Below, piece by piece: positions 1-64,000 of a DNA stretch of 64,000 bases. Position 1 is the first letter of the stretch, and each line of letters starts with the position of its first letter. This DNA comes from Rhodocyclaceae bacterium (lineage in GTDB: Bacteria; Pseudomonadota; Gammaproteobacteria; Burkholderiales; Rhodocyclaceae): positions 1 through 64,000 of the forward strand of contig JACFMQ010000010.1 of assembly GCA_019455325.1 (NCBI GenBank). Reading direction: 5' to 3'. The notes under the pieces are model-generated. The model did not search any database, had not been told where the DNA came from, and worked only from the letters and a program-made list of their open reading frames with translations. Both the position numbers and the translations under genes were made by a program.

Positions 1-58
1 ATGATGAACTAGAAAACCGTCTTGGCGCTTGCGTTTTGGGGAAGCCCTTGTAGTGAAG

Positions 59-742
59 CTAAACAATGGTTTGCGTTGGACGGCGCATTGCCGGGAGCCG
101 GTACGCCAGGACCTCGTCCTGTTTGTCCGGAGAGGCGCCTAGGCCCTGAAGGATGATTCTGACGATCTGGTCGGAATAGTTCGTCTTGATCAGTTTGGGT
201 TCTTGCATGATGCGGATCATGGCTTGGCGAATGGTGCCCAGCGCCATGTCCCAGCCGCATTGCGCCGATGGGCACGAGAACTCCCCCGACTTCATCCCCT
301 GCCGTATGTCGCGAATCGGCGCGTCCAGGGCGTAGCCCCCCTGAAACCATACGGACGTCACGAACCCACACCAGGCCGGGTCGTTTTTCGCCTTTCGCAT
401 CCACAGGCGTATGCCAACTCCATGGCGAATGACCGGGTCTGCGATGTCCTTGACCTCTTCTTCGATTGATTCGATCAAGTCATCCGCAAGCCACGTCGAT
501 GCCGCGGTCAGCAGTTCGCTGGTGCTGTTGAAGTAGTTGTAGAACGTCCCCCTCGCGATGCCTGCTGCCTTCATGAAATCGTCGATGACCGGCGCCTCCG
601 GTCCCTTCTCGGCAAATACCTGAATTGCCGCCTCGATGATTCGGGACTCGGTTTTCTTTCGTCGATTCTGCCCGACGATGGTTCGGTGATTGACGGCCGG
701 AGATTCGACGTTGACGTTGGTTCCAGTGACCTTGGACGACAT
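59..742 (-). CDS. TetR-family regulator, copy 1
   Basis: A 227-residue TetR/AcrR-type repressor. The N-terminal helix-turn-helix spans roughly residues 25-75 and contains the family signature AGIARGTFYNYF; the remainder is a helical ligand-binding domain. I chose the ATG at 742 because it matches the length and N-terminus of its paralog at 15572-16252; further upstream methionines give an unconserved extension. The two proteins agree almost residue for residue over long stretches (VNHRT, FAEKGP, APVIDDF, STWLADDL, VWFQGG, SGEFSCPSA, RPTxTI). It is divergent from the dehydrogenase operon starting at 1202, so it probably regulates that operon and itself. A TAGAAT hexamer on the minus strand at 795-800 is a possible -10 box. 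The ligand is unknown; a pathway intermediate is plausible. Confidence 0.9.
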   Translation of the reverse strand: MSSKVTGTNVNVESPAVNHRTIVGQNRRKKTESRIIEAAIQVFAEKGPEAPVIDDFMKAAGIARGTFYNYFNSTSELLTAASTWLADDLIESIEEEVKDIADPVIRHGVGIRLWMRKAKNDPAWCGFVTSVWFQGGYALDAPIRDIRQGMKSGEFSCPSAQCGWDMALGTIRQAMIRIMQEPKLIKTNYSDQIVRIILQGLGASPDKQDEVLAYRLPAMRRPTQTIV

Positions 743-1103
743 GGATCGGTTACCTGATGAAGGAACGTTTTCAGGGAAGGAAGGGCAGCGGGACATTCTA
801 GTACAGGTTGAGCCCGGCCCATCAACCTGAACCGCATAACGGCGCTGTCGTCGTCGGCACGGCTGCGCCATGCGAAGCGGCGCCCCTGTTCCAGCCGCAG
901 ATCGTTGGTCACGCGCCGGGCATCATGAATCGGCGCCTCCAGACAGAGGCGTTCCCTCCCCATCTCGCCGAGGCTTGCTCCGCCAGGATGCGGTGTCTGT
1001 CCGGCCAGGGCGACGAGCGATAGGGCATGCCAGCCCGCGCCATGTCGCGTCGATCGAATCGTCAAGCTGCTCATCCAGATCCAGTGCTGGCGGGAATTTT
1101 AAT
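743..1103. other. intergenic region between TetR copy 1 and the catabolic operon
   Basis: This stretch carries no gene that I recognise. Short open frames exist on both strands but have no ribosome-binding site or family motif. It probably holds the regulator's promoter (candidate minus-strand -10 TAGAAT at 795-800) and the long leader of the divergent intergenic space. The operator and promoter of the operon to the right begin at 1104. Confidence 0.5.
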
Positions 1104-1122
1104 CATGGACTTAAAGTCCATG
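1104..1122. promoter_or_regulatory. TetR-type operator palindrome upstream of the E1 gene
   Basis: CATGGACTTAAAGTCCATG is a perfect inverted repeat with 9-bp arms around one base. Its core TGGAC-N5-GTCCA recurs at 16314-16328 and, with one mismatch, at 16622-16636, both next to the second TetR gene. It abuts a TTGACA -35 box. It is the best candidate site for one or both TetR proteins. Confidence 0.7.
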
Positions 1123-1151
1123 TTGACACATAAGTACAAATAAGACAGTAT
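1123..1151 (+). promoter_or_regulatory. candidate promoter of the catabolic operon
   Basis: A consensus -35 box TTGACA lies at 1123-1128, directly after the operator palindrome. At 17-bp spacing the -10 position reads CAGTAT (1146-1151), a weak match. The stretch is strikingly AT-rich compared with its surroundings. The first gene starts at 1202 behind a GGAGGAG ribosome-binding site. Confidence 0.5.
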
Positions 1152-1201
1152 GGCCAAAAACAACCGGTGCCCATGTGGCACCAGCAATGGAGGAGAGTCC
1201 G

Positions 1202-2188
1202 ATGTCTCTGACGAACGATCAAAAGATCGTGCTATTTCGCAACCTGGCTCGCGCCATGGCGCTGGACAGGATGATGATGCGCGTCATCCGCGCCGGGAAA
1301 ATGGTCGGCTTCTACCATGAAGGCGGCATCGCGCTCGCTCCCGGCATTGCCGCCGGTGCCTTCCTGCAGAAGGAAGATCCGATGTGGCCGCACTACCGGG
1401 CGCATGGGCTTGCCCACATGCTCAGCAAAGGCATCGACATCAAGTATTACGTTGCCGAGCACATGGGGCGTGAAGCCGGGTGTTGCAAAGGGCGATCCAG
1501 CTTTCACATGTCATTCCCCGAAGATCATGTGTTCGGGTTTTCCGGCAACATCGGCGCGAATTTTCCGCTCAGCGTCGGCTACGGGTTCGCGGCGAAGTAC
1601 AAGCAATCCGGCCAGGTCGTCATGAACTGCTCGGGGGACGGCTCTTATGGCGAGGGGCGTTGCCACGAGGCACTGCTGATGTCGGCCAACTGGAAGCTGC
1701 CGGCGGTCTTCTGGTGCGAGGCCAATGGCATGGCGCAGCACAGCAACGTCAAGGACCTGTTCCCCGGTCCGAATGTCTCGAGCCTGGCCGCCGGTTTCGG
1801 AATCCCATCGATGGTCGTCGACGGGCAGGACCTCTTCGCCTGTGCCGAAGCTGCGCTGCAGGCGCTGGCGCATGTGCGGCAAGGCAACGGTCCGATTTTT
1901 GTCGAGTGCAAGACGTACCGCGTGCAGGAGCACAGCGTCGGCGGGGTGAACTACGAAGGCCCCAATCAGCGTGATCCCGAACTGATGGCGAAGTGGAAGG
2001 AAACGCTGAATCCGCTGGCGCTGGCGGCCGCCAGGCTGCTGGCGGAGAAAGTGCTGACGCAGGAAGACATCGACCAGATCAAGGCGGATGCCGAGCGGGA
2101 GGCCGATGAGGTGGAAGCCTTCTGTGAAGCGAGCCCGAAGGCGCTGCCGTCGGTCGCCGAGATGCAGGCCGCCGTCTATACGGCCTAG
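1202..2188 (+). CDS. thiamine-diphosphate dehydrogenase E1 alpha subunit (acetoin/2-oxoacid type)
   Basis: A 328-residue E1 alpha subunit of the pyruvate/acetoin dehydrogenase family. The thiamine-diphosphate motif begins with GDG at residues 145-147 and ends with Asn175. The start at 1202 has the ribosome-binding site GGAGGAG six bases upstream; a possible in-frame start at 1175 does not. It is the first gene of a tight operon encoding E1 alpha, E1 beta, E2 and E3. In such complexes E1 decarboxylates a 2-oxo acid or cleaves an acyloin-type bond and passes the acyl group to lipoyl-E2. In anaerobic resorcinol degraders a related complex acts on hydroxybenzoquinone. Placement next to a transhydroxylase-family enzyme suggests a similar role here; the actual substrate cannot be read from the sequence. 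Confidence 0.9.
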   Translation: MSLTNDQKIVLFRNLARAMALDRMMMRVIRAGKMVGFYHEGGIALAPGIAAGAFLQKEDPMWPHYRAHGLAHMLSKGIDIKYYVAEHMGREAGCCKGRSSFHMSFPEDHVFGFSGNIGANFPLSVGYGFAAKYKQSGQVVMNCSGDGSYGEGRCHEALLMSANWKLPAVFWCEANGMAQHSNVKDLFPGPNVSSLAAGFGIPSMVVDGQDLFACAEAALQALAHVRQGNGPIFVECKTYRVQEHSVGGVNYEGPNQRDPELMAKWKETLNPLALAAARLLAEKVLTQEDIDQIKADAEREADEVEAFCEASPKALPSVAEMQAAVYTA

Positions 2189-2205
2189 GAACCAAGGGGA
2201 AAAAC

Positions 2206-3177
2206 ATGAGCAGTCAGCGCGAACTGACCCTGTGCGAGGCAATACGCGAGGCCTACGTGGAGGAAATGCGCCGGGACGAGCGCGTCTTCATGCTGGGCAT
2301 CAGCATCCAGGCGGGGACCTTCCCGCATACCAAGAATCTGTGCGAGGAGTTCGGCACCCACCGGGTCGTGGATACCCCGCTGGCGGAAACCGGGATGGCG
2401 GGTTGCGCCATGGGGGCGGCTCAGGAAGGGCTGCGCCCGATCCTGGATTTCATGTATGCGGGCTTCTCGTACTTCGCAGGATCGGAAGTGTTTCTGCAGA
2501 TGGGGCAATACCATTTCCTGCACGGCAGCCAGCATCCCCTGCCGATCGTCATGGTCGGGACGTGCGGCGTAGGGCGCCGCGTCGGCAACGAGCACGCAAC
2601 GCTGCCCTACGGGATGGCGATCCATCATCCGGGGATCAAGACCTGCATGCCGGCCACGCCGTACGACGCGAAGGGCCTGATGAAGGCGGCGATTCGCGAC
2701 GACAACCCCGTCCTCTTCCTGTGGCACACGAATCTGATGATGCACAAGGGCTACGTTCCCGAGGAGGACTACGTCGTCCCCCTGGGGGTGGCGGACATCA
2801 AGCGCGAGGGGAGCGACGTCACGATCCTGGCCAGCGGGCTGCAGGTGCACAGCGCGCTCAAGGTGGCGGAGAAGCTGAAGGACGAAATCAGCGTCGAGGT
2901 CGTCGATGCCAGAAGCTTCGAGCCGTTCGATCGTGAGTCCCTGCTGCGATCGATCGAAAAGACCACCCGCCTGGTCATCGTCGACGAAGACTTCGAGCGC
3001 GGCGGCTTCGCCGCCGAGGTCTCGGCCCAGGTCATGGAGCACGGCTACGACCTGCTCGATGCGCCGGTCCGGCGCGTATGCCATCCGAACATTCCCGTTC
3101 CCGGCGGTTACATCGACGTCTACACCATGCCAACTTCCGAGCGGATCGAGGAAGCGGTTCGCGAAGTCTGTCGATAG
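2206..3177 (+). CDS. thiamine-diphosphate dehydrogenase E1 beta subunit
   Basis: A 323-residue E1 beta subunit, the usual length for the family, with the transketolase-like pyrimidine domain first (about residues 1-180) and the C-terminal transketolase domain after it. Recognisable blocks include DTPLAETGMAGCAMGAAQ near residue 60 and GFAAEVSAQVMEHGYD in the C-terminal half. It starts 18 bp after the E1 alpha stop behind AAGGGGAAAAAC. Together the two subunits form the alpha2beta2 heterotetramer that binds thiamine diphosphate at the subunit interface. It is cotranscribed with the E2 gene ten bases downstream. Confidence 0.9.
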   Translation: MSSQRELTLCEAIREAYVEEMRRDERVFMLGISIQAGTFPHTKNLCEEFGTHRVVDTPLAETGMAGCAMGAAQEGLRPILDFMYAGFSYFAGSEVFLQMGQYHFLHGSQHPLPIVMVGTCGVGRRVGNEHATLPYGMAIHHPGIKTCMPATPYDAKGLMKAAIRDDNPVLFLWHTNLMMHKGYVPEEDYVVPLGVADIKREGSDVTILASGLQVHSALKVAEKLKDEISVEVVDARSFEPFDRESLLRSIEKTTRLVIVDEDFERGGFAAEVSAQVMEHGYDLLDAPVRRVCHPNIPVPGGYIDVYTMPTSERIEEAVREVCR

Positions 3178-3187
3178 GGAGAGGGTG

Positions 3188-4492
3188 ATGATTCGCGACG
3201 TGATTCTGCCCCAGCTCGCCATGGGGATGTCCGAAGGCAGCATTGTCGATTGGCTGGTGGCCGAAGGTGCGCGCGTCGAGCGCGACCAGACCATCGTCTC
3301 GATCGAGACCGAGAAGGTGATTACCGATCTGCCGTCGCCTTATGCGGGGTATCTGCATCTGCTGGCAAAAAAGGGCGATACGCATCCGACCGAGACGGTG
3401 ATCGCCAGGATCGCCGATTCGGAGGATGAGTACCGTTCCCTGGTAAGCGGGGCCGCAGTCAATGAACGAAGCGCCCGGCCGACCGCTGGCGACAGCGGGG
3501 ATGGCCTCGCCGGCTCAACTCCCGGCGCGAGCGCGCAAGAGGACGCGAGCCGAGAGCTGAATGCGCCGGCCGCGTCGGTCGGCGACGCGCGGAAGCTTCG
3601 GGCCTCCGGCCTCGCCAGGGCCATTGCGAAAAAGAACGGCGTCGATCTTTCCCGGGTGTCCGGCACCGGGCCCGGCGGACGTATCGTCCGGCGCGATGTC
3701 GTCGCCGCCATCGAACGTGCGAAGTCGACGGCTCAGGCGCCCCAACTCCGGGCGGCGCCTTCTGCGCAGGGCATGCGGGAAAGGATGCGCATCCCGGTCG
3801 CCGGCATGCGTGCGGCCATCGCCCAGAAGATGCTCGCCGCGACGACGACGGCCGCGCAGACGTACGGGTTTTTCGAAATCGACATCACGAAACTGCTTGC
3901 CGCCAGAAACACCATTCTCGGATACGAGGACGAACTGGCAACCCGGGTTTCGCTGATCTCGTTCTACGTGCGTGCGGTTGCGCTGGCCTGCCAGCATGTC
4001 CCCATCTGCAATTCGACGCTCGCCAACGGTGAGATCACCGCCTGGGAGAACGTCAATGTCGGCGTCGCCGTGGCCCTTCCCGGCGGCAGCGAGCATGAGT
4101 CCGGGCTGATCGTGCCGGTCGTTCGCGACGTTCAGGACAAGGGGCTGCTGCAACTCGACAGGGAAATCAAGGATCTCGTCCGGCGGGCGCGTGCGTCCAG
4201 GCTCTCGCCTGCGGAAACCGCCAACGGGACGATCACGGTTTCCAGCACCGACGGCTTCCTGCCCGGCGGCTGGATGGTATCGACCCCGCTCCTCAATTTG
4301 CCGCAGGTGATGAACTTTCAGCCGGGCACGCCCGTGGAGAAGCCGGTCGTCGTCGATGGAAAGATCGAAATCCGCACGCTTCTGCCGTGCGGCGTGACGT
4401 TCGACCATCGCGCGATGGATGGCGAGCCGCTCGGTCGCTTCGTCAGAAAAATCCGCGACCTGCTCGCCAATCCCGAACTGATGCTCCTGTGA
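3188..4492 (+). CDS. dihydrolipoamide acyltransferase E2 subunit
   Basis: A 434-residue E2 core protein. The N-terminal lipoyl domain carries the lipoylated lysine at residue 43 (ETEKV). A linker rich in Ala, Gly and Ser follows, then a peripheral-subunit-binding domain at about 138-175 (LARAIAKKNGVDLSRVSGTG), then the catalytic acyltransferase domain, which ends with the active-site motif DHRAMDG (His407, Asp411). There is a single lipoyl domain. The start at 3188 follows GGGAGAGGGTG. It transfers the acyl group made by E1 to coenzyme A and docks E3. The acyl group could be acetyl if the complex acts like acetoin or hydroxybenzoquinone dehydrogenase. Confidence 0.92.
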   Translation: MIRDVILPQLAMGMSEGSIVDWLVAEGARVERDQTIVSIETEKVITDLPSPYAGYLHLLAKKGDTHPTETVIARIADSEDEYRSLVSGAAVNERSARPTAGDSGDGLAGSTPGASAQEDASRELNAPAASVGDARKLRASGLARAIAKKNGVDLSRVSGTGPGGRIVRRDVVAAIERAKSTAQAPQLRAAPSAQGMRERMRIPVAGMRAAIAQKMLAATTTAAQTYGFFEIDITKLLAARNTILGYEDELATRVSLISFYVRAVALACQHVPICNSTLANGEITAWENVNVGVAVALPGGSEHESGLIVPVVRDVQDKGLLQLDREIKDLVRRARASRLSPAETANGTITVSSTDGFLPGGWMVSTPLLNLPQVMNFQPGTPVEKPVVVDGKIEIRTLLPCGVTFDHRAMDGEPLGRFVRKIRDLLANPELMLL

Positions 4493-4500
4493 GGCCGACG

Positions 4501-5904
4501 ATGAGCAAGATTTACGACGTGGCGGTGATCGGCGCCGGTCCGGGCGGTTACGTGGCGGGGATTCGCGCGGCCCAGCTCGGGCTTTCGGCCTGCGTCATCG
4601 AAAAGGACACGCCGGGCGGCGTCTGTCTGAACTGGGGATGCATTCCGTCGAAAAGCCTGATCCACCACGCGGCCGAATTCGGCGCGCTGCGGGAGATGGA
4701 AGCGTTCGGCATCGGCGTCGATCGAAGCGGGTTTCGCTACGGCGAGGTGCACGCCCGCTCGCGGAGCGCGGCGCGGACGCTGGCCGGCGGTGTGGCGGCG
4801 CTGCTGCGCAAGAACGAAGTCGAGGTGATCAAGGGAACGGGGTCGATCGCCGGCATCGGCAAGGTTTCCCTGGCCGGGGCGGAAGGCGGCAGGGATTGCG
4901 TCTCGGCCAGGAACATCATCGTCGCCACCGGATCGCGGCCGCTGTCGCTGCCGGGCTTCGCGTTCGACGAGAAGTTCATCCTGTCGTCGTCGGGCATTCT
5001 GTCCCTGGATCGCCTGCCGGAAAGGCTGATCGTGCTGGGGGCCGGCGCCATCGGCTGCGAGTTCGCCTACGTGATGAACTCGTTCGGCGTCAGCGTCACG
5101 CTCGTGGAGCTTGGCGAGCACATTCTGCCGGCCGAGGATTTCGAGGCGGCGCAGGTGCTCGATGCCTCCTTCCGCAAATCGGGAATCAACGTGCATACCA
5201 AGGCCCGGGCCATGTCCTGGGAACGGGCGGACGGCGGTGTCGTCGTCGATGTCGAAGTCGCCGGAAAAGTGGAACGCCTGAAGGCCGACAAGGTGCTGGC
5301 GGCATTCGGTCGCACGCCGAACACGGACGGCATCGGCCTGGAGTCCGTCGGCGTGGACAGGACTGTTTCCGGCCACATCGTGACCGGCGAGCACGGCCGG
5401 ACGTCCGTGCCGGGAATCTTTGCCATCGGCGACGTCACGACGACGCCGGCGCTGGCCCACGTCGCCTCCCGCGAAGCCGAGATAGCCGTCGAGCATATTG
5501 CGGGCCGGAGCCCGCACGGTGCGGCGATCGATCCGGACCTGGTGCCGTCGGCGGTCTATTGCGAACCCCAGGTCGCCGGTTTCGGTCTGCGCGAGGACCG
5601 CGCGGCCAAGGACGGCATTGCCTTCAAGAAATCGGTCTTTCCATACCGGGGCGCCGGCAAGAGTGTGGCCATCGGCAGAACGGAGGGCCTGGTGAAGCTG
5701 CTGGCCGACCCCGCCACGGGCGAGCTGCTCGGCGGCCACATCGTCGGCCACGGCGCCACCGAGCTGATCCACGAGCTGTTGCTGGCAAAAAGCAGCGAGC
5801 TGCTGCCGGACGACGTGGTCGACATGATCCATGCCCACCCCACGCTGTCGGAGGCCATCGCCGAAGCGGCCCGCGGCATTCACGGCAAGCCGATCCACAT
5901 CTAG
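4501..5904 (+). CDS. lpdA: dihydrolipoyl dehydrogenase E3
   Basis: A 467-residue FAD-dependent pyridine nucleotide-disulfide oxidoreductase. The FAD-binding Rossmann motif is GAGPGGYVAG near residue 11. The redox-active disulfide is in GGVCLNWGCIPSK, the NAD motif is GAGAIGCEFA, and the C-terminal dimerisation domain contains the catalytic His-Pro pair in IHAHPTLSEA. It starts eight bases after the E2 stop. It reoxidises the lipoyl group of the neighbouring E2 and makes NADH. A dedicated E3 in the operon is typical of inducible acetoin-type complexes. Confidence 0.95.
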   Translation: MSKIYDVAVIGAGPGGYVAGIRAAQLGLSACVIEKDTPGGVCLNWGCIPSKSLIHHAAEFGALREMEAFGIGVDRSGFRYGEVHARSRSAARTLAGGVAALLRKNEVEVIKGTGSIAGIGKVSLAGAEGGRDCVSARNIIVATGSRPLSLPGFAFDEKFILSSSGILSLDRLPERLIVLGAGAIGCEFAYVMNSFGVSVTLVELGEHILPAEDFEAAQVLDASFRKSGINVHTKARAMSWERADGGVVVDVEVAGKVERLKADKVLAAFGRTPNTDGIGLESVGVDRTVSGHIVTGEHGRTSVPGIFAIGDVTTTPALAHVASREAEIAVEHIAGRSPHGAAIDPDLVPSAVYCEPQVAGFGLREDRAAKDGIAFKKSVFPYRGAGKSVAIGRTEGLVKLLADPATGELLGGHIVGHGATELIHELLLAKSSELLPDDVVDMIHAHPTLSEAIAEAARGIHGKPIHI

Positions 5905-5980
5905 GCCGCCGCCAGGTCGACTTCATTCAACGCGCCCTTGTTACGGACGAGAAGCTGCACGCATGGGTCAGGAGGAATAA

Positions 5981-8956
5981 ATGAAGAAAGCTCTATTGAA
6001 GGCCATTCTTTTCTCCGTGCCGCTGGTTCTGCGGCGTACCGCCAGGAAATATCCGGCGTTCCGGGAGGAGATGCGCCGCCACAGTTGCACCGTCCAGATC
6101 AAGCTCAAGGACGAAAGCATCGGCCGCTTCTACGTCTTCAACGGCGGCCGGGTGACGTCCGAATCCGGGATTCATCCCCGGCCGGATGTCACGCTGTCGT
6201 TCCGCGATCTGCCGACGGCGCTGCTGTTCCTGAAGCCGCCGATGGATCGGGCGGAAATCGTCCATGCCGCGAAGCAGTTCCGCGTCGTCGTCACGGGGCG
6301 GGACGAACTGGTCGTCTGGTTCATGCAGTTGATGAGCCGCATCGAAACGTCCGGCCTGAAGGCCGGCACGCCGATGCCGGACGGTTCGATCCGCTACACC
6401 ACCAACACGAACGGCGGGCCGCTGTTCGTCTACGTCAAGGACGGCCGCATCCTGCGGGTCGCGCCGATCGATTTCACCGATGCCGATGCGCCGAGCTACT
6501 CGCTTAGCGCCCGAGGCAAGCGCTTCAGGCCATGGCGGCGCGCAACGGTCAATCCGCACGCGTTGGCGCTGAAGTCCATGGTCTATTCCGAGAAGCGGAT
6601 CCTTTATCCGATGAAGCGGGTGGACTTCGACCCGAACGGCGAGCGGAATCCGCAGAACCGCGGGATTTCCGGCTACGTCCGGATCAGTTGGGACGAGGCG
6701 CTCGACCTCGTCGCCAGCGAGATCAGGCGGCAGAAGAAAGTCCACGGCCCCGGCTCGATCGCGATCCCTCACTCATCCCATCACCAGTGGGGAAACGTCG
6801 GTTACTACCTCAGCGCCCTGTTTCGCTTCGGCAATCTGATCGGCTTCACCCGGGTTCATCACAACCCCGACAGTTGGGAGGGGTGGTATTGGGGCGCCGC
6901 GCATCATTTCGGAAACACGATGCGCGTGGGCCTGCCGTCCCCCTACGGCACGGTGGAGGATTGCCTGAAGGAAGCCGAGATGATCGTTTTCTGGTCGAGC
7001 GATCCCGAGTCGACCAACGGCGCCTATGGCGGATTCGAAGCCACGCAGCGGCGCTTCTGGGCGCAGGAGCTGGGGATCGAGTTCGTTCATATCGACCCGC
7101 ATTGCAATTCGACCGCCCAACTGTACGGCGGCCGCTGGATTCCCGTGCGGCCGGGGACGGATTCCGCCCTGGCCATTTCGATCATGTACGTATGGGCGAC
7201 GGAGGGCCTGTACGACAAGGAGTACGTTGAAACGCGAACCACCGGTTTCGCCGAGTGGGACGCCTATCTGCGAGGCGTTTCGGACGGCGTCCCGAAGACG
7301 CCCGAATGGCAGGAGCCGGAAACCGGCGTGCCCGCTCACGTCGTCCGCGCGCTCGCCCGGAAATGGGCGGCGAAAAAGACCTACCTGGCGCCGGGCGGCG
7401 TCGGGACCGGTCTCGGCGGTGCCTGTCGCACCGCGACCGGTTCGCAGTGGGCGCGAAACATGATCCTGATGATGGCGATGCAGGGCTGGGGAAAACCCGG
7501 CATCAACTTCGGCAACCTGCAGATGGGGGCGCCCATCGACCACTTCTTCTATTTTCCCGGGTATGCGGAAGGGGGGATCTCCGGCGAACTGGCCTTCACC
7601 GCCGCCGCCGTCAACAACTACACGCGCATGCCGCATCTGCTGACCATGAATCCGGTCAAGCAGATGGTTCCGCGCCAGCGGCTGCCCGACGCCATCGTCA
7701 ATGGGTACGCGAAGGGATATACCTGGGACGGGTCGTCCATCGAGGCCCAGATCGCGCCCTACGAATATCCCATGCCCGGGTACTCGAAAATACACATGCT
7801 TTACCGCTATGGCGGCGCGCTCTTCGGGACCGTGGCGAACTCGTCGCGCTACATCGAGGCGTATCGCCATCCGTCCGTGGAGTGCATCGTCAGCCAGGCG
7901 ATCTACATGGAAGGCGACGTGCCCTTCGCGGACGTCATCCTGCCGGCGTGCACCGCGGTGGAACGATGGGACATCGGCGAGACGGCCGGGTGCCAGGGCT
8001 ACGTCCATCATGGCGCCACGCAACTGAATCACCGGACGGTGGTGATGCAGCACAAGTGCATCGAACCGCTCGGGGAGTCGAAGTCGGACTACCAGATTTT
8101 CCTCGATATCTGCTGTCGCCTGGGCCTGGGGGCGGTTTTCTCCGAAGGATGCAGCGAACTCGACTGGTGCAAGCGGGTATTCGACTCGTCCGACCTCGCG
8201 CAGAAGGTCAAATGGTCCGATTTCATGAAGAAGGGCTATTACGTCGTCGACCCGGAATCCGAGAAGACTCCGGAACCGGTCAGCATGCGCTGGTATGTGG
8301 AGGACCGGGTCAAGGACGTTCCGGAGCCGCATCCGCTGCCGTCCCAATATCCGGAGCAGTTCGGCCAGGGATTGCCGACCCAGTCGGGCAAGATCGAATT
8401 CGTTCCGTCGTCCATTCTGAGAGGCGATCCGGACAATCCCGAGCGGCCCGCCCTCAACCGCTACGTGCCGTCCTGGGAGGGGCGGCAGACCGCCGACCTG
8501 ATCGGGAAATACCCTCTCCAGGTGATTTCGACCCATTCCCGATACAGCTTCCATACGTTCTCGGACGGCAAGGACAGCATCATCAACGACATCGAGGACC
8601 ATCGCGTTCTCATCGACGGCTATTACTACTGGGTGATGCGGGTGAATCCCGCGGATGCCCGGCAGCGGGGCATCCGGCATCACGACGTGATCCGGGTCTT
8701 CAACGACCGCGGCGCCGTGATCTGTGCCGCCGACGTGTCGGAGCTGGTGATGCCGGGCGTCGTCAAGACATTCGAATCGTCGGCGGTGTTCGATCCGGTG
8801 CCCGATCGCGGCGGCTTCGCCGACAGGGGCGGCTGCATCAACGTGCTGACGCCGCAGCGGCCGCAGGTCAAGGGAACCGACGGCATGGGGTCGAATTCCT
8901 GCCTGGTCGAGATCGAGCAATGGAATCCGGAGCACATCGAGCGCATGCGCGCATGA
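5981..8956 (+). CDS. molybdopterin hydroxylase/transhydroxylase large subunit with N-terminal SCP2-like domain
   Basis: A 991-residue member of the DMSO-reductase superfamily, in the branch of pyrogallol-phloroglucinol transhydroxylase (BthL/AthL) and resorcinol hydroxylase (RhL). There is no N-terminal Fe-S cysteine motif, as in that branch. Asp297-Ser298 (HHNPDSWEGW), His267 and Tyr527 fit Asp174, Ser175 (the Mo ligand), His144 and Tyr404 of the Pelobacter enzyme as I recall its numbering, all at one constant offset of 123. That offset is accounted for by an extra N-terminal domain of about 120 residues that resembles SCP2 sterol-carrier folds. It starts behind AGGAGGAATAA. The partner Fe-S subunit follows. 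It probably hydroxylates or transhydroxylates a phenolic or other ring compound, with Mo and two pyranopterin cofactors. Confidence 0.88.
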   Translation: MKKALLKAILFSVPLVLRRTARKYPAFREEMRRHSCTVQIKLKDESIGRFYVFNGGRVTSESGIHPRPDVTLSFRDLPTALLFLKPPMDRAEIVHAAKQFRVVVTGRDELVVWFMQLMSRIETSGLKAGTPMPDGSIRYTTNTNGGPLFVYVKDGRILRVAPIDFTDADAPSYSLSARGKRFRPWRRATVNPHALALKSMVYSEKRILYPMKRVDFDPNGERNPQNRGISGYVRISWDEALDLVASEIRRQKKVHGPGSIAIPHSSHHQWGNVGYYLSALFRFGNLIGFTRVHHNPDSWEGWYWGAAHHFGNTMRVGLPSPYGTVEDCLKEAEMIVFWSSDPESTNGAYGGFEATQRRFWAQELGIEFVHIDPHCNSTAQLYGGRWIPVRPGTDSALAISIMYVWATEGLYDKEYVETRTTGFAEWDAYLRGVSDGVPKTPEWQEPETGVPAHVVRALARKWAAKKTYLAPGGVGTGLGGACRTATGSQWARNMILMMAMQGWGKPGINFGNLQMGAPIDHFFYFPGYAEGGISGELAFTAAAVNNYTRMPHLLTMNPVKQMVPRQRLPDAIVNGYAKGYTWDGSSIEAQIAPYEYPMPGYSKIHMLYRYGGALFGTVANSSRYIEAYRHPSVECIVSQAIYMEGDVPFADVILPACTAVERWDIGETAGCQGYVHHGATQLNHRTVVMQHKCIEPLGESKSDYQIFLDICCRLGLGAVFSEGCSELDWCKRVFDSSDLAQKVKWSDFMKKGYYVVDPESEKTPEPVSMRWYVEDRVKDVPEPHPLPSQYPEQFGQGLPTQSGKIEFVPSSILRGDPDNPERPALNRYVPSWEGRQTADLIGKYPLQVISTHSRYSFHTFSDGKDSIINDIEDHRVLIDGYYYWVMRVNPADARQRGIRHHDVIRVFNDRGAVICAADVSELVMPGVVKTFESSAVFDPVPDRGGFADRGGCINVLTPQRPQVKGTDGMGSNSCLVEIEQWNPEHIERMRA

Positions 8957-8998
8957 GGCCGAGGCAGCCATAACGGCCGGGAAAACAGGAGGAGCGTG

Positions 8999-9886
8999 AT
9001 GAACAAGTGGAACCTGATCATCGACGTGGCCAAGTGCGAGAACTGCAACAACTGCGTACTTGCCACGAAGGACGAACATGTCGGCAACGATTTTCCGGGC
9101 TACGCGGCGCCGCAGCCGCTGCACGGACATCACTGGATCCGCATCCAGCGCAAGGTGCGGGGCGTCGTCCCGATGGTGGACGTCGCGTACCTGCCGACGA
9201 CCTGCAATCACTGCGACGACGCGCCGTGCATCAAGGCGGCGGGCGACGGCGCCATCCACAAGCGGCCGGATGGGATCGTCATCATCGATCCGGTGAAGGC
9301 GAAGGGGCGAAAAGACCTCGTGAAGTCGTGCCCTTACGGAGCGATCTGGTGGAACGACGCGCTGCAACTGCCGCAGAAGTGGATATTCGATGCGCACCTG
9401 CTCGATCAGGGATGGACCGAGCCGCGCTGCACGCAGGCCTGCGCCACCGGCTGCATGCGCGCAGTGAATGTCAGCGATGCGTCGATGAAGCAGATGGCGG
9501 CGGATGCGGGGCTCGAGGTGCTGCATCCGGAGTGGGGCACCGGGCCGCGGGTTTATTACAAGAACCTGCACCGCTATACGAAGTGCTTCGTCGCCGGCAG
9601 CGTCGTTGCCGCGATCGACGGCGTGACCGAATGCGCATCCGGGGTGAACGTCACGCTCCTCAAGGGCGACAGGCAAGTGGCGCATGCCGTCACGGATGCG
9701 TTCGGGGATTTCAAGTTCGACGGACTGGACCCGGACGGCGGTGAATATCGCCTGCATTTTCTCGCCGCCGATCGTGGCGCGGCGACACGTGCCGTCGTTC
9801 TGCAAGAGAGCGTGTACATGGGAACCATCCTTCTCGATTCGGAGATTCCCCCTGTGCGCAGTCCGGAGGAGGCTCCTGCCCGATGA
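8999..9886 (+). CDS. iron-sulfur small subunit of the molybdopterin enzyme
   Basis: A 295-residue ferredoxin-like electron-transfer subunit. Cysteines occur at 13, 16 and 19 (CxxCxxC), 69, 72 and 77 (CxxCxxxxC), 111, 144, 148 and 152 (CxxxCxxxC) and 196, enough for up to three [4Fe-4S] clusters. The fourth position of the first motif is not cysteine. The C-terminal part from about residue 200 (GVNVTLL, TDAFGDFKFDGL) looks like a transthyretin/Cna-B-type beta domain, an arrangement also described for the small subunit of pyrogallol transhydroxylase. I chose the ATG at 8999 (AGGAGGAGCGTG upstream) over the GTG at 8996. It pairs with the large subunit 42 bp upstream. No Tat signal is visible, so a cytoplasmic location is likely. 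Confidence 0.9.
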   Translation: MNKWNLIIDVAKCENCNNCVLATKDEHVGNDFPGYAAPQPLHGHHWIRIQRKVRGVVPMVDVAYLPTTCNHCDDAPCIKAAGDGAIHKRPDGIVIIDPVKAKGRKDLVKSCPYGAIWWNDALQLPQKWIFDAHLLDQGWTEPRCTQACATGCMRAVNVSDASMKQMAADAGLEVLHPEWGTGPRVYYKNLHRYTKCFVAGSVVAAIDGVTECASGVNVTLLKGDRQVAHAVTDAFGDFKFDGLDPDGGEYRLHFLAADRGAATRAVVLQESVYMGTILLDSEIPPVRSPEEAPAR

Positions 9887-9932
9887 ATTCCCTGGGCACG
9901 AGATTCGATATCAAGCAAAGGAGGTATGAAGC

Positions 9933-10817
9933 ATGAAAGTGGCATTCATTGGGTTGGGCAACATGGGGTCCGGCATCGCGCAGCGCATCGTGGCCGGCGG
10001 GTTCGACCTGACGGTCTGGAACCGGACCCAGTCGAAAATGACCTCCCTCGTCGAACGGGGGGCGACGCCGGCCGCCTCGGCCAAAGAGGCCGTTGCCGGC
10101 GCCGACGTGGTGTTCACGAGCCTGATGGACGACCCGTCCATCCTCGGCATCCTGCAGGCGGAGGACGGCATCCTCGCCGGCATGAAGCCCGGCGCCGTCC
10201 ACGTCTGCGTCACGACCATTTCGCCCGACTGCGCCGATCGGCTTGCCGGGCTGCACGAGGCGAACGGCAGCCACTACGTTTCCGGCCCCGTGGTCGGCCG
10301 GCCGGATGCCGCGGCCAGCGGCCAGCTCATGACCTATCTCGCCGGCGCCGCGGAGGCGGTCGACAAGGTGACGCCGGTCTGCGAGAGCTATGCGAAGCAG
10401 GTGATCGCCATCTCGGACACGCCGCGCATCGCGAACTGCATGAAGCTCTGCATCAACTTCAATGCCGTCGCGCTCCTTGAGCTGATGGGCGAGAGCTATG
10501 TCCTGGCCGAGAAATGCGGCATTCCGTTGGAGCACCTGCGCGATTTCTACCAGCAATCGGCGTTTGCCCACCCTGCCTTCAAGATGTACGCGGAAAAGCT
10601 GCGGGCCCGCGATTTCGCCGGCCGCGGCGGCTTCGTCATGAAGGGCGGGCTGAAGGACGTACGGCTGATGCTGTCCACCGCGGGTAGCGTCGGCATCGAC
10701 CTGAAGATGGGCAGGATCGTCGAGCGGAAGCTCGAAGCGGGAATCGGCGCCGGCATGGAGGAGACCGACTGGAGCGCGTTCTATGAAATTACCCGACGCG
10801 AGGCCGGCCTCGGTTAA
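9933..10817 (+). CDS. 3-hydroxyisobutyrate dehydrogenase-family oxidoreductase
   Basis: A 294-residue NAD(P)-dependent beta-hydroxyacid dehydrogenase. The N-terminal dinucleotide motif is GLGNMGSG at residues 7-14 and the C-terminal helical domain holds the family lysine in NCMKLCINF. These enzymes interconvert 3-hydroxy and 3-oxo acids or semialdehydes. The ribosome-binding site AAGGAGG precedes the ATG at 9933. It lies between the Fe-S subunit and a small membrane protein in the same direction with short gaps, so it belongs to the operon. A plausible job is reduction or oxidation of a ring-opened or ring hydroxy-ketone intermediate. The substrate is inference only. Confidence 0.85.
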   Translation: MKVAFIGLGNMGSGIAQRIVAGGFDLTVWNRTQSKMTSLVERGATPAASAKEAVAGADVVFTSLMDDPSILGILQAEDGILAGMKPGAVHVCVTTISPDCADRLAGLHEANGSHYVSGPVVGRPDAAASGQLMTYLAGAAEAVDKVTPVCESYAKQVIAISDTPRIANCMKLCINFNAVALLELMGESYVLAEKCGIPLEHLRDFYQQSAFAHPAFKMYAEKLRARDFAGRGGFVMKGGLKDVRLMLSTAGSVGIDLKMGRIVERKLEAGIGAGMEETDWSAFYEITRREAGLG

Positions 10818-10829
10818 GGAGACTATTCC

Positions 10830-11237
10830 ATGGGTGACGTCTTGGTGATTTTCGGGTTTCTATGGATGGTGGCGGCCACGCTGCTCGGGCTGTATCTGGG
10901 CGCCATCCATGCTGCCCATCTCGAAAAACTGGAAGACATCGCGAAAGGCGGGACGCTGCTCGATTATCACCAGAGGCTGGACGCTTACAAATGGAGAGTC
11001 ACCGTGCATGCGCACGCGTTCCTTTTTTCCATCGTGATCGTTCTGATCGGGCTCGTCATCCACAAGACGAATTTTTCCGACGCGGCCACCGACGCGCTCG
11101 GCTACGGGCTCATTGCCGCGCCCGTGCTCTGGAGCGTCGGCGGCCTCAGGCGCAGCAAGCCCCTGATGGGCGCCGGCGATCTCCTGCTGCTGCTGGGGAT
11201 CGTCGCCACCCTCGCCGGATTGGCAAAAATCATCTGA
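10830..11237 (+). CDS. small four-helix membrane protein, function unknown
   Basis: A 135-residue protein with about four predicted membrane helices (residues 4-26, 58-78, 88-103 and 113-133). I do not recognise a family. Several histidines lie at the ends of helices (residues 27, 30, 47, 60 and 62, in IHAAHLEKL and DYHQRLDAYKWRVTVHAH), which could suit heme or quinone binding. It starts 12 bp after the dehydrogenase stop behind AAGGAG and is clearly part of the operon. Resorcinol hydroxylase activity in Azoarcus anaerobius was reported to be membrane-associated although the catalytic subunits are soluble types. A small anchor or quinone-linked partner for the molybdoenzyme is therefore an attractive but untested idea. 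Confidence 0.8.
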   Translation: MGDVLVIFGFLWMVAATLLGLYLGAIHAAHLEKLEDIAKGGTLLDYHQRLDAYKWRVTVHAHAFLFSIVIVLIGLVIHKTNFSDAATDALGYGLIAAPVLWSVGGLRRSKPLMGAGDLLLLLGIVATLAGLAKII

Positions 11238-11267
11238 TCGCAACCGAACATTTCAAGGAGATCGACC

Positions 11268-12128
11268 ATGTCTCTCACGCAGTTCGTACCGACCCCGAAG
11301 TTCGAAGAGTACAAGGAACGCTTCAAGGAGCATTACCATCTCGAGCGCCGTGAAGACGGCGTCATTCTGGCCCGGGCGCACACCCTGGGCGGCCCGGTGC
11401 AGTTGAGCGTGGAAAACCACCGGGCCCTCGGCCAGTTGCTCAAGACCATCGGCGCGGATCCCGAGAACGAGATCCTGATCCTGACGGGGACCGGCGACGA
11501 TTTCATGATGGCGGCAGACCCCGAGGGCTTCGCCCTGGAACAGAAGGATCTTCCCTACTGGGCGTACGAGTATGCCTACAAGGATGGCCGCATCAACGTC
11601 AGTTCGCTGATCAACGACCTGGAGATTCCGACGATCGGCGTCTTCAACGGGCCGGGGTTCCACAGCGAAATCTGCCTGATGTGCGACATCACCCTCTGCA
11701 GCGAGGATGCGGTGGTCTTCGACCCGCACTTCGATCTCGGGTCCGTGCCCGGCGACGGCATCCACAGTTGTTTCCAGGAACTGCTCGGCGTCAAGCGTTC
11801 CGCCTATGCCTTGCTCACCGGGCAGGCGATCGACGCGAAGAAGGCCCTGGAGTACGGCATGGTGAACGAGGTGCTGCCGCGGGACAGGCTGATCGAGCGC
11901 GCCTGGGTGCTCGCCGATCACATCATGAAGCAGCCTCGCATCACGCGCCGGATGACCACCCAGATCGTGCGGCGTCCATGGAAGCAGCGGATCACCGACA
12001 ACCTGGACGGCGGCTTCGGCATCCAGATGTTCGCCCACCTGGCCAAGCAGAAGTCGATCCACAGCCGGAATCATATCGGCGCCACGGTCGCGTATGTCCG
12101 GGAAGGGCGGCAGAACAGCTTCGACTGA
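11268..12128 (+). CDS. crotonase-fold beta-diketone hydrolase, 6-oxocamphor hydrolase-like
   Basis: A 286-residue enoyl-CoA hydratase/isomerase-superfamily protein whose closest recognisable relative is 6-oxocamphor hydrolase (OCH), a retro-Claisen enzyme that cleaves a carbon-carbon bond in cyclic 1,3-diketones without coenzyme A. The block HFDLGSVPGDGIHS followed by LLTGQAIDAKKALEYGMVNEVL matches OCH strongly. Residues His51, His132, His154 and Asp163 fall at the places of the OCH catalytic residues His45, His122, His145 and Asp154 as I recall them. It begins behind AAGGAG and ends the co-directional catabolic run. A ring-opening hydrolase acting on a 1,3-dione formed by the upstream enzymes is the most economical role. 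Confidence 0.85.
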   Translation: MSLTQFVPTPKFEEYKERFKEHYHLERREDGVILARAHTLGGPVQLSVENHRALGQLLKTIGADPENEILILTGTGDDFMMAADPEGFALEQKDLPYWAYEYAYKDGRINVSSLINDLEIPTIGVFNGPGFHSEICLMCDITLCSEDAVVFDPHFDLGSVPGDGIHSCFQELLGVKRSAYALLTGQAIDAKKALEYGMVNEVLPRDRLIERAWVLADHIMKQPRITRRMTTQIVRRPWKQRITDNLDGGFGIQMFAHLAKQKSIHSRNHIGATVAYVREGRQNSFD

Positions 12129-12300
12129 CCCACCTTCCGTCCCGCCGCGTCGGAGGCTGTTCCGTCCGGCGGGCGACTCTCTGTGCAGAGCAGCCTGCAG
12201 GGGCCGATTCCCGGCGTTTTTGCCAAGGACCGGATTCCCCTGGCTGCGCCACTCCCTTCGACGGCCGCCGGCTTGCGTCGGCCGATGCGGTGAACATGGA

Positions 12301-13050
12301 ATGATCAGCGACCCCTATTTTTACCTTATCGCTTTCCCGGCCGTTCTATTGACGGGAATATCCAAGGGAGGCTTCGGCGGCGCGCTGGGCGTCGTCGGCG
12401 TTCCGCTGATGGCCCTGGTCATCTCGCCGATGCAGGCGGCGGCCATCATGCTGCCCGTCCTCTGCGCAATGGATTTCTTCGGCATGCGTGCCTACCTCGG
12501 CAAGTGGGACGTGGCCAATCTGAAGATCATCGTGCCCGGCGCGCTGATCGGGATCGTGCTGGGCACCGTGACGTTCGGGGCGTTCAGCGAGAACGTCATC
12601 CGGATGGCGGTCGGCGTGATTACCGTCGCGTTCGTTCTCGACAATCTGCTGAAGGCCTCCCGCAAGGATGCGCGCGCCGGTCGCTCGCGGCTGCGCGGAA
12701 CCTTCTGGTCCGGCGTCTCGGGATTCACCAGCTTCCTCGCCCATTCCGGCGGGCCGCCGATCATGGTGTACCTCATGCCGCAGCGGCTCGACAAGGTGGT
12801 GTTCGTTGGCACGGTCAACGCCTTCTTCCTGCTCACCAATGCGTTCAAGGTCGTCGCCTATGCCGGCCTCGGCCAGCTTTCCACCGGCAACCTGGCGACC
12901 AGCCTGCTGCTGGCGCCGGCCGTTCCGCTTGGCGTATGGCTCGGCCTGCATCTCCAGCGGAAGGTGAATCAGGTCTGGTTTTACCGGATCGCCCAGGGGG
13001 GGCTGCTGCTGACCGGCCTGCTGCTCATTGTTCAAGGCCTGGGGCGGTAG
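12301..13050 (+). CDS. TauE/SafE-family membrane permease
   Basis: A 249-residue integral membrane protein with about seven to eight hydrophobic helices and the family signature near the N-terminus (GISKGGFGGALGVVGVPLMAL) plus the second-half repeat SGFTSFLAHSGGPPI. TauE/SafE proteins move sulfonates, sulfite or other organic anions across the inner membrane. I chose the ATG at 12301; longer versions would add an arginine-rich stretch with no membrane character. It follows a 172-bp gap that shows no clear terminator, so it may be read from the catabolic promoter. Uptake or export of an acidic pathway compound is possible. Confidence 0.85.
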   Translation: MISDPYFYLIAFPAVLLTGISKGGFGGALGVVGVPLMALVISPMQAAAIMLPVLCAMDFFGMRAYLGKWDVANLKIIVPGALIGIVLGTVTFGAFSENVIRMAVGVITVAFVLDNLLKASRKDARAGRSRLRGTFWSGVSGFTSFLAHSGGPPIMVYLMPQRLDKVVFVGTVNAFFLLTNAFKVVAYAGLGQLSTGNLATSLLLAPAVPLGVWLGLHLQRKVNQVWFYRIAQGGLLLTGLLLIVQGLGR

Positions 13051-13118
13051 CCGATCCGGCCCGAATCCGAACCGCCACTCGGGTGTGCCGGTATTTGAAT
13101 GCGAATGGAGTAAATATC

Positions 13119-13829
13119 ATGAATGTGCTGATCGTTCATGCTCATTATGAGCAGGAGTCTTTCTCCTCTGCGCTGATGCACTGTGCGGTGGATGTGTTCG
13201 AATCCGGCGGTCATGAGGTGCAGGTGTCGGATCTTTACAAAATGAATTGGAACCCGGTTGCAAGCGCAAGTGACTTCGGGGAAAGAGAGCATTCCGAATA
13301 TTGCGTATACGCGCTTGAGCAGAGAAAGGCCTGTCAAGCCGGAACCATCGCTCGCGACATCGCCGGGGAGATCGAGAAGGTCAAGTGGTGCGACCTGTTG
13401 ATCTTCAATTTCCCCATGTTCTGGTGTTCCGCTCCGGCGATCCTCAAGGGCTGGATCGACCGTGTATTCGTCTCCGGTTTGTTTTATGGGGGAACGCGAT
13501 TCTATGATCGTGGTGGCATGACCGGAAAGCGCGCCATGGTGACTCTCACGCTTGGCGGACGCGACCATATGTTTGGCAAAGACGCCATTCACGGTGAACT
13601 GGACGTCATGTTGAGGCATCTCGTGCGTGGGACGCTGGGCTACTGCGGATTTGAAGTCCTGAAGCCCTTCGCCGCGTATCACGTTCCCTATATTTCTGAT
13701 GAGGAGCGCGGAGTCATTCTTGACGATTACCGTATCGCGTTGAGAGATATTGCTGCGAGACAGTCAGTGGATTTTCCGAGGCTGTCTGATTTTGATGAGG
13801 CGATGAGGCCGCTCCGGCCGTCCGTGTGA
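13119..13829 (+). CDS. NAD(P)H:quinone oxidoreductase, flavodoxin-like fold
   Basis: A 236-residue member of the NQO1/MdaB flavodoxin_2 family. The N-terminus MNVLIVHAHYEQESF and the central FNFPMFWCSAPAILKGWIDRVF are characteristic of FMN/FAD quinone reductases. The start at 13119 is preceded by ATGGAGTAAATATC. The gene is visibly less GC-rich than its neighbours and uses more A/T-ending codons, which suggests separate acquisition. Two-electron reduction of benzoquinones would fit a pathway that generates hydroxyquinones. Confidence 0.85.
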   Translation: MNVLIVHAHYEQESFSSALMHCAVDVFESGGHEVQVSDLYKMNWNPVASASDFGEREHSEYCVYALEQRKACQAGTIARDIAGEIEKVKWCDLLIFNFPMFWCSAPAILKGWIDRVFVSGLFYGGTRFYDRGGMTGKRAMVTLTLGGRDHMFGKDAIHGELDVMLRHLVRGTLGYCGFEVLKPFAAYHVPYISDEERGVILDDYRIALRDIAARQSVDFPRLSDFDEAMRPLRPSV

Positions 13830-13922
13830 GGTTGCGGCGACGGACTCCGCTTCTGTTCCTCGCAGGCGGTCCAGCCGGCAACGGGATATCAGCACTCAAG
13901 AACCGTTTGGAGAGACGGATAA

Positions 13923-15539
13923 GTGATTTCGATAAACGCAAAATTCAAGCTGTTCGTGATCCTGCTGCTCGCCAGCCTTGTCGCCCTGTCTTTCTTCGGA
14001 TTGATGTCGGAGCGGACGGTGTTGATCGAAGATGGAAAGCTCAAGACCCGGCACGTGGTCGAGACGGCCTATGGCGTACTGGAGCACTTTCATCATCTGG
14101 AGACAACGGGCGCCCTTTCCCGGGAAGCGGCCCAGGAGGCGGCTTTTTCGCAGATCCGGCGCCTGCGCTATGGCGAGTCGGAATATTTCTGGATCAACGA
14201 TCTGGCGCCCCGGATTCTCGTGCATCCGACTTCGCCCGCCCTCGAAGGAAAGCCGGTGGCCGACATGCGCGACCCGGCGGGGAAGTTCCTGTTCAGGGAA
14301 TTCGTGGCCATCGCCAAGGCCCACGGCAGCGGGCACGTGGATTATCTCTGGCCCAAGCCGGGCAGCGACACACCCGTGGGCAAGACGTCGTTCGTCAAAT
14401 TGTTCGGGCCATGGAATGTGATCATCGGGTCGGGAACATACGATGACGACGTCGATGCGCTGTTCGCGGACAAGGCGGTGAAGGTCGGCGGCGCCGTCGT
14501 CGTGCTGGTCGCCGTGCTCGGCTCGCTGGCCATATTCATGGCGCGGGGCATGCTGAAGCCGTTGGGCGAACTCGAACGGACCCTGCATCGCGTCAAGGAG
14601 AGCAACGACCTGACGATACGGGTGGCGGTCGCCTCCCAGGACGAGGTCGGCCGGACGGCCGAGGCATTCAATCACATGATTGCCTCTTTTCAGGAAACGG
14701 TCCATTCGGTCCTGGGCAACGCCAGCCGGATTTCCGGGTCGGCCGGCAAGCTGTCGGCGATGTCGGCAGAAATGGATGGTCACGCCAGAGACCAGTGCAA
14801 TGCCGCGGAGTCGATGGCTCAGGCCGTCGCGCAGCTCAGCGCCGGCATCGCCAGCATTTCGGAGAGCGCGGGCGACGCGCACGGCGTCGCGCTACGGTCC
14901 GGCGAAAGCTCGGACAAGGGCGGGCAGATTGTTGCCGATGCGGTCGCCGAGATGAGCAAGATCGCCACTGCCGTTCACCAATCGGAGAGCGTCGTCGAGC
15001 GGCTCGGGGAGCATTCGGAGAAGATTTCGGTGATCGTCAATACCATCAAGGAGATCGCCGACCAGACCAATCTTCTCGCGCTCAATGCGGCGATCGAGGC
15101 AGCCCGGGCCGGGGAGCACGGGCGGGGCTTCGCGGTCGTCGCCGACGAGGTGAGAAAACTTGCCGAACGCACCGGCCGATCCACCGAGGAAATCGGCGCC
15201 ATGATCTCGACGATTCAGGAAGGGGTGCGGGAAGCCGTCGACAGCATGAACCTGGCAAGCGAGTATGTCGGGCAAGGCGTCGGCATGACCCGGGCAGTCG
15301 GCATTTCCATGGAGGAGATCCGCAGCCAGGCCCGGTGCGCGGGCAGCGCGATGGGCGAGATTTCGGATGCGCTGCTCGGTCAGCGTACGGCCGGTCAGCA
15401 AGTTTCCGACAATACGGTCCGGATTTCCTCGATGAGCACGCAGACCAACCACAGCGCACATCGGGTTGCCGCCACGGCCCGGGATCTGTCCCACATGGCG
15501 GATCGGCTCCAGGAGGCGGTGGCGAGGTTCAGCGCGTGA
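13923..15539 (+). CDS. methyl-accepting chemotaxis protein with single Cache domain
   Basis: A 538-residue chemoreceptor. Membrane helix 1 spans about residues 8-28, a periplasmic single Cache (sCache_2) domain about 35-182 (containing YFWINDL and VHP), helix 2 about 188-206, a HAMP domain about 207-260, and a cytoplasmic signalling domain whose hairpin tip reads KEIADQTNLLALNAAIEAARAGE. The start codon is GTG at 13923. Its position inside the island suggests it senses the substrate or a related small organic acid and steers the cell toward it. Confidence 0.9.
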   Translation: MISINAKFKLFVILLLASLVALSFFGLMSERTVLIEDGKLKTRHVVETAYGVLEHFHHLETTGALSREAAQEAAFSQIRRLRYGESEYFWINDLAPRILVHPTSPALEGKPVADMRDPAGKFLFREFVAIAKAHGSGHVDYLWPKPGSDTPVGKTSFVKLFGPWNVIIGSGTYDDDVDALFADKAVKVGGAVVVLVAVLGSLAIFMARGMLKPLGELERTLHRVKESNDLTIRVAVASQDEVGRTAEAFNHMIASFQETVHSVLGNASRISGSAGKLSAMSAEMDGHARDQCNAAESMAQAVAQLSAGIASISESAGDAHGVALRSGESSDKGGQIVADAVAEMSKIATAVHQSESVVERLGEHSEKISVIVNTIKEIADQTNLLALNAAIEAARAGEHGRGFAVVADEVRKLAERTGRSTEEIGAMISTIQEGVREAVDSMNLASEYVGQGVGMTRAVGISMEEIRSQARCAGSAMGEISDALLGQRTAGQQVSDNTVRISSMSTQTNHSAHRVAATARDLSHMADRLQEAVARFSA

Positions 15540-15571
15540 TGGCCGGCCGGGGCAGCGGCAAGCCGGGGGAG

Positions 15572-16252
15572 CTAGGCGATCGTCTTGGTCGGGCGGGGTA
15601 TTTCCGCCAGCGGATAGGAAAAGATTTCCTCGCGCTTCTCCTCGGACGTTCCCAGGCCCTGCAGAATGGTTTCCACGATGCGATCCGTGTAATCGGTCTT
15701 GGCAAGGCCCGGCTCCTTGAGCAGCCGGATCATCGCCTGGCGCATCGTGCCCATCGTCATGTCCCAGCCGCACTCCGCCGACGGGCAAGAGAACTCGCCC
15801 GACTTGATCCCCAGCCGGATGTCCCGGAGCGGGCCGTCCAGCGCAAACCCCCCTTGAAACCAGACGCTGGCGACGAAGCTGCACCACGCCTTGTCCGCCT
15901 TCGCTTTTTCCACCCATAGCCGCATGCCCATCCCGTGACGAAGGACCGGGTCGTCGATGACCTGGATCGAGGATTCGATGGCATCGGCCAGATCGTCCGC
16001 CAGCCAGGTGGAGGTTGCCGAAAGCAGTTCGGCGGTATTGCTGAAGTAGTTATAAAACGTTCCCCGCGCGATCCCCGTGATCTTGATGAAGTCGTCGATG
16101 ACAGGCGCATCCGGTCCCTTCTCGGCAAAGACCTGCAACGCGGCCTCGATGATGCGGGCCTTGGTTCTGCTGCGTCGATTCTTGCCGACGACGGTCCGGT
16201 GGTTGACCGTCGCTTTCTTGCCGGGAGAAACGGCTGATTCTTTGGGGTTCAT
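15572..16252 (-). CDS. TetR-family regulator, copy 2
   Basis: A 226-residue TetR/AcrR repressor and close paralog of the protein at 59-742; the two share the helix-turn-helix block GIARGTFYNYF and nearly the entire C-terminal half. It is convergent with the chemoreceptor (32-bp gap) and divergent from the aldehyde dehydrogenase at 16828. Its own promoter on the minus strand (TTGGAC, 18 bp, TAAAAT) overlaps an operator-like repeat at 16314-16328, which implies autorepression. The two paralogs flank the core catabolic block and probably bind the same sites, perhaps with different ligands. Confidence 0.92.
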   Translation of the reverse strand: MNPKESAVSPGKKATVNHRTVVGKNRRSRTKARIIEAALQVFAEKGPDAPVIDDFIKITGIARGTFYNYFSNTAELLSATSTWLADDLADAIESSIQVIDDPVLRHGMGMRLWVEKAKADKAWCSFVASVWFQGGFALDGPLRDIRLGIKSGEFSCPSAECGWDMTMGTMRQAMIRLLKEPGLAKTDYTDRIVETILQGLGTSEEKREEIFSYPLAEIPRPTKTIA

Positions 16253-16313
16253 TGCGGTCCCTGCTGCGGCGTATGCCGGGCGTGTTCTTTGATTTCGTCA
16301 TTTTAGTTCAAAC

Positions 16314-16328
16314 TGGACTATAGGTCCA
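16314..16328. promoter_or_regulatory. operator-like repeat overlapping the TetR copy 2 promoter
   Basis: TGGAC-TATAG-GTCCA has the same arms and spacing as the core of the palindrome at 1104-1122. On the minus strand it overlaps the -35 box TTGGAC (16329-16324); TAAAAT follows after 18 bp, so the site should control the regulator gene itself. Confidence 0.65.
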
Positions 16329-16602
16329 ATATAACGGGCCGCCGCATGTCATCGTTATGCGCGTTGCCCGCGCTCCCGGTCGCTTCGGTCGAGCGGCAGG
16401 GCGCGTCGGCGCATGACCTCTCCAGGTTCCTCTTCCTGTCTCGATAGGCGATGCCGATCGCCGGCATCGGATGTGGATGCCTCCTGCGCGCATGGGGCCG
16501 ACCCGGCTCATGCGCCGTACGCATCGACAGGTGTCCGCACGCAAGGCAGGTGCCCCTCGTTCTGGCCGGGCGATAAATTTTGCACTGAACATAAATGTCA
16601 TC

Positions 16603-16637
16603 TTGACATTCAAGGCTGTGTTGGATAATTTGTCCAA
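16603..16637 (+). promoter_or_regulatory. candidate promoter and operator of the aldehyde dehydrogenase operon
   Basis: A consensus TTGACA lies at 16603-16608. The downstream -10 region (GATAAT at 16624-16629 or TAATTT at 16626-16631) is embedded in the inverted repeat TTGGA-N7-TCCAA (16621-16637), a third copy of the operator motif with one core mismatch. A repressor bound here would cover the -10 box. Confidence 0.6.
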
Positions 16638-16827
16638 TATTGGCAGGGCGAGGCAGCCATCGCCGGTGTGGCCGGCAGCCGGACGGGCCGGGAGGCGCGC
16701 CCGACATCTGCCCGCCGCTCCGGTCGAGCGTGCGGGGGAGGGTTGGCCGAAGCCGACGATGCGATCTCGCGCTGGCGCTGCCGCTTCAGCCTCGCGGACG
16801 AAATAAAACACTGGAGACACAAGACAA

Positions 16828-18276
16828 ATGCAGCTCGATCTCGAAAAAATGAACAGGGGTCTGTACATCGGCGGTGCGTGGCGTGCCGCCGAGGACGGTT
16901 CGCTCTTTGACGTCCTGGACCCGGCCACGGAAGAAACCATCGCCCGCGTTTCCGATGCGACGGTCGGGGACGCGATGGCGGCAGTCGATGCCGCATACGG
17001 AGCGGCCGCGGGCTGGGCCGCCACGCCGCCGCGCGAACGCAGCGAGGTGCTGCGCCGCGCCTTCGAATTGATGGTGGCGGAAAAGGACGCGCTGGCCCGG
17101 CTGATCACCCTCGAAAGCGGGAAGGCGCTCTCCGAAGCCAGGGGGGAGGTGCTGTATGCCGCCGAATTCCTGCGCTGGTTTTCCGAGGAGGCGGTGCGGG
17201 TGATCGGAGAAATCTCGGTCGCCCCCAGCGGCAACAACCGCATCGTCGTTCAGCGGCAGCCGATCGGGATTTCCGTGTTCGTCACGCCGTGGAATTTCCC
17301 GGCCGCGATGGCGACGCGGAAAATCGCTCCCGCCCTTGCCGCCGGCTGCACCACGGTGCTGAAGCCGGCCAAGGAGACCCCGCTTACGGCGCTGGCCATG
17401 GCCGCGATCTTCGAACGGGCCGGCGTGCCGCTAGGCGTGGTCAATACCATTCCGACGCGCCGCTCTTCGAGCGTGGTCGCCGCCATGCTCAAGGATCCGC
17501 GCGTCCGCAAATTCTCGTTTACCGGCTCGACAGAGACTGGCCGGCGTCTTCTCGCCCAGGCCGCAGAGAACGTCGTCAAGTGCTCGATGGAACTCGGCGG
17601 CAACGCGCCGTTCATCGTCTTTGCCGATGCCGACCTCGATGCCGCGGTATCCGCGGCCATGATCGCCAAGCTCCGCAACGGCGGCGAGTCCTGTACTGCG
17701 GCCAACCGCTTCTACGTCGAAAAACCCGTGGCCAGGGAGTTCGCCGACAGGCTGGCCGCGGCCATGGCCGGCGTGAAGATCGGTCACGGCCTCGACGACG
17801 GTGTCCAGCTCGGTCCGATGGTCAATGCGGCGACTCGGGACAAGGTCGCCTCTCTGGTGAAGGGGGCGATCGCCGAGGGGGCGACGCTGATCGCCGGCGG
17901 CAAGGCGCCGGACGGTCCGGGCTACTTCTACGAGCCGACCGTGCTTGCCGACGTGGCCGTCGATGCAACGATCCTGCGCGAAGAAATCTTCGGCCCGGTC
18001 GCGCCCATCGCGACCTTCGAGGGCGAGGAGCAGGCTGTGGCCCTGGCCAACGCAACGGACTTCGGCCTAGTGTCCTTCGTCCATACGCGGGACCTGGCCA
18101 AGGCCCTGCGCGTCGCCGACCGGATCGAGTCCGGCATGGTCGGCATCAACCGGGGCGTGGTTTCCGACCCCGCCGCGCCGTTCGGCGGCTGGAAGCAAAG
18201 CGGCGTCGGCCGGGAAGGCGCTCATGACGGCCTGCTCGAATACCTGGAATCGAAGTACATCGCGGTGAGCTGGTGA
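16828..18276 (+). CDS. NAD(P)-dependent aldehyde dehydrogenase, succinate-semialdehyde dehydrogenase-like
   Basis: A 482-residue ALDH-superfamily enzyme of usual length. The coenzyme-binding segment includes TPWNFPAAM and FTGSTETGRRLL, the general base glutamate is in MELGGNAPF, and the catalytic cysteine is in NGGESCTAANRF. The C-terminus PFGGWKQSGVGREG is typical of the GabD/succinate-semialdehyde branch. It is the first gene after the TetR copy 2 control region. It would oxidise an aldehyde or semialdehyde product of the pathway to an acid. Its exact substrate is not evident. Confidence 0.9.
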   Translation: MQLDLEKMNRGLYIGGAWRAAEDGSLFDVLDPATEETIARVSDATVGDAMAAVDAAYGAAAGWAATPPRERSEVLRRAFELMVAEKDALARLITLESGKALSEARGEVLYAAEFLRWFSEEAVRVIGEISVAPSGNNRIVVQRQPIGISVFVTPWNFPAAMATRKIAPALAAGCTTVLKPAKETPLTALAMAAIFERAGVPLGVVNTIPTRRSSSVVAAMLKDPRVRKFSFTGSTETGRRLLAQAAENVVKCSMELGGNAPFIVFADADLDAAVSAAMIAKLRNGGESCTAANRFYVEKPVAREFADRLAAAMAGVKIGHGLDDGVQLGPMVNAATRDKVASLVKGAIAEGATLIAGGKAPDGPGYFYEPTVLADVAVDATILREEIFGPVAPIATFEGEEQAVALANATDFGLVSFVHTRDLAKALRVADRIESGMVGINRGVVSDPAAPFGGWKQSGVGREGAHDGLLEYLESKYIAVSW

Positions 18277-18453
18277 ACGGACGTGCCGTTCGCGCTTGCG
18301 TGGCGGCCGGTGCGTCACCGAGAACTCTCGGAAGCTCCATGGAGACACCCTGCCGGCGGCGGCCTGGATCGTTCGCGCCGTCGGTGGAGCGAAAGAGGCG
18401 TTGAAGGTCGGCGCCATTTAGTTTGTTGATGCAAAAAACCAAAGGAGGGACAG

Positions 18454-20100
18454 ATGAGCGAAAAAATCGGTAGAAAGCATGTCCGCAGAAGTCTGTTGTC
18501 GTTGCTGTGTTGCTCGCTCGGTTGGGGGCAGACGGCGGCGGCGTTCGAGATTCCTGTGGAAAATCCCGATCTCAAGGTCCGGTGGGACAACACCGTGAAA
18601 TACAGCGCGGCCTATCGCCTGCACAATCCCAGCGAGCGCGTGGCCGGCGGCGCGTCCGGCGCGCCGGTGCCCGGCAGCGAGCTCGACGATGGCGACCGCA
18701 ATTTCAAGCGCGGTCTCGTCTCGAACCGCGTCGACCTGTTCTCGGAATTCGACGTCGCCTACAAGAACATGGGGCTGCGCCTGAGCGGGGCGGCCTGGTA
18801 CGACGAGGTCTATAACAGCGGCAACGACAACCGTTCGGCGACGGTGAATTCGGTCAGCGTGCCGGCCGGCCGCTTTACCTCGGGTACGCGCGACATGATG
18901 GGGCGCAAGGCCGAGCTGCTCGATGCCTTCGTCTATTTCAACAGCGATGCGATGTCCGAAACCCCGTTCACGGTGCGGCTGGGCCGGCACAGCGTGCTTT
19001 ACGGGGAGACGCTGTTCTTCGGCGCCAATGGCATTGCCGGCACCCAGGCGCCGATCGATACGATCAAACTCCTTTCGGTCCCCGGCTCGCAGTTCAAGGA
19101 GATCATCCGCCCGGTCGGCCAGGTGTCGACCCAGATCCAGCTTTCTTCCAGTATTTCCCTGGGGGGCTACTACCAGTTCGAGTGGGAGAAAAGCCGTCTG
19201 CCCGCCTCCGGCTCCTTCCTGAGCGACCTCGACTTTTTCGGAGCGGGTCGGGAGACGGTCCTGGGCTGGAACTACGCCGGAGAAGATAAGCCGGACAGCG
19301 CACAGGGCGGTCTTCAGCTCAGGTTCAAGCCGCGCTCCGGAGACACCGAATACGGTTTTTACGCGGCTCGCTACAACGAAAAAGGGCCGATGCTGATGTT
19401 CGATCCCCGGCCGTTCGTGAACCAGTACCGACTCGTCTATCCGGAAAAGATCAAGACCGTCGGCGCAAGTTTCAGCACCGTGCTCGCCGACGTGAACGTT
19501 TCCGGCGAAGTGTCGTACCGCTGGAACGCGCCGCTGGTCTCCGGGCCGCAACTGGATATCGGCTTTCTCGGGAACGGCACGAACAATCCGCTCTACGCGG
19601 TCGGCAAGACGGTCCACCTGAACCTGTCCGGGATTTACCTGCTGGGCAAGAGTGCGCTGTGGGATGGCGCGGAACTGCTCGGGGAAATCGCCTGGAACCG
19701 CACCCTGTCCGTAGACAAGAATCCGCTGGCGCTGGATGCCAACGTCACCCGGGATGCCACCGCGCTGCGGATGATCTTCACTCCCCAGTATTTCCAGGTG
19801 GCGCCCGGCCTCGACCTCTCGGTCCCGATCGGCATCGGCTGGAATCCGAGCGGACGCTCGTCGGCCGTCGAAAAGTTCAACGGCGGCGTCCGCCACGGCG
19901 GCGACGTCAGCATCGGGGTCAAGGGGGACTATCAGAAGAAATGGCGGATGGCGCTGAACTACACCCATTACTTCGGCAAGGAGGATGCGTTCCTGACGCC
20001 GAACACCGTCGACCCCGCCCACGGCCCGTTCATGCGGACCGGCGCCCAGTCGCTGCGCGACCGCGACTTCATTTCCTTCACGGTGCAAACCACTTTCTGA
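18454..20100 (+). CDS. DUF1302-family outer-membrane protein
   Basis: A 548-residue exported protein with an N-terminal signal peptide (about residues 1-30, ending TAAAF) and a body rich in alternating hydrophobic and aromatic beta strands ending in Phe (TVQTTF), as in outer-membrane beta barrels. It belongs to the DUF1302 family, which is regularly encoded beside DUF1329, YCF48-like and RND genes in proteobacteria that degrade steroids and other hydrophobic compounds. It has the ribosome-binding site AAAGGAGG. The preceding 177-bp gap contains small palindromes but no clear promoter, so it may be read from the aldehyde dehydrogenase promoter. A role in passage of a hydrophobic compound is inferred from context. 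Confidence 0.85.
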   Translation: MSEKIGRKHVRRSLLSLLCCSLGWGQTAAAFEIPVENPDLKVRWDNTVKYSAAYRLHNPSERVAGGASGAPVPGSELDDGDRNFKRGLVSNRVDLFSEFDVAYKNMGLRLSGAAWYDEVYNSGNDNRSATVNSVSVPAGRFTSGTRDMMGRKAELLDAFVYFNSDAMSETPFTVRLGRHSVLYGETLFFGANGIAGTQAPIDTIKLLSVPGSQFKEIIRPVGQVSTQIQLSSSISLGGYYQFEWEKSRLPASGSFLSDLDFFGAGRETVLGWNYAGEDKPDSAQGGLQLRFKPRSGDTEYGFYAARYNEKGPMLMFDPRPFVNQYRLVYPEKIKTVGASFSTVLADVNVSGEVSYRWNAPLVSGPQLDIGFLGNGTNNPLYAVGKTVHLNLSGIYLLGKSALWDGAELLGEIAWNRTLSVDKNPLALDANVTRDATALRMIFTPQYFQVAPGLDLSVPIGIGWNPSGRSSAVEKFNGGVRHGGDVSIGVKGDYQKKWRMALNYTHYFGKEDAFLTPNTVDPAHGPFMRTGAQSLRDRDFISFTVQTTF

Positions 20101-20113
20101 CGAGGAGACAGAA

Positions 20114-21475
20114 ATGCTGAGAAGAACTTTCATCGCCTCGGCGATCGCCACCGTATGGGCGATGGCGGCGCCGGCCTACGCTGCAGCGACCGCCGAAGAA
20201 GCGGCCGCGCTCAAATCCGGCCTGACTCCCTTCGGAGCCGAAAGGGCCGGGAACAAGGCCGGAACGATCCCGGCATGGGATGGCGGCATGACCAAGCCTC
20301 CGGCGGGCTATGAGCCTGGCGCGCCGCGTCCGGACCCGTTCGCCGGCGAAAAGCCGATCCTGCAGATTTCCGCAAAGAACCTGGATCAGCACAAGGACCG
20401 TCTTTCCGACGGCGTTCAGGAGATGCTGCGCAAATATCCGGACAGCAATCGTCTGGACGTGTATGCGACCCACCGCACCGCCGCTGCGCCCCAGTGGGTT
20501 TACGACAACACCTTGGCCAACGCGACGCGCGCGAAGGCGACCCAGGGCGGGAACAACATCGAGAATGCCTTCGGCGGCATTCCGTTTCCGATCCCGAAAT
20601 CCGGCGCCGAGGCCATGTGGAACCATCTGCTGCGCTGGCGCGGAGAATCGGCCGAAAGCGCCTTCCGCATCTGGATCGGCAACGCCGACGGCAGCCGGAC
20701 CATGGCGGTCGAGGCAAAGGACGACCATCAGTTTCCGTACTACCGGAAAGACGGCTCGCCGGAAAAATTCTCCGGCATCTACTGGATGTTCCGCCAGGTG
20801 CAGACCAACCCGCCCTTCAAGGCCGGCGAATCGATGCTGCTGCACGACCCGGTGGACCAGGTCGGAGAAGGGCGCAAGGCATGGCAGTACCTGGCCGGCC
20901 AGCGCCGCGTCAGGCGTGCGCCGACGATTGCCTTCGATACGCCGGATTTCGTCGCTTCCGGCCAGGGATATTTCGACGAGGTGTTCATGTTCCTGGGGTC
21001 GTTGGAGCGCTACGAGTGGAAGCTCGTCGGCAAGAGGGAGATTTACGTCCCGTACAACAACAATCGCTTCCAGCTGGCCAAGACCGCGGAAGTATTCTCT
21101 CCTCACCACCTGAACCCGGACAAGCTGCGCTGGGAGCTGCATCGGGTGTGGGTCGTGGAGGCGAACCTGGCGCCCGGCAAGCGCCACGTGGTGCCGAAGC
21201 GCCGCTTCTACCTGGACGAGGACACCTGGGCGGTGCTGCTGGCGGACGGTTATGACGCGGAAGGCAAGCTGTGGCGCACCCAGCAGTCGGTTCCCTTCGT
21301 CGCCCCGGAGATTCCCGCCGTGGTGACCCAGACCTTCGCCACGTTCAACCTGCTTGCCGGGACGTGGATGGTGAACAACCTCTACAACGAGCTGCCGACC
21401 CAATACAAGGTCGTCCCTCGCCGGCCGGACGCCTATTTCTCTCCGGATGCCCTGGCCGGCGCCGGGGTGCGCTGA
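20114..21475 (+). CDS. DUF1329-family periplasmic or outer-membrane lipid-binding-like protein
   Basis: A 453-residue protein with a signal peptide (MLRRTFIASAIATVWAMAAPAYAA). Family features include LKSGLTPFGAERAGNKAGTIP near the N-terminus and the repeated aromatic YxxxRRxPRFAFDTP-like segment around residue 270. DUF1329 proteins are thought to have a LolA/LolB-like fold and always travel with DUF1302. It begins 13 bp after the DUF1302 stop behind GAGGAGACAG. The pair may form a periplasm-to-outer-membrane carrier for a hydrophobic ligand; this has not been shown directly. Confidence 0.87.
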   Translation: MLRRTFIASAIATVWAMAAPAYAAATAEEAAALKSGLTPFGAERAGNKAGTIPAWDGGMTKPPAGYEPGAPRPDPFAGEKPILQISAKNLDQHKDRLSDGVQEMLRKYPDSNRLDVYATHRTAAAPQWVYDNTLANATRAKATQGGNNIENAFGGIPFPIPKSGAEAMWNHLLRWRGESAESAFRIWIGNADGSRTMAVEAKDDHQFPYYRKDGSPEKFSGIYWMFRQVQTNPPFKAGESMLLHDPVDQVGEGRKAWQYLAGQRRVRRAPTIAFDTPDFVASGQGYFDEVFMFLGSLERYEWKLVGKREIYVPYNNNRFQLAKTAEVFSPHHLNPDKLRWELHRVWVVEANLAPGKRHVVPKRRFYLDEDTWAVLLADGYDAEGKLWRTQQSVPFVAPEIPAVVTQTFATFNLLAGTWMVNNLYNELPTQYKVVPRRPDAYFSPDALAGAGVR

Positions 21476-21560
21476 GCCGGTACGAAAACAAGCACCTAAA
21501 ACCACAATGGATTCGGGAGCGGGGGACGGTCCCCCGCATCCCGGGCGGAGGAGCAATGAT

Positions 21561-22649
21561 ATGCATCTTGATGACAAGAGGTGCCTGACGAGGCTCGGGT
21601 ACGTCATGATCGTCGGTATGGCGGCGGTCTGCCCGCCGGTTCACGCTGCGCTCGATGTACTGGAACGGCCGGCATTGTCGCGGACGAACGAGCGGGCGGT
21701 GACGTCGGTCGTTCTGGCGATCGATAAGGCGGGTGCGCGGCTCAATGCCGTTGGCGAGCGCGGGCTGGTGCTGTATTCGGACGACGAGGGAGCGCACTGG
21801 CAGCAGGCAAGCGTGCCCGTCAGCGTCACCCTGACCAGCGTCGCATTCTCGGATGCGCAGACCAGTTGGGCGGTGGGCCACAGCGGCGTCGTTCTGCGCA
21901 GCGACGATGGCGGCCGGACGTGGAGCAAAGTGCTCGACGGCAAGCAGGCCGCGGCCCTGGTGGCGGAATCCGCGCAGGTCGCAGGAGCGGACCCGCAACT
22001 GGCTGCCGATGCCGCGCGTCTGGTGGCCGACGGGCCGGACAAGCCTTTTCTCGGCATCCACTTCATCGACAAGGAACACGGTTTTCTTGTCGGGGCCTAT
22101 GGGCTTCTTTTCGCGACCTCGGACGGCGGCCGGACCTGGCAGCCTCGACTGGACCGGATCGACAATCCGAAGGGGCTGCATCTCTACAGCATTCTGGCGA
22201 CCGGCGAAGCGATCTGGCTGGCCGGCGAACAGGGGGCCCTGTTCGTATCACGGGATCGCGGCGCTTCGTTCCGATCCGTCGCCACGCCCTATCAGGGGAC
22301 GTATTTCGGCATGGTCTCCGCCGGCAGGAATCTCGTCGTCTTCGGCATGCGCGGCAATGCCTACTGGTCCGGAGATGAGGGAAGCACGTGGGAAAAATGC
22401 CTCGTCCCGACCAACGGTGCCTTGACGGCGGGGCTGCGTACGCAATCCGGCGCCGTGATGCTGACCGATGACAGCGGAAACATCTTCGTCAGCCGCGACG
22501 AGGGCCGGCGATTCGATCGGAGCCCGCTGCCGAAACAGACGCCGCTGAACGCCATTCTCGAGGTGAGCCACGGCCGGTTCCTCCTTGCCGGGGCCCGCGG
22601 CCTCGGACAGGCCAGCTTTTCACAGTCTGCTGCGGGTAATGCGCCATGA
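21561..22649 (+). CDS. YCF48-like beta-propeller protein
   Basis: A 362-residue secreted protein with a signal peptide (about residues 1-29, ending PPVHA) followed by repeated BNR/YCF48-type blades containing SDDxGxxW-like turns (SDDEGAHWQQ, SDDGGRTWSK, TSDGGRTWQP, SRDRGASF, SGDEGSTWEK, SRDEGRRF). I chose the ATG at 21561 because it follows GGAGGAGCAATGAT and starts directly with a signal peptide. It overlaps the RND gene by four bases (ATGA). Such proteins accompany RND permeases of this module and may be periplasmic partners of the pump. Confidence 0.88.
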   Translation: MHLDDKRCLTRLGYVMIVGMAAVCPPVHAALDVLERPALSRTNERAVTSVVLAIDKAGARLNAVGERGLVLYSDDEGAHWQQASVPVSVTLTSVAFSDAQTSWAVGHSGVVLRSDDGGRTWSKVLDGKQAAALVAESAQVAGADPQLAADAARLVADGPDKPFLGIHFIDKEHGFLVGAYGLLFATSDGGRTWQPRLDRIDNPKGLHLYSILATGEAIWLAGEQGALFVSRDRGASFRSVATPYQGTYFGMVSAGRNLVVFGMRGNAYWSGDEGSTWEKCLVPTNGALTAGLRTQSGAVMLTDDSGNIFVSRDEGRRFDRSPLPKQTPLNAILEVSHGRFLLAGARGLGQASFSQSAAGNAP

Positions 22650-25063
22650 ACTGCGATACCTCTCTTGCCGAACACCCCGTGATCCGCGACATCAAGGATT
22701 TCGACGTCTACTCCGGCAATTTCGTCGAACGGGCCTTCTTCAATCACCGCCTGGTGGTCATGGTGGTCTGCCTGCTGCTGACCTTGATCCTGGGTTTCCA
22801 GGCCCTGGGGCTGAAGCTGAATGCCAGCTTCGAAAAGATGATTCCGGCGCACCACCCCTACATCCTCAATTACTTCGAGAACCGCCAGGATCTGGCCGGC
22901 TTGGGGAACAGCGTCCGCATCGCGGTGGAGGCGGTCGACGGCAGCATTTTCAGCGCCGGCTACCTGGAGACGCTGCGTCGACTCAACGACGAGCTGTTCC
23001 TGCTGCCCGGCGTCGACCGTCCTTACATGAAATCCCTGTGGACGCCCTCGACGCGCTGGGTCGGCGTTACGGAGGACGGACTCGACGGCGGGCCGGTCAT
23101 TCCGGACGACTACGACGGCAGCAGCGCCAGCCTCGACCAGTTGCGGCAGAACGTCGAGCGTTCGGGCGAGATCGGGCAACTGGTTGCCGCCAACTATGCT
23201 TCCAGCGTCATTTTCCTGCCGCTGAACGACGTCGCGGCGGACGGCACCCGCCTCGACTACCACGAATTTTCCAGGAAGCTCGAAGAGCTGCGGGCGAAGC
23301 ACGAATCCGCCGGCGTCCGGATCTACATCACCGGATTTTCGAAGATCGTCGGCGATCTGATCGATGGCCTGCAGCAGGTCGTTCTTTTCTTCGCCCTGGC
23401 CATCGCCATCTGCAGCGTCGTGCTCTACGGCTACACGCGCTGCCTCAGAAGCACCGTGCTCGTGATGGCGTGCTCGCTGGTGGCGGTCATCTGGCTGCTC
23501 GGCCTGCTGCCGACCCTGGGCTACGAACTCGATCCGTATTCCGTCCTGGTGCCATTCCTCGTGTTCGCCATCGGCATGAGCCACGGCGCCCAGAAGATGA
23601 ACGGCATCATGCAGGACATCGGACGCGGCACGCACCGGCTGGTGGCGGCGCGCTATACCTTCCGCCGCCTTTTCCTGGCCGGCCTGACCGCCCTGCTCGC
23701 CGATGCGGTGGGCTTCGCGGTGCTGATGATCATCGACATCCCGGTGATCAAGGATCTGGCGATCACCGCCAGCATGGGGGTCGGAACGCTCATTTTCACC
23801 AACCTGGTATTGCTGCCCGTTTTCCTTTCCTACACCGGGGTCAGCGCAGCGGCTGCGAAGCGCAGCCTGAAGGAAGAATGCGCGGACAGGGAGGACCGGG
23901 CGCATCGCAAGCACCCGCTCTGGGCCTTCCTCGATCTGTTCACCCGACGCAAGTGGGCGACCGTCGCCGTCGTCGTTTCGATGATCCTTGGCGGCTTCGG
24001 CTTCGTGGTCAGCCTGCAGTTGAAAGTCGGCGATCTCGATCCGGGAGCGCCGGAACTGCGGCCGGACTCCCGCTACAACCGCGACAATGCGTTCATGGTG
24101 GCGAACTACGCGGCAAGCAGCGACGTTTTCGTGGTGATGGTGAGGACGCCCGAGTTCCAGTGCGTCAGGTACGAGACGCTGAGCGACGTCGATGCCCTGG
24201 AGTCGGAGCTGCAGCAACTGCCCGGCGTGGAGTCCACCAATTCCTTCGCGGCCCTGAGCAAGCGGGCTGCCGCAGGCATGAACGAGGGCAGTCTCAAGTG
24301 GTACGAGCTCCCGCGCACGCAGGACATGCTGAACGCGATCGCAACGCGGGCGCCGAGGGAGTTGTTCAACCAGAAGTGCGATCTCTTGAGCGTCTATGTC
24401 TTCCTGAAGGATCACAAGGCCGAAACGCTCGACGCGGTCGTGCGCACGGTCGAGTCCTTCGCCCAGCGGAACGACACGAAGGAAGTCCGCTTCCTCAATG
24501 CGGCGGGCAACGCCGGCATCGAGGCCGCGACCAACATCGTCGTCAGGAAGGCCAACGTCCAGATGCTCCTGCTCGTCTATGCGGCGGTGATCGTGCTCGC
24601 CTTCATCACTTTCCGCTCCTGGCGGGCCGTGGTGTGCGCCGTGCTGCCGCTGATGCTCACGTCGATCCTCTGCGAGGCGCTGATGGTCTTCCTGGGGATC
24701 GGCGTCAAGGTGGCGACCCTGCCGGTCATCGCCCTGGGCGTGGGGATCGGCGTCGACTACGCGCTGTATATCCTGACGGTCACGCTGGCGCGCCTGCGGG
24801 AGGGGATGAGCCTGTCCGAAGCCTATTACAGGGCGCTGCTGTTCACCGGAAAGGTCGTCGCCCTGACCGGCATCACCCTGGGCGTGGCCGTCGCGACCTG
24901 GGTGGCGTCCCCCATCAAATTCCAGGCCGACATGGGAATCCTGCTCGGCTTCATGTTCGTCTGGAACATGCTGGGGGCCGGCATCCTGCTGCCGGCGCTC
25001 GGCCATTTTCTGCTCAAGCCTGCCCGGCAGGCTGCGGTGGCGGGGGCCGGCGCGATGCCGTGA
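22646..25063 (+). CDS. RND/MMPL-family transporter
   Basis: An 805-residue inner-membrane permease with twelve predicted helices in the RND arrangement: one helix near residue 35, a large periplasmic loop, a block of five helices about 245-405, a second loop, and a final block about 640-795. Conserved features include FLVFAIGMSHGAQ and the matching VIALGVGIGVDYALYI in the second half. It belongs to the MMPL/SSD-like branch (as HpnN and similar lipid exporters) rather than the drug-efflux AcrB branch. It is the last gene of the module; a strong terminator follows at 25149. It probably moves a hydrophobic substrate in concert with the DUF1302/DUF1329 proteins. Confidence 0.9.
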   Translation: MNCDTSLAEHPVIRDIKDFDVYSGNFVERAFFNHRLVVMVVCLLLTLILGFQALGLKLNASFEKMIPAHHPYILNYFENRQDLAGLGNSVRIAVEAVDGSIFSAGYLETLRRLNDELFLLPGVDRPYMKSLWTPSTRWVGVTEDGLDGGPVIPDDYDGSSASLDQLRQNVERSGEIGQLVAANYASSVIFLPLNDVAADGTRLDYHEFSRKLEELRAKHESAGVRIYITGFSKIVGDLIDGLQQVVLFFALAIAICSVVLYGYTRCLRSTVLVMACSLVAVIWLLGLLPTLGYELDPYSVLVPFLVFAIGMSHGAQKMNGIMQDIGRGTHRLVAARYTFRRLFLAGLTALLADAVGFAVLMIIDIPVIKDLAITASMGVGTLIFTNLVLLPVFLSYTGVSAAAAKRSLKEECADREDRAHRKHPLWAFLDLFTRRKWATVAVVVSMILGGFGFVVSLQLKVGDLDPGAPELRPDSRYNRDNAFMVANYAASSDVFVVMVRTPEFQCVRYETLSDVDALESELQQLPGVESTNSFAALSKRAAAGMNEGSLKWYELPRTQDMLNAIATRAPRELFNQKCDLLSVYVFLKDHKAETLDAVVRTVESFAQRNDTKEVRFLNAAGNAGIEAATNIVVRKANVQMLLLVYAAVIVLAFITFRSWRAVVCAVLPLMLTSILCEALMVFLGIGVKVATLPVIALGVGIGVDYALYILTVTLARLREGMSLSEAYYRALLFTGKVVALTGITLGVAVATWVASPIKFQADMGILLGFMFVWNMLGAGILLPALGHFLLKPARQAAVAGAGAMP

Positions 25064-25148
25064 TCGTTGGCTTTCCCCGGTTCGGTGCATTCTCCTCCGC
25101 GACTCTAGGCCCTGGCCCTGATCGCAGCCCGAAAGATGAACCGGAGTT

Positions 25149-25175
25149 CGGCCCGCTGCAGCGGGCCGTTTTTTT
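25149..25175 (+). terminator. Rho-independent terminator after the RND gene
   Basis: CGGCCCGCTGCAGCGGGCCG is a perfect 20-bp palindrome followed by seven T residues. It closes the catabolic/transport transcription unit. Confidence 0.85.
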
Positions 25176-25181
25176 CGTTCC

Positions 25182-25211
25182 GGCAGCCTCGATCGAGGCT
25201 GCCGCTCCTAC
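25182..25211. repeat. REP-like palindrome with GTAGGAGC head
   Basis: A 22-bp perfect palindrome (25182-25203) is flanked on the minus strand by the head GTAGGAGC (25204-25211). This layout, a GTAG-headed stem-loop next to a gene end, resembles REP/REPIN sequences of Pseudomonas and related bacteria. It touches the stop of the nitroreductase gene. Confidence 0.5.
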
Positions 25212-25864
25212 ACCTCGGAAATCACCATCTCCGCCGGCAGCCGCGACTTCGGCAGCTTCGCGTTGAAGTCCTCCGCGCTCCGGTAGCCGAGCGCGACGAG
25301 CACGATGCTCCTGAGCCCCTTGTCGGGCAGGCCCAGCTCCTCGTCGAGCACCGCCGGGTCGAAGCCCTCGATCGGCGTCGCGTCGATCTCCAGCGCGGCG
25401 GCGCCCAGCAGCAGCGTGCCGAGCGCGAGGTAGACCTGCTTCTCCGTCCACGCCCGCATGTCCTGCGGATCGGCGCGATGCAGTCCGACGTAGAAGCTGC
25501 GCCCCTTGCTCTGCATTTCCTTGCCTTCCGGCGTCGGGAAGCGCCCGTCGCGCTCTTCCTGCGCGAGCAGCGCCGCGACGTGGGCGTCGTCGATGGTGGT
25601 GCGCGCGCAGAGCGCGACCACGTGCGAAGCGTTGAGGATCTTGGCGCCGTTCGCGGCGTAGGGGCCGGCGCTGGCCGCCCTGGCGACGCGCTGCCTGGCG
25701 GCGTCCGTGGCGGCGATGAAGTAGTGCCAGGGCTGCGAGTTGACGGAGGAGGGCGCGTAGCGCAGCAGCGTCTTGAGCTGTTCGACCTGCTCGGCGGGAA
25801 TCCTGCGGGTGGGATCGTAGGCCTTGCAGGCGTGGCGGGTCTTGGCGATGCGGGCGATGTCCAT
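25208..25864 (-). CDS. nfsB: oxygen-insensitive NAD(P)H nitroreductase NfsB
   Basis: A 218-residue FMN-dependent nitroreductase, within one residue of the 217-residue E. coli NfsB. Matching blocks include PSSVNSQPWHYFIA, NASHVVALCA, EKQVYLALGTLLLGAAAL, PIEGFDPAVLD and the C-terminal LPKSRLPAEM. The start at 25864 gives MDIARIAKTRHACKAYD, which aligns with the NfsB N-terminus; an upstream ATG at 25912 would add an unrelated leader. It reduces nitroaromatics and quinones with NAD(P)H. It is a monocistronic gene convergent with the transport module and not evidently part of it. Confidence 0.93.
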   Translation of the reverse strand: MDIARIAKTRHACKAYDPTRRIPAEQVEQLKTLLRYAPSSVNSQPWHYFIAATDAARQRVARAASAGPYAANGAKILNASHVVALCARTTIDDAHVAALLAQEERDGRFPTPEGKEMQSKGRSFYVGLHRADPQDMRAWTEKQVYLALGTLLLGAAALEIDATPIEGFDPAVLDEELGLPDKGLRSIVLVALGYRSAEDFNAKLPKSRLPAEMVISEV

Positions 25865-25934
25865 CGATGGGGCTCCGGGGGCGTTCTGTGGAACCGCGAA
25901 TGATATTTGCACGGCGGCCGGCGCGCAGCTTTTT

Positions 25935-26531
25935 TTACACCCGGTGGACGGTGGCCGCGCGCCCGGGGACGGCTCGTCGGGACGTGGAATTCATGCTGTC
26001 GCCGCCCAGCTCCCGGAAGTGTTCGAGGAACGCCGCCTCCGCTTCGTGCGGCGCCAGGGGCTGGATGCGCGCGGGCGTCGGCATGATGCCGGCGAGCGCG
26101 GCGCAGGATTCGTCGGCATGCGGCATGAGGTCGCGCTGTTCGGTGGCGCGGGCGATCCGGTCGGCGCGTCTGATCGCGGGATCGGCGAAGTCCGCGACGC
26201 CGAAGCGTTCGCCGATGACGGCCATGACTTCGTCCTCCAACTGCGAGAACCTGGGGAAGAGCGCCTTCAGCGGTGGCGCCAGATCGCCCAGATAGGCCTT
26301 GGCGGCGTCGTGCAGCAGCGCGGCGAGCTTGAGCCGCGCGGGCGCCAGGGTGGCGACGAACAGGCTGTGCTGGGCCAGGGAATAGAAGGTTCGCGTCTGG
26401 CCGTTGAAGCGGCACTGGAAAGCGAGGCCGCGGGCGATGTCTTCGACATGCACATCCTCGATGCGCGGCGCGGCGGGATGGAAGTGCTTGCCCAGGTAGG
26501 TGTCGATGTAGGGGAGGCTGGTCGGGCGCAT
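25935..26531 (-). CDS. HD-domain phosphohydrolase
   Basis: A 198-residue metal-dependent HD-superfamily protein. Metal ligands are His55 (AQHSLFVA), the HD pair His74-Asp75 (ALLHDAAKAYLGD) and a later Asp in RRADRIAR. The spacing resembles the YfbR-like 5'-deoxynucleotidase group, but the overall similarity that I can judge is low, so I leave the substrate open. The start at 26531 is preceded on the minus strand by AGGAACCCGGATC. Confidence 0.8.
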   Translation of the reverse strand: MRPTSLPYIDTYLGKHFHPAAPRIEDVHVEDIARGLAFQCRFNGQTRTFYSLAQHSLFVATLAPARLKLAALLHDAAKAYLGDLAPPLKALFPRFSQLEDEVMAVIGERFGVADFADPAIRRADRIARATEQRDLMPHADESCAALAGIMPTPARIQPLAPHEAEAAFLEHFRELGGDSMNSTSRRAVPGRAATVHRV

Positions 26532-26720
26532 GATCCGGGTTCCTGTCTTGCCTGATTCTGGCGAGGCCGGCGAATGAGCCTCGCGTCGGCTGCGGTGTTT
26601 TCTCGGAGAAAAGAGAGGGGTGGATGCAGCGCGGTGCTGCGTTCCACCCGAGGAGGTGCCTGCCGTGCACCGAGCCGCGCAGGAGGAGAGGCGCCTGCGC
26701 GGCTTTTCGGCGTGGCCGGG

Positions 26721-28169
26721 TCAGCCGATTTCCACCGGCACGAACAGGCGGACTTCTCCGCGCTCGACCAGCACCGCGGCGCGCTTGCCCGATTTGGCGA
26801 TCTGCGCCTGCAACTGCTCGACGTCCTTCACGCGCTGGCCGTTCACCGAGAGGATGATGTCGCCGGGGCGGATGCCGGCGCGCGCCGCGGCACCGGCGAC
26901 GTCCTGCACGAGCAGGCCGCCTTCCGTTCCCGCTGCGCGCTGCTCGTGCGGCGAGAGCGGGCGTACGGCGACGCCGAAGCCGGTATTGGCGCCTGCGCCG
27001 TCGGCGGCGGCGACCGCCTCCGTCTCCTCGAAGCTGCCGACGCGGACTTCGATCCGTCGGCTGTCGCCGTTGCGCCAGACGTCGAGCCTGGCCACCTCGC
27101 CCGCCGCCATGCCGGCGACGATCGCCGGCAGCTCGCCGCCGCCAGCGATCTCCTTGCCGTCGATGCCGAGGATCACGTCGCCCGGTTCCAGCCCGGCCTG
27201 CGCCGCCGGGCTGCCTTTCTCGACGGCGTTGACGAGGGCGCCGACCGGCCGCTGCAGCCCGAAGGAATCGGCGAGCGCCTGGTCGACCGGCTGGATGGCG
27301 ACGCCGAGGCGGCCGCGCTGCACCTTGCCAGTGGCGACGATCTGGCGCCCGACGTTCATCGCCACGTCGATCGGAATGGCGAACGAGAGGCCCTGATAGC
27401 CGCCGTTGCTGGAATAGATCTGCGAGTTGATGCCGATCACCTCGCCGGCCATGTTGAACAGCGGGCCGCCCGAGTTGCCGGGGTTCACCGCGACGTCGGT
27501 CTGGATGAAGGGTACGTAGCTGCCGTCGGGCAGGCTGCGCGACTTGGCCGAGACGATGCCGGCGGTGGCGCTGTTCTCGAAGCCGAAGGGGGCGCCGATG
27601 GCCAGCACCCATTCGCCGACGCGGGTGGCGGCGGGGTCGCCGACCTTCACCGCCGGCAGGTCGCGGGCGTCGATCCTGAGCACGGCGACGTCGGTCGCCC
27701 GGTCCAGCCCCACCACCTTCGCCCGGAACTCGCGCCGGTCGGTGAGCTTGACGGTGACTTCGTCGGCGCCGTCGACGACGTGGGCGTTGGTCAGCACCGT
27801 GCCGTCGGCGCTGACGATGAAGCCGGAGCCCTGGCCGCGGACCGGCATCTCGCCGTCGGCGCGCGGGCCGCGGAACTGGCGGAAGAATTCGCTGAACGGG
27901 TCGCCGCGGCCAAAGCCGGGGAAGGGCGCGTCGTCGGCATGGGCGACCTGCTTGCGGCCGGTGGCGCTGATGTTCACCACCGCCGGGCCGTTCTTCTCGA
28001 CGATGCCGGCCAGGTCGGGCAGTTGCGCCGCCAGCGCGGTCTGCGCCGCGCCGGGCGAGACGGCGGCGTTGGCCCGGCCGATCGCGTGATCGCCGAACGA
28101 ATAGGCGCCGCCGACGGCGGCGGCGACGCACAGGGCGATGACCGACAGTTTGAGCTTGCGCATGTTCAT
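26721..28169 (-). CDS. DegP/DegQ-type periplasmic serine protease
   Basis: A 482-residue HtrA-family protease. A signal peptide (about residues 1-36) is followed by a trypsin-like domain with catalytic His130 (TNAHVV), Asp160 (RATDVAVL) and Ser233 (GNSGGPL), then two PDZ domains (about 265-355 and 385-478). The start at 28169 is set by AGGAG seven bases upstream on the minus strand; longer versions lack a signal sequence. It degrades or refolds damaged envelope proteins. A hairpin at 26674-26703 beyond the stop may help end transcription. Confidence 0.94.
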
Positions 28170-28209
28170 CGTGAAGTCTCCTGGTGTTTCTGTTTTTGAG
28201 GGTGGGGTT

Positions 28210-28425
28210 TCAGGCGCCGACGTGGTGGAGCGTGTCGCCGTCCGCGCGCGGCGCCTGCTTGCGGGCCGGTTTGGCGGTGCGCGCGCCGGCGGCGTCGCCG
28301 CAGCGGCTCCTCGCCGATGCGAGCGGCCAGTGCAGGCGGATGACGTGTTCGATGTCGAGGTAGTTGCGCGATGTTTCGAGGAAAGCTGCGATGGTGTCGA
28401 GTTGCCGGGGGCTGATCGCTGCCAT
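28210..28425 (-). CDS. small hypothetical protein upstream of the protease
   Basis: A 71-residue protein beginning [37 protein letters not shown], with an ordered N-terminal half and a basic, low-complexity C-terminal half. No family recognised. It starts behind GGAG nine bases upstream and ends 40 bp before the DegP-type gene in the same direction, so it could share its promoter. It might be a regulatory or stress peptide; nothing in the sequence decides this. Confidence 0.5.
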
Positions 28426-28628
28426 GGTTGCATGCTCCGAAGACGAAATGATCACCCCGCCATTTTTCCGGAGCGCCGCGGGGCAGGCTGTTCAAACTCT
28501 GCAACCGTTTGTGTCGATTTGTGTCGGGACGCATTCGCAATCCCCGGAAACGCCCAGTTGCCGGCCGGCATCGCCGCCGCGACGCCGTTTCGTTCGCGGC
28601 GGCGGTGGTCGCGGGGGCGCCTAGCTGC

Positions 28629-28634
28629 TAGAAT
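28629..28634 (+). promoter_or_regulatory. candidate -10 box for the surE operon
   Basis: TAGAAT in the context GCTGCTAGAATCGG, 93 bp before surE. The same TTAGAAT-type -10 occurs before dapA at 37983. No strong -35 is visible. Tandem TTTGTGTCG repeats sit further upstream at 28508-28516 and 28518-28526. Otherwise the 300-bp gap 28426-28726 shows no gene. Confidence 0.4.
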
Positions 28635-28681
28635 CGGCAGCGATCGGGCGATCGGTACGACTGGGCCGTTCGCCGCTGTGG

Positions 28682-28705
28682 AACCGGCCGGGCGCCGGTT
28701 TTTTG
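28682..28705 (+). terminator. terminator-like hairpin in the surE leader
   Basis: AACCGGC-CGGGC-GCCGGTT followed by a run of six T. It lies between the putative promoter and the surE start at 28727, so it could be an attenuator or the end of a short leader RNA. Confidence 0.5.
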
Positions 28706-28726
28706 CATCCTTCTTCCTGGGTCCGC

Positions 28727-29467
28727 ATGCGCATCCTCCTCTCCAACGACGACGGCTACTTCGCCCCGGGCATCGAGCATCTGGCCCGGGCGCTGGACGG
28801 CCTCGGCGAGATCACCGTCGTCGCCCCCGAACGCGACCGCAGCGGCGCCTCGAATTCGCTGACGCTGGACCGGCCGCTGGCGCTGCGGCGCACGCCGAAC
28901 GGCTTCTACCACGTGAACGGCACGCCCACCGACTGCGTGCACCTCGCCGTCACCGGCATGCTCGACACGCTGCCGGACATGGTCGTCTCCGGCATCAACC
29001 ACGGCGCCAACATGGGCGACGACACCATCTATTCGGGCACCGTCGCCGCCGCCACCGAGGGCCATCTGCTCGGCGTGCCGGCGCTCGCCGTGTCGCTGGT
29101 CGGCAAGTCCGGCCGGCACTTCGAGACGGCGGCGGAGATCGCCCGCCGCCTCGTCGCGCGCTTCCTCGCGCAGCCGATCCGCGAGCCGGTGCTGCTCAAC
29201 GTGAACGTGCCCGACGTGCCGCTCGCCGCCGTCCGCGGCATCCGCGTCACCCGCCTCGGGCGGCGGCACAAGGCCGAGCCGGTGGTGAAGGGGCTGACGC
29301 CGCGCGGCGAGACCGTCTACTGGGTCGGCGCCGCCGGCGAGGCGGCGGACGCGGGCGAGGGCACCGACTTCCACGCGGTGGCGAACGACTTCGTCTCGGT
29401 GACGCCGCTGCAGATCGACCTCACCCACGCCGGGCAACTGGCGACGATCGAAGGCTGGCTGAAATAA
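28727..29467 (+). CDS. surE: 5'/3'-nucleotidase SurE
   Basis: A 246-residue survival protein. It begins [16 protein letters not shown], which holds the metal-binding Asp-Asp pair at residues 8-9, and contains the family blocks [16 protein letters not shown] and [13 protein letters not shown]. It removes phosphate from nucleoside monophosphates. The start at 28727 matches the conserved N-terminus. Its stop overlaps the pcm start by one base (TAATG), so the two are translationally coupled in the classical surE-pcm-nlpD-rpoS operon. Confidence 0.96.
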
Positions 29468-30126
29468 TGGCGCACGCGCTGGCCGGCATCGGCATGACCT
29501 CGCAGCGCACCCGCGCGCGCATGATCGACCGCCTGCGCGAGAAGGGCGTGAAGAGCGACGCCGTGCTCGCCGCGATGGCGGCGGTGCCGCGCCACGCCTT
29601 CGTCGAGGAGGCGCTGGCGCACCGCGCCTACGAAGACACCGCGCTGCCGCTCGGCCTCGGGCAGACGATCTCGCAGCCCTACATCGTCGCGCGCATGATC
29701 GAGGTGCTGCTCGGCGGGCGCGCCGGCCTCGGCCGGACGCTCGAGGTCGGCGCCGGCTGCGGCTACCAGGCGGCGGTGCTGGCGCAGTTGACCGAAGAGG
29801 TCTATGCCATCGAGCGCCTCGAACCGCTGATCGCGCGGGCCAAGCTGAACCTGCGCGCGGTGCAGGAATTCCGCGTCCGTCTCAAGCACGGCGACGGCCA
29901 GCTCGGCCTGCCCGAGGCGGCGCCGTTCGACACCATCATCCTCGCCGCCGCGGCGCAGCGCATACCGCCCGCGCTTTTGCAGCAGTTGGCGCTTGGTGGC
30001 AGAATGATGCTGCCATTGGGAACGAGCGAACAGGTGCTCTGTCTGATCGAACGTCGCCCGGAAGGCTTTGTCGAATCCCGGCTCGATGCCGTCCGCTTTG
30101 TTCCGCTGCTCTCGGGGATCGAATGA
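29467..30126 (+). CDS. pcm: protein-L-isoaspartate O-methyltransferase
   Basis: A 219-residue SAM-dependent methyltransferase that repairs isoaspartyl residues in aged proteins. Motif I is [15 protein letters not shown], with the preceding [15 protein letters not shown] typical of PCMT. Length is close to the usual 208-220. It overlaps surE by one base and nlpD by four (ATGA). Confidence 0.96.
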
Positions 30127-31061
30127 AATACCGCCGCTTCGCCCTCGCCCTCGCCCTCTCCGTTCTCCTCGTCGCCGCCTGTGCCAGCAAGGTGCCGGCG
30201 CCCGTCGTCGAGCGCGGTGTGGGCCCCGCCGCCACCGCGCCGGCCGTCGCTGCCCGCGACCTGTACACGGTGAAGAGCGGCGATACGCTGTACAGCATCG
30301 CGCGCGAACACGGCATCGATCACCGCGACCTGATCGCCTGGAACAGCATCGAGAATCCGAATCACATCCGCGTCGGCGTGCAACTGCACGTGCGGCCGCC
30401 GGTCGCCGCGTCCGGCGACGGCGCCGTCGCGCAGCCGATCGGCGCCGGCGCCGGGGTCGTCGAACAGCGTGCGCTCGACGGTGTGCCGGCCGCCACGCCC
30501 GCACCGTCGTCGTCGCTGCTGAAGACCGAACCGAAGGCCGGCAAGCTGCCGTATTCCGAGGAAGCGCTGGCGCAGGCGCAGCACGCGCCCGAGGCCGGCA
30601 CCCAGATGCTGGCCAAGGCCGACCCGCAGCCCGCGCCGAAGCCGCTGGAGGCCGCGCCGCCGCCCGCGCCGTCCGCACCCGCGGCCGCGCCGGGAGACGT
30701 GCCGTGGATCTGGCCGTCGTCGGGAAGATTGATCGGCCAGTTCAGCGAATCCGGCAGCAAGGGCATCGCCATCGCCGGCCGCGCCGGCGATCCGGTCGTC
30801 GCCGCCGGCGACGGCCGGGTGGTCTATGCCGGCAGCGGCCTGCGCGGCTACGGCAAGCTGATCATCGTCAAGCACAACGCCACCTATCTCTCGGCCTACG
30901 CGCACAACCAGAACCTGCTGGTGAAGGAGGGACAGTCGGTGAACAAGGGCCAGCGGATCGCCGAGATGGGCAGCACCGACGCCGACCAGGTCAAGCTGCA
31001 CTTCGAGATCCGGCAGCAGGGCAAACCGGTCGACCCCCTCAGGTATCTGCCGCCGCGCTGA
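30123..31061 (+). CDS. nlpD: murein hydrolase activator lipoprotein NlpD
   Basis: A 312-residue lipoprotein with lipobox LLVAAC (Cys20), a LysM domain at about 43-92 ([18 protein letters not shown]), a Pro/Ala-rich linker, and a C-terminal LytM/M23 domain from about 200. The M23 domain lacks the canonical zinc ligands (LHFEIR in place of HxH), as in E. coli NlpD, so it should act as an activator of an amidase rather than as a peptidase. It overlaps pcm by four bases and precedes rpoS by two; rpoS promoters are often found inside nlpD. Confidence 0.93.
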
Positions 31062-31063
31062 CG

Positions 31064-32020
31064 ATGAGCGACGAGGCCGATTTCGAGGACGACGCCGCGC
31101 CGCTCGAAGCGGATTCTCCGGACGAGGCCGAACTCGAAGCCGCCGAGCGCGAATCGGCGGCGGGCGAGACGGCCGCCGCGGAAACCGAGATCCTCAACGA
31201 CGTCACCCAGCGCTACCTCAACGAGATCGGCGCCAGGCCGCTGCTGACGCCGGCCGAGGAGGCGGCGACGGCGCGCGCGATGCGCGCCGGCGACTTTGCC
31301 GCCCGGCAGACGATGATCGAGCGCAACCTGCGCCTCGTCGTGAACATCGCCAAGCACTACCTGAACCGCGGCATTCCGCTGCTCGACCTGATCGAGGAGG
31401 GCAACCTCGGGCTGATCCACGCGCTGGAGAAGTTCGACCCCGAGCGCGGCTTCCGCTTCTCGACCTACGCCACCTGGTGGATCCGGCAGAGCATCGAGCG
31501 CGCGATCATGAATCAGTCGCGCACCATCCGCCTGCCGGTACACGTGGTCAAGGAGCTGAACATCGTGCTGCGCGCGGTGCGCCACCTGGAGGCGGCCAAC
31601 GGTCGCGAGATCAGCCACGAGCAGATCGCGCACCTGATCGACAAGCCGGTGAGCGAGGTGCAGCGCATCCTGGCGCTGAACGAGCACATCGCCTCGCTCG
31701 ACGCGCCGCTGGAGATCGATCCGAACCACACCATCGGCGACGCCATCCCCGACGAGAACTGCATCGATCCCGAGACGCACCTCGAACTGTGCGAGATGGG
31801 CGACCTCCTCGCCGGCTGGGTCGACCAGTTGCCGCAGAAGCAGCGCGAGGTCATCGAGCGCCGCTACGGTCTGAACGGCGCCGAGGTGTGCACGCTGGAG
31901 GCGATCGCCGCCGACATGCGCCTGACGCGCGAGCGCGTGCGCCAGATCCAGGTCGAGGCCCTTGGCCACCTGCGCCGCATCATCCGGCGCGGCGGCGTCA
32001 CCCGCGACAACCTGCTATAG
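31064..32020 (+). CDS. rpoS: RNA polymerase sigma factor RpoS
   Basis: A 318-residue general-stress sigma factor. After an acidic N-terminus, region 1.2 ([17 protein letters not shown]) leads to region 2 ([57 protein letters not shown]), region 3 and region 4 with the helix-turn-helix [24 protein letters not shown]. It starts two bases after nlpD. Its last codons overlap the convergent mltB stop by six bases. Confidence 0.96.
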
Positions 32021-33007
32021 CGCCCGCCGGCGCTCGCGGATCGCCTCGGCCAACTGGAACACGGCCATGGCGTAGAAGCTCGAACGGTTGTAGCGGGTGA
32101 TCACGTAGAAATTCCGGAAGCCGACCCAGTATTCCGTCGCCTGCTCGGGCGAGACGAGGTCGATCAGCGCGCCCGGACTCTCCGGGTCTCCCTCCGCGTC
32201 GACGCCGCCGGCGATGAACTCGGCGAGCGTGCGCTCCGGCCGGATGCCGAGCGCCAGGAGCGGCGCCGGATCGGCGCTCACCCGCGCCGGCGCGGCGATG
32301 CGGCCGCCGCTTTCCCAGCCGTGCCGGGCGAGGAAGCTGGCGACGCTGCCGATGGCGTCGTCGGCGCTCTTCGTCAGGTCGATGCGGCCGTCGCCGTCGA
32401 AATCGACGGCGTAGTGCCGCTGGCTGCCGGGCATGAACTGCGGGATGCCGATCGCGCCCGCATACGACCCCTTGACCTGCAGCGGGTCGAAGCCGTTCTC
32501 GCGGGCGAGGAGGAGGAACTGCTCCAGTTCGCCGCGGAAGAACGCCGCCCGCGGCGGATAGCGGAAGGCGAGCGTGGACAGCGCCTGCATGACGCCGAAG
32601 CGGCCGGTGTTCGCGCCGTATTCGGTCTCGACGCCGATGATGGCGACGATGATTTCCTCCGGCACGCCGAAGAGCGCGCTCGCCCGCCGCAGCGCCGCGC
32701 CGTGCTGCCGCCAGAAGCGGACGCCTGTGTCGATCCGCCGCTCGTTCAGGAAGCGCGCGCGGTAGCGCGTCCACGAGCGCTGCAGCTCGGGCACCGCGGC
32801 CGGCTGGATGGCGCGCAGCACCGTCTCGTTCGGGCCGATGCGCGTAAAGCGCTGGCGCAGCCGGTCGGCGTCGAAGCCGTGGCGTTCGTGCATCTCGGCG
32901 ACGAAGGCGAGGACCTCGGGGTCGTCGGCGAAGCCGCCGGCGAGCGCGCCCGCCGGCGCGAGGGCGACGGCGAGGGCGACGATCAGGTTCTTCAAGCGAT
33001 GCTCCAT
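32015..33007 (-). CDS. mltB: lytic murein transglycosylase B
   Basis: A 330-residue MltB-family transglycosylase with an N-terminal signal peptide (ending AGALAGG). The catalytic glutamate is Glu127 in [13 protein letters not shown], and the family blocks [16 protein letters not shown] and an EF-hand-like [10 protein letters not shown] follow. No lipobox cysteine is seen, so a soluble periplasmic form is likely. It cleaves peptidoglycan to 1,6-anhydromuropeptides. The start at 33007 lies 16 bases inside the transglutaminase gene upstream, so it is translationally linked to it. Confidence 0.92.
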
Positions 33008-34956
33008 TTTCTCGGCAGTTTTCGCCGGGCTTCGCGCAGGCGGTCGACGGCGTCGCCCGGCCGGCCGCCGTAGCGGGCCTCGGCGTAGGCGGCTGCGGCC
33101 GCCAGCACGGTTTCCGCGAGTTCGGGGCGCGCTGCGGCGACGCGCGCGGCGTAGTCGAGCGGGCCTTCCCAATCCTCGCGGCGCACGCCCAGCCGCGCCA
33201 GGCGCGCGCACAGCGCCAGCCAGGCCCGCTGCAGCGGTTCGCGGCGCGGCCGCCGGCGAAGCGCCGACAGGCCGATGCCGGCGAGGAGGAGCGCGCACAG
33301 CGCGGCGAGCAGCGCCGTCATGCCCCGCCAGTCGATGCCTTCGAGACCGAGGCGGGAGAGGAACTCGCGCTGGCGGTCGGGATTGTACCCGAGCACCCAC
33401 TGGTTCCATGCGTTGTTAATCGCCTCCCAGCGGAAGCGCAGCCAGCGCAGATCGAGGCGCGTCATCGTCGGCAGCGCGTCCGCCTCCGGCAGCGCCGAGG
33501 CGATGCCGCGCTCGATGCGCGCCGGCGCGCTCGCCGCGGTCGGGTCGACGCGCCGCCAGCCCTCGCCCTCGATCCACACCTCGGCCCAGGCGTGCGCGTC
33601 GGACTGACGCACGACGAGATAGCCGTCCACCGGATTGACCTCGCCGCCCTGGTAGCCGGCGACGACGCGCGCCGGCACGCCGGCGGCGCGCATCAGGAAG
33701 ACGAAGGCCGAGGCATAGTGCTCGCAGAAGCCCTGCCGCACGTCGAAGACGAATTCGTCGACCGGATGCTCGCCGAGCAGCGGCGGCTGCAGCGTGTAGA
33801 CGAAGTTGCCGCCGCGGAACAGTTGCAGGGCCTCGGCGACGATCGCCTGCGGCTGCCCGTGCCGCGTCCGCCAGCCGGCGGCCAGCGCGCGCGCCCGCGG
33901 GTTGCCTGCGGCCGGCAGGCGCCGGGCTACGTCCAGCATGCGCCGCGATTCGGCGGTGTTCAGGCGGTAGTCGAGCGCCGAGCGGAAGGCGAAGCGGCTG
34001 CGCTGGCGGACCGGCTCGGCGGCGACGGCCTGCATGCGGGCGCTGACGAAGGCGCGCTCGGGCAGTGCCAGCGGCGCGTCGAGGGCGAGCAGCCAGCGCT
34101 GGTCGTGCGGCTCCAGCGTGATCTCGTAGGCGACCGCCGTGCCCTTCGCCTCGATGCGCGCCGGCTCGAAGCCGCCCAGGCGCGCCGGGCGCCAGTTGCG
34201 GCCGTCGAATTCGTCCATCACCGGGCCGCGCCAGTAGAGCGCCGAATTCTCCGGGAGCGCGCCGTCGAAGCTGACGCGGAAGGCGATGCTGCCGTCGAGC
34301 ACGAGATCGGAGATGGTGCCGGGCGCGATCGTCTCCGGCAGCCCGCTGCGGCCGGCGTGGGCGTCCTGCGGCAGACCCCACAGCGGCCCGGAGACGCGCG
34401 GGAAGAGCAGGAAGAGGACGAGCATGAACGGCGTCGCCTGCAAAAGGAGGAGCGCCGCCCGGCGGGCGATGTCCGGCAGCGGCCGGGCGCCGCCGAAGAG
34501 GCGCAGCAGCGTCGCCGTCTGCAGCGTCGCGGCAGCGAGCAGCCAGAGGCCGGTGGCGATGCTCTGCGAATAGAAGTAATGCGTCAGCAGCAGGAAGAAG
34601 CCGAGCATGACGACGACGATGGCGTCGCGCCGGCCGCGCGTTTCGAGCGGCTTCAGGGCCATGAACAGCACGAGCAGGGCGACGCCGGCATCGCGCCCGA
34701 GCAGGGTGCGGTACTGCGCGTAGATGCCGGCGATGGCGACGACGACGACGAGGACGAGCAGCCAGCGCGCCGGCAGCGGCCGATTGCGCCGCCACAGCCA
34801 GGCGCGGAACAGCAGCGCGGCGGCGGCGCCGGCGCTCAGCCAGACCGGCAGGTGGCCGGCGTGCGGCGCGCCGGTGGCCAGCGCGCAGGCGAGCAGCCAG
34901 GGAACGCAGCCGCGTTCCAGCGGCTCAGCGGCCGGAGGCGTGCGTCGTTGCCGCAT
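32992..34956 (-). CDS. TgpA-type transmembrane transglutaminase-like protein
   Basis: A 654-residue inner-membrane protein: about six N-terminal helices (residues 15-185, DUF3488), a periplasmic transglutaminase-like domain with the catalytic Cys in GFCEHYASAFVFLMRAAGVPARVV and His in DAHAWAEVW, a further helix near 555-575, and a C-terminal DUF4129 segment. TgpA-like proteins are encoded with DUF58 and MoxR genes, as here. The start overlaps the DUF58 gene end by 32 bases. The physiological substrate is not established. Confidence 0.92.
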   Translation of the reverse strand: MRQRRTPPAAEPLERGCVPWLLACALATGAPHAGHLPVWLSAGAAAALLFRAWLWRRNRPLPARWLLVLVVVVAIAGIYAQYRTLLGRDAGVALLVLFMALKPLETRGRRDAIVVVMLGFFLLLTHYFYSQSIATGLWLLAAATLQTATLLRLFGGARPLPDIARRAALLLLQATPFMLVLFLLFPRVSGPLWGLPQDAHAGRSGLPETIAPGTISDLVLDGSIAFRVSFDGALPENSALYWRGPVMDEFDGRNWRPARLGGFEPARIEAKGTAVAYEITLEPHDQRWLLALDAPLALPERAFVSARMQAVAAEPVRQRSRFAFRSALDYRLNTAESRRMLDVARRLPAAGNPRARALAAGWRTRHGQPQAIVAEALQLFRGGNFVYTLQPPLLGEHPVDEFVFDVRQGFCEHYASAFVFLMRAAGVPARVVAGYQGGEVNPVDGYLVVRQSDAHAWAEVWIEGEGWRRVDPTAASAPARIERGIASALPEADALPTMTRLDLRWLRFRWEAINNAWNQWVLGYNPDRQREFLSRLGLEGIDWRGMTALLAALCALLLAGIGLSALRRRPRREPLQRAWLALCARLARLGVRREDWEGPLDYAARVAAARPELAETVLAAAAAYAEARYGGRPGDAVDRLREARRKLPRKWSIA

Positions 34957-35911
34957 CGTGTCCGTGCAGCGCCAGGGCTTCCAGGCAGGCGTCGCGGTGC
35001 GCGCCGCCGTTCGCTGGGCCGAGGGTCCGCCCCGGCAGCTTCAGTCCGTAGGCGAGCTGCGCCGCCTCGGCCGCCAGCACCCAGCCGGCGAGGACCGAGA
35101 GGCGCGTCTCCGCGTCGCCCTCGGCGGCGGTCAGCGCCCAGTCCAGCCACAGTTCCTCGCCGGCGCCGCCGGCGAAGTGCTTGACGAGGAGCGGATAGGC
35201 TTCGACGCGGCGGGCGACCGCCTTCCATGCCACGTGCCGCAGCGAATCCGACGGCTGGCGCGGACGCAGGCCGGCGAAGTCCTCGCGGCCGGCGTCGCCG
35301 CGCGTCGTCCCGGGATCGGCGACCGGCGTCGGCGGCGGCAGCGGGCGCCGTTCCGGCCGCGGATAGACGAGGCAGCGCAGCGGCGGCGAAAGGTGGCTCC
35401 AGGCGCGGAAGAAGCCGAGCGGATAGCGCGTTTCGAGAACGATGCGGCCGGGATCGAGCCAGCCGCGGCGGGGCGCGGCGCACGGCACGTCGACGCGCGC
35501 CGCGCCGTTCGTCGGCACGTCGATGATCGTCGCTGCGTTGCCCTGGAAGCGGAAGGCGAGGGCGCAGCGGGGCTCGCGCCGGTCGTTGGCGAGGTGCAGC
35601 GGGAAGCGCGCGGTCTCGCCGGCGAACACCGGGTCGGCGCGGCCGGGCATGATCGACAGGCCGGCCAGGTTGCGGGCGGTATGCACCATCGCCACCAGCC
35701 CCAGCCCGACGAGCAGGAAGACGAGGGCATGGCCGAGGCCGAGGCTGTAGTTGATGGCGCCGATGAGCATGACGGCGAGCACGCCGGCGTAGGTCGCGCC
35801 GGCGGCCGCGGGCAGGATGAAGATGCGCCGCCGGTCGAGGACGATGGGCAGCCGCTCGTCGCGGCCGAGGCGGAACAGCCGGCGCCGGAGGCGGTCGGCG
35901 GCGCCCGTCAC
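34925..35911 (-). CDS. DUF58-domain protein
   Basis: A 328-residue protein with two membrane helices near residues 27-68, a beta-rich middle part, and the DUF58 motif region (DFAGLRPRQPSDSLRHVAWKAVARR). The start is GTG at 35911, overlapping the moxR stop as GTGA, so translation is coupled. DUF58 proteins have a von Willebrand-like fold and act with MoxR ATPases; together with the transglutaminase they form a conserved three-gene envelope module of unclear function. Confidence 0.88.
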   Translation of the reverse strand: MTGAADRLRRRLFRLGRDERLPIVLDRRRIFILPAAAGATYAGVLAVMLIGAINYSLGLGHALVFLLVGLGLVAMVHTARNLAGLSIMPGRADPVFAGETARFPLHLANDRREPRCALAFRFQGNAATIIDVPTNGAARVDVPCAAPRRGWLDPGRIVLETRYPLGFFRAWSHLSPPLRCLVYPRPERRPLPPPTPVADPGTTRGDAGREDFAGLRPRQPSDSLRHVAWKAVARRVEAYPLLVKHFAGGAGEELWLDWALTAAEGDAETRLSVLAGWVLAAEAAQLAYGLKLPGRTLGPANGGAHRDACLEALALHGHDAATTHASGR

Positions 35912-36831
35912 GGCAGCGGCGTCCGCCGCACGATCGCCGCGATGTCGTCGGCGTTGGCGTGGCCGCCGCCCTGCGCGCGGCCGAGCCGGTGCGCGGCGAC
36001 CGCCGGCAGGACGGCCTGCACGTCCTCGGGCAGGACCATGTCGCGGCCGTCGATGAAGGCCCAGGCGCGGGCGGCGGCGAGCAGCGCCAGCGCCGCCCGC
36101 GGCGACAGGCCGTGCACGAAGGCCGGATCCTGGCGCGTGCCGTCGACGAGCGCCTGCACGTAGTCGACGAGGGCAGGGGCCACGTGCACCGCGGCCACCG
36201 CCTGCTGCAGCGGCAGCAGGTCGGCCGGGGCGAGGGTCGGCGGCAGCGCGTCGAGGCGTTCGCGGATGTTGCCGCCGGCGAGCAGTTCGCGCTCGGCGGC
36301 GCGGTCCGGGTAGCCGAGCGCGATGCGCATCAGGAAGCGGTCGAGCTGCGACTCGGGCAGCGCGAAGGTGCCGACCTGGTGCGAAGGGTTCTGCGTGGCG
36401 ATAACGAAGAACGGCTCCGGCAGCCGGCGGGTTTCCCCTTCCGCCGTCACCTGCCGTTCCTCCATCGCTTCCAGCAAGGCGCTCTGCGTCTTCGGCGTCG
36501 CCCGGTTGATCTCGTCGGCGAGCACCACCTGCGCGAACACCGGCCCCGGCAGGAAGCGGAAGGCGGCCTGCTCGCGGTCGTAGATCGAGACGCCGACGAT
36601 GTCCGCGGGCAGGAGATCGCTGGTGAACTGGATGCGCGAAAAATCGAGGCCGAGCAGCCGCGCCAGCGCGTGCGCCAGCGTCGTCTTGCCGACGCCGGGC
36701 AGATCCTCGATCAGCAGGTGGCCGCGCGCGAGCAGGCAGGCGAGCGCCAGCCGGATCTGCCGTTCCTTGCCGAGGATGATCCTGCCGGCGGCGGCGATGG
36801 TGTCGGAGAGGGCGCGGCGGCGGTCGCTCAT
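35908..36831 (-). CDS. MoxR-family AAA+ ATPase
   Basis: A 307-residue AAA+ protein. The Walker A motif is in EDLPGVGKTTLAHAL, Walker B in VVLADEINRATPKTQSALLEAMEE, and sensor 1 in FFVIATQNP. I chose MSDRRRALSD at 36831 because family members start near there; no strong ribosome-binding site is visible, and an ATG at 36879 in the same frame is an alternative. First gene of the moxR-DUF58-tgpA-mltB operon. MoxR proteins are thought to act as chaperones for the partner vWA-like protein. Confidence 0.9.
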   Translation of the reverse strand: MSDRRRALSDTIAAAGRIILGKERQIRLALACLLARGHLLIEDLPGVGKTTLAHALARLLGLDFSRIQFTSDLLPADIVGVSIYDREQAAFRFLPGPVFAQVVLADEINRATPKTQSALLEAMEERQVTAEGETRRLPEPFFVIATQNPSHQVGTFALPESQLDRFLMRIALGYPDRAAERELLAGGNIRERLDALPPTLAPADLLPLQQAVAAVHVAPALVDYVQALVDGTRQDPAFVHGLSPRAALALLAAARAWAFIDGRDMVLPEDVQAVLPAVAAHRLGRAQGGGHANADDIAAIVRRTPLP

Positions 36832-36900
36832 GGCTTGTGGTGGCGCGGGAAATGGGTTGATAATGATTAAAACAAGCAAATAACAGGAACCGTTGATGTT

Positions 36901-36923
36901 CCCCGCCGATTATAGCGGCGGGG
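36901..36923. promoter_or_regulatory. perfect hairpin between divergent moxR and deacetylase genes
   Basis: CCCCGCCG-ATTATAG-CGGCGGGG: an 8-bp perfect stem with a 7-base loop, no T-run. It lies in the divergent promoter region (36832-36992), which also has an AT-rich segment at 36860-36890. It may be an operator or a structured leader. Confidence 0.35.
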
Positions 36924-36992
36924 CGGCGACGGAATCGCCAGCAGCACAAGTGCAGCAAATCAAGCGCAAGGATAAGCGCAGGGATAGGCCAA

Positions 36993-37919
36993 GTGACCGC
37001 GACCGCATTCATCTCCCACAGGGATTGCCAACTGCATGACATGGGCTCCTATCATCCGGAGTCTCCCGCCCGTCTGACCGCCATCAGCGACCACCTCATC
37101 GCGCAGGGGATCGACGCCTACTTCGACTACCACGACGCGCCGCTGGCCACCTTCGAGCAGCTCCTGCGCGTGCATCCGGCGGCGCACCTCGAACGCATCA
37201 AGCGGACCTCGCCGGAAGCCGGCATCGCCCACCTCGACCCGGACACGGCGATGTGTCCGCACACCTGGTCGGCGGCGCTGCGCTCGGCCGGCGCCGGCTG
37301 CCTGGCGGTCGACCTGGTCATGGCGGGCAAGGCGCAGAACGCCTTCTGCGCCGTCCGTCCGCCCGGCCACCACGCCGAGCGCGCCAACGCCATGGGCTTC
37401 TGCTTCTTCAACAACATCGCCGTCGCCGCCGCCCACGCGCTCGCGGCGCACGGCCTGAAGCGCGTCGCCGTCATCGACTTCGACGTGCACCACGGCAACG
37501 GCACCGAGGACATCTTCAAGGGCAACGACAAGGCGCTGATGTGCAGCATCTTCCAGCACCCGTTCTATCCCTACAGCGGCGCCGACAACCCGGCGCCGAA
37601 CATGTGCAACGTGCCGCTGCCGGCCGGCTCCGGCGGCGACGAGTTCCGCTCCGCCGTCGCCGACTGCTGGCTGCCGCGGCTGGACGACTTCAAGCCGCAG
37701 ATGCTGTTCATCTCGGCCGGCTTCGACGCCCACTACGAGGACGACATGGGCAGCATGAAGCTGTTCGAGAAGGACTACGCGTGGGCGACGCAGCAGATGA
37801 AGGACGTCGCCGCGCGCCACGCCGGCGGGCGCATCGTGTCGATGCTGGAAGGGGGCTACGTCCTCTCCGCGCTGGCCCGCAGCGTCGCCGCGCACCTGCG
37901 GGTGCTGGCCGACATCTGA
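36993..37919 (+). CDS. histone deacetylase-family amidohydrolase
   Basis: A 308-residue class II HDAC-like zinc hydrolase (acetylpolyamine amidohydrolase/AcuC superfamily). Active-site features are the [15 protein letters not shown] block with the proton-relay histidines and the metal ligands in [16 protein letters not shown], with the later Asp in [11 protein letters not shown]. The start is GTG at 36993. It removes acyl groups from a lysine, polyamine or small molecule; the substrate cannot be told. Confidence 0.92.
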
Positions 37920-37982
37920 GCCGCCTCTCACCGGTCCGCCGGCGGGCGTCCGGACGACGCCCACAGCGGACCGGCCTTCGGT

Positions 37983-37988
37983 TAGAAT
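37983..37988 (+). promoter_or_regulatory. candidate -10 box of the dapA-bamC operon
   Basis: TAGAAT in GGTTAGAATCC, 30 bp before the dapA start, a common betaproteobacterial -10 form. No clear -35 is visible. Confidence 0.45.
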
Positions 37989-38017
37989 CCTCTGGTTTAT
38001 TTTTCCTGCGCAGCCCC

Positions 38018-38902
<885 letters not shown>

Positions 38903-38916
38903 GCAGGGGAACGTTG

Positions 38917-40065
38917 ATGAGGATCGCTGTTTCGCGTTTTGTCGTACTGTCGTCCGTGGTCGCGCTGGCCGCCTGCGGCGCCGTCGGGCTGGAAACCAAG
39001 AAGGTCGAGTACAAGTCGGCGGCCAAGGCGCCGACGCTGGAGACGCCGCCCGACCTGATCGCGCCGGCGCGCGACGACCGCTTCGCCGTGCCCGACTCCG
39101 GCGGCCGCGGCCAGGCGACGTTCTCCGCCTACGCCAACGAGCGTACGCCGGAAGCGCGCGCGGCCAAGGGCAGCGACGTCCTGCCGCAGGTCGACAAGGT
39201 GCGCATCGAGCGCTCCGGGTCGCAGCGCTGGCTGGTCGTTCCCGGCACGCCGGACAAGCACTGGGATCTGATCCGGGAGTTCTGGCAGGAGACCGGCTTC
39301 CTGATCAAGCTCGAACTCCCCGAGGCCGGGGTGATCGAGACCGACTGGGCCGAGAACCGGGCCAAGATTCCGCAGGACTTCCTGCGCAATTTCCTCGGCC
39401 GGGTGATCGACTCGCTGTATGCGACCGCCGAGCGCGACAAGTTCCGCACGCGCCTCGAACCCGGCAGCGAGCCGGGCACGACCGACATCTTCATCAGCCA
39501 CCGCGGCATGTACGAGATCTTCGTCTCGGAAGGCAAGGACCAGACCCGGTGGCAGCCGCGGCCGGCCGATCCGGAGCTGGAAGCGGAGATGCTGCGTCGC
39601 CTGATGGTGCGCTTCGGCACCGAGGAGCAGCGGGCGACGGCGGCCGTGGCCGCGGTGCAGGATCGTCCCGCCGAGCGCGCCAAGATCGTGCGCGCCGGTG
39701 CCGGCGGCGCCAGCGTCCTCGAAGTGCAGGAACGCTTCGACCGCGCCTGGCGGCGCGTCGGCCTGGCGCTCGACCGCGTCGGCTTCACGGTCGAGGACCG
39801 CGACCGCACGAAGGGGCTCTACTTCGTCCGCTACGTCGATCCGGAGGCCGATGCCACCTCGAAGAAGGACGGCGAGGGCTGGCTGGCGCGCCTCAACCCG
39901 TTCAAGAGCAGCGAGGCGACGGCGCTGTCCAAGGTGCAGTACCGCATCCACGTCGTCGATGCCGACGACAGGTCGACCGTCAGCGTGCTCGCCCGCGAGG
40001 GCGGCGCCGACGATTCGGAAACGGCGCGGAAGATCCTCGGCCTGCTGCACGAACAGTTGAAATAA
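38917..40065 (+). CDS. bamC: outer-membrane assembly lipoprotein BamC, 3' end altered by element insertion
   Basis: A 382-residue lipoprotein with lipobox LAAC (Cys20), an unstructured segment up to about residue 80, and two helix-grip domains. It is an accessory subunit of the Bam complex that folds outer-membrane beta barrels. Its last codons (LLHEQLK) lie in the 20-bp repeat that flanks the element downstream. The same bases recur at 57433-57452 followed by G and TGA. So the original gene ended AAG TGA and overlapped the GTG start of the metallohydrolase now at 57453. The present stop TAA comes from the element. The protein sequence is unchanged. Confidence 0.93.
   Translation: MRIAVSRFVVLSSVVALAACGAVGLETKKVEYKSAAKAPTLETPPDLIAPARDDRFAVPDSGGRGQATFSAYANERTPEARAAKGSDVLPQVDKVRIERSGSQRWLVVPGTPDKHWDLIREFWQETGFLIKLELPEAGVIETDWAENRAKIPQDFLRNFLGRVIDSLYATAERDKFRTRLEPGSEPGTTDIFISHRGMYEIFVSEGKDQTRWQPRPADPELEAEMLRRLMVRFGTEEQRATAAVAAVQDRPAERAKIVRAGAGGASVLEVQERFDRAWRRVGLALDRVGFTVEDRDRTKGLYFVRYVDPEADATSKKDGEGWLARLNPFKSSEATALSKVQYRIHVVDADDRSTVSVLAREGGADDSETARKILGLLHEQLK
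40042..40061 (+). repeat. left attachment site attL inside the 3' end of bamC
   Basis: CTGCTGCACGAACAGTTGAA, identical to 57433-57452; the flanking bases differ on both sides. A direct repeat at the two ends of an integrase-bearing segment is the expected product of site-specific recombination. Confidence 0.92.
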
Positions 40066-40102
40066 AGCTTGGCGTCGTTCCGAGTTGTCTCGGGGCCCCA
40101 TC

Positions 40103-40131
40103 AAAAAGCCCGGTGGTACCGGGCTTTTTTT
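40103..40131 (+). terminator. Rho-independent terminator just inside the element
   Basis: A 12-bp perfect stem (AAAAAGCCCGGT / ACCGGGCTTTTT) with a 3-base loop followed by T residues. It lies inside the element and now ends the dapA-bamC transcript that formerly ran on into the gene at 57453. Confidence 0.88.
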
Positions 40132-40256
40132 GTTTTTGTCGTCTTGCGTCGTCTATTGCAATCGCCTATCTTTCGTGTAGCCAGATGAGTGGCTGCAGCT
40201 TGAGCTGCACACGTCGATTGGCGAGGTTGGTCTTTTGACTACACAGTGAGGGCGGC

Positions 40257-41558
40257 ATGGGCAAGCTCAAGGACATCGAGGTTCAGGCATGGGTGAGGGC
40301 GGGCAACCCTATTGCCGGCAAGTCTGACGGCGACGGTCTGACCTTCACCCTGTCCGCCAGGGGAACCGCTGCATGGGTGTTCCGCTATCGCTTGGGCGGC
40401 AAGCAACGTGAACTGACCATCGGCAACTACCCGACCATCACCCTCAAGCGTGCCCGCGAGCTGGCGACCGAGGCCAGGGCCAAGGTTCAGCAGGGCATCG
40501 ATGTGGCCCGCGAGAAGCAGGAGCGCAAGATCGGGTTGGCCGCCGCCGGCACGGTCAAGGAACTGTGCGAGGAATACTTCCGGCGCACCGTCGAGGGGCG
40601 CGTCAGCCGGCCGGACATCACCCGGGAAATGCTGGACAGGGATCTGATTCCCAAGCTCGGCCGGCTGCGGATCGCGGAGGTCAAACCGCTGGATATCGAC
40701 GGCATGATCCGGGCAATCGTGGATCGCGGCGCTCCGGTCATGGCGAACCGGGTGCTGGCGACGACCAAGGCGGTATTCGATTACGCCATCCGGCGGCACT
40801 GGATCGAGCAGAACCCGGCAGCAGCGTTCCGGCGTATCGATGCCGGTGGTGAGGAAAAGGCAAGGACGCGGGCGCTGTCCGAAAACGAACTGACCCAGTT
40901 GCTCAAGGCGCTGCGGGGAGCGGGGCCGGTTTTCAGTACCTACCACCTCGCCGTCAAGCTGCTGCTGGTGACGGCGGTTCGAGTGAGCGAGTTGATCGAA
41001 GCGGCATGGGCCGAATTCGACCTTGATTCAGAGCAACCCGTCTGGCGTCTGCCGGCGGTTCGCGTCAAAACGGGCAAGAACATGGGTGGCCGGGACTTCA
41101 CGGTTCCTCTGCCCGCCGCGGCCGTGGAATGGTTGCGGGAGATCAAGCGGACATCCTTCGCCAGCGACTACGTTTTCCCGGCACGGCGACGGATGGGCAA
41201 GCCAACCATGTCTCCAGCGACGCTGAATTGGGCGATGGGTGAGATCAACCACGGCCTGGAGCATTTCACCCTGCACGATCTGCGGCGCACGGCGCGAACG
41301 CATCTTGCCCGGCTCGGCGTCGCCCCTCACGTCGCCGAACGTTGCCTGAACCACAAACTACCCGGCATCAACGACACCTACGACACGCACGACTACCTGG
41401 CCGAGCGCCGGCTGGCGCTGAATGCGCTGGCCGACCTGCTGATGAGGCTGGACAGGGGAGAGGCGGAGAAGGTCGTGCCGATCAAAAAGGGTTCATTGCG
41501 CTTTACCGGGGAAGGCAGCCTTGATCTTCAGGAAGAAATAGGGAGAGTCGCGACATGA
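40257..41558 (+). CDS. int: tyrosine recombinase (P4-type integrase)
   Basis: A 433-residue integrase with an N-terminal DUF4102 arm-binding domain (about 1-95, GNYPTITLKRARELA), a core-binding SAM-like domain, and a catalytic domain with Arg242 (AVRVSEL), His340 and Arg343 (LHDLRRT) and the nucleophile Tyr375 or nearby Tyr380 (DTYDTHDYLAERR). It sits 195 bp from attL, as usual for this class. Its stop overlaps the next start (ATGA). An inverted repeat GCAGCT-TG-AGCTGC at 40195-40208 lies before it and may be a control site. It should catalyse integration into the bamC 3' end. Confidence 0.94.
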   Translation: MGKLKDIEVQAWVRAGNPIAGKSDGDGLTFTLSARGTAAWVFRYRLGGKQRELTIGNYPTITLKRARELATEARAKVQQGIDVAREKQERKIGLAAAGTVKELCEEYFRRTVEGRVSRPDITREMLDRDLIPKLGRLRIAEVKPLDIDGMIRAIVDRGAPVMANRVLATTKAVFDYAIRRHWIEQNPAAAFRRIDAGGEEKARTRALSENELTQLLKALRGAGPVFSTYHLAVKLLLVTAVRVSELIEAAWAEFDLDSEQPVWRLPAVRVKTGKNMGGRDFTVPLPAAAVEWLREIKRTSFASDYVFPARRRMGKPTMSPATLNWAMGEINHGLEHFTLHDLRRTARTHLARLGVAPHVAERCLNHKLPGINDTYDTHDYLAERRLALNALADLLMRLDRGEAEKVVPIKKGSLRFTGEGSLDLQEEIGRVAT

Positions 41559-42172
41559 CCACCATCAGCCAAGACGCAGCAGCGTCCATTCACCCGAACG
41601 CCCTCACCAGCCGAGAATTATCCGTCGTCCGCAAGGCGATGAAGATTATCGAATCCAAGTGCTTCAAGAACGCCGATGTCCTCTACTACATGGAGGATTT
41701 CGAGCGCTATCTGATTCTGCGCTTCGCCGGCCTCGCCCATGAACAAGGCCACGTTGTCTATCTCGACATCGACCGTCGCCTTATCGACGCGGACGCGATA
41801 GCCTTCGGCAATCAGAGCAAGGTCTCCTGGGACATTCGCCACATCGCCTTCCGAGCGATGACCCTTGGGGCCGAGCATGTGGTGATGGCCCACAACCATC
41901 CGTCTGACAACCCCATGCCGTCCGAGGCTGATGTGCAGAACCTCATCGCCTTCGAGAGGGGCCTGTCTATGGTCGGCATCAACCTGCTCGACTCGTTCGT
42001 CGTCACCTCGAAGCGAATCACCAGCATCAAGGAACACCGCGAACGCATCGACGAGATGCGAAGTCGTGATCTCGTGGCCGAGCACGAACGGCGCAGAGCC
42101 GAACGCCGGGCAAAGATTGCCGCCACCAAGGCCGCCAAGCGGGCGGCTCAACTTCAAGGAGTCGCAGCATGA
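41555..42172 (+). CDS. RadC-like JAB-domain protein
   Basis: A 205-residue protein with the JAB/MPN metalloprotease motif of RadC (VVMAHNHPSDNPMPSEAD: His-x-His-Pro-x-Ser-x-Asp type) in the middle, a basic coiled C-terminus, and no helix-hairpin-helix domain. RadC-like genes are frequent passengers of phages and islands; their role is not settled despite the DNA-repair label. It overlaps both neighbours by four bases. Confidence 0.85.
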   Translation: MTTISQDAAASIHPNALTSRELSVVRKAMKIIESKCFKNADVLYYMEDFERYLILRFAGLAHEQGHVVYLDIDRRLIDADAIAFGNQSKVSWDIRHIAFRAMTLGAEHVVMAHNHPSDNPMPSEADVQNLIAFERGLSMVGINLLDSFVVTSKRITSIKEHRERIDEMRSRDLVAEHERRRAERRAKIAATKAAKRAAQLQGVAA

Positions 42173-42543
42173 ACGCACTGATCATTCACGGCGGGAACGC
42201 CGATACCCTGACCATGAGCAGCCTTGAGATTTCCGGGCTGGTCGATTCTCGCCACGACAAGGTGAAGCAGAGCATCGAACGCCTTGTGGAACGCGGGATT
42301 ATTGTCCAACCCCCAATGGGGGAAGTGCCCAACGACGGCCCAGGCCCGAAAATCATCGCCGGCATGAACGCATTGACCATTGCCAACACTGCCGATATGA
42401 CCATGAGCAGCCAGGAGATTGCGGAACTGACCGGCAAAGAACACCGCAACGTGATGCGCGACATTCGCGCCATGTTGGCTGAACTGCACGGCGACTATTT
42501 CTTCCTGAAGATCAAGGCTGCCTTCCCCGGTAAAGCGCGATGA
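42169..42543 (+). CDS. Rha-type phage regulatory protein with duplicated N-terminal motif
   Basis: A 124-residue protein with two copies of the Rha/antirepressor N-terminal motif: MSSLEISGLVDSRHDKVKQSIERL (about residues 16-39) and MSSQEIAELTGKEHRNVMRDI (about 79-99). Each copy fits a short winged-helix-like DNA-binding unit; the usual C-terminal domain is missing. Rha proteins interfere with phage growth in some hosts. The tandem layout could arise by fusion of two adjacent regulators. Confidence 0.75.
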   Translation: MNALIIHGGNADTLTMSSLEISGLVDSRHDKVKQSIERLVERGIIVQPPMGEVPNDGPGPKIIAGMNALTIANTADMTMSSQEIAELTGKEHRNVMRDIRAMLAELHGDYFFLKIKAAFPGKAR

Positions 42544-42631
42544 ACCTCAAAAAGGGGGTGGCGTGAGCGGCTTGCAATCGCCCAGTGTCGTGCTACGATG
42601 TTTATACATGGATAAACTTTGGAGGGCAGTC

Positions 42632-42880
42632 ATGCAACTGCAATTGGGGAAGTGGGGGAACAGTCTGGCCATCCGTCTGCCGGCGGAATGCGTGCGTGCT
42701 GCCGGCTTGCGCGAGGGGGATGTCGTGGAGGCCGAGGTAACGCCGGTCGGCGAAATCAGGCTGACGCCGATCCAGTCTTTCGACAAGGGGGCGTTTTTGG
42801 CGCGTCTGCGCAAGTTGCGCGCCAAGATGCCGATGACCGAGCCGGTGGTCGAGCAGATGCGCCGGGAGGCCCGCTACTGA
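42632..42880 (+). CDS. vapB: AbrB/MazE-like antitoxin (VapB)
   Basis: An 82-residue SpoVT-AbrB swapped-hairpin antitoxin. LGKWGNSLAIRLPAECVRAAGLREGDVVEAEV is the DNA-binding fold; the C-terminal tail should wrap the toxin. The start at 42632 has GGAGG upstream. Its stop overlaps the toxin start (TGATG), the standard layout for autoregulated modules. A TTTATACATG stretch at 42600-42610 may be part of its promoter. Confidence 0.9.
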   Translation: MQLQLGKWGNSLAIRLPAECVRAAGLREGDVVEAEVTPVGEIRLTPIQSFDKGAFLARLRKLRAKMPMTEPVVEQMRREARY

Positions 42881-43302
42881 TGGTCTATCTGGACACCAGC
42901 GTTGTCGTTCCCCTGTTCGTGACCGAACCGGCCAGCAACGCAGTGGATGCCTGGCTCGATGCGCAGGAAGTTCCCCTGATGTCGTCGGACTGGATTGTGG
43001 CCGAGTTCGCCAGCGCGCTATCCATCAAGGTCAGGCGCGGGGCGCTCGGCGCGAAGCTCGCGCAGGCCGCATGGAAGGACTTCGAAGATTTCTGCCGGAG
43101 CGGGCTGCGGCTGGTTCCGGTGGGCCGGTCGGCGTTTCTGCTGGCCGCCGATCTGGCCCGCGATGCTCAGAGCGGATTGCGTGCGGGAGACGCCTTGCAT
43201 CTGGCTGTCGCCCTTGAAACTGGTGCGGCGGATTTCGCAACCGCCGACGTGCAGCTTGCCGCCGGCGCCGAAGCAAAGGGATTGAACGTGACGAGGTTTT
43301 GA
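42880..43302 (+). CDS. vapC: PIN-domain toxin (VapC)
   Basis: A 140-residue PIN ribonuclease. The acidic metal site is Asp5 (YLDTSVV), Glu42 (IVAEFASAL), Asp104 (LRAGDALHLAVA) and Asp123 (FATADVQLAAGA). It would cleave tRNA or other RNA when free of VapB. It may stabilise the element by addiction. Confidence 0.92.
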   Translation: MVYLDTSVVVPLFVTEPASNAVDAWLDAQEVPLMSSDWIVAEFASALSIKVRRGALGAKLAQAAWKDFEDFCRSGLRLVPVGRSAFLLAADLARDAQSGLRAGDALHLAVALETGAADFATADVQLAAGAEAKGLNVTRF

Positions 43303-43331
43303 AACCGACGCCTGACGGTCTCAGGCAAAGC

Positions 43332-43365
43332 GGGAAGCCGGGGTGGTAGCGCACGCCGGCTTCCC
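43332..43365 (+). terminator. hairpin after vapC
   Basis: GGGAAGCCGG / CCGGCTTCCC, a 10-bp perfect stem with a 14-base loop, without a T-run. It lies 30 bp after vapC and before the next start and may weaken or end the toxin-antitoxin transcript. Confidence 0.4.
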
Positions 43366-43395
43366 TAACCACAAACGTGAAAGGAACTTCACATC

Positions 43396-43578
43396 ATGGC
43401 TAGCAGCGATTCTATCCCGTGCCCCGATACCACTGCCCATAAATCCCTTGCCGGTGCCTGTTTCACCGCCTTCGGCAGGTATCTGGAAGGCGTGATTCTT
43501 CCAATCTCCGGCGCGAAGGACGCGCTATCCCAGTTTGAAGAAGCGATTATTCAGGGAAAGCCGGAGGGCGCAGCATGA
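43396..43578 (+). CDS. hypothetical element protein, 60 residues
   Basis: A short protein with no recognised family. It starts behind AAAGGAACTTCACATC and its stop overlaps the next start (ATGA), which supports it as a real gene. The segment GTGAA-AGGAAC-TTCAC before it is a small inverted repeat. Confidence 0.55.
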   Translation: MASSDSIPCPDTTAHKSLAGACFTAFGRYLEGVILPISGAKDALSQFEEAIIQGKPEGAA

Positions 43579-43937
43579 ATATTACGACAGATGAAGCCGC
43601 CCGCATCGCTGGTGCCAAGGCGTGCATGCGTGCCTTGGATGAAATGATCAAGTCCGCAGAGGCTTTCCACGATGGCGTCGAAAAGTCGACCGAAGTGGAA
43701 GAGGCTGCGCATTATTACGGCTCCCGTCTCCGTGATGCCAAGGCTTTTGCCGATGCCATCGGGCCGCTCAGCCCATACCAGGAAGGTGTGATCATCGCCT
43801 TGGCCGAGTACATTCATTCATCGACCACGACCGGCGAACCGAGTCTCGAACTCTGGACGCCTTGTGTCGCCTTGACTGCGGATCAATATCGCAAGAAGGT
43901 TAAATACTTGGCTGCGCGCATGGCGGAGGAATCATGA
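43575..43937 (+). CDS. hypothetical element protein, 120 residues
   Basis: A predominantly helical protein with alternating acidic and Ala-rich segments (ALDEMIKSAEAFHDGVEKSTEVEEAAHYY). No family recognised. It overlaps the preceding gene and the following short frame by four bases each (ATGA), which indicates translation as one unit. Its role is unknown. Confidence 0.65.
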   Translation: MNITTDEAARIAGAKACMRALDEMIKSAEAFHDGVEKSTEVEEAAHYYGSRLRDAKAFADAIGPLSPYQEGVIIALAEYIHSSTTTGEPSLELWTPCVALTADQYRKKVKYLAARMAEES

Positions 43938-44023
43938 CCAACCTGATCATTCGACCCATTGCCCCGATGCAGAACGCTACCCTCGGCGGCGAATACTTCA
44001 TCGTGTCGTTCAAGGAGTTGTGA
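43934..44023 (+). pseudogene. 29-codon frame resembling the C-terminal tail of an MqsR toxin
   Basis: The peptide ends GGEYFIVSFKEL, close to the end of E. coli MqsR as I recall it (VLIVSFKEK), and it lies one base before an intact MqsA-type antitoxin, exactly where mqsR ends in mqsRA operons. It looks like the 3' remnant of a deleted toxin gene that now has a new ATG overlapping the gene before it. The match is short, so the assignment is tentative. Confidence 0.5.
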
Positions 44024-44024
44024 G

Positions 44025-44429
44025 ATGGCATCGAAATGGCATGGCAAGCAGTGCCCCCTCTGCAACGAGGGAATCCTGCGCGACGGGAAGATCAAGCGGC
44101 GGCTTGAGTATCGCGGCCGGATCTTCGAATCGACGGTGAAAGGGGCGTTCTGCAGCCACTGCGCGGATGGGTTCCCCCAACATGACGAGCGGGACGAGGC
44201 GGCATGGCTCGCGTTCCGTGATGGTGTTGATGCCGAGGAAATGGCCGAGCTGGCGCGCATCCGCAAGAAGTTGGGTCTGACCCAGCAGGAGGCCGCGGGA
44301 TTGGCCGGAGGCGGCAAGAACGCATTCTCCCGCTACGAGCGTGGACAGGCAAAACCCGTGGCGGCCGTGGTCAATCTGTTCCGTCTGCTGGATCGCCACC
44401 CTGATCTGCTGCGGGAGTTGCAGGCGTGA
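44025..44429 (+). CDS. mqsA: MqsA-like antitoxin/transcription factor
   Basis: A 134-residue protein with an N-terminal zinc site (Cys10, Cys13, Cys43, Cys46; CPLC and CSHC) and a C-terminal helix-turn-helix (RIRKKLGLTQQEAAGLAGGGKNAFSRYERGQAKP) that closely matches MqsA of E. coli in length and order. MqsA binds MqsR and represses its own promoter. Here no full toxin is present, so it may now serve only as a regulator or protect against an external MqsR. Confidence 0.88.
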   Translation: MASKWHGKQCPLCNEGILRDGKIKRRLEYRGRIFESTVKGAFCSHCADGFPQHDERDEAAWLAFRDGVDAEEMAELARIRKKLGLTQQEAAGLAGGGKNAFSRYERGQAKPVAAVVNLFRLLDRHPDLLRELQA

Positions 44430-44433
44430 CGTC

Positions 44434-45237
44434 ATGAAGCAATCAACCAGTGATGCGGGTGTAACAGCGGAGAATCGGAAGACGAGATACCTACCCTACC
44501 TAAAGGCGCAGGACATTTTGCACAAGCGCATCAACGCAACTGTTGAAGACATGGTTGGTTGGGTGTGGTGCGGCCCGGAAGACGGCGGGCTGGCGGCATA
44601 CCTAAATGCAAACGAACTTGATCCGCCGCCGCGCTTTTATTTCCAATACGGCGGTCCCGATTCGGGCCTCAACTACATGGCGGAATTGCTGGGCTGCTGG
44701 TTCCTTGCCTCCGATCTGGAAGAGTTTTCTCCGATATCGCGGTTTATATCGGGCGCTGTGCTGCGCGACAGGTGGGTGCCGCTGCTTGGAAGCGCGGACG
44801 CTGTTGTCAACTTCATCGCCACCAAAGAGCGGGAGTCGCGCATCCTCCCTTTCCACCCACTGACCGGCGAAACAAACATCAGCGGCGGTGACTACATGCC
44901 GGACTGGACGACGGCGCTATTTGTTCTTTCGCACGTCAAAGCAATAGAGGCAGAAGAATTCCCGGCAGATGCGCTACCGAATCAAACAAGCGTGGCGAGT
45001 GCGACCAACAACGAAACGCCACGAGATCGGCGGATTCGAATCGCCAGCATGAGAAAAAACGGGATGAGCGGCGCAGAGATCGGGCGCCTCGAAGGAATAT
45101 CCGTGTCAATGGCGAACCGGCTGGCTGCCGAAGGGGGGAAAATCCTTCAAAAGCAGGCTGAACAGGCTACCTCTCTTATCGGGCAACTGACCTCACAAGG
45201 GGTTGCAGGGAAAAATACCAAAACCAAGACAGGATAA
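44434..45237 (+). CDS. hypothetical protein with C-terminal helix-turn-helix
   Basis: A 267-residue protein. The N-terminal 190 residues match nothing that I know and are rich in Trp, Tyr and acidic residues (DMVGWVWCGPEDGG, DYMPDWTTALF). The C-terminal part (RDRRIRIASMRKNGMSGAEIGRLEGISVSMANRLAAE) has the look of a resolvase-type helix-turn-helix, so it may bind DNA. It begins four bases after the MqsA stop and ends inside an inverted repeat at 45197-45260. Confidence 0.65.
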   Translation: MKQSTSDAGVTAENRKTRYLPYLKAQDILHKRINATVEDMVGWVWCGPEDGGLAAYLNANELDPPPRFYFQYGGPDSGLNYMAELLGCWFLASDLEEFSPISRFISGAVLRDRWVPLLGSADAVVNFIATKERESRILPFHPLTGETNISGGDYMPDWTTALFVLSHVKAIEAEEFPADALPNQTSVASATNNETPRDRRIRIASMRKNGMSGAEIGRLEGISVSMANRLAAEGGKILQKQAEQATSLIGQLTSQGVAGKNTKTKTG

Positions 45238-45288
45238 GCGTTTCCAGCCTGCAACCCCTTGCAGGTTTGACTGCAACCCCCGTTGCAG
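45197..45288. promoter_or_regulatory. cluster of CTGCAAC inverted repeats before the AlpA-like gene
   Basis: A 13-bp perfect inverted repeat, AAGGGGTTGCAGG at 45197-45209 and its complement at 45248-45260, is followed by CTGCAAC-CCCC-GTTGCAG (45271-45288), a 7-bp stem with a 4-base loop. The same heptamer thus occurs several times on both strands just before the regulator start at 45340, which suggests an operator array or a terminator/control structure. Confidence 0.55.
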
Positions 45289-45339
45289 TAGTTCTATCTC
45301 ATCCGTGCCGCGATATGCGGAGCAACACGGAGAGACGCC

Positions 45340-45618
45340 ATGAAAATCATTCGCCCCCGACAGGCCGCAGAAAAATGCGGCATTGGGCTTCCCACGATTT
45401 GGGCTTGGGCGCGCGATAAGCCGGATTTCCCGAAGCCGGTACGCTTGAGCGGAAATGCCAGTGGGTTTATTGAAGAGGAAATCGACGCTTATCTGGAGCG
45501 GAAAGTCGTCGAATACCGCGCCGCCCCAGAAAAACGCGAAACGGCTGTGGTCGCCGCGCAAAAATCGGCGCAGATGAGGCGGCAACGGAAGATGCAGAGG
45601 GGTGACCATGCGGCCTGA
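45340..45618 (+). CDS. AlpA-like excisionase/regulator
   Basis: A 92-residue protein with an AlpA/MerR-like winged helix in the first 55 residues (RPRQAAEKCGIGLPTIWAWARDKPDFPKPVRLSGNASGFIEEEIDAYLERK) and a basic tail. AlpA-type proteins act as activators or excisionases in prophages and are master regulators in phage-inducible islands. It is preceded by the CTGCAAC repeat cluster. Confidence 0.88.
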   Translation: MKIIRPRQAAEKCGIGLPTIWAWARDKPDFPKPVRLSGNASGFIEEEIDAYLERKVVEYRAAPEKRETAVVAAQKSAQMRRQRKMQRGDHAA

Positions 45619-45682
45619 CCCCAGAAAAGCCGACGCCCTGCGGGAACAGGGTGAGTTGCGCGCGACTCTGGCCGTCCTGTAA
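45608..45682 (+). CDS. possible 24-codon gene overlapping the AlpA-like gene end
   Basis: A short frame starting with ATG inside the end of the AlpA-like gene and ending 13 bp before the next start. No family is visible. It may only serve translational coupling. Confidence 0.25.
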   Translation: MRPDPRKADALREQGELRATLAVL

Positions 45683-45694
45683 GCGGGGGCGGTC

Positions 45695-45889
45695 ATGCGG
45701 TCACAAAGCGTCAAGCCGGCCGGTGCGCGCGCGCGAAAACCGCTTGCCGGCTCCTGGCGTACCGGCGCCGCACCAGCCGGCCGCCTCGGTCAATACGAAG
45801 CTGAACGATCCGCCCTGCAGGTTGCCGGCCTGCGGCCAGACGAATACGCGCGCGCCTGCCTCCGGGCCGCGCGCCGGGCGAAGGTTTGA
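45695..45889 (+). CDS. hypothetical element protein, 64 residues
   Basis: A small basic protein whose C-terminal half (YEAERSALQVAGLRPDEYARACLRAARRAKV) looks ordered and helical, while the N-terminal half is rich in Arg and Gly. It ends three bases before the replication gene. No family recognised; a DNA-binding accessory of replication is possible but unproven. Confidence 0.45.
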   Translation: MRSQSVKPAGARARKPLAGSWRTGAAPAGRLGQYEAERSALQVAGLRPDEYARACLRAARRAKV

Positions 45890-45891
45890 CC

Positions 45892-46677
45892 ATGAGCATT
45901 CTCGTCATGGCGCGGGTATGGCAGGACTACCCTGGTTCCGGGGGCTCGGAACTGCTCGCCTTGCTGGCCCTCGCCGACTGGAGCGACGACGACGGACAAT
46001 GCTGGCCGTCCATGGGCGCCATCGCTGAAAAGACGCGGCTTTCCCGCTCCCAAGCGCAGCGGATCGTACATGGTCTCATTGCCGACGGCTTCGTCCTCGT
46101 AGTCGGCAACGAAGCCGGCGGGAAACCCGGATCGACTCGACGATATCAGATCAACCTCGCAGCCATGACGGGCCGCATGGATGCTACCCCTACGGGTCGC
46201 ACCGGTGCGACGGGTAGCGTGCATGCGACGGGTCGCGCCAGTGCGGCAGAGGGGTCGCATGGATGCGGCGAGACGGGTCGCACCGGTGCGACCCAAACCA
46301 TCAGTGAACCGTCAACAACCGTCAATACGCGGGAGCAGGCTCCCGCTTCCATCCCAGCGCCGGGCAAGACGAAATCCGAAAGCCAAACCCTGAAAACCTT
46401 CCTGGCGTCGTGCAAGGCATCCGGGGTGAAGCCGATCCCTGACGACGACCCGATTTTCAGCTACGCGGAGCAGGTCGGTCTTTCGGACGAAATGCTGGCG
46501 GTTGCCTGGGCGGAATTCAAAGCCCGCTACCTGCCGACCGCCAAGCGGCAAAAGGACTGGCGGCAGCACTTCCGTAACGCCGTCCGTCGCAACTGGTTCA
46601 GCCTGTGGTTCCTGAAGGCGGAAGAGGAAGCCCGATGGACGACCGCCGGCGAACAGGCACGGAGGATTGCCGCATGA
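45892..46677 (+). CDS. phage O-like replication initiator
   Basis: A 261-residue protein with an N-terminal winged-helix domain (residues 1-85, ALADWSDDDGQCWPSMGAIAEKTRLSRSQAQRIVHGLIADGFV), a low-complexity middle (about 92-135), and a C-terminal domain rich in Trp. The middle part is the translation of six palindromic DNA repeats, like the iterons of the lambda origin inside gene O. Gene order O-like then DnaB fits initiator and helicase. I prefer the ATG at 45892 to the TTG at 45886. Its stop overlaps the dnaB start (ATGA). Confidence 0.82.
   Translation: MSILVMARVWQDYPGSGGSELLALLALADWSDDDGQCWPSMGAIAEKTRLSRSQAQRIVHGLIADGFVLVVGNEAGGKPGSTRRYQINLAAMTGRMDATPTGRTGATGSVHATGRASAAEGSHGCGETGRTGATQTISEPSTTVNTREQAPASIPAPGKTKSESQTLKTFLASCKASGVKPIPDDDPIFSYAEQVGLSDEMLAVAWAEFKARYLPTAKRQKDWRQHFRNAVRRNWFSLWFLKAEEEARWTTAGEQARRIAA
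46165..46294. repeat. intragenic palindromic iterons, candidate replication origin
   Basis: About six imperfect units of 18-24 bp, each beginning ACGGGtcGC or GGGTCGC and ending in gTGCGac. The last is GGGTCGCACCGGTGCGACCC (46275-46294), a perfect palindrome; another near-complete copy is at 46195-46212. All unit lengths are multiples of three, so the reading frame is kept. Confidence 0.75.
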
Positions 46678-48077
46678 ACGCCCCCGCCTTTCGCCTGCCG
46701 CCCCACAGCATCGAATCCGAGCAGTCGCTGCTCGGCGCGCTGCTGATCGGCGGCGCAGCGGCATGGGATCGCGTCGCTGACCGGATCGCCGATGCCGACT
46801 TCTACCGCGACGAGCACCGGCGTATCTTCCGCGCTATCCAGCGGCTACAGGAGCGCGGCAAGCCAGCAGATGTGGTCACCGTCGCCGAGGCCCTTGATTC
46901 GGCTGGCGAGACCGAGCACACCGGCGGTCTTGCTTATCTCGGCGAACTGGCACAGAACACGCCGTCGGCGGCGAATATCGCCCGCTACGCCGAGATCGTG
47001 CGTGATCGCCGCATTCGTCGCGACGTGCTGGCAATCGGCCACCGCATTGCGGACTTGGCGGCATCTGCTGGCAGCGACACCGGCTCACTCGTGGAACAAG
47101 CCACCGGGCTGGTCATGGAGCTGGCGGACGCCCGGCACGCCGGACGGGAACCCCAGAGCATTGACGAACTGCTGCCCGGCGTCCTGGAAGCCCTGGAGCT
47201 GCGTATCCAGAAACACGGGCTGATTTCCGGCCTGCCGACAGGGTTCCGTGACCTTGATCATCTCCTGTGTGGCCTGCACCCCGGAGACCTTGTTATCGTC
47301 GCTGGCCGGCCGTCGATGGGCAAGACATCGCTGGCGCTGAACATGGCCGAGAACGTGGCCGTGAGCGGTGGCACCGCATTCGTGGTCTCGCTTGAAATGG
47401 CAGCGTCCCAGCTCGCGGAACGCAGCGTGGCCCGCTTCGGGGGCATCAGCACCCAGGCTTTGCGATCCGGCAATCTCGACGACGAAGGCTGTAGCCGCGT
47501 TTCGGCATCACTGGCGCAGTTGAGCGACAAGCGCCTTGTCGTTGCCGACGACCCAACTTTGTCCCATCCGGCACGTATCCGCCTTGCAGCCCGGAAGGTA
47601 AGGCAGCGCATGGGCGGCCTCGACCTGATCGTCATCGATTACCTGCAACTGATGCGCGGCGACGGCAACACCCGCAACGAGGAACTTGGTGGGATCACGC
47701 GCGCCCTGAAGCTACTGGCGCGGGAAATGGCCTGCCCCATCGTCCTGCTGAGCCAGCTTTCCCGGAAGGTTGAAGAGCGCGGCGACAAGCGGCCGATGCT
47801 GTCCGACCTGCGCGAATCCGGCGCCATCGAGCAGGACGCCGACGTGGTGCTCATGGCCTACCGCGATGACTACTACTACCCAGACAGCCATTTCAAGGGC
47901 TTCGCCGAGGTTCTCGTCCGAAAACAACGCATGGGGCCGACGGGTGACGTGCGGCTGATCTTCCAAGGCGAGTTCTCCCGGTTCTGCGATGCCGGCCAGC
48001 ATGAATTTGCTGAGGCGGCAGCACGAGCAGCCCAGACCCGGAAAAGGCAATCAGGCAAGAGGGGGTTCGATGCCTGA
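46674..48077 (+). CDS. dnaB: replicative DNA helicase, DnaB family
   Basis: A 467-residue hexameric helicase: N-terminal primase-interacting domain (PPHSIESEQSLLGALL), linker, and RecA-like C-terminal domain with Walker A GRPSMGKTS, Walker B LIVIDYLQLM, and LLSQLSRKVEER and DLRESGAIEQDADVV. It is full length compared with bacterial DnaB (about 470), so it could replace the host helicase on the element's origin. It is coupled to the O-like gene by a four-base overlap. Confidence 0.95.
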   Translation: MNAPAFRLPPHSIESEQSLLGALLIGGAAAWDRVADRIADADFYRDEHRRIFRAIQRLQERGKPADVVTVAEALDSAGETEHTGGLAYLGELAQNTPSAANIARYAEIVRDRRIRRDVLAIGHRIADLAASAGSDTGSLVEQATGLVMELADARHAGREPQSIDELLPGVLEALELRIQKHGLISGLPTGFRDLDHLLCGLHPGDLVIVAGRPSMGKTSLALNMAENVAVSGGTAFVVSLEMAASQLAERSVARFGGISTQALRSGNLDDEGCSRVSASLAQLSDKRLVVADDPTLSHPARIRLAARKVRQRMGGLDLIVIDYLQLMRGDGNTRNEELGGITRALKLLAREMACPIVLLSQLSRKVEERGDKRPMLSDLRESGAIEQDADVVLMAYRDDYYYPDSHFKGFAEVLVRKQRMGPTGDVRLIFQGEFSRFCDAGQHEFAEAAARAAQTRKRQSGKRGFDA

Positions 48078-48082
48078 CCGTC

Positions 48083-48131
48083 GGCGATGGGGTGCAATTT
48101 CTGCACCTCCTTGCAAGGATCGCCCATCGCC
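48083..48131. promoter_or_regulatory. inverted repeats after dnaB
   Basis: GGCGATGGG (48083-48091) and its complement CCCATCGCC (48123-48131) enclose a smaller hairpin GGTGCA-N5-TGCACC. The structure sits between the dnaB stop and the next start at 48152 and may regulate the genes beyond. Confidence 0.4.
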
Positions 48132-48151
48132 TTGCACAGAAGGTGTGCGCC

Positions 48152-48448
48152 ATGAGTAACCCATGGCTTGACGCTGCCAGCGCCGTTGCTGCCGCGGTTG
48201 CGGATTTTCCGGAGTTGCATGAGAGCCAGGCGCTCGGCGGTATCGCCGAACAGATTTTCAGTGCGCAGTCGGAACTCGCGCGGATCGCCGCCGCCCTCAC
48301 CGCCGACAATCCGGAGATAGCCGATGCCATCGTGAGGGTTGCCGACCTGCTGACGGATGCCGTCGGCACGGCCCGCCGCCTCTCCGGCCATCCCGAGCCG
48401 CCACTGGCCGTCGCCTGCTTCCATGCCGCGCCGGATATCGTCCAATGA
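48152..48448 (+). CDS. hypothetical element protein, 98 residues
   Basis: A helical, Ala-rich protein (DAASAVAAAVADFPELHESQALGGIAEQIFSAQSELARIAAALTADNPEIADAIVRVADLL) that starts at the ATG at 48152. No known family. It overlaps the next gene by four bases. Confidence 0.6.
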   Translation: MSNPWLDAASAVAAAVADFPELHESQALGGIAEQIFSAQSELARIAAALTADNPEIADAIVRVADLLTDAVGTARRLSGHPEPPLAVACFHAAPDIVQ

Positions 48449-49029
48449 AGACCCCGACCAGATCCGACCTCGACGCCGCGATAGCTGCACGGTTGAGAGG
48501 TTTTCCCCCGCAGGCCGTCAGAAAGGCCGCACAAGCGATTTTCATCCTAGCGCCTGCGGGTGAGGGTGCCCCGCTCAATAAAAATGCGCTGGTGCTTTTC
48601 CTCACCTCGTTTGGGCTGGCCCCCTTGGGCAATCCGGAGACGCTTTCGCACGCCCTGATCGCGACGGCGGCGGCGGAGGCCGAAGCGTGGCATCTGTTCT
48701 ACCCCGCCGCGTTCGCTACCTGGCAAGCCTGGCGGCAAGCCGAGCGGGCGCGCAGCCGTCACGGCGGCGATGCGCTCGATCGCCTGCTCCGGAAACTGAT
48801 CGACGAGCTACCGGACTTCAGCCCGTCCATGCTGTGGGCTGAATCAATTCGTCGTACCGAGGGTTCCGGTTGCGATGTCCTGTGCGACTACGATCCCGAC
48901 CACGACGCGCTGACCTTCGAGCATCACGGTACGCTGGCCGACATTGGCTTTGCGGCATTCCGCCGCCGTGTGCAACGGATCAAAAAATCTGTGCGACATG
49001 AACCGGCAAGTGTCGCAGCTTGTAGATGA
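48445..49029 (+). CDS. hypothetical element protein, 194 residues
   Basis: An Ala/Arg-rich protein with a helical middle (ALIATAAAEAEAWHLFYPAAFATWQAWRQAERARSRHGGDALDRLLRKLIDELPDF). No recognised domain. It overlaps the preceding gene (ATGA). Together with the 98-residue gene it sits between the replication and virion-associated parts; its role is unknown. Confidence 0.6.
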   Translation: MKTPTRSDLDAAIAARLRGFPPQAVRKAAQAIFILAPAGEGAPLNKNALVLFLTSFGLAPLGNPETLSHALIATAAAEAEAWHLFYPAAFATWQAWRQAERARSRHGGDALDRLLRKLIDELPDFSPSMLWAESIRRTEGSGCDVLCDYDPDHDALTFEHHGTLADIGFAAFRRRVQRIKKSVRHEPASVAACR

Positions 49030-49116
49030 CGATAGACCCCGAATGACGACCTGTAGCGCGTTGCGGATTTTTCAGGCGCCAGCGTTTGACCATCTCATAG
49101 GTAACAGGAGTGCGCA

Positions 49117-49497
49117 ATGGAATCCGTTAGAAACCCGTTCAATAACTGCTATCTCTCCCCGGAGGATTCTTCTCCGGAATCGATCCTGGCTTCGGCCAGG
49201 GCAACTTTCTACACCAATCCCTTGGTGATGCAAGCTTCGGTCGAGGCGCTGGAGTCCCGGTTGGCCGAACTGCAGGGGCGAATCGCCAAGCGGGAGAAGA
49301 AAGTTGCTGCCTTCCGTATGCTGGCCGGCAACAGTTCGGCTTGCAGTTTTATTTGTCCGGGAACTGGAGGTGATCTGTTCGACAGCGCGGCGAGGCTTGA
49401 AGCGGAGGCGGCGATGCTTGCCCACTATCGCCTGATCAAGGAGGGCATTGAGCGTTTGATCGAATTGAAAAAGCAGATGGCGGAGGCGAAAAAATGA
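49117..49497 (+). CDS. hypothetical coiled-coil protein, 126 residues
   Basis: The segment from about residue 40 (SVEALESRLAELQGRIAKREKKVAAF) and the C-terminus (YRLIKEGIERLIELKKQMAEAKK) form probable coiled coils around a Cys/Gly-rich loop (NSSACSFICPGTGGD). The start at 49117 has CAGGAGTGCGCA upstream. It overlaps the next gene by four bases, and both encode similar helical proteins. Confidence 0.6.
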   Translation: MESVRNPFNNCYLSPEDSSPESILASARATFYTNPLVMQASVEALESRLAELQGRIAKREKKVAAFRMLAGNSSACSFICPGTGGDLFDSAARLEAEAAMLAHYRLIKEGIERLIELKKQMAEAKK

Positions 49498-49871
49498 ACT
49501 ACTCCACCTCCCCACATCTTCACCCCTGCCTCACCAGACGCGGAGAAATCGTAACGCGATCGGGCCGCAACGTCAGGCATCTCTTCGGAAACGACCACGC
49601 GATTCTTCTGAAGAGCCTTGAAGATATTGAATCGGTCTTGGCAGATGCTCGGCAGGAACATGAGGAACGCTGCGGGAAAGTGGCGGAATTGACCGAGTAT
49701 CTCGAAAACCTCGAAGCCATACGACTCCTGAAGAACCAGGTCCACAGCGATGTTTCAGACCACCTGCGGAAGCTGGGGGCGGAGGCGGAAATGCGTGATC
49801 GACTGGCATGGGCGATCCGTGGCCTTGAGCGTGCGATCGAGTGGCGCAAGGAAAATCCATTGCTGGCATGA
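49494..49871 (+). CDS. hypothetical coiled-coil protein, 125 residues
   Basis: After a basic N-terminus (RRGEIVTRSGRNVRHLFGND), helices at 38-75 and 85-120 (LLKSLEDIESVLADARQEHEERCGKVAELTEYLENLEAIRLL) are likely coiled coils. No family recognised. It is coupled to both neighbours by ATGA overlaps and is perhaps paired with the preceding protein. Confidence 0.6.
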   Translation: MNYSTSPHLHPCLTRRGEIVTRSGRNVRHLFGNDHAILLKSLEDIESVLADARQEHEERCGKVAELTEYLENLEAIRLLKNQVHSDVSDHLRKLGAEAEMRDRLAWAIRGLERAIEWRKENPLLA

Positions 49872-50368
49872 GAATCCTCGACGGCCACAACGTTTCTCCG
49901 GGCAACCGTCTCGACGTGTCGGCTGGCGGTCTGCTCGTCGGGCCGGGCGGTGCTACGAGCGACAGCATTCCCGCCACCCTCCCGCCCGGCTCCTTCATCG
50001 TCAATGCCGAGTCCGTCCGTATCGTCGGTGTCGAGCGCCTGGATCGCCTGCTCGACGGCGTGCAGGCGCTGACGATGCCGGCACAGCTATCGACCAGCGA
50101 GTATGTCGTTCCGCCGCCGGTTGTTGCTGCCTTGGGCCGGCAGTTCTTCTGCGCCCTCAACACCGCCGGCAACGTCATCCGCGATGGCGACTCGCCCGAT
50201 CCACAGGAGCATGAGCGCTTGACGATCGACTGGCTCGATCAGGTGCTCGCCGGCCTTGCCGAGCTGCGTGAGAAGGGCGTCGAGGGGCTCTCCCCTGAGT
50301 ACCGCTGGATTCTCGCTACCCATGAAACCGCCGAAGACGGCATCACCCTTTCAGGAGCAAAACCATGA
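49868..50368 (+). CDS. virion-associated protein with GTSDSIP-type motif
   Basis: A 166-residue protein whose N-terminal part (GGLLVGPGGATSDSIPATLPPGSFIVNAES, residues 20-49) is a variant of the glycine-rich GPGTGTSDSIPARLSxGEFVVNA motif seen in many phage tail, tape-measure and internal virion proteins. The C-terminal half is helical. The start at 49868 overlaps the previous stop. It opens the block of virion-associated genes. Confidence 0.65.
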   Translation: MRILDGHNVSPGNRLDVSAGGLLVGPGGATSDSIPATLPPGSFIVNAESVRIVGVERLDRLLDGVQALTMPAQLSTSEYVVPPPVVAALGRQFFCALNTAGNVIRDGDSPDPQEHERLTIDWLDQVLAGLAELREKGVEGLSPEYRWILATHETAEDGITLSGAKP

Positions 50369-51528
50369 GCAACCCCCTGATCGCCCTCGGCCATGCCATG
50401 CGCGGCGCCGTACCTGCAGCGATGGAAATCGACCACCAGCGCGAGAATCAGCGCCGCTTCGATCTCCAGGAATCCCGTGCCGCCGAAGAACTCGGCATGC
50501 GCAAGCAATCGCACGGCGCGCAAATGGCCGTGGCCGGCCTGCAGAGGATTAAGCTGCAACGCGAGACCGACGACGATACAGCGCTGCGCGAGCACCTGAC
50601 CGCCTGGCGCGATGGTCGGCAGAAGATCCAGGCTGGCGACTTCGCTGCATTCGAGATGGCTTTGTCGGAATACAACACCAATCAGGGGTGGTCCGCCGAC
50701 GGTTTCACGATGAAGCCCCGCCTCGACGACAACGGTCGGCAGGTTCTCGACCGCTATGATGCCACCGGCAAGCTGATCGACTCCAGCCCACCGCTGACGC
50801 GGGGCGCAGTGCTGGGCCTGTTCGATATGGGCATGGCCGGGAAAATGAAATGGCTGAACCCGAAGCGCTACGACGAGGCTGCGGCTCGCGCCGCCGCTCT
50901 GCAAGCGAAAGATGCCGAGTGGGAGCACAAAGAAAAGGTCGCCACCGGGAACAACGCGACCTCCCTCGAAGTCGCTCGCATCAGTCAGAGCGCGGCAGAT
51001 CGCCGGCATGCCGGTACGCTCGCCCTGCAACGGGATCGGCTGGAGTTCGACAAGGCGCGGGGTGGGCTGACGCTGGCGCAGCAGCGTAGCAATTTCGAGA
51101 TCGACGCTGCGAGGGAAATGCTCGACGGTATGAGCGAAGATGAAGTCCGCCGTCGCACCACGCCGACAACCGCGACCGGCCGGGAAAATCCCGACTTTGA
51201 TCCGGCGCTGGCGCGGGCCGCGAAGCTCGCCAGCCGGCGCCGGATCGGCGATGACGACTGGTTCGATCAGCGGCAAGGCCGGCCGCCGTCCAACACCTTT
51301 GCCAGCAAGCCGCTCAACCAGATGACCGATGCGCAGCTCGAGCAGATCGGCCGCCAGGCTGGCAATGAAGGCCGATTGAAGATTGATGCCGAACTTGCCC
51401 GCCGTTCACTGGCCGGTATGAAGGGAGCGGAGGGCTACAGCGTCGGCCAGTACGTCGAGGGCAAGGGCTTTCAAGTGCTTGACGCCAGCGGCCGGCCGGT
51501 TTCCTGGTTGCGGAGAAGAGCGCAATGA
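50365..51528 (+). CDS. hypothetical virion-associated protein, 387 residues
   Basis: A long, mainly helical protein with a coiled-coil first half (MEIDHQRENQRRFDLQESRAAEELGMRKQS, HKEKVATGNNATSLEVARISQSAADRRH) and a polar, disordered C-terminal part. No enzyme motif. Helix-rich internal proteins of this size encoded directly before a giant protein are common among ejection proteins of short-tailed phages; this assignment is by context only. It overlaps both neighbours by four bases. Confidence 0.55.
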   Translation: MSNPLIALGHAMRGAVPAAMEIDHQRENQRRFDLQESRAAEELGMRKQSHGAQMAVAGLQRIKLQRETDDDTALREHLTAWRDGRQKIQAGDFAAFEMALSEYNTNQGWSADGFTMKPRLDDNGRQVLDRYDATGKLIDSSPPLTRGAVLGLFDMGMAGKMKWLNPKRYDEAAARAAALQAKDAEWEHKEKVATGNNATSLEVARISQSAADRRHAGTLALQRDRLEFDKARGGLTLAQQRSNFEIDAAREMLDGMSEDEVRRRTTPTTATGRENPDFDPALARAAKLASRRRIGDDDWFDQRQGRPPSNTFASKPLNQMTDAQLEQIGRQAGNEGRLKIDAELARRSLAGMKGAEGYSVGQYVEGKGFQVLDASGRPVSWLRRRAQ

Positions 51529-54500
51529 GCGGCTTCGAACTGGTTCCGCTCGACAGCAGCGAAGTGGTGGAAGGTGGCTGGGAGCTTGCACCCATCGAAC
51601 CCGACCGCCCGTCTGTGCTGCGGAATGTCGCGCTGAACAACCCGGCAACCGCCATCGGCGAGGTTGCGATGAATCTCGGTAGCCAGATGGTCGCGTTGCC
51701 AGTTGCTGGCCTTGCGGGACTGGTGACCGAAGCCGGCAGCGTCGTTGGCCTGACCGACAAGACCGGCGCCGACGTGGTGCATTCGGTCGGCGATGCCTTG
51801 ACCTATCAACCGCGCGGCGAACTCGGGCAAACCGCTGCGCAGGTCGTTGCCTATCCGTTCGAGAAACTGCACGAGGCCGCGACATGGGCCGGGGAGAAAA
51901 CCCTGCAAGCGACTGGCAGCCCCGGCGCGGCAACGGCCGTGCATACCGCCGTCGAAGGTGTGTTGCCGATGGCAGCATTTCCCGCCGCGCGTGCCGGCCG
52001 TGCCGCGTTGCGCGAAGCCGAATCGCCCAAGGCGATGACTGCGCGCGGACTGCTCAACTTGCACCATGAGCCATCGCCGGCGGTTCTTCAGCGCTTGATG
52101 CGCCTGTCCGAGGAAGAGGCGGTTGCGCTGTTCGAGAACTGGCAGGCGAAGAAATCGGGAGGCGGGAATGCAGCATTGGGCAGTGATGGCAACATACGAC
52201 GCATGGCTGCGGATGCGGAACCGCTGCCTCAACCCGAAGGACAAGGACTGGCACAACTACGGCGGCCGGGGCGTGACGATCTGTCCGCAATGGCTGACCA
52301 GTTTCCAGACGTTCCTGAAGGACGTAGGCCCGAAGCCGGAGCGGAGCCGGTTGCTGTGGCTGGGGCGGCTGGACCTCGATGGGAATTACACCCCGGAGAA
52401 CGTAGCCTGGCTGAGGCATCAGCGCCAGATTTCGCACCGGAGGTATTGTCACCGGATACCGGTTGGCGGGCAGGCCATGACAATCCAGGAGGCCGGACCG
52501 GTTATCGGCTTGCCGGCGATGACCTTGCGCCGGAGATTGCTGGTGCGGAGGCTCGACCTGTCGGAGGCGGTGCAGTTGGGACGGATGCCGTATCGCCGCG
52601 ATTCGAAATTCCTGACGCACGATGGACAGACTTTGAGCGTGCCGGAATGGGCGAAGAAGCTCGGAATTCGAGTGCGGACGTTGCGCGAGCGGATACAGCG
52701 CGGCGATCCGAGCCCACTGACGCCGGGATTGCGCCGGTCGCCGACCCGGTACAAGACAGCCTCGCCCGCGCCGAGCGCACCTTGAGCGAGCAGGGCAGCA
52801 TCGCCGGTTTCATCGACTACTACAACCGCTACGTCCATGATGGCAACACGGTCGAGTCCTTCATCCGGCACCCGGACGGCGCGCATAGCTTGCGCGTAGT
52901 CGACAGGCACGGCACGCACACTGTGCGGATTCCGCCCGACTTCCTGAATCAATACTTCGACGCCTTGCGCGATCCGGCGAAGGTTGCCGAAATCGAGGTG
53001 CCCAATCGGGGAGAGATGGTGTTGGGACGGAGCCTGCGCGAGATAGACGACGCAACGCTGTCCCGATTGGCCAACATGAGCGCGATGGCGCCGGCCGCGC
53101 GGGTAAAGGTGACGCGCGAGATCAGGCGACGCGAGGCGGAAATGGCACGCAGCGAGGCAGGCCGGGGAATGCCGGCGGTTGCAGAAGCCGTGTCGGAGCC
53201 AGTTGCCGAGCAGGTACGTATCGCCGACAAGGCCGTGACGGAATTCGACGATGCCGCGCTGATGCGCATCATCGAGCGCCCGAGCTATGGCGAAGCTGCG
53301 AAGGCGAAGGCCCGTGCCGAGATTGAGCGCCGTGCCGCCATTGCCAACCTTCCCGAAGCGACGCCGGAGACTCAGGCGATGGCCGCCGAAGTCCAGAACG
53401 GCAAATGGAGCCCCGGTGCCAACTACGCGCCTTTCGTGGACCAGATGCGCGCGCCGAAGGCTGAGGCCGGGAGCGTCGCCGATCTGCCCGCCCCGATCCG
53501 CCGCGAACACATCATCAAGGACTTCGCCAATGTGCTGGGCGCCACGGTCTATGAGGGCCGCGTGAGGGGCAAGAACCGCCTTGGCTTCTTCCGTCGTGGG
53601 AACGAGGAAACCCGAATCAAGAACGCCAACGACATCGAGGTCGCCGCTCACGAACTGGCCCACCTGATCGACAGCCGCGTTCCCGAACTGTCCAATGCGT
53701 GGCGATCCGACAAGGCGCTCCGCGAGGAATTGAAGTCGGTCAGCTACGATCAGAAGAGCGTCCCCGAAGGCTTCGCCGAGAGTGTCCGCCTCTGGATGAC
53801 GCAGCCCGAGACGTTGGAGTCCCGCGCGCCCAAGGTGGCTGCCTGGCTTGACGACTTCGCCGCCAAGCATGAGTACGGCCCCGCGATGAAGAAGGCGCAG
53901 GAGCAGATGACCGGCTGGTTCGGGCAGGATGCCTTGAACCGCGCCCGCTCGAAGATCGGCACGGAAAAGTCGCTGGCGGAATACTTCGACCGCGCTTTCG
54001 ACAAGTTCCGGCAATCCACCGTCGATGACCTGCACGGCATCATGCAGATGGAACGCGACCTGACCGGCAAGCTGTCGCCAGTCGGCCCCTACGAATCCGC
54101 CCGCCTGTCCCGCGCCTCGGCCAGCATCGCCGATGGTGCGGTACGGTTCGGTCATCCGGTGAAGAACCCCGATGGCTCGTTCAAGTTCGCCGGCAAGGGA
54201 TTGGAGGAAATACTACAGCCCGTTGCGAAAAACCTTGACGACGCATTGCTCTACTTCGTCGGCCGCTCGGCCAATGAACTGATGGCGCAGGGGCGGGAGC
54301 ACCTATTCACGCGCGGCGAAATCGACGCGATGTTGAGGCTCAAGACCCCGGAGCGCGCTAAGGCGTTCGAGGAATACCAAGCATGGAATCGCGGCATCCT
54401 CGACTTCGCCGAGGCGCAGGGCATTATCAACCCGGAGACGCGCCGGCTGTGGCAGCGCACGCAATACCTGCCATTCCATCGTGTCGATCAACCGGGAGGC

Positions 54501-56462
54501 ATCAAGAGCAAGCCCGGCGATTGGGCTGGCGTCCAGGCACTGACCGGCGGCACGACGAACCTGCGCGACATCCTCGGCAACATGATCGGCAACGCCGCCA
54601 TGCTGCTCGACAAGGCCGTGAAGAACGAAGCCCGCCTGAAAGTCGCCGACCTCGCCGACGGCACGAAGTCCGGCAAGTGGATGGTCAAGATCGAACCCGG
54701 CGAACGGCCGGTCAAGATCGGCGGCGATCAGGTTCTGGATGCGATGTTCAAGCGCTATGGCATCGCGGCCGATGGCGAAGCGCCGGCCTTCTTCCAGTTC
54801 ATGCTTCGAGGCCAGCCGCCGGCCGGGAACAACGTCGTGGCCGTGCTGCGCGACGGCAAACCGACCTGGTACGAAGTCGGCGACCCGATCCTCTACCGCG
54901 CCCTGACAGCCATCGACCGGCCGGCGCAAAACTGGCTGGTGCGGATGCTCGGCGCACCCAAGCGGATCGGTCAGGCCAGCATCACGGCTACCCCGGACTT
55001 CTGGATGGCGAACATGGCCCGCGACACGCTGATGGGGGCCGTCATGTCGCGCGCAGGCTTCTGGCCGATCCTCGATTCCTTGCAGGGAATGCGGCTGCGC
55101 ATGACCAACGATCAGCTCTACAAGGACTTCATCGCCAACGGCGGCGGCCTGTCCTCGATCTATCTGGATGAGGGCGCGCTACGAAGCAAGCTCAAGCGCT
55201 TCTACCAGCGGCAGGGCATCAACTACAGGACTGTCCTCGATGCCCCGGAAAAGCTGCTCAACGCCATCGAGACGCTGGGTGATGCCTTCGAGATGAGCAC
55301 ACGCTTGGGCGAATACCGCCGGGCCGTCGAGCGCGGCGAGCATCCCCGTCATGCCGCCTACCTCGGGCGCGAGGTCTCGACGGACTTTGCGATGCGCGGT
55401 GATTCGAAGACGCTGGGCTTCCTGTACGACACGGTGATGTTCCTCAAGGCGGCGACGGTCTCATGGGATCGACTGGCGCGCGGCGCGACGATCGACCCGA
55501 ACAGGGGCGCCATCGCGGCGAAGACGTCGGCCATCGCCGGCATGAGCGCGGCGCTCTATCTGCTTAACCGCGACGATCCGCGCTACGCCGATTTGCCGGA
55601 TTGGGACAAGGATTCCAACTGGCACATCTTCGTCGGCGACCAGCATTTCCGCTACCCGAAGATCTGGGAGATCGGGGCCGTCGCCTCGATGGCCGAGCGC
55701 AGCACGGAAAAGCTGATGACCGAAGATCCCGAAGGCTTGGGTAAGGACTTCGCGCGCATCCTCGGCAACACCTTCCACCTCAACCTGATGCCACAGATCA
55801 TCGCTCCACCCTACGAGCAGGCTACCAACCGTAACAGCTTCACCGGCTCGCCCATCGAGACGCCGGGCATGGAGGGCGTGCAATCCTTCCTGCGGGCCAA
55901 GCCCGGCACCAGCGAGACCATGAAGGAGCTTGGCATGGCGACCAAGGACATGCCCGAGTGGGCGCAGGTCAATCCGGCCAGGACGGAGGCGTTGCTCCGA
56001 GGCTATTTCAACACCTGGGGGCTGTACGGCCTGATGCTGACCGACCAGACGTTCTTCGGCGACAAGCTGCCCGAGAAGCGCGCCGACGAGCTGCCTGTGG
56101 TCAGGCGGTTCTACGCCAACGAACCGGCGAAAAACACCAAGTTTGAGAGTGAGTTCTACGACCTGCTGACGGAAGCCCGTCGGCTGCGCGGAACCCTGCG
56201 CGAGCTTGATGAGTTGGGCCTGCGCCAGTTCGCTGACGAGAAGGAGCAAAGCCCGCTGGCCGGCGAGGCGAAGCCGCTGGAGCGTGCGCAGAAGAGCCTA
56301 TCGGCAATCAACCGCGACATGCAGGCCGTCCGCCGCGATCCGGCCCTGACGCCGGCCGAGAAGCGCCAGAAGCTCGATGTGCTGATGGTCGAGCGAAATG
56401 CGCTGCTCAAGGGGGCGGTGTTGGAATCGAAGAAGGTACAGAAGGAGAAGGAAAATGAGTAG
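51525..56462 (+). CDS. giant polyvalent protein with zincin-like motif and LPD38-like domain
   Basis: A 1645-residue protein. Residues 1-210 have hydrophobic helices (NLGSQMVALPVAGLAGLVTEAG). Residues about 215-420 are low-complexity Ala/Gly/Pro/Arg sequence that coincides with the nested gene at 52168-52785. HELAH at 709-713 (IEVAAHELAHLID) is a metallopeptidase-type HExxH motif. The part from about 1140 (ITATPDFWMANMARDTLMGAVMS, DSNWHIFVGDQHFRYPKIWEIGAVASM) resembles large polyvalent-protein domain 38. The C-terminus is coiled coil. Such proteins are packaged and injected with phage or plasmid DNA. It could protect or process incoming DNA or act during ejection. Confidence 0.8.
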   Translation: MSGFELVPLDSSEVVEGGWELAPIEPDRPSVLRNVALNNPATAIGEVAMNLGSQMVALPVAGLAGLVTEAGSVVGLTDKTGADVVHSVGDALTYQPRGELGQTAAQVVAYPFEKLHEAATWAGEKTLQATGSPGAATAVHTAVEGVLPMAAFPAARAGRAALREAESPKAMTARGLLNLHHEPSPAVLQRLMRLSEEEAVALFENWQAKKSGGGNAALGSDGNIRRMAADAEPLPQPEGQGLAQLRRPGRDDLSAMADQFPDVPEGRRPEAGAEPVAVAGAAGPRWELHPGERSLAEASAPDFAPEVLSPDTGWRAGHDNPGGRTGYRLAGDDLAPEIAGAEARPVGGGAVGTDAVSPRFEIPDARWTDFERAGMGEEARNSSADVARADTARRSEPTDAGIAPVADPVQDSLARAERTLSEQGSIAGFIDYYNRYVHDGNTVESFIRHPDGAHSLRVVDRHGTHTVRIPPDFLNQYFDALRDPAKVAEIEVPNRGEMVLGRSLREIDDATLSRLANMSAMAPAARVKVTREIRRREAEMARSEAGRGMPAVAEAVSEPVAEQVRIADKAVTEFDDAALMRIIERPSYGEAAKAKARAEIERRAAIANLPEATPETQAMAAEVQNGKWSPGANYAPFVDQMRAPKAEAGSVADLPAPIRREHIIKDFANVLGATVYEGRVRGKNRLGFFRRGNEETRIKNANDIEVAAHELAHLIDSRVPELSNAWRSDKALREELKSVSYDQKSVPEGFAESVRLWMTQPETLESRAPKVAAWLDDFAAKHEYGPAMKKAQEQMTGWFGQDALNRARSKIGTEKSLAEYFDRAFDKFRQSTVDDLHGIMQMERDLTGKLSPVGPYESARLSRASASIADGAVRFGHPVKNPDGSFKFAGKGLEEILQPVAKNLDDALLYFVGRSANELMAQGREHLFTRGEIDAMLRLKTPERAKAFEEYQAWNRGILDFAEAQGIINPETRRLWQRTQYLPFHRVDQPGGIKSKPGDWAGVQALTGGTTNLRDILGNMIGNAAMLLDKAVKNEARLKVADLADGTKSGKWMVKIEPGERPVKIGGDQVLDAMFKRYGIAADGEAPAFFQFMLRGQPPAGNNVVAVLRDGKPTWYEVGDPILYRALTAIDRPAQNWLVRMLGAPKRIGQASITATPDFWMANMARDTLMGAVMSRAGFWPILDSLQGMRLRMTNDQLYKDFIANGGGLSSIYLDEGALRSKLKRFYQRQGINYRTVLDAPEKLLNAIETLGDAFEMSTRLGEYRRAVERGEHPRHAAYLGREVSTDFAMRGDSKTLGFLYDTVMFLKAATVSWDRLARGATIDPNRGAIAAKTSAIAGMSAALYLLNRDDPRYADLPDWDKDSNWHIFVGDQHFRYPKIWEIGAVASMAERSTEKLMTEDPEGLGKDFARILGNTFHLNLMPQIIAPPYEQATNRNSFTGSPIETPGMEGVQSFLRAKPGTSETMKELGMATKDMPEWAQVNPARTEALLRGYFNTWGLYGLMLTDQTFFGDKLPEKRADELPVVRRFYANEPAKNTKFESEFYDLLTEARRLRGTLRELDELGLRQFADEKEQSPLAGEAKPLERAQKSLSAINRDMQAVRRDPALTPAEKRQKLDVLMVERNALLKGAVLESKKVQKEKENE
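52168..52785 (+). CDS. HNH-like homing endonuclease nested in another frame of the polyvalent gene
   Basis: A 205-residue protein in the +1 frame relative to the host gene. It has its own strong ribosome-binding site (GGGAGG five bases before ATG 52168). The N-terminal half matches the phage HNH family pattern Y-x2-W-x2-M-x2-RC-x-NP ... YGGRGVTIC-x2-W ... LDxDGNYTPENVAW. The C-terminal half has two NUMOD-like helix-turn-helix repeats (MTIQEAGPVIGLPAMTLRRRLL and LSVPEWAKKLGIRVRTLRERIQRG). The usual catalytic His pair is weak (LGRLDLDG), so nuclease activity is uncertain. The host frame stays open across the whole insert. Confidence 0.75.
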   Translation: MQHWAVMATYDAWLRMRNRCLNPKDKDWHNYGGRGVTICPQWLTSFQTFLKDVGPKPERSRLLWLGRLDLDGNYTPENVAWLRHQRQISHRRYCHRIPVGGQAMTIQEAGPVIGLPAMTLRRRLLVRRLDLSEAVQLGRMPYRRDSKFLTHDGQTLSVPEWAKKLGIRVRTLRERIQRGDPSPLTPGLRRSPTRYKTASPAPSAP

Positions 56463-56709
56463 CGAGAAAACCGCCCTGCGCCGCGCGCAGGAACTGACTT
56501 TGAGGCTGCTGGCCGAGATGGAAGCGATGAACGAGCACAGCAACACGCTTCAGGCCATTGGCGATGTGCTTGGCATGGAGGGAGATGCCGTCTCCGCGCG
56601 CCTCAATGAGGTATGGCTACAAGCCACCAGCCTGCCGACACGGATCGGTGCCATGCAGAAGCTGGCCGACACCATGCAGACGCTTGGCATGACGGAGGAT
56701 AAGCGGTGA
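56455..56709 (+). CDS. hypothetical element protein, 84 residues
   Basis: A small helical protein (LRRAQELTLRLLAEMEAMNEHSNTLQAIGDVLGM). It begins inside the end of the polyvalent gene (8-base overlap) and overlaps terS by four bases. No recognised family; its position next to terS may hint at a packaging role. Confidence 0.6.
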   Translation: MSSEKTALRRAQELTLRLLAEMEAMNEHSNTLQAIGDVLGMEGDAVSARLNEVWLQATSLPTRIGAMQKLADTMQTLGMTEDKR

Positions 56710-57317
56710 AGCCCGGCGAACTGACGCAGAAGCAGGAGAACTTCTGCTTGGCCTACATCGAGGCCGGCAACGCCAGCGAAGCCTATCGGCGGGCCTACGA
56801 TGCCGGGAAGATGAAGGACAAGACGATTTGGGAAAGAGCGAGCACACTGCTTGCCAACAGCAAGGTTGCAGCAAGGGTGGCCGAGCTGCGCCAGCAGGCG
56901 GCGAGCGCAGTTGTTGCCAATGAGGCGCGTGTGCTTGAGGAGTTGGCTCGCATCGGCCTGATCGATCCTGGCCGGCTATTTGCCGACGATGGCTCGCTGC
57001 TGCCGATCAAGCAGATGCCACCGGAAGTCCGGGCGGCCATCGCTTCGGTCGAGATCGAGGAGATCGACGCCGACGGCAAGGTGATCGGCCGCGTGAAGAA
57101 GGTCAAGCTGTGGGACAAGAACTCGGCAGCCGACAAGCTGCTGCGGCACTTCGGCAGCTACGAGCGGGACAACCGGCAGCGACCTGGTATCTTCGGTAGT
57201 GTGCCCCGCGATGTGCTGAGGGAACTCGTCGAGCGGTTGGGGGGATCAAGGAGCGCAGGGGGAGATAGGCGTCCATCGTGCATAGACCGTGGCGCGGAAA
57301 GTGGTTTGGGTGGATGA
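56706..57317 (+). CDS. terS: small terminase subunit
   Basis: A 203-residue protein of the terminase_2/TerS type: LTQKQENFCLAYIEAGNASEAYRRAYDAGKMKDKTIWERASTLLANSKVAARVAEL is the DNA-binding helix-turn-helix signature, followed by a domain with EARVLEELARIGLIDPGRLFADDG and a tail. TerS recognises the packaging site. No large subunit follows; attR is 115 bp away. In satellites a lone TerS redirects helper packaging, whereas in a damaged prophage it would be a leftover. Confidence 0.9.
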   Translation: MKPGELTQKQENFCLAYIEAGNASEAYRRAYDAGKMKDKTIWERASTLLANSKVAARVAELRQQAASAVVANEARVLEELARIGLIDPGRLFADDGSLLPIKQMPPEVRAAIASVEIEEIDADGKVIGRVKKVKLWDKNSAADKLLRHFGSYERDNRQRPGIFGSVPRDVLRELVERLGGSRSAGGDRRPSCIDRGAESGLGG

Positions 57318-57353
57318 ATTCAGCGGCTAGAATCGCTGGTAACGACAGTATGG

Positions 57354-57398
57354 GAGTAGCCCGGTGAGTAGCCATATGCCAATCATTATTGATATAAT
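57354..57398 (+). promoter_or_regulatory. outward-facing extended -10 promoter and direct repeats at the right end
   Basis: TG-A-TATAAT at 57390-57398 is a perfect extended -10 element pointing out of the element; the usual -35 position is poor, as expected for such promoters. Just upstream GAGTAGCC occurs twice (57354-57361 and 57366-57373), 12 bp apart, possibly integrase arm sites. Confidence 0.65.
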
Positions 57399-57420
57399 CC
57401 ATTGGAAACATGTGGATAGG

Positions 57421-57456
57421 ATGAATATTGATCTGCTGCACGAACAGTTGAAGTGA
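57421..57456 (+). CDS. 11-codon minicistron ending in the bamC tail
   Basis: ATG at 57421 opens a frame MNIDLLHEQLK whose last seven codons are the regenerated bamC 3' end and whose TGA overlaps the GTG start of the next gene. The element thus replaces bamC by a short translated leader with the original coupling junction. The upstream TGGATAGG is a modest ribosome-binding site. Confidence 0.55.
   Translation: MNIDLLHEQLK
57433..57452 (+). repeat. right attachment site attR
   Basis: A perfect copy of attL (40042-40061). It is followed by GTGATCC, which restores the ancestral AAG-TGA end of bamC overlapping the GTG of the downstream gene. Confidence 0.92.
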
Positions 57457-58220
57457 TCCGCTTCGCATCCCTCGGCAGCGGCAGCCGGGGCAATGCACTG
57501 CTGGTCGAGACGGGGAGCACGCGCGTGCTCCTCGACTGCGGCTTCGGGCTGCGCGAGGCGGTCCGCCGCCTGGAGCGGCTCGGCGTCGCGCCCGATTCCC
57601 TCTCTGCGATCCTCGTCACGCACGAGCACGGCGACCACGTCGGCGGCGTCTTCCGGCTCGCCCGGCGGCACGCGATTCCCGTCTGGCTGACGCACGGCAC
57701 GCTGGCCGCGCTCGCCGGGCGCGAAGAGGCATCGGCGGTCTCCGTCATCGACGGGCACACGGCCTACGCCATCGGCGACCTGCAGATCCTTCCCTACCCG
57801 GTGCCGCACGACGCGCGCGAGCCGGTCCAGTACGTGTTTTCCGACGGCGCGCGGCGCCTCGGCGTGCTCACCGACGCCGGCAGCCTGACGCCGCACCTGG
57901 CGTCGATGCTCGACGCCTGCGACGCGCTGGTCCTCGAATGCAACCACGACGCGGCCATGCTCGCCGCGTCGAGCTATCCGCCGTCGCTCAAGCGCCGCAT
58001 CGCCGGCCGGCTCGGCCACCTCGACAACGCGGCCGCCGCCGCCCTGCTGCAGGAGATCGATTGCCGCCGCCTGCAGCATGTCGTCGCCGCCCATCTGTCG
58101 GAGGAGAACAACCGGCCGGCGCTCGCCGTGGACGCGCTCGCCGGGGCGCTGTCGTGCGCCGCCGACTGGATCGGCGTGGCCGACCAGGAAGAAGGCTTCG
58201 GCTGGCGACAGATCGTCTGA
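57453..58220 (+). CDS. metallo-beta-lactamase-fold hydrolase, former bamC operon partner
   Basis: A 255-residue MBL-fold protein with the zinc motif VTHEHGDHVGG and later His/Asp ligands (VPHDAREP, LTDAG, ECNHD, AHLSEENN), of the YycJ/WalJ-like type. It starts with GTG at 57453 and has no ribosome-binding site of its own, which fits translation coupled to an upstream stop. Before insertion of the element that stop was the bamC TGA. Its function is unknown; the family includes nucleases. Confidence 0.9.
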   Translation: MIRFASLGSGSRGNALLVETGSTRVLLDCGFGLREAVRRLERLGVAPDSLSAILVTHEHGDHVGGVFRLARRHAIPVWLTHGTLAALAGREEASAVSVIDGHTAYAIGDLQILPYPVPHDAREPVQYVFSDGARRLGVLTDAGSLTPHLASMLDACDALVLECNHDAAMLAASSYPPSLKRRIAGRLGHLDNAAAAALLQEIDCRRLQHVVAAHLSEENNRPALAVDALAGALSCAADWIGVADQEEGFGWRQIV

Positions 58221-58272
58221 GCGGCGGGCCGGTGTATCATCGCGGCTTTCGCCGCACCGGGCCCGCTCCGCC

Positions 58273-58905
58273 ATGAAGTTCGCCATCGTCCCCGTCACGC
58301 CCTTTCAGCAGAACGCCACCGTCCTCTGGTGCGAGGCGACGCGCCGCGCCGCGGTCTGCGATCCCGGCGGCGACCTGCCGCAGATCCTGCGCGTCGTCGA
58401 GCGCGAGGGGCTGACGCTGGAGAAGATTCTCGTCACGCACGGCCACATCGACCACGCCGGCGGCGTCGCCGACCTGGCCGAGCAGTACGGGATTCCGGTC
58501 GAAGGTCCGCACGTCGACGACCGCTTCTGGATCGACGGCATGCCCGAGCAGAGCCGGATGTTCGGCTTCCCGAAGGTGCGCGCGTTCACGCCGGACCGCT
58601 GGCTGCAGGACGGCGACCGCGTCACCGTCGGCGAGGCGACGCTCGACGTCATCCACTGTCCCGGACACACGCCGGGGCACGTCGTCTTCTTCCATCCGGA
58701 GAGCCGGCTGGCGCTGGTCGGCGACGTCCTCTTCCAGGGCTCGATCGGCCGCACCGATTTCCCGAAGGGCGACTACGACGCGCTGATCGCCTCGATCCGC
58801 AACCGGCTCTTCCCGCTCGGCGACGACGTCCGCTTCATTCCCGGGCACGGCCCGATGTCCAGCTTCGGCGAGGAGCGCCGCTTCAATCCGTTCGTCGGCG
58901 GCTGA
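58273..58905 (+). CDS. metallo-beta-lactamase-fold hydrolase, GloB/YcbL-like
   Basis: A 210-residue protein with THGHIDHAGG, CPGHTPGHV and LVGDVLFQGSIGRTDF, the pattern of glyoxalase II-like hydrolases. It lacks the C-terminal glutathione-binding domain, so it is closer to E. coli YcbL (type II glyoxalase-like). It lies 52 bp after the preceding MBL gene; both may form an operon. The thioester substrate is not known. Confidence 0.9.
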   Translation: MKFAIVPVTPFQQNATVLWCEATRRAAVCDPGGDLPQILRVVEREGLTLEKILVTHGHIDHAGGVADLAEQYGIPVEGPHVDDRFWIDGMPEQSRMFGFPKVRAFTPDRWLQDGDRVTVGEATLDVIHCPGHTPGHVVFFHPESRLALVGDVLFQGSIGRTDFPKGDYDALIASIRNRLFPLGDDVRFIPGHGPMSSFGEERRFNPFVGG

Positions 58906-58909
58906 GGCC

Positions 58910-61405
58910 TCAGCCGTTCACCTCGCGCAGCCGCCGGGCGAAATCCTCGGCCGGCAGCGGCGGGCTGAACCAGTAGCCCTGGATCTCGTCGCAGCCCGCC
59001 TGCTTCAAAAAATCCTGCTGCGCGGCCGTCTCCACGCCCTCGGCGATGACGCGCAGGCGCAGCGCCTTGGCCATGCCGATGATCGCCGTGGCGATGGCGC
59101 CGTCGTCGTCGTCCGCCGGGATGCCGCGGACGAAGGACTGGTCGATCTTCAGCGTGTCGATCGGAAATCGCTTCAGGTAGGAAAGGCTCGAATAGCCGGT
59201 GCCGAAGTCGTCGAGCGACATCGAGACGCCGGCGGCGGCGAACTCCTGCATCATCGCCACGACCGGGTCGGCGCTGTGCATCAGCATGCCCTCGGTGATC
59301 TCCACTTCGAGCAGCGCCGGCGGCACGCCGTGCGCCGCCAGGATGCCGAGCACGGTGCGCGGCAGCTCGCGGCTGAACTGGCGCGGCGACAGGTTGACCG
59401 CCACCTTCACCGGCCGCAGCCCGGCGTCCAGCCAGGCGCGCAATTGCCGGCAGGCGGCGTCGACCACCCAGCGGCCGATCGGCACGATCAGGCCGGTCTC
59501 CTCGGCCACGGGGATGAACTGCGCCGGCGGCACGCGGTCGCCGGTGGGCGGCTGCCAGCGCAGCAGCGCCTCGGCGCCGACGATGCGGCCCGAGGCGAGG
59601 TCGAGCTGCGGCTGGAAATGAAGCAGGAATTCGTCGCGTTCGAGGGCGCGGCGCAGGCTGCCTTCGAGCTTGAGGCGTTCGAGCGAGCGCAGGTTCATCT
59701 CGCGCGCGTAGTAGAGGAAGCTGCCGTTGCCGAGCTGCTTGGCGCGATACATGGCGACGTCGGCGTTGCGGATCAGCGTGCCGGCGTCGCCGCCGTCTTC
59801 CGGGAACACGGCGATGCCGACGCTGGCCGAGAGCAGCACCTCGTGCTTCTCGATGACGAACGGTTCGGCCAGCGCCGCCAGCAGCTTGCGCGCGACGACG
59901 GCGGCGTCGCCGCGGCGCGCGATGTCGAACAGCGCGACGACGAACTCGTCGCCGCCGGGGTGGGCGACGACGTCCTCCTTGCGCAGGCTGCCGGTCAGGC
60001 GGCGGGCGACCTCGGCGAGCAGCGCGTCGGCCGGCGCGTGGCCGAAGGAGTCGTTGATGTGCTTGAAGCGGTCGAGGTCGACGAAGAGCACGGCGCCGTG
60101 CCCGTGCCGGCGGTGCGCCTCGGCGATCGCCTGTTCGAGCAGCGAATGGAGCAGCGCGCGGTTCGGCAGCCCGGTCAGCGGGTCGTAATAGGCGAGGCGG
60201 TAGATCTGCGCCTCGGCCTGCCGGCGTTCGCTGACGTCGGTGAAGACGAAGCAGTAGTGCGTCGGCAGGTCGTGGTCGTCGCGCACCAGGCTGACCGAGA
60301 CCCAGGCCGGATATTCGTCGCCGTCGCGGCGCCGCAACTGCAGCTCGCCCGACCAGCGTCCCTGGGCGTCGAGGGCGCGGCCGATCTCCGCGCCGCGCGG
60401 CCCGGAGAGGCCGAGGTTCACGGCGGCCGTCGTCTCCCCGAGCACCTGTGCCTCGGCGAAGCCGGCGATGTCGCAGAAGGCCCGGTTCACCGAGACGATG
60501 CGCTCGTCCGCGTCGGCGATGAGGATCGCCTCGCCGGCGCACTCGAAGATGCGCGCGTGCAGGCGCAGCTTCTCGGCCGCCGCCAGCCGGTCGCTGATGT
60601 CCACGAGGTAGCCGATCAGGCCGTTCGGCGCGCCGCCCTCGTCGTACGAAAGCGACAGCGAGACGCTTGCCCAGAAGGTCTCGCCCGATTTTTTGCGCCG
60701 GCGCACGGTCATCTCGCGGCTGCCGTTCTCCAGGAAGGCGTTGCCGAAGCCTTCCGCGCGCTCGTCCTCGTCGGCGTAGAGCAGCAGGATGTTGCGCCCG
60801 ACGATCTCTGCCGCGGCGTAGCCGAACAGGCGCTCGGCGCCCTGGTTCCAGCCGGTGATGTAGCCCTGCGGGTCCATCGTGATCACTGAGTCGTGGATCT
60901 GGTCGAGGATCTGCGCCTGCCGGCGGACCTCGTTCTCGCTGTGCGAGAGCGCGGCCTGGCGCCGGTCGTGGCTGGCGCGCGCGTGCAGCATCGCGGCGAG
61001 CAGCGCGCCGAGGTCGGCGAGGCGGTGCAGGGCCGTTTCGTCGTAGCCGCCGGCGCGGCCGGCGACGCCGACGAAGCCGAGCGTCCGGCCGGCGAAATCG
61101 AGAGCGAAGCCGAGGCGCGCCGGCAGCGCTTCGCCGAACGGCGGCTCGCCGGCCGCCGGCCGGCCGCTGGCCTGCGAACGCCGCTGCAGTTCGGCCCAGG
61201 CGGGATCGGCGGCGGGCGCCTCGCCGAGGACCAGGCAGCCGTCCGGACTGTGCAGCGCGCAGCAGCAGAGCCGGCGGACGGTGTCCTCGGCGAGCGGCCC
61301 GTCGTCGTGGCAGAAGATCAGCCGGTGGAGCTGGGCGGTCAGTTCGAACTCGGAGGTGCCGGCGTCGAAGCCGGGGGTCAGCGACGGTCCGTTCTCCGGC
61401 GCCAT
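58910..61405 (-). CDS. GAF-PAS-PAS-GGDEF-EAL cyclic-di-GMP enzyme
   Basis: An 831-residue cytoplasmic protein: a GAF-like domain (about 20-150), two PAS domains (about 165-285 and 290-405), a diguanylate cyclase domain with intact GGDEF at 484-488, and a phosphodiesterase domain with EAL at 612-614 plus DDFGTGYSSL. Both catalytic signatures are intact, so either activity is possible. No membrane helix is seen; it senses an internal signal. It ends four bases after the convergent GloB-like gene. Confidence 0.93.
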   Translation of the reverse strand: MAPENGPSLTPGFDAGTSEFELTAQLHRLIFCHDDGPLAEDTVRRLCCCALHSPDGCLVLGEAPAADPAWAELQRRSQASGRPAAGEPPFGEALPARLGFALDFAGRTLGFVGVAGRAGGYDETALHRLADLGALLAAMLHARASHDRRQAALSHSENEVRRQAQILDQIHDSVITMDPQGYITGWNQGAERLFGYAAAEIVGRNILLLYADEDERAEGFGNAFLENGSREMTVRRRKKSGETFWASVSLSLSYDEGGAPNGLIGYLVDISDRLAAAEKLRLHARIFECAGEAILIADADERIVSVNRAFCDIAGFAEAQVLGETTAAVNLGLSGPRGAEIGRALDAQGRWSGELQLRRRDGDEYPAWVSVSLVRDDHDLPTHYCFVFTDVSERRQAEAQIYRLAYYDPLTGLPNRALLHSLLEQAIAEAHRRHGHGAVLFVDLDRFKHINDSFGHAPADALLAEVARRLTGSLRKEDVVAHPGGDEFVVALFDIARRGDAAVVARKLLAALAEPFVIEKHEVLLSASVGIAVFPEDGGDAGTLIRNADVAMYRAKQLGNGSFLYYAREMNLRSLERLKLEGSLRRALERDEFLLHFQPQLDLASGRIVGAEALLRWQPPTGDRVPPAQFIPVAEETGLIVPIGRWVVDAACRQLRAWLDAGLRPVKVAVNLSPRQFSRELPRTVLGILAAHGVPPALLEVEITEGMLMHSADPVVAMMQEFAAAGVSMSLDDFGTGYSSLSYLKRFPIDTLKIDQSFVRGIPADDDDGAIATAIIGMAKALRLRVIAEGVETAAQQDFLKQAGCDEIQGYWFSPPLPAEDFARRLREVNG

Positions 61406-61409
61406 GCCG

Positions 61410-62612
61410 CTAGTCGAGGCTGATGCGGGCGGCCCAGGCGTAGGCCGAGACCTGCGCCCCGGCGTGGTCGTGCGGGGCGATGCCGAGCTCGTCGAGCCGT
61501 ACCGCCGCCGCTTCCAGCCGGCCGGCGTCGGCCTCGGCGACCGCGCTCAGCAGGCGGCCGAGCGCGCCGCCGCGCTCGGCCAGCGCCAGCGCGATCGGCG
61601 GCGCCACCGGCAGCGAGGCGAGCACCTCGCTCATCGGCATGCGCAGCAGGGTGTCGAGCAGCGAGAAGATGCCGACGACGAATGCCGCCTCGCCCATCTC
61701 GGGCAGCTCCGGGTCGGCCGGCAGTGCCGCCGCCAGCGCCTCCATCTGCCGGCCGCGCGCGGCCGCCAGTTGCAGCAGCGGGTTCGGCAGGCTGCCCTGC
61801 GTGAACTGGTTGGCGTAGATCAGAAGCTGCAGCCAGCGCTGCAGTTGGCGCCGGCCGAGCACGGTGATCGCCTGACTGAAGCCGGTGATCGGCGTCTTCG
61901 GGCCGACGGCGACGGAATTGACCAGGCGCAGCAGGTTGTAGGAGAGCTTCGGCTCCTGGCGGAAGATTTCCTCGATCTCGCGCGTGTCCGCGTCCTGCAC
62001 GACGAGGCTGAGCAGCTTGAGCAGCTTCAGCCGGCTGGTGTCGGCGTCGACCGGCGCGCGCGGGTCGTCGACGGCGATGAATTCGGCGGCGGCGAGCGAG
62101 AAGCGCTTGGCGCAGGCCCAGTCGAACAGTTCGTGGCTGTGGACGCCGCTCGCCACCAGGTGAAGGCCGTGCTGGTGCGCGTTGATCAGGTCGATCAGGG
62201 CAATGTCGCTGCGCGCCGACTGCGCGTCGATGACGGCGTGGTCGAACACCGCCGGCTGCAGGCTGCGCAGCGTTTCGCCGTCGGCGACCTCGACGGCGAC
62301 GTGGCTGTCGGCGGCGCGCAGGCGGCTGCAGTGGGCTTCCGCCGCAGCATCCCCCGCCGCTTCCGCGGGCAGGCACGGGATCACCCTGCCCGGGCCGAAG
62401 TCGTGCTGCAGACGGCGGAAGGCGGCGTCGCCGAGCCAGTCCGGCCGGCAGGGCACGAAGAGCGGGTAGAGGCGGGCCAGCGGCGCGACCGCTGCGGCCG
62501 TCGCGGTCAGCGCCGGCAGGTCGCCGGCGGCGGCCGGGAACGGCTGCCAGCGGAAGGCCGTCCAGGCCTTCACGGACGAGAGCAGCGGTCTGAAGAAGTG
62601 ATACGCCTGCAT
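61410..62612 (-). CDS. EAL-remnant/HDOD-domain signalling protein
   Basis: A 400-residue YuxH-type protein. The N-terminal half is a degenerate EAL-like fold (no EAL or DDFG catalytic residues) and the C-terminal half is an HDOD domain (RLKLLKLLSLVVQDADTREIEEIFRQEPKLSYNLLRLVNSVAVG). Such proteins act as regulators rather than enzymes in c-di-GMP networks. It precedes the PAS-GGDEF-EAL gene by four bases in the same direction, so they probably form an operon. Confidence 0.88.
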   Translation of the reverse strand: MQAYHFFRPLLSSVKAWTAFRWQPFPAAAGDLPALTATAAAVAPLARLYPLFVPCRPDWLGDAAFRRLQHDFGPGRVIPCLPAEAAGDAAAEAHCSRLRAADSHVAVEVADGETLRSLQPAVFDHAVIDAQSARSDIALIDLINAHQHGLHLVASGVHSHELFDWACAKRFSLAAAEFIAVDDPRAPVDADTSRLKLLKLLSLVVQDADTREIEEIFRQEPKLSYNLLRLVNSVAVGPKTPITGFSQAITVLGRRQLQRWLQLLIYANQFTQGSLPNPLLQLAAARGRQMEALAAALPADPELPEMGEAAFVVGIFSLLDTLLRMPMSEVLASLPVAPPIALALAERGGALGRLLSAVAEADAGRLEAAAVRLDELGIAPHDHAGAQVSAYAWAARISLD

Positions 62613-62879
62613 GACTGTGTTCCTGTTTCCTGTTGGCGGCGCCGGCCGGCCGCGACGCCTGTCCGGACGGGGCGTCTCCCGGAGCCGCCGGGAGCGATCC
62701 GAACGCGATCAGGCGTGCCGACGATTATGCAGGATTTTCAGTTGCTTGCGCCATAATCCCGACGTGATTTGTGATTCCCGGGCGCCGGCATGCGCTTGTC
62801 CGCCGGCGTCGGCGCATGGTCGAATGGCGGCTGTGCGCACCGACCGGGACCACGGGCGGGCGGAGGAGAGAGAGAGAAA

Positions 62880-64000
<1,121 letters not shown>

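Follow-up and report, generated by a model that had tools for sequence, protein, structure and literature searches.

The window analysed here, a stretch of 64,000 nucleotides (64 kb) from a Rhodocyclaceae genome, raises the question of what kind of element has come to lie between bamC and a metallohydrolase gene, and how it can lie there while BamC is kept. The initial annotation had proposed a 17.4-kb element in the 3' end of bamC, bounded by perfect 20-bp direct repeats, and exact copies of the repeat, CTGCTGCACGAACAGTTGAA, were located at 40042-40061 and 57433-57452 in a window whose + strand holds only 3 different repeated 20-mers. The left copy encodes the BamC C-terminus LLHEQLK and reads AAA TAA, confirming that the protein is kept intact with a TAA stop supplied, and the right copy reads AAG TGA, as proposed, with the GTG start of the metallohydrolase gene at 57453 falling within. 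It had also been claimed that removal of the element rebuilds a dapA-bamC-metallohydrolase operon exactly, and this was borne out by joining the flanks in silico, which gives ...GAACAGTTGAAGTGATCCGC and restores both LLHEQLK with its stop and the overlapping GTG. The element spans 17.4 kb at the bamC 3' end and has a GC content of 0.624 versus 0.715 in both flanks. These observations support site-specific integration at the 3' end of bamC, with BamC conserved and the operon restored exactly. The host genes and repeat cores are the following.

38018..38902, + strand: host gene that we take, from recognition of its sequence, to be dapA, first gene of the split operon (ORF coordinates)
38917..40065, + strand: bamC of the host, protein intact, end now AAA TAA
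40042..40061, + strand: attL core, 20-bp direct repeat
57433..57452, + strand: attR core, 20-bp direct repeat
57453..58220, + strand: downstream operon gene of the host, presumably a metallo-hydrolase from recognition of its sequence

The continuous junction that the integration model predicts is present in relatives. Of 60 other genomes, 44 had a match to a bamC probe, and loci were obtained for 29 of these 44; the metallohydrolase gene adjoins bamC in 21 of the 29 loci, and in 12 its match starts on the very base that closes the bamC match. All five same-genus loci are of this kind, which is the empty site; a sixth genome of the genus, 65% complete, was not matched by the probe. Close relatives show no unrelated sequence where bamC ends; such sequence was seen only in 8 of the 29 loci, all outside the genus, where different genes lie 3' of bamC and no integrase was seen by eye within 1.3-1.5 kb downstream. 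Moreover, the repeat core (at most 1 mismatch) is present in 14 of 297 family genomes, with two copies solely in the window's genome, and nine further core loci that were inspected are all bamC tails.

The search for other integrases at bamC, which had been suggested as a further check, came back empty: among 15 relatives of the integrase from 399 genomes of the order, none has bamC within 1.5 kb on either side, and 7 are positioned just 3' of yicC. A pattern scan of viral contigs also found no relative of the integrase. A switch of target from yicC to bamC was considered and not adopted: seven yicC tails agree with the core at 12-15 of 20 bases (0.9% of random 60-base flank stretches reach 13 matching bases), but they do so in two different registers, and the likeness is a lead only. 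In the stretches examined, no convincing right-hand copy of these tails could be located.

The edges of the element carry three further features.

40103..40129, + strand: hairpin resembling an intrinsic terminator, followed by a T tail, immediately 3' of bamC (1 found versus 0.3 expected)
57369..57398, + strand: outward-facing promoter-like site, with an extended -10 TGATATAAT at 57390-57398
57421..57456, + strand: mini-ORF MNIDLLHEQLK plus stop, with stop/start overlap with the metallohydrolase gene, in frame with the bamC tail

From their sequence, the edges look operon-friendly, with a candidate terminator on one side and a candidate promoter and mini-ORF on the other. The hairpin has a predicted energy of -18.5 kcal/mol (z -1.84), and the extended -10 arose in 97 of 20,000 simple shuffles of the last 139 bases. 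These features may nonetheless reflect chance, or a use by the element alone as part of its attP architecture, an explanation that falls just short of an even chance. GC is 0.30-0.40 along the AT-rich right edge, the terminator may merely insulate the integrase, and a weak ribosome-binding site at best lies upstream of the mini-ORF ATG; against this, the motif TGnTATAAT occurs a single time in 64 kb (0.07 expected) and is oriented toward the metallohydrolase gene, and the mini-ORF shares its frame with the bamC tail.

Between these edges, 21 frames were taken as genes, all on the + strand, running from integrase, RadC, Rha, MazE/PIN, MqsA-like and AlpA genes through RepO-like and DnaB genes to a 387-aa protein, a 1645-aa LPD38 protein and a terminase small subunit (TerS).

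40257..41558, + strand: tyrosine integrase, 433 aa (Arm-DNA-bind_3, Phage_int_M, Phage_integrase)
41555..42172, + strand: RadC-like JAB protein
42169..42543, + strand: Rha-type regulator, short (profile positions 1-29 of 91)
42563..42880, + strand: MazE-like antitoxin
42877..43302, + strand: PIN-domain protein, start codon provisional
43396..43578, + strand: 60-aa protein, no Pfam or PHROG match
43575..43937, + strand: 120-aa protein, no Pfam or PHROG match
43959..44429, + strand: MqsA-type antitoxin/regulator
44434..45237, + strand: 267-aa protein, no Pfam or PHROG match
45340..45618, + strand: AlpA-like regulator/excisionase (PF05930, 4.8e-7)
45886..46677, + strand: RepO-like replication initiator
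46674..48077, + strand: DnaB-type helicase
48092..48448, + strand: 118-aa protein, no Pfam or PHROG match
48445..49029, + strand: 194-aa protein; 5 other members of the LPD38 clade (21 rows) have a homologue
49117..49497, + strand: 126-aa protein, weak matches only
49494..49871, + strand: 125-aa protein, no PHROG match
49841..50368, + strand: 175-aa protein, weak tape-measure-type matches; 3 other LPD38-clade members have a homologue
50365..51528, + strand: 387-aa protein, homologues in the LPD38 clade and in phage contigs L137 and L141
51525..56462, + strand: 1645-aa polyvalent protein, LPD38 and zincin-type HExxH
56455..56709, + strand: 84-aa protein, partial TerS-family match (phrog_1206, 3.3e-9)
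56706..57317, + strand: terminase small subunit (Terminase_2)

No large terminase (TerL), portal or coat gene was recognised in the element with Pfam and PHROGs for 20 of the 21 frames and PHROGs only for the last. The AlpA gene lies 3.8 kb from the integrase gene, behind the toxin-antitoxin genes, and in a scan of five frames for defence cargo the one match, of the MqsA-like protein to RmrA, was marginal.

The 1645-aa protein carries HExxH at residues 709-713 (bases 53649-53663) and LPD38 at residues 1351-1526, the latter scoring 158.8 bits versus a curated cut-off of 27. Residues H87, E88, H91, E126 and E130 are invariant in 21 sequences, giving the HExxH and downstream Glu of a putative zincin. 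Five further LPD38 proteins that were scanned carry an SLT transglycosylase (two) or an InPase domain (three). The predicted LPD38 core (mean pLDDT 63.6) retrieved nothing from the PDB with Foldseek at E <= 0.001, and of 54 LPD38-matching phage records none reaches 60% identity. Homologues of the adjacent 387-aa protein occur in 17 of the 20 other clade members. The phage contigs L137 and L141 carry one as well, placed between a DNA-ejection family protein and the LPD38 homologue, so that the pair follows the ejection gene directly. The predicted structure of the 387-aa protein (mean pLDDT 73.8, pTM 0.37) gave no viral match at E <= 0.001 in a fold search, and a pattern scan of viral contigs found no relative.

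Phylogenetic analysis placed the LPD38 protein in a 21-row clade (support 100/100) beside P22-like phage contigs, and no coat, portal or TerL gene was found in this clade. Fifteen rows that were copies, short or distant (L094, L095, L128, L134, L135, L140, L146, L155, L156, L158 and L161-L165) were dropped before counting, as were L148 and G474, whose matching ORF piece is below 600 aa; the tree label 'integrase/DnaB' denotes likeness to the window's own integrase and DnaB. Locally built models for P22-type proteins of coat, head closure and ejection matched none of the 21 clade rows, and at least one of them matched 11 of 16 phage-side rows, three of the 11 (L137, L138 and L141) being model seeds; the phage-side list was made by hand, leaves out L148 and includes L139, L142, L144, L145 and L157, all model-negative. 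The local coat model is insensitive, since its matches are limited to its three seeds and the L148 fragment. In the capsid-less loci a Pfam search covered 93 of 132 unassigned ORFs, all 93 being 200 aa or longer and the other 39 being judged chromosomal flank of G460, G572, G474 and G476, and returned 25 families with TerL, portal and coat absent; on the phage side the identical search of 46 of 81 ORFs found P22 coat, portal, scaffold and gp7. Peptidase_S74 matches occur in 2 of these 93 ORFs and virion structural family matches in at least 3 (among the 25 of 94 PHROG families listed), and a 266-aa protein of circle L199 weakly resembles head maturation proteases along some 50 residues (2.9e-6). 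G146 lies outside the 93-ORF set; every ORF of 100 aa or more in it was run against the local models, and of six compared singly with PHROGs one matches nuclease families and none a structural family.

Most relatives are contig fragments. Two clade members with 127-bp identical ends are circles of 18,298 and 19,090 bp, the G146 element measures 13.4 kb between 20-bp repeats, and bounded or circular members range over 13.4-19.1 kb. End repeats were convincing in 2 of 5 relatives searched, G146 and the distant G081, and not in G369, G460 and G474. TerS was recognised in 11 of the 21 members, ten by likeness to the window's TerS plus G369; among bounded or circular members it is found in the window and L143/L198, and not in L133/L199, L092 and G146, so that packaging led by TerS cannot be general. 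The hosts of the clade are probably Betaproteobacteria, judging from one named genome (Thiobacillus) and a reading of the order.

The element might instead be a decayed prophage, left stuck in bamC after a temperate phage of the P22-like kind lost everything past TerS. Phages usually have TerL next after TerS, and here TerS is the final gene ahead of attR; LPD38 and 387-aa homologues occur in podovirus-like phage contigs, some relatives retain other virion-type genes, and the LPD38 gene of G474 is broken into two ORFs. We consider this unlikely, given that the late reading frames are uninterrupted, the longest for 1645 codons, that two clade members are circles, and that similar capsid-less content recurs across the well-supported clade in genomes of at least 5 genera, with differing integrases and replication genes. 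An integrative plasmid-like or conjugation-mobilised island whose LPD38 protein would act as an effector on entry, as the presence of polyvalent proteins on conjugative elements too (PMC5512222) and of circular clade members with replication genes might suggest, is very improbable in view of the TerS gene, of Pfam lists for the element and its relatives' ORFs that hold no relaxase or transfer family, and of an LPD38 core without a match in 72,556 plasmid records.

The explanation that we favour, with a probability of about 0.65, is that of an integrated phage-satellite-type element, packaged by a helper and equipped with operon-sparing edges; the best reading is a PICI-like satellite lineage with a captured podovirus ejection cassette. 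Because no shell genes were found while genes resembling injected phage proteins are kept, the element is probably carried in the particles of another phage, and we infer its mobilisation from its genes. The integrase would excise it as a circle via the 20-bp core, its own RepO-like initiator and DnaB helicase would replicate it, and its TerS would recruit the large terminase of a helper, with exit in helper particles, probably those of P22-like podoviruses, in which the 387-aa and LPD38 proteins may be internal and co-injected. In the integrated state, the terminator would end the dapA-bamC transcript, the outward promoter would restart the metallohydrolase gene, and the mini-ORF would remake the stop/start overlap of the bamC tail. 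No helper phage was found; the host genome has no P22-type coat gene and a single phrog_2 TerL-model match, located in another small island.

A bolder proposal, for which the odds lie somewhat against, is that of an undescribed capsid-less satellite lineage with its own DNA-ejection cassette and operon-splicing edges, whose giant multi-enzyme protein, loaded by the satellite into the head of a helper and injected before the satellite's DNA, would combine a protease-like core with exchangeable transglycosylase or pyrophosphatase parts. If true, satellites could also adapt what reaches the next cell, for example to blunt its defences; known satellites seize the helper's capsid or packaging, and injected proteins of their own would be an addition. 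The intact bamC-metallohydrolase junction also offers a clean model of an element sparing the operon that it splits. Among the titles that searches of open-access literature listed, none deals with bamC as an integration site or with LPD38 proteins on satellites.

Compared with known systems, the seven yicC-site integrases (L096-L098, L100 and L102-L104, from the same taxonomic order) are 43-53% identical to that of the element and likewise lie 3' of a gene end, with yicC rather than bamC as target; all 15 relatives are 36-53% identical. The P22-like podovirus contigs L137, L138 and L141 have LPD38 homologues 49-52% identical to the element's, and L137 and L141 share the 387-aa homologue, but all three carry coat, head-closure and ejection genes, whereas no coat gene is recognised in the element. 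Thalassomonas phage BA3 shares LPD38 only, 30% identical over 62% of the protein. With the phage-type LPD38 polyvalent proteins described in PMC5512222, the element has LPD38 and a zincin-type HExxH in common, its relatives adding SLT or InPase; unlike that phage type, its LPD38 is found on elements without recognisable coat, portal and TerL, and the word 'satellite' is absent from the main text of that paper. An autonomous prophage has TerL, portal and coat genes, none of which is recognised here; judged from genes alone, the window element and its relatives show the absence of a coat, portal and TerL of their own that marks a satellite. As PMC10111431 describes them, Gram-negative PICIs and helper-embedded PICIs are elements of 10-20 kb with mostly unidirectional genes, and the present element, at 17.4 kb and all on the + strand, is alike; it also shares the integrase and AlpA of Gram-negative PICIs and the order of a replication zone followed by a late zone of phage-captured genes. 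For the Bro-type regulatory zone of Gram-negative PICIs, a short Rha match is the one candidate counterpart. The element differs in having RepO-like and DnaB genes in place of the pri primase, a late zone made of the LPD38/387-aa cassette and TerS, and a site in the host gene bamC rather than in a prophage late gene as in helper-embedded PICIs (PMC10111431).

The 17.4-kb element at 40042..57452 is best read as a member of a capsid-less, satellite-like lineage that carries an ejection-type cassette, and its insertion at the 3' end of bamC was confirmed. The exact 20-bp repeat that the initial annotation had placed at both ends of the element was borne out by sequence matching, and the window's + strand contains no more than three different 20-mers that occur repeatedly. 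At the left edge the bamC frame ends LLHEQLK with the codons AAA TAA, while the right copy reads AAG TGA and contains the GTG start (57453) of the metallohydrolase gene. When the flanks are joined, LLHEQLK, its stop and the overlapping GTG are recovered, so that removal of the element does rebuild the junction exactly, as had been proposed. The GC content is 62.4% in the element interior versus 71.5% in both flanks. In the left part of the window, an unrelated perfect 20-base repeat (TCCGGTCCCTTCTCGGCAAA) has its copies at 597 and 16110, a distance of 15.5 kb.

The interpretation of an operon interrupted at bamC is also supported by relatives. Counting the window's own genome, 45 of 61 genomes gave a match to a 463-base bamC probe, and loci were obtained for 29 of the 44 others. 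The expected continuous junction was present in 21 of these 29 loci, where the metallohydrolase gene adjoins bamC, and in 12 it starts on the final base of the bamC match. All five same-genus loci are uninterrupted at bamC, a sixth same-genus genome (65% complete) having no probe match. In the remaining eight loci, none of them from the genus, bamC is followed by other genes, and no integrase was seen there by eye within 1.3-1.5 kb each. The 20-bp core was found with at most one mismatch in 14 of 297 family genomes, twice solely in the window's genome; the nine further core loci inspected were all bamC tails, with the AAGTGATCCG junction identical in four.

Integrase matches (E <= 1e-60) were found in 16 of 399 genomes of the order, including the window's own, and the search for other integrases at bamC placed none of the 15 relatives near that gene in the stretches fetched, seven being preceded by the yicC tail. 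In genome G572, an integrase relative (43% identical) accompanies the same late cassette after another gene, whose product resembles RNase R by eye. Given these locations, the integrase appears to be exchangeable among members of the lineage, and bamC to be a new or rare target; literature searches in an open-access library brought up nothing on bamC as an integration site.

All 21 frames taken as genes in the element are open and lie on the + strand; 20 were compared with both Pfam and PHROGs, and the remaining 125-aa frame with PHROGs. The early genes encode, in order, an integrase, RadC, a short Rha-type regulator, MazE-like and PIN proteins, and MqsA-like and AlpA-like regulators, followed by a RepO-like initiator, a DnaB helicase and several unknowns. 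The late genes encode a 175-aa protein that weakly matches tape-measure families, a 387-aa protein to which these scans assigned no family, the 1645-aa LPD38-domain protein, an 84-aa protein and TerS. Large terminase, portal and coat families were absent from the 21 frames in the same scans (PHROGs alone for the 125-aa frame). In the nearest relative, the MqsA-like gene (L089:14370-14807) is 90% identical to that of the window and lies in a different place, oriented opposite to the LPD38 gene, and other shared proteins are 27-80% identical; judging from these identities, the gene was likely exchanged recently.

Segments of the LPD38 protein and of TerS served to gather relatives from viral contigs and genomes. 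In a maximum-likelihood tree built from 42 LPD38 rows, 21, including the window, form one group at 100/100. Local models of P22-type coat, head-closure and ejection proteins matched none of these 21 rows, whereas at least one matched in 11 of the 16 rows listed phage-side, three of the 11 being model seeds. Since the coat model picked up nothing beyond its own seeds and a fragment in L148, the contrast is carried by the ejection and head-closure models and by Pfam. The Pfam scan covered 93 of 132 unassigned ORFs in the capsid-less loci, each at least 200 aa, and returned 25 families, namely integrases, helicases, primases, transposase parts, cargo and Peptidase_S74 (two ORFs), the last usually a tail-spike chaperone. 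In contrast, 46 of 81 phage-side ORFs yielded P22 coat (three ORFs), P22 portal, scaffold, gp7 and adaptor families. Among the first 25 of 94 PHROG families matched by the 93 ORFs, a virion structural family occurred in three members; one example is a 477-aa ORF (L126:4416-5846), just upstream of the 387-aa homologue, which matches phrog_8003. An IetA/IetS anti-phage defence pair lies between the integrase and LPD38 genes of the G460 element, a clade member (L176:12790-16231).

Most relatives are fragments, so that gene absence alone is weak and the argument for a capsid-less state rests on the bounded or circular members.

Bounded or circular members of the clade
Window element, 17.4 kb
G146, 13.4 kb, flanked by 20-bp repeats
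L133/L199, circle of 19,090 bp, 127-bp identical ends
L143/L198, circle of 18,298 bp, 127-bp identical ends
L092, 16.9 kb, 19 identical bases at its ends (only suggestive of a complete or circular member)

The G460 element seems longer (about 21 kb from gene positions), and no convincing end repeats were found for G460, G369 or G474. TerS was recognised in 11 of the 21 clade members and in two of the five listed here (the window and L143/L198). In one circle, a 266-aa protein (L199:7527-8324) has weak matches to head-maturation proteases, over about 50 residues, and to other proteases; it is tentatively taken to hold an ordinary protease domain. Downstream of LPD38, both circles also encode a protein that looks secreted, carries PL-W-NSP-like motifs in repeated copies and has no PHROG match (L199:8324-8923 and L198:9311-9961). 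Outside the clade, a distant LPD38 element of G081 (L120/L121; about 30% identical) spans 12.9 kb between 44-bp repeats with no obvious capsid gene by eye, and capsid-less LPD38 elements may therefore have arisen more than once. Judged by their base sequence, the G146 and G081 repeats resemble tRNA ends.

A decayed prophage, to which the split LPD38 gene of G474 would correspond, is disfavoured by a gene set that is open and recurrent among relatives and by the existence of circular members. A plasmid origin is likewise disfavoured, since none of 72,556 plasmid records matched LPD38. A helper probably mobilises the satellite-like element. The window's own genome holds another small island (G000 contig C7, about 13446-22113; L196/L197) with an integrase, a 209-aa regulator-like ORF, 819-aa, resolvase-like and 142-aa ORFs and TerL (468 aa). 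By eye it shows no evident coat gene, and it is possibly a second island of satellite type.

The edges suggest how the host operon could accommodate the insertion. A twelve-pair hairpin with a T run directly follows bamC (40103-40129), and at the far edge TGATATAAT (57390-57398) is the sole TGNTATAAT in the window on both strands (0.07 expected). The promoter scan paired this site with a weak -35 box; the stretch is AT-rich, and 97 of 20,000 simple shuffles of the final 139 bases contain the motif. Downstream of this -10-like site, an ATG at 57421 begins the short frame MNIDLLHEQLK; its stop codon overlaps the start of the metallohydrolase gene in the same arrangement as the original bamC stop. 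The integrated element would end one transcript at its hairpin side and may restart another, with stop/start coupling kept.

One study (PMC10111431) divides Gram-negative PICIs, a class of phage satellites, into an integration, a Bro, a replication and a late zone, in that order. It describes the late genes as captures from helper prophages and counts int, alpA and pri among the essential genes that are conserved. The window element follows this zone order loosely, but AlpA is displaced and pri is missing, and it is therefore called PICI-like rather than a PICI.
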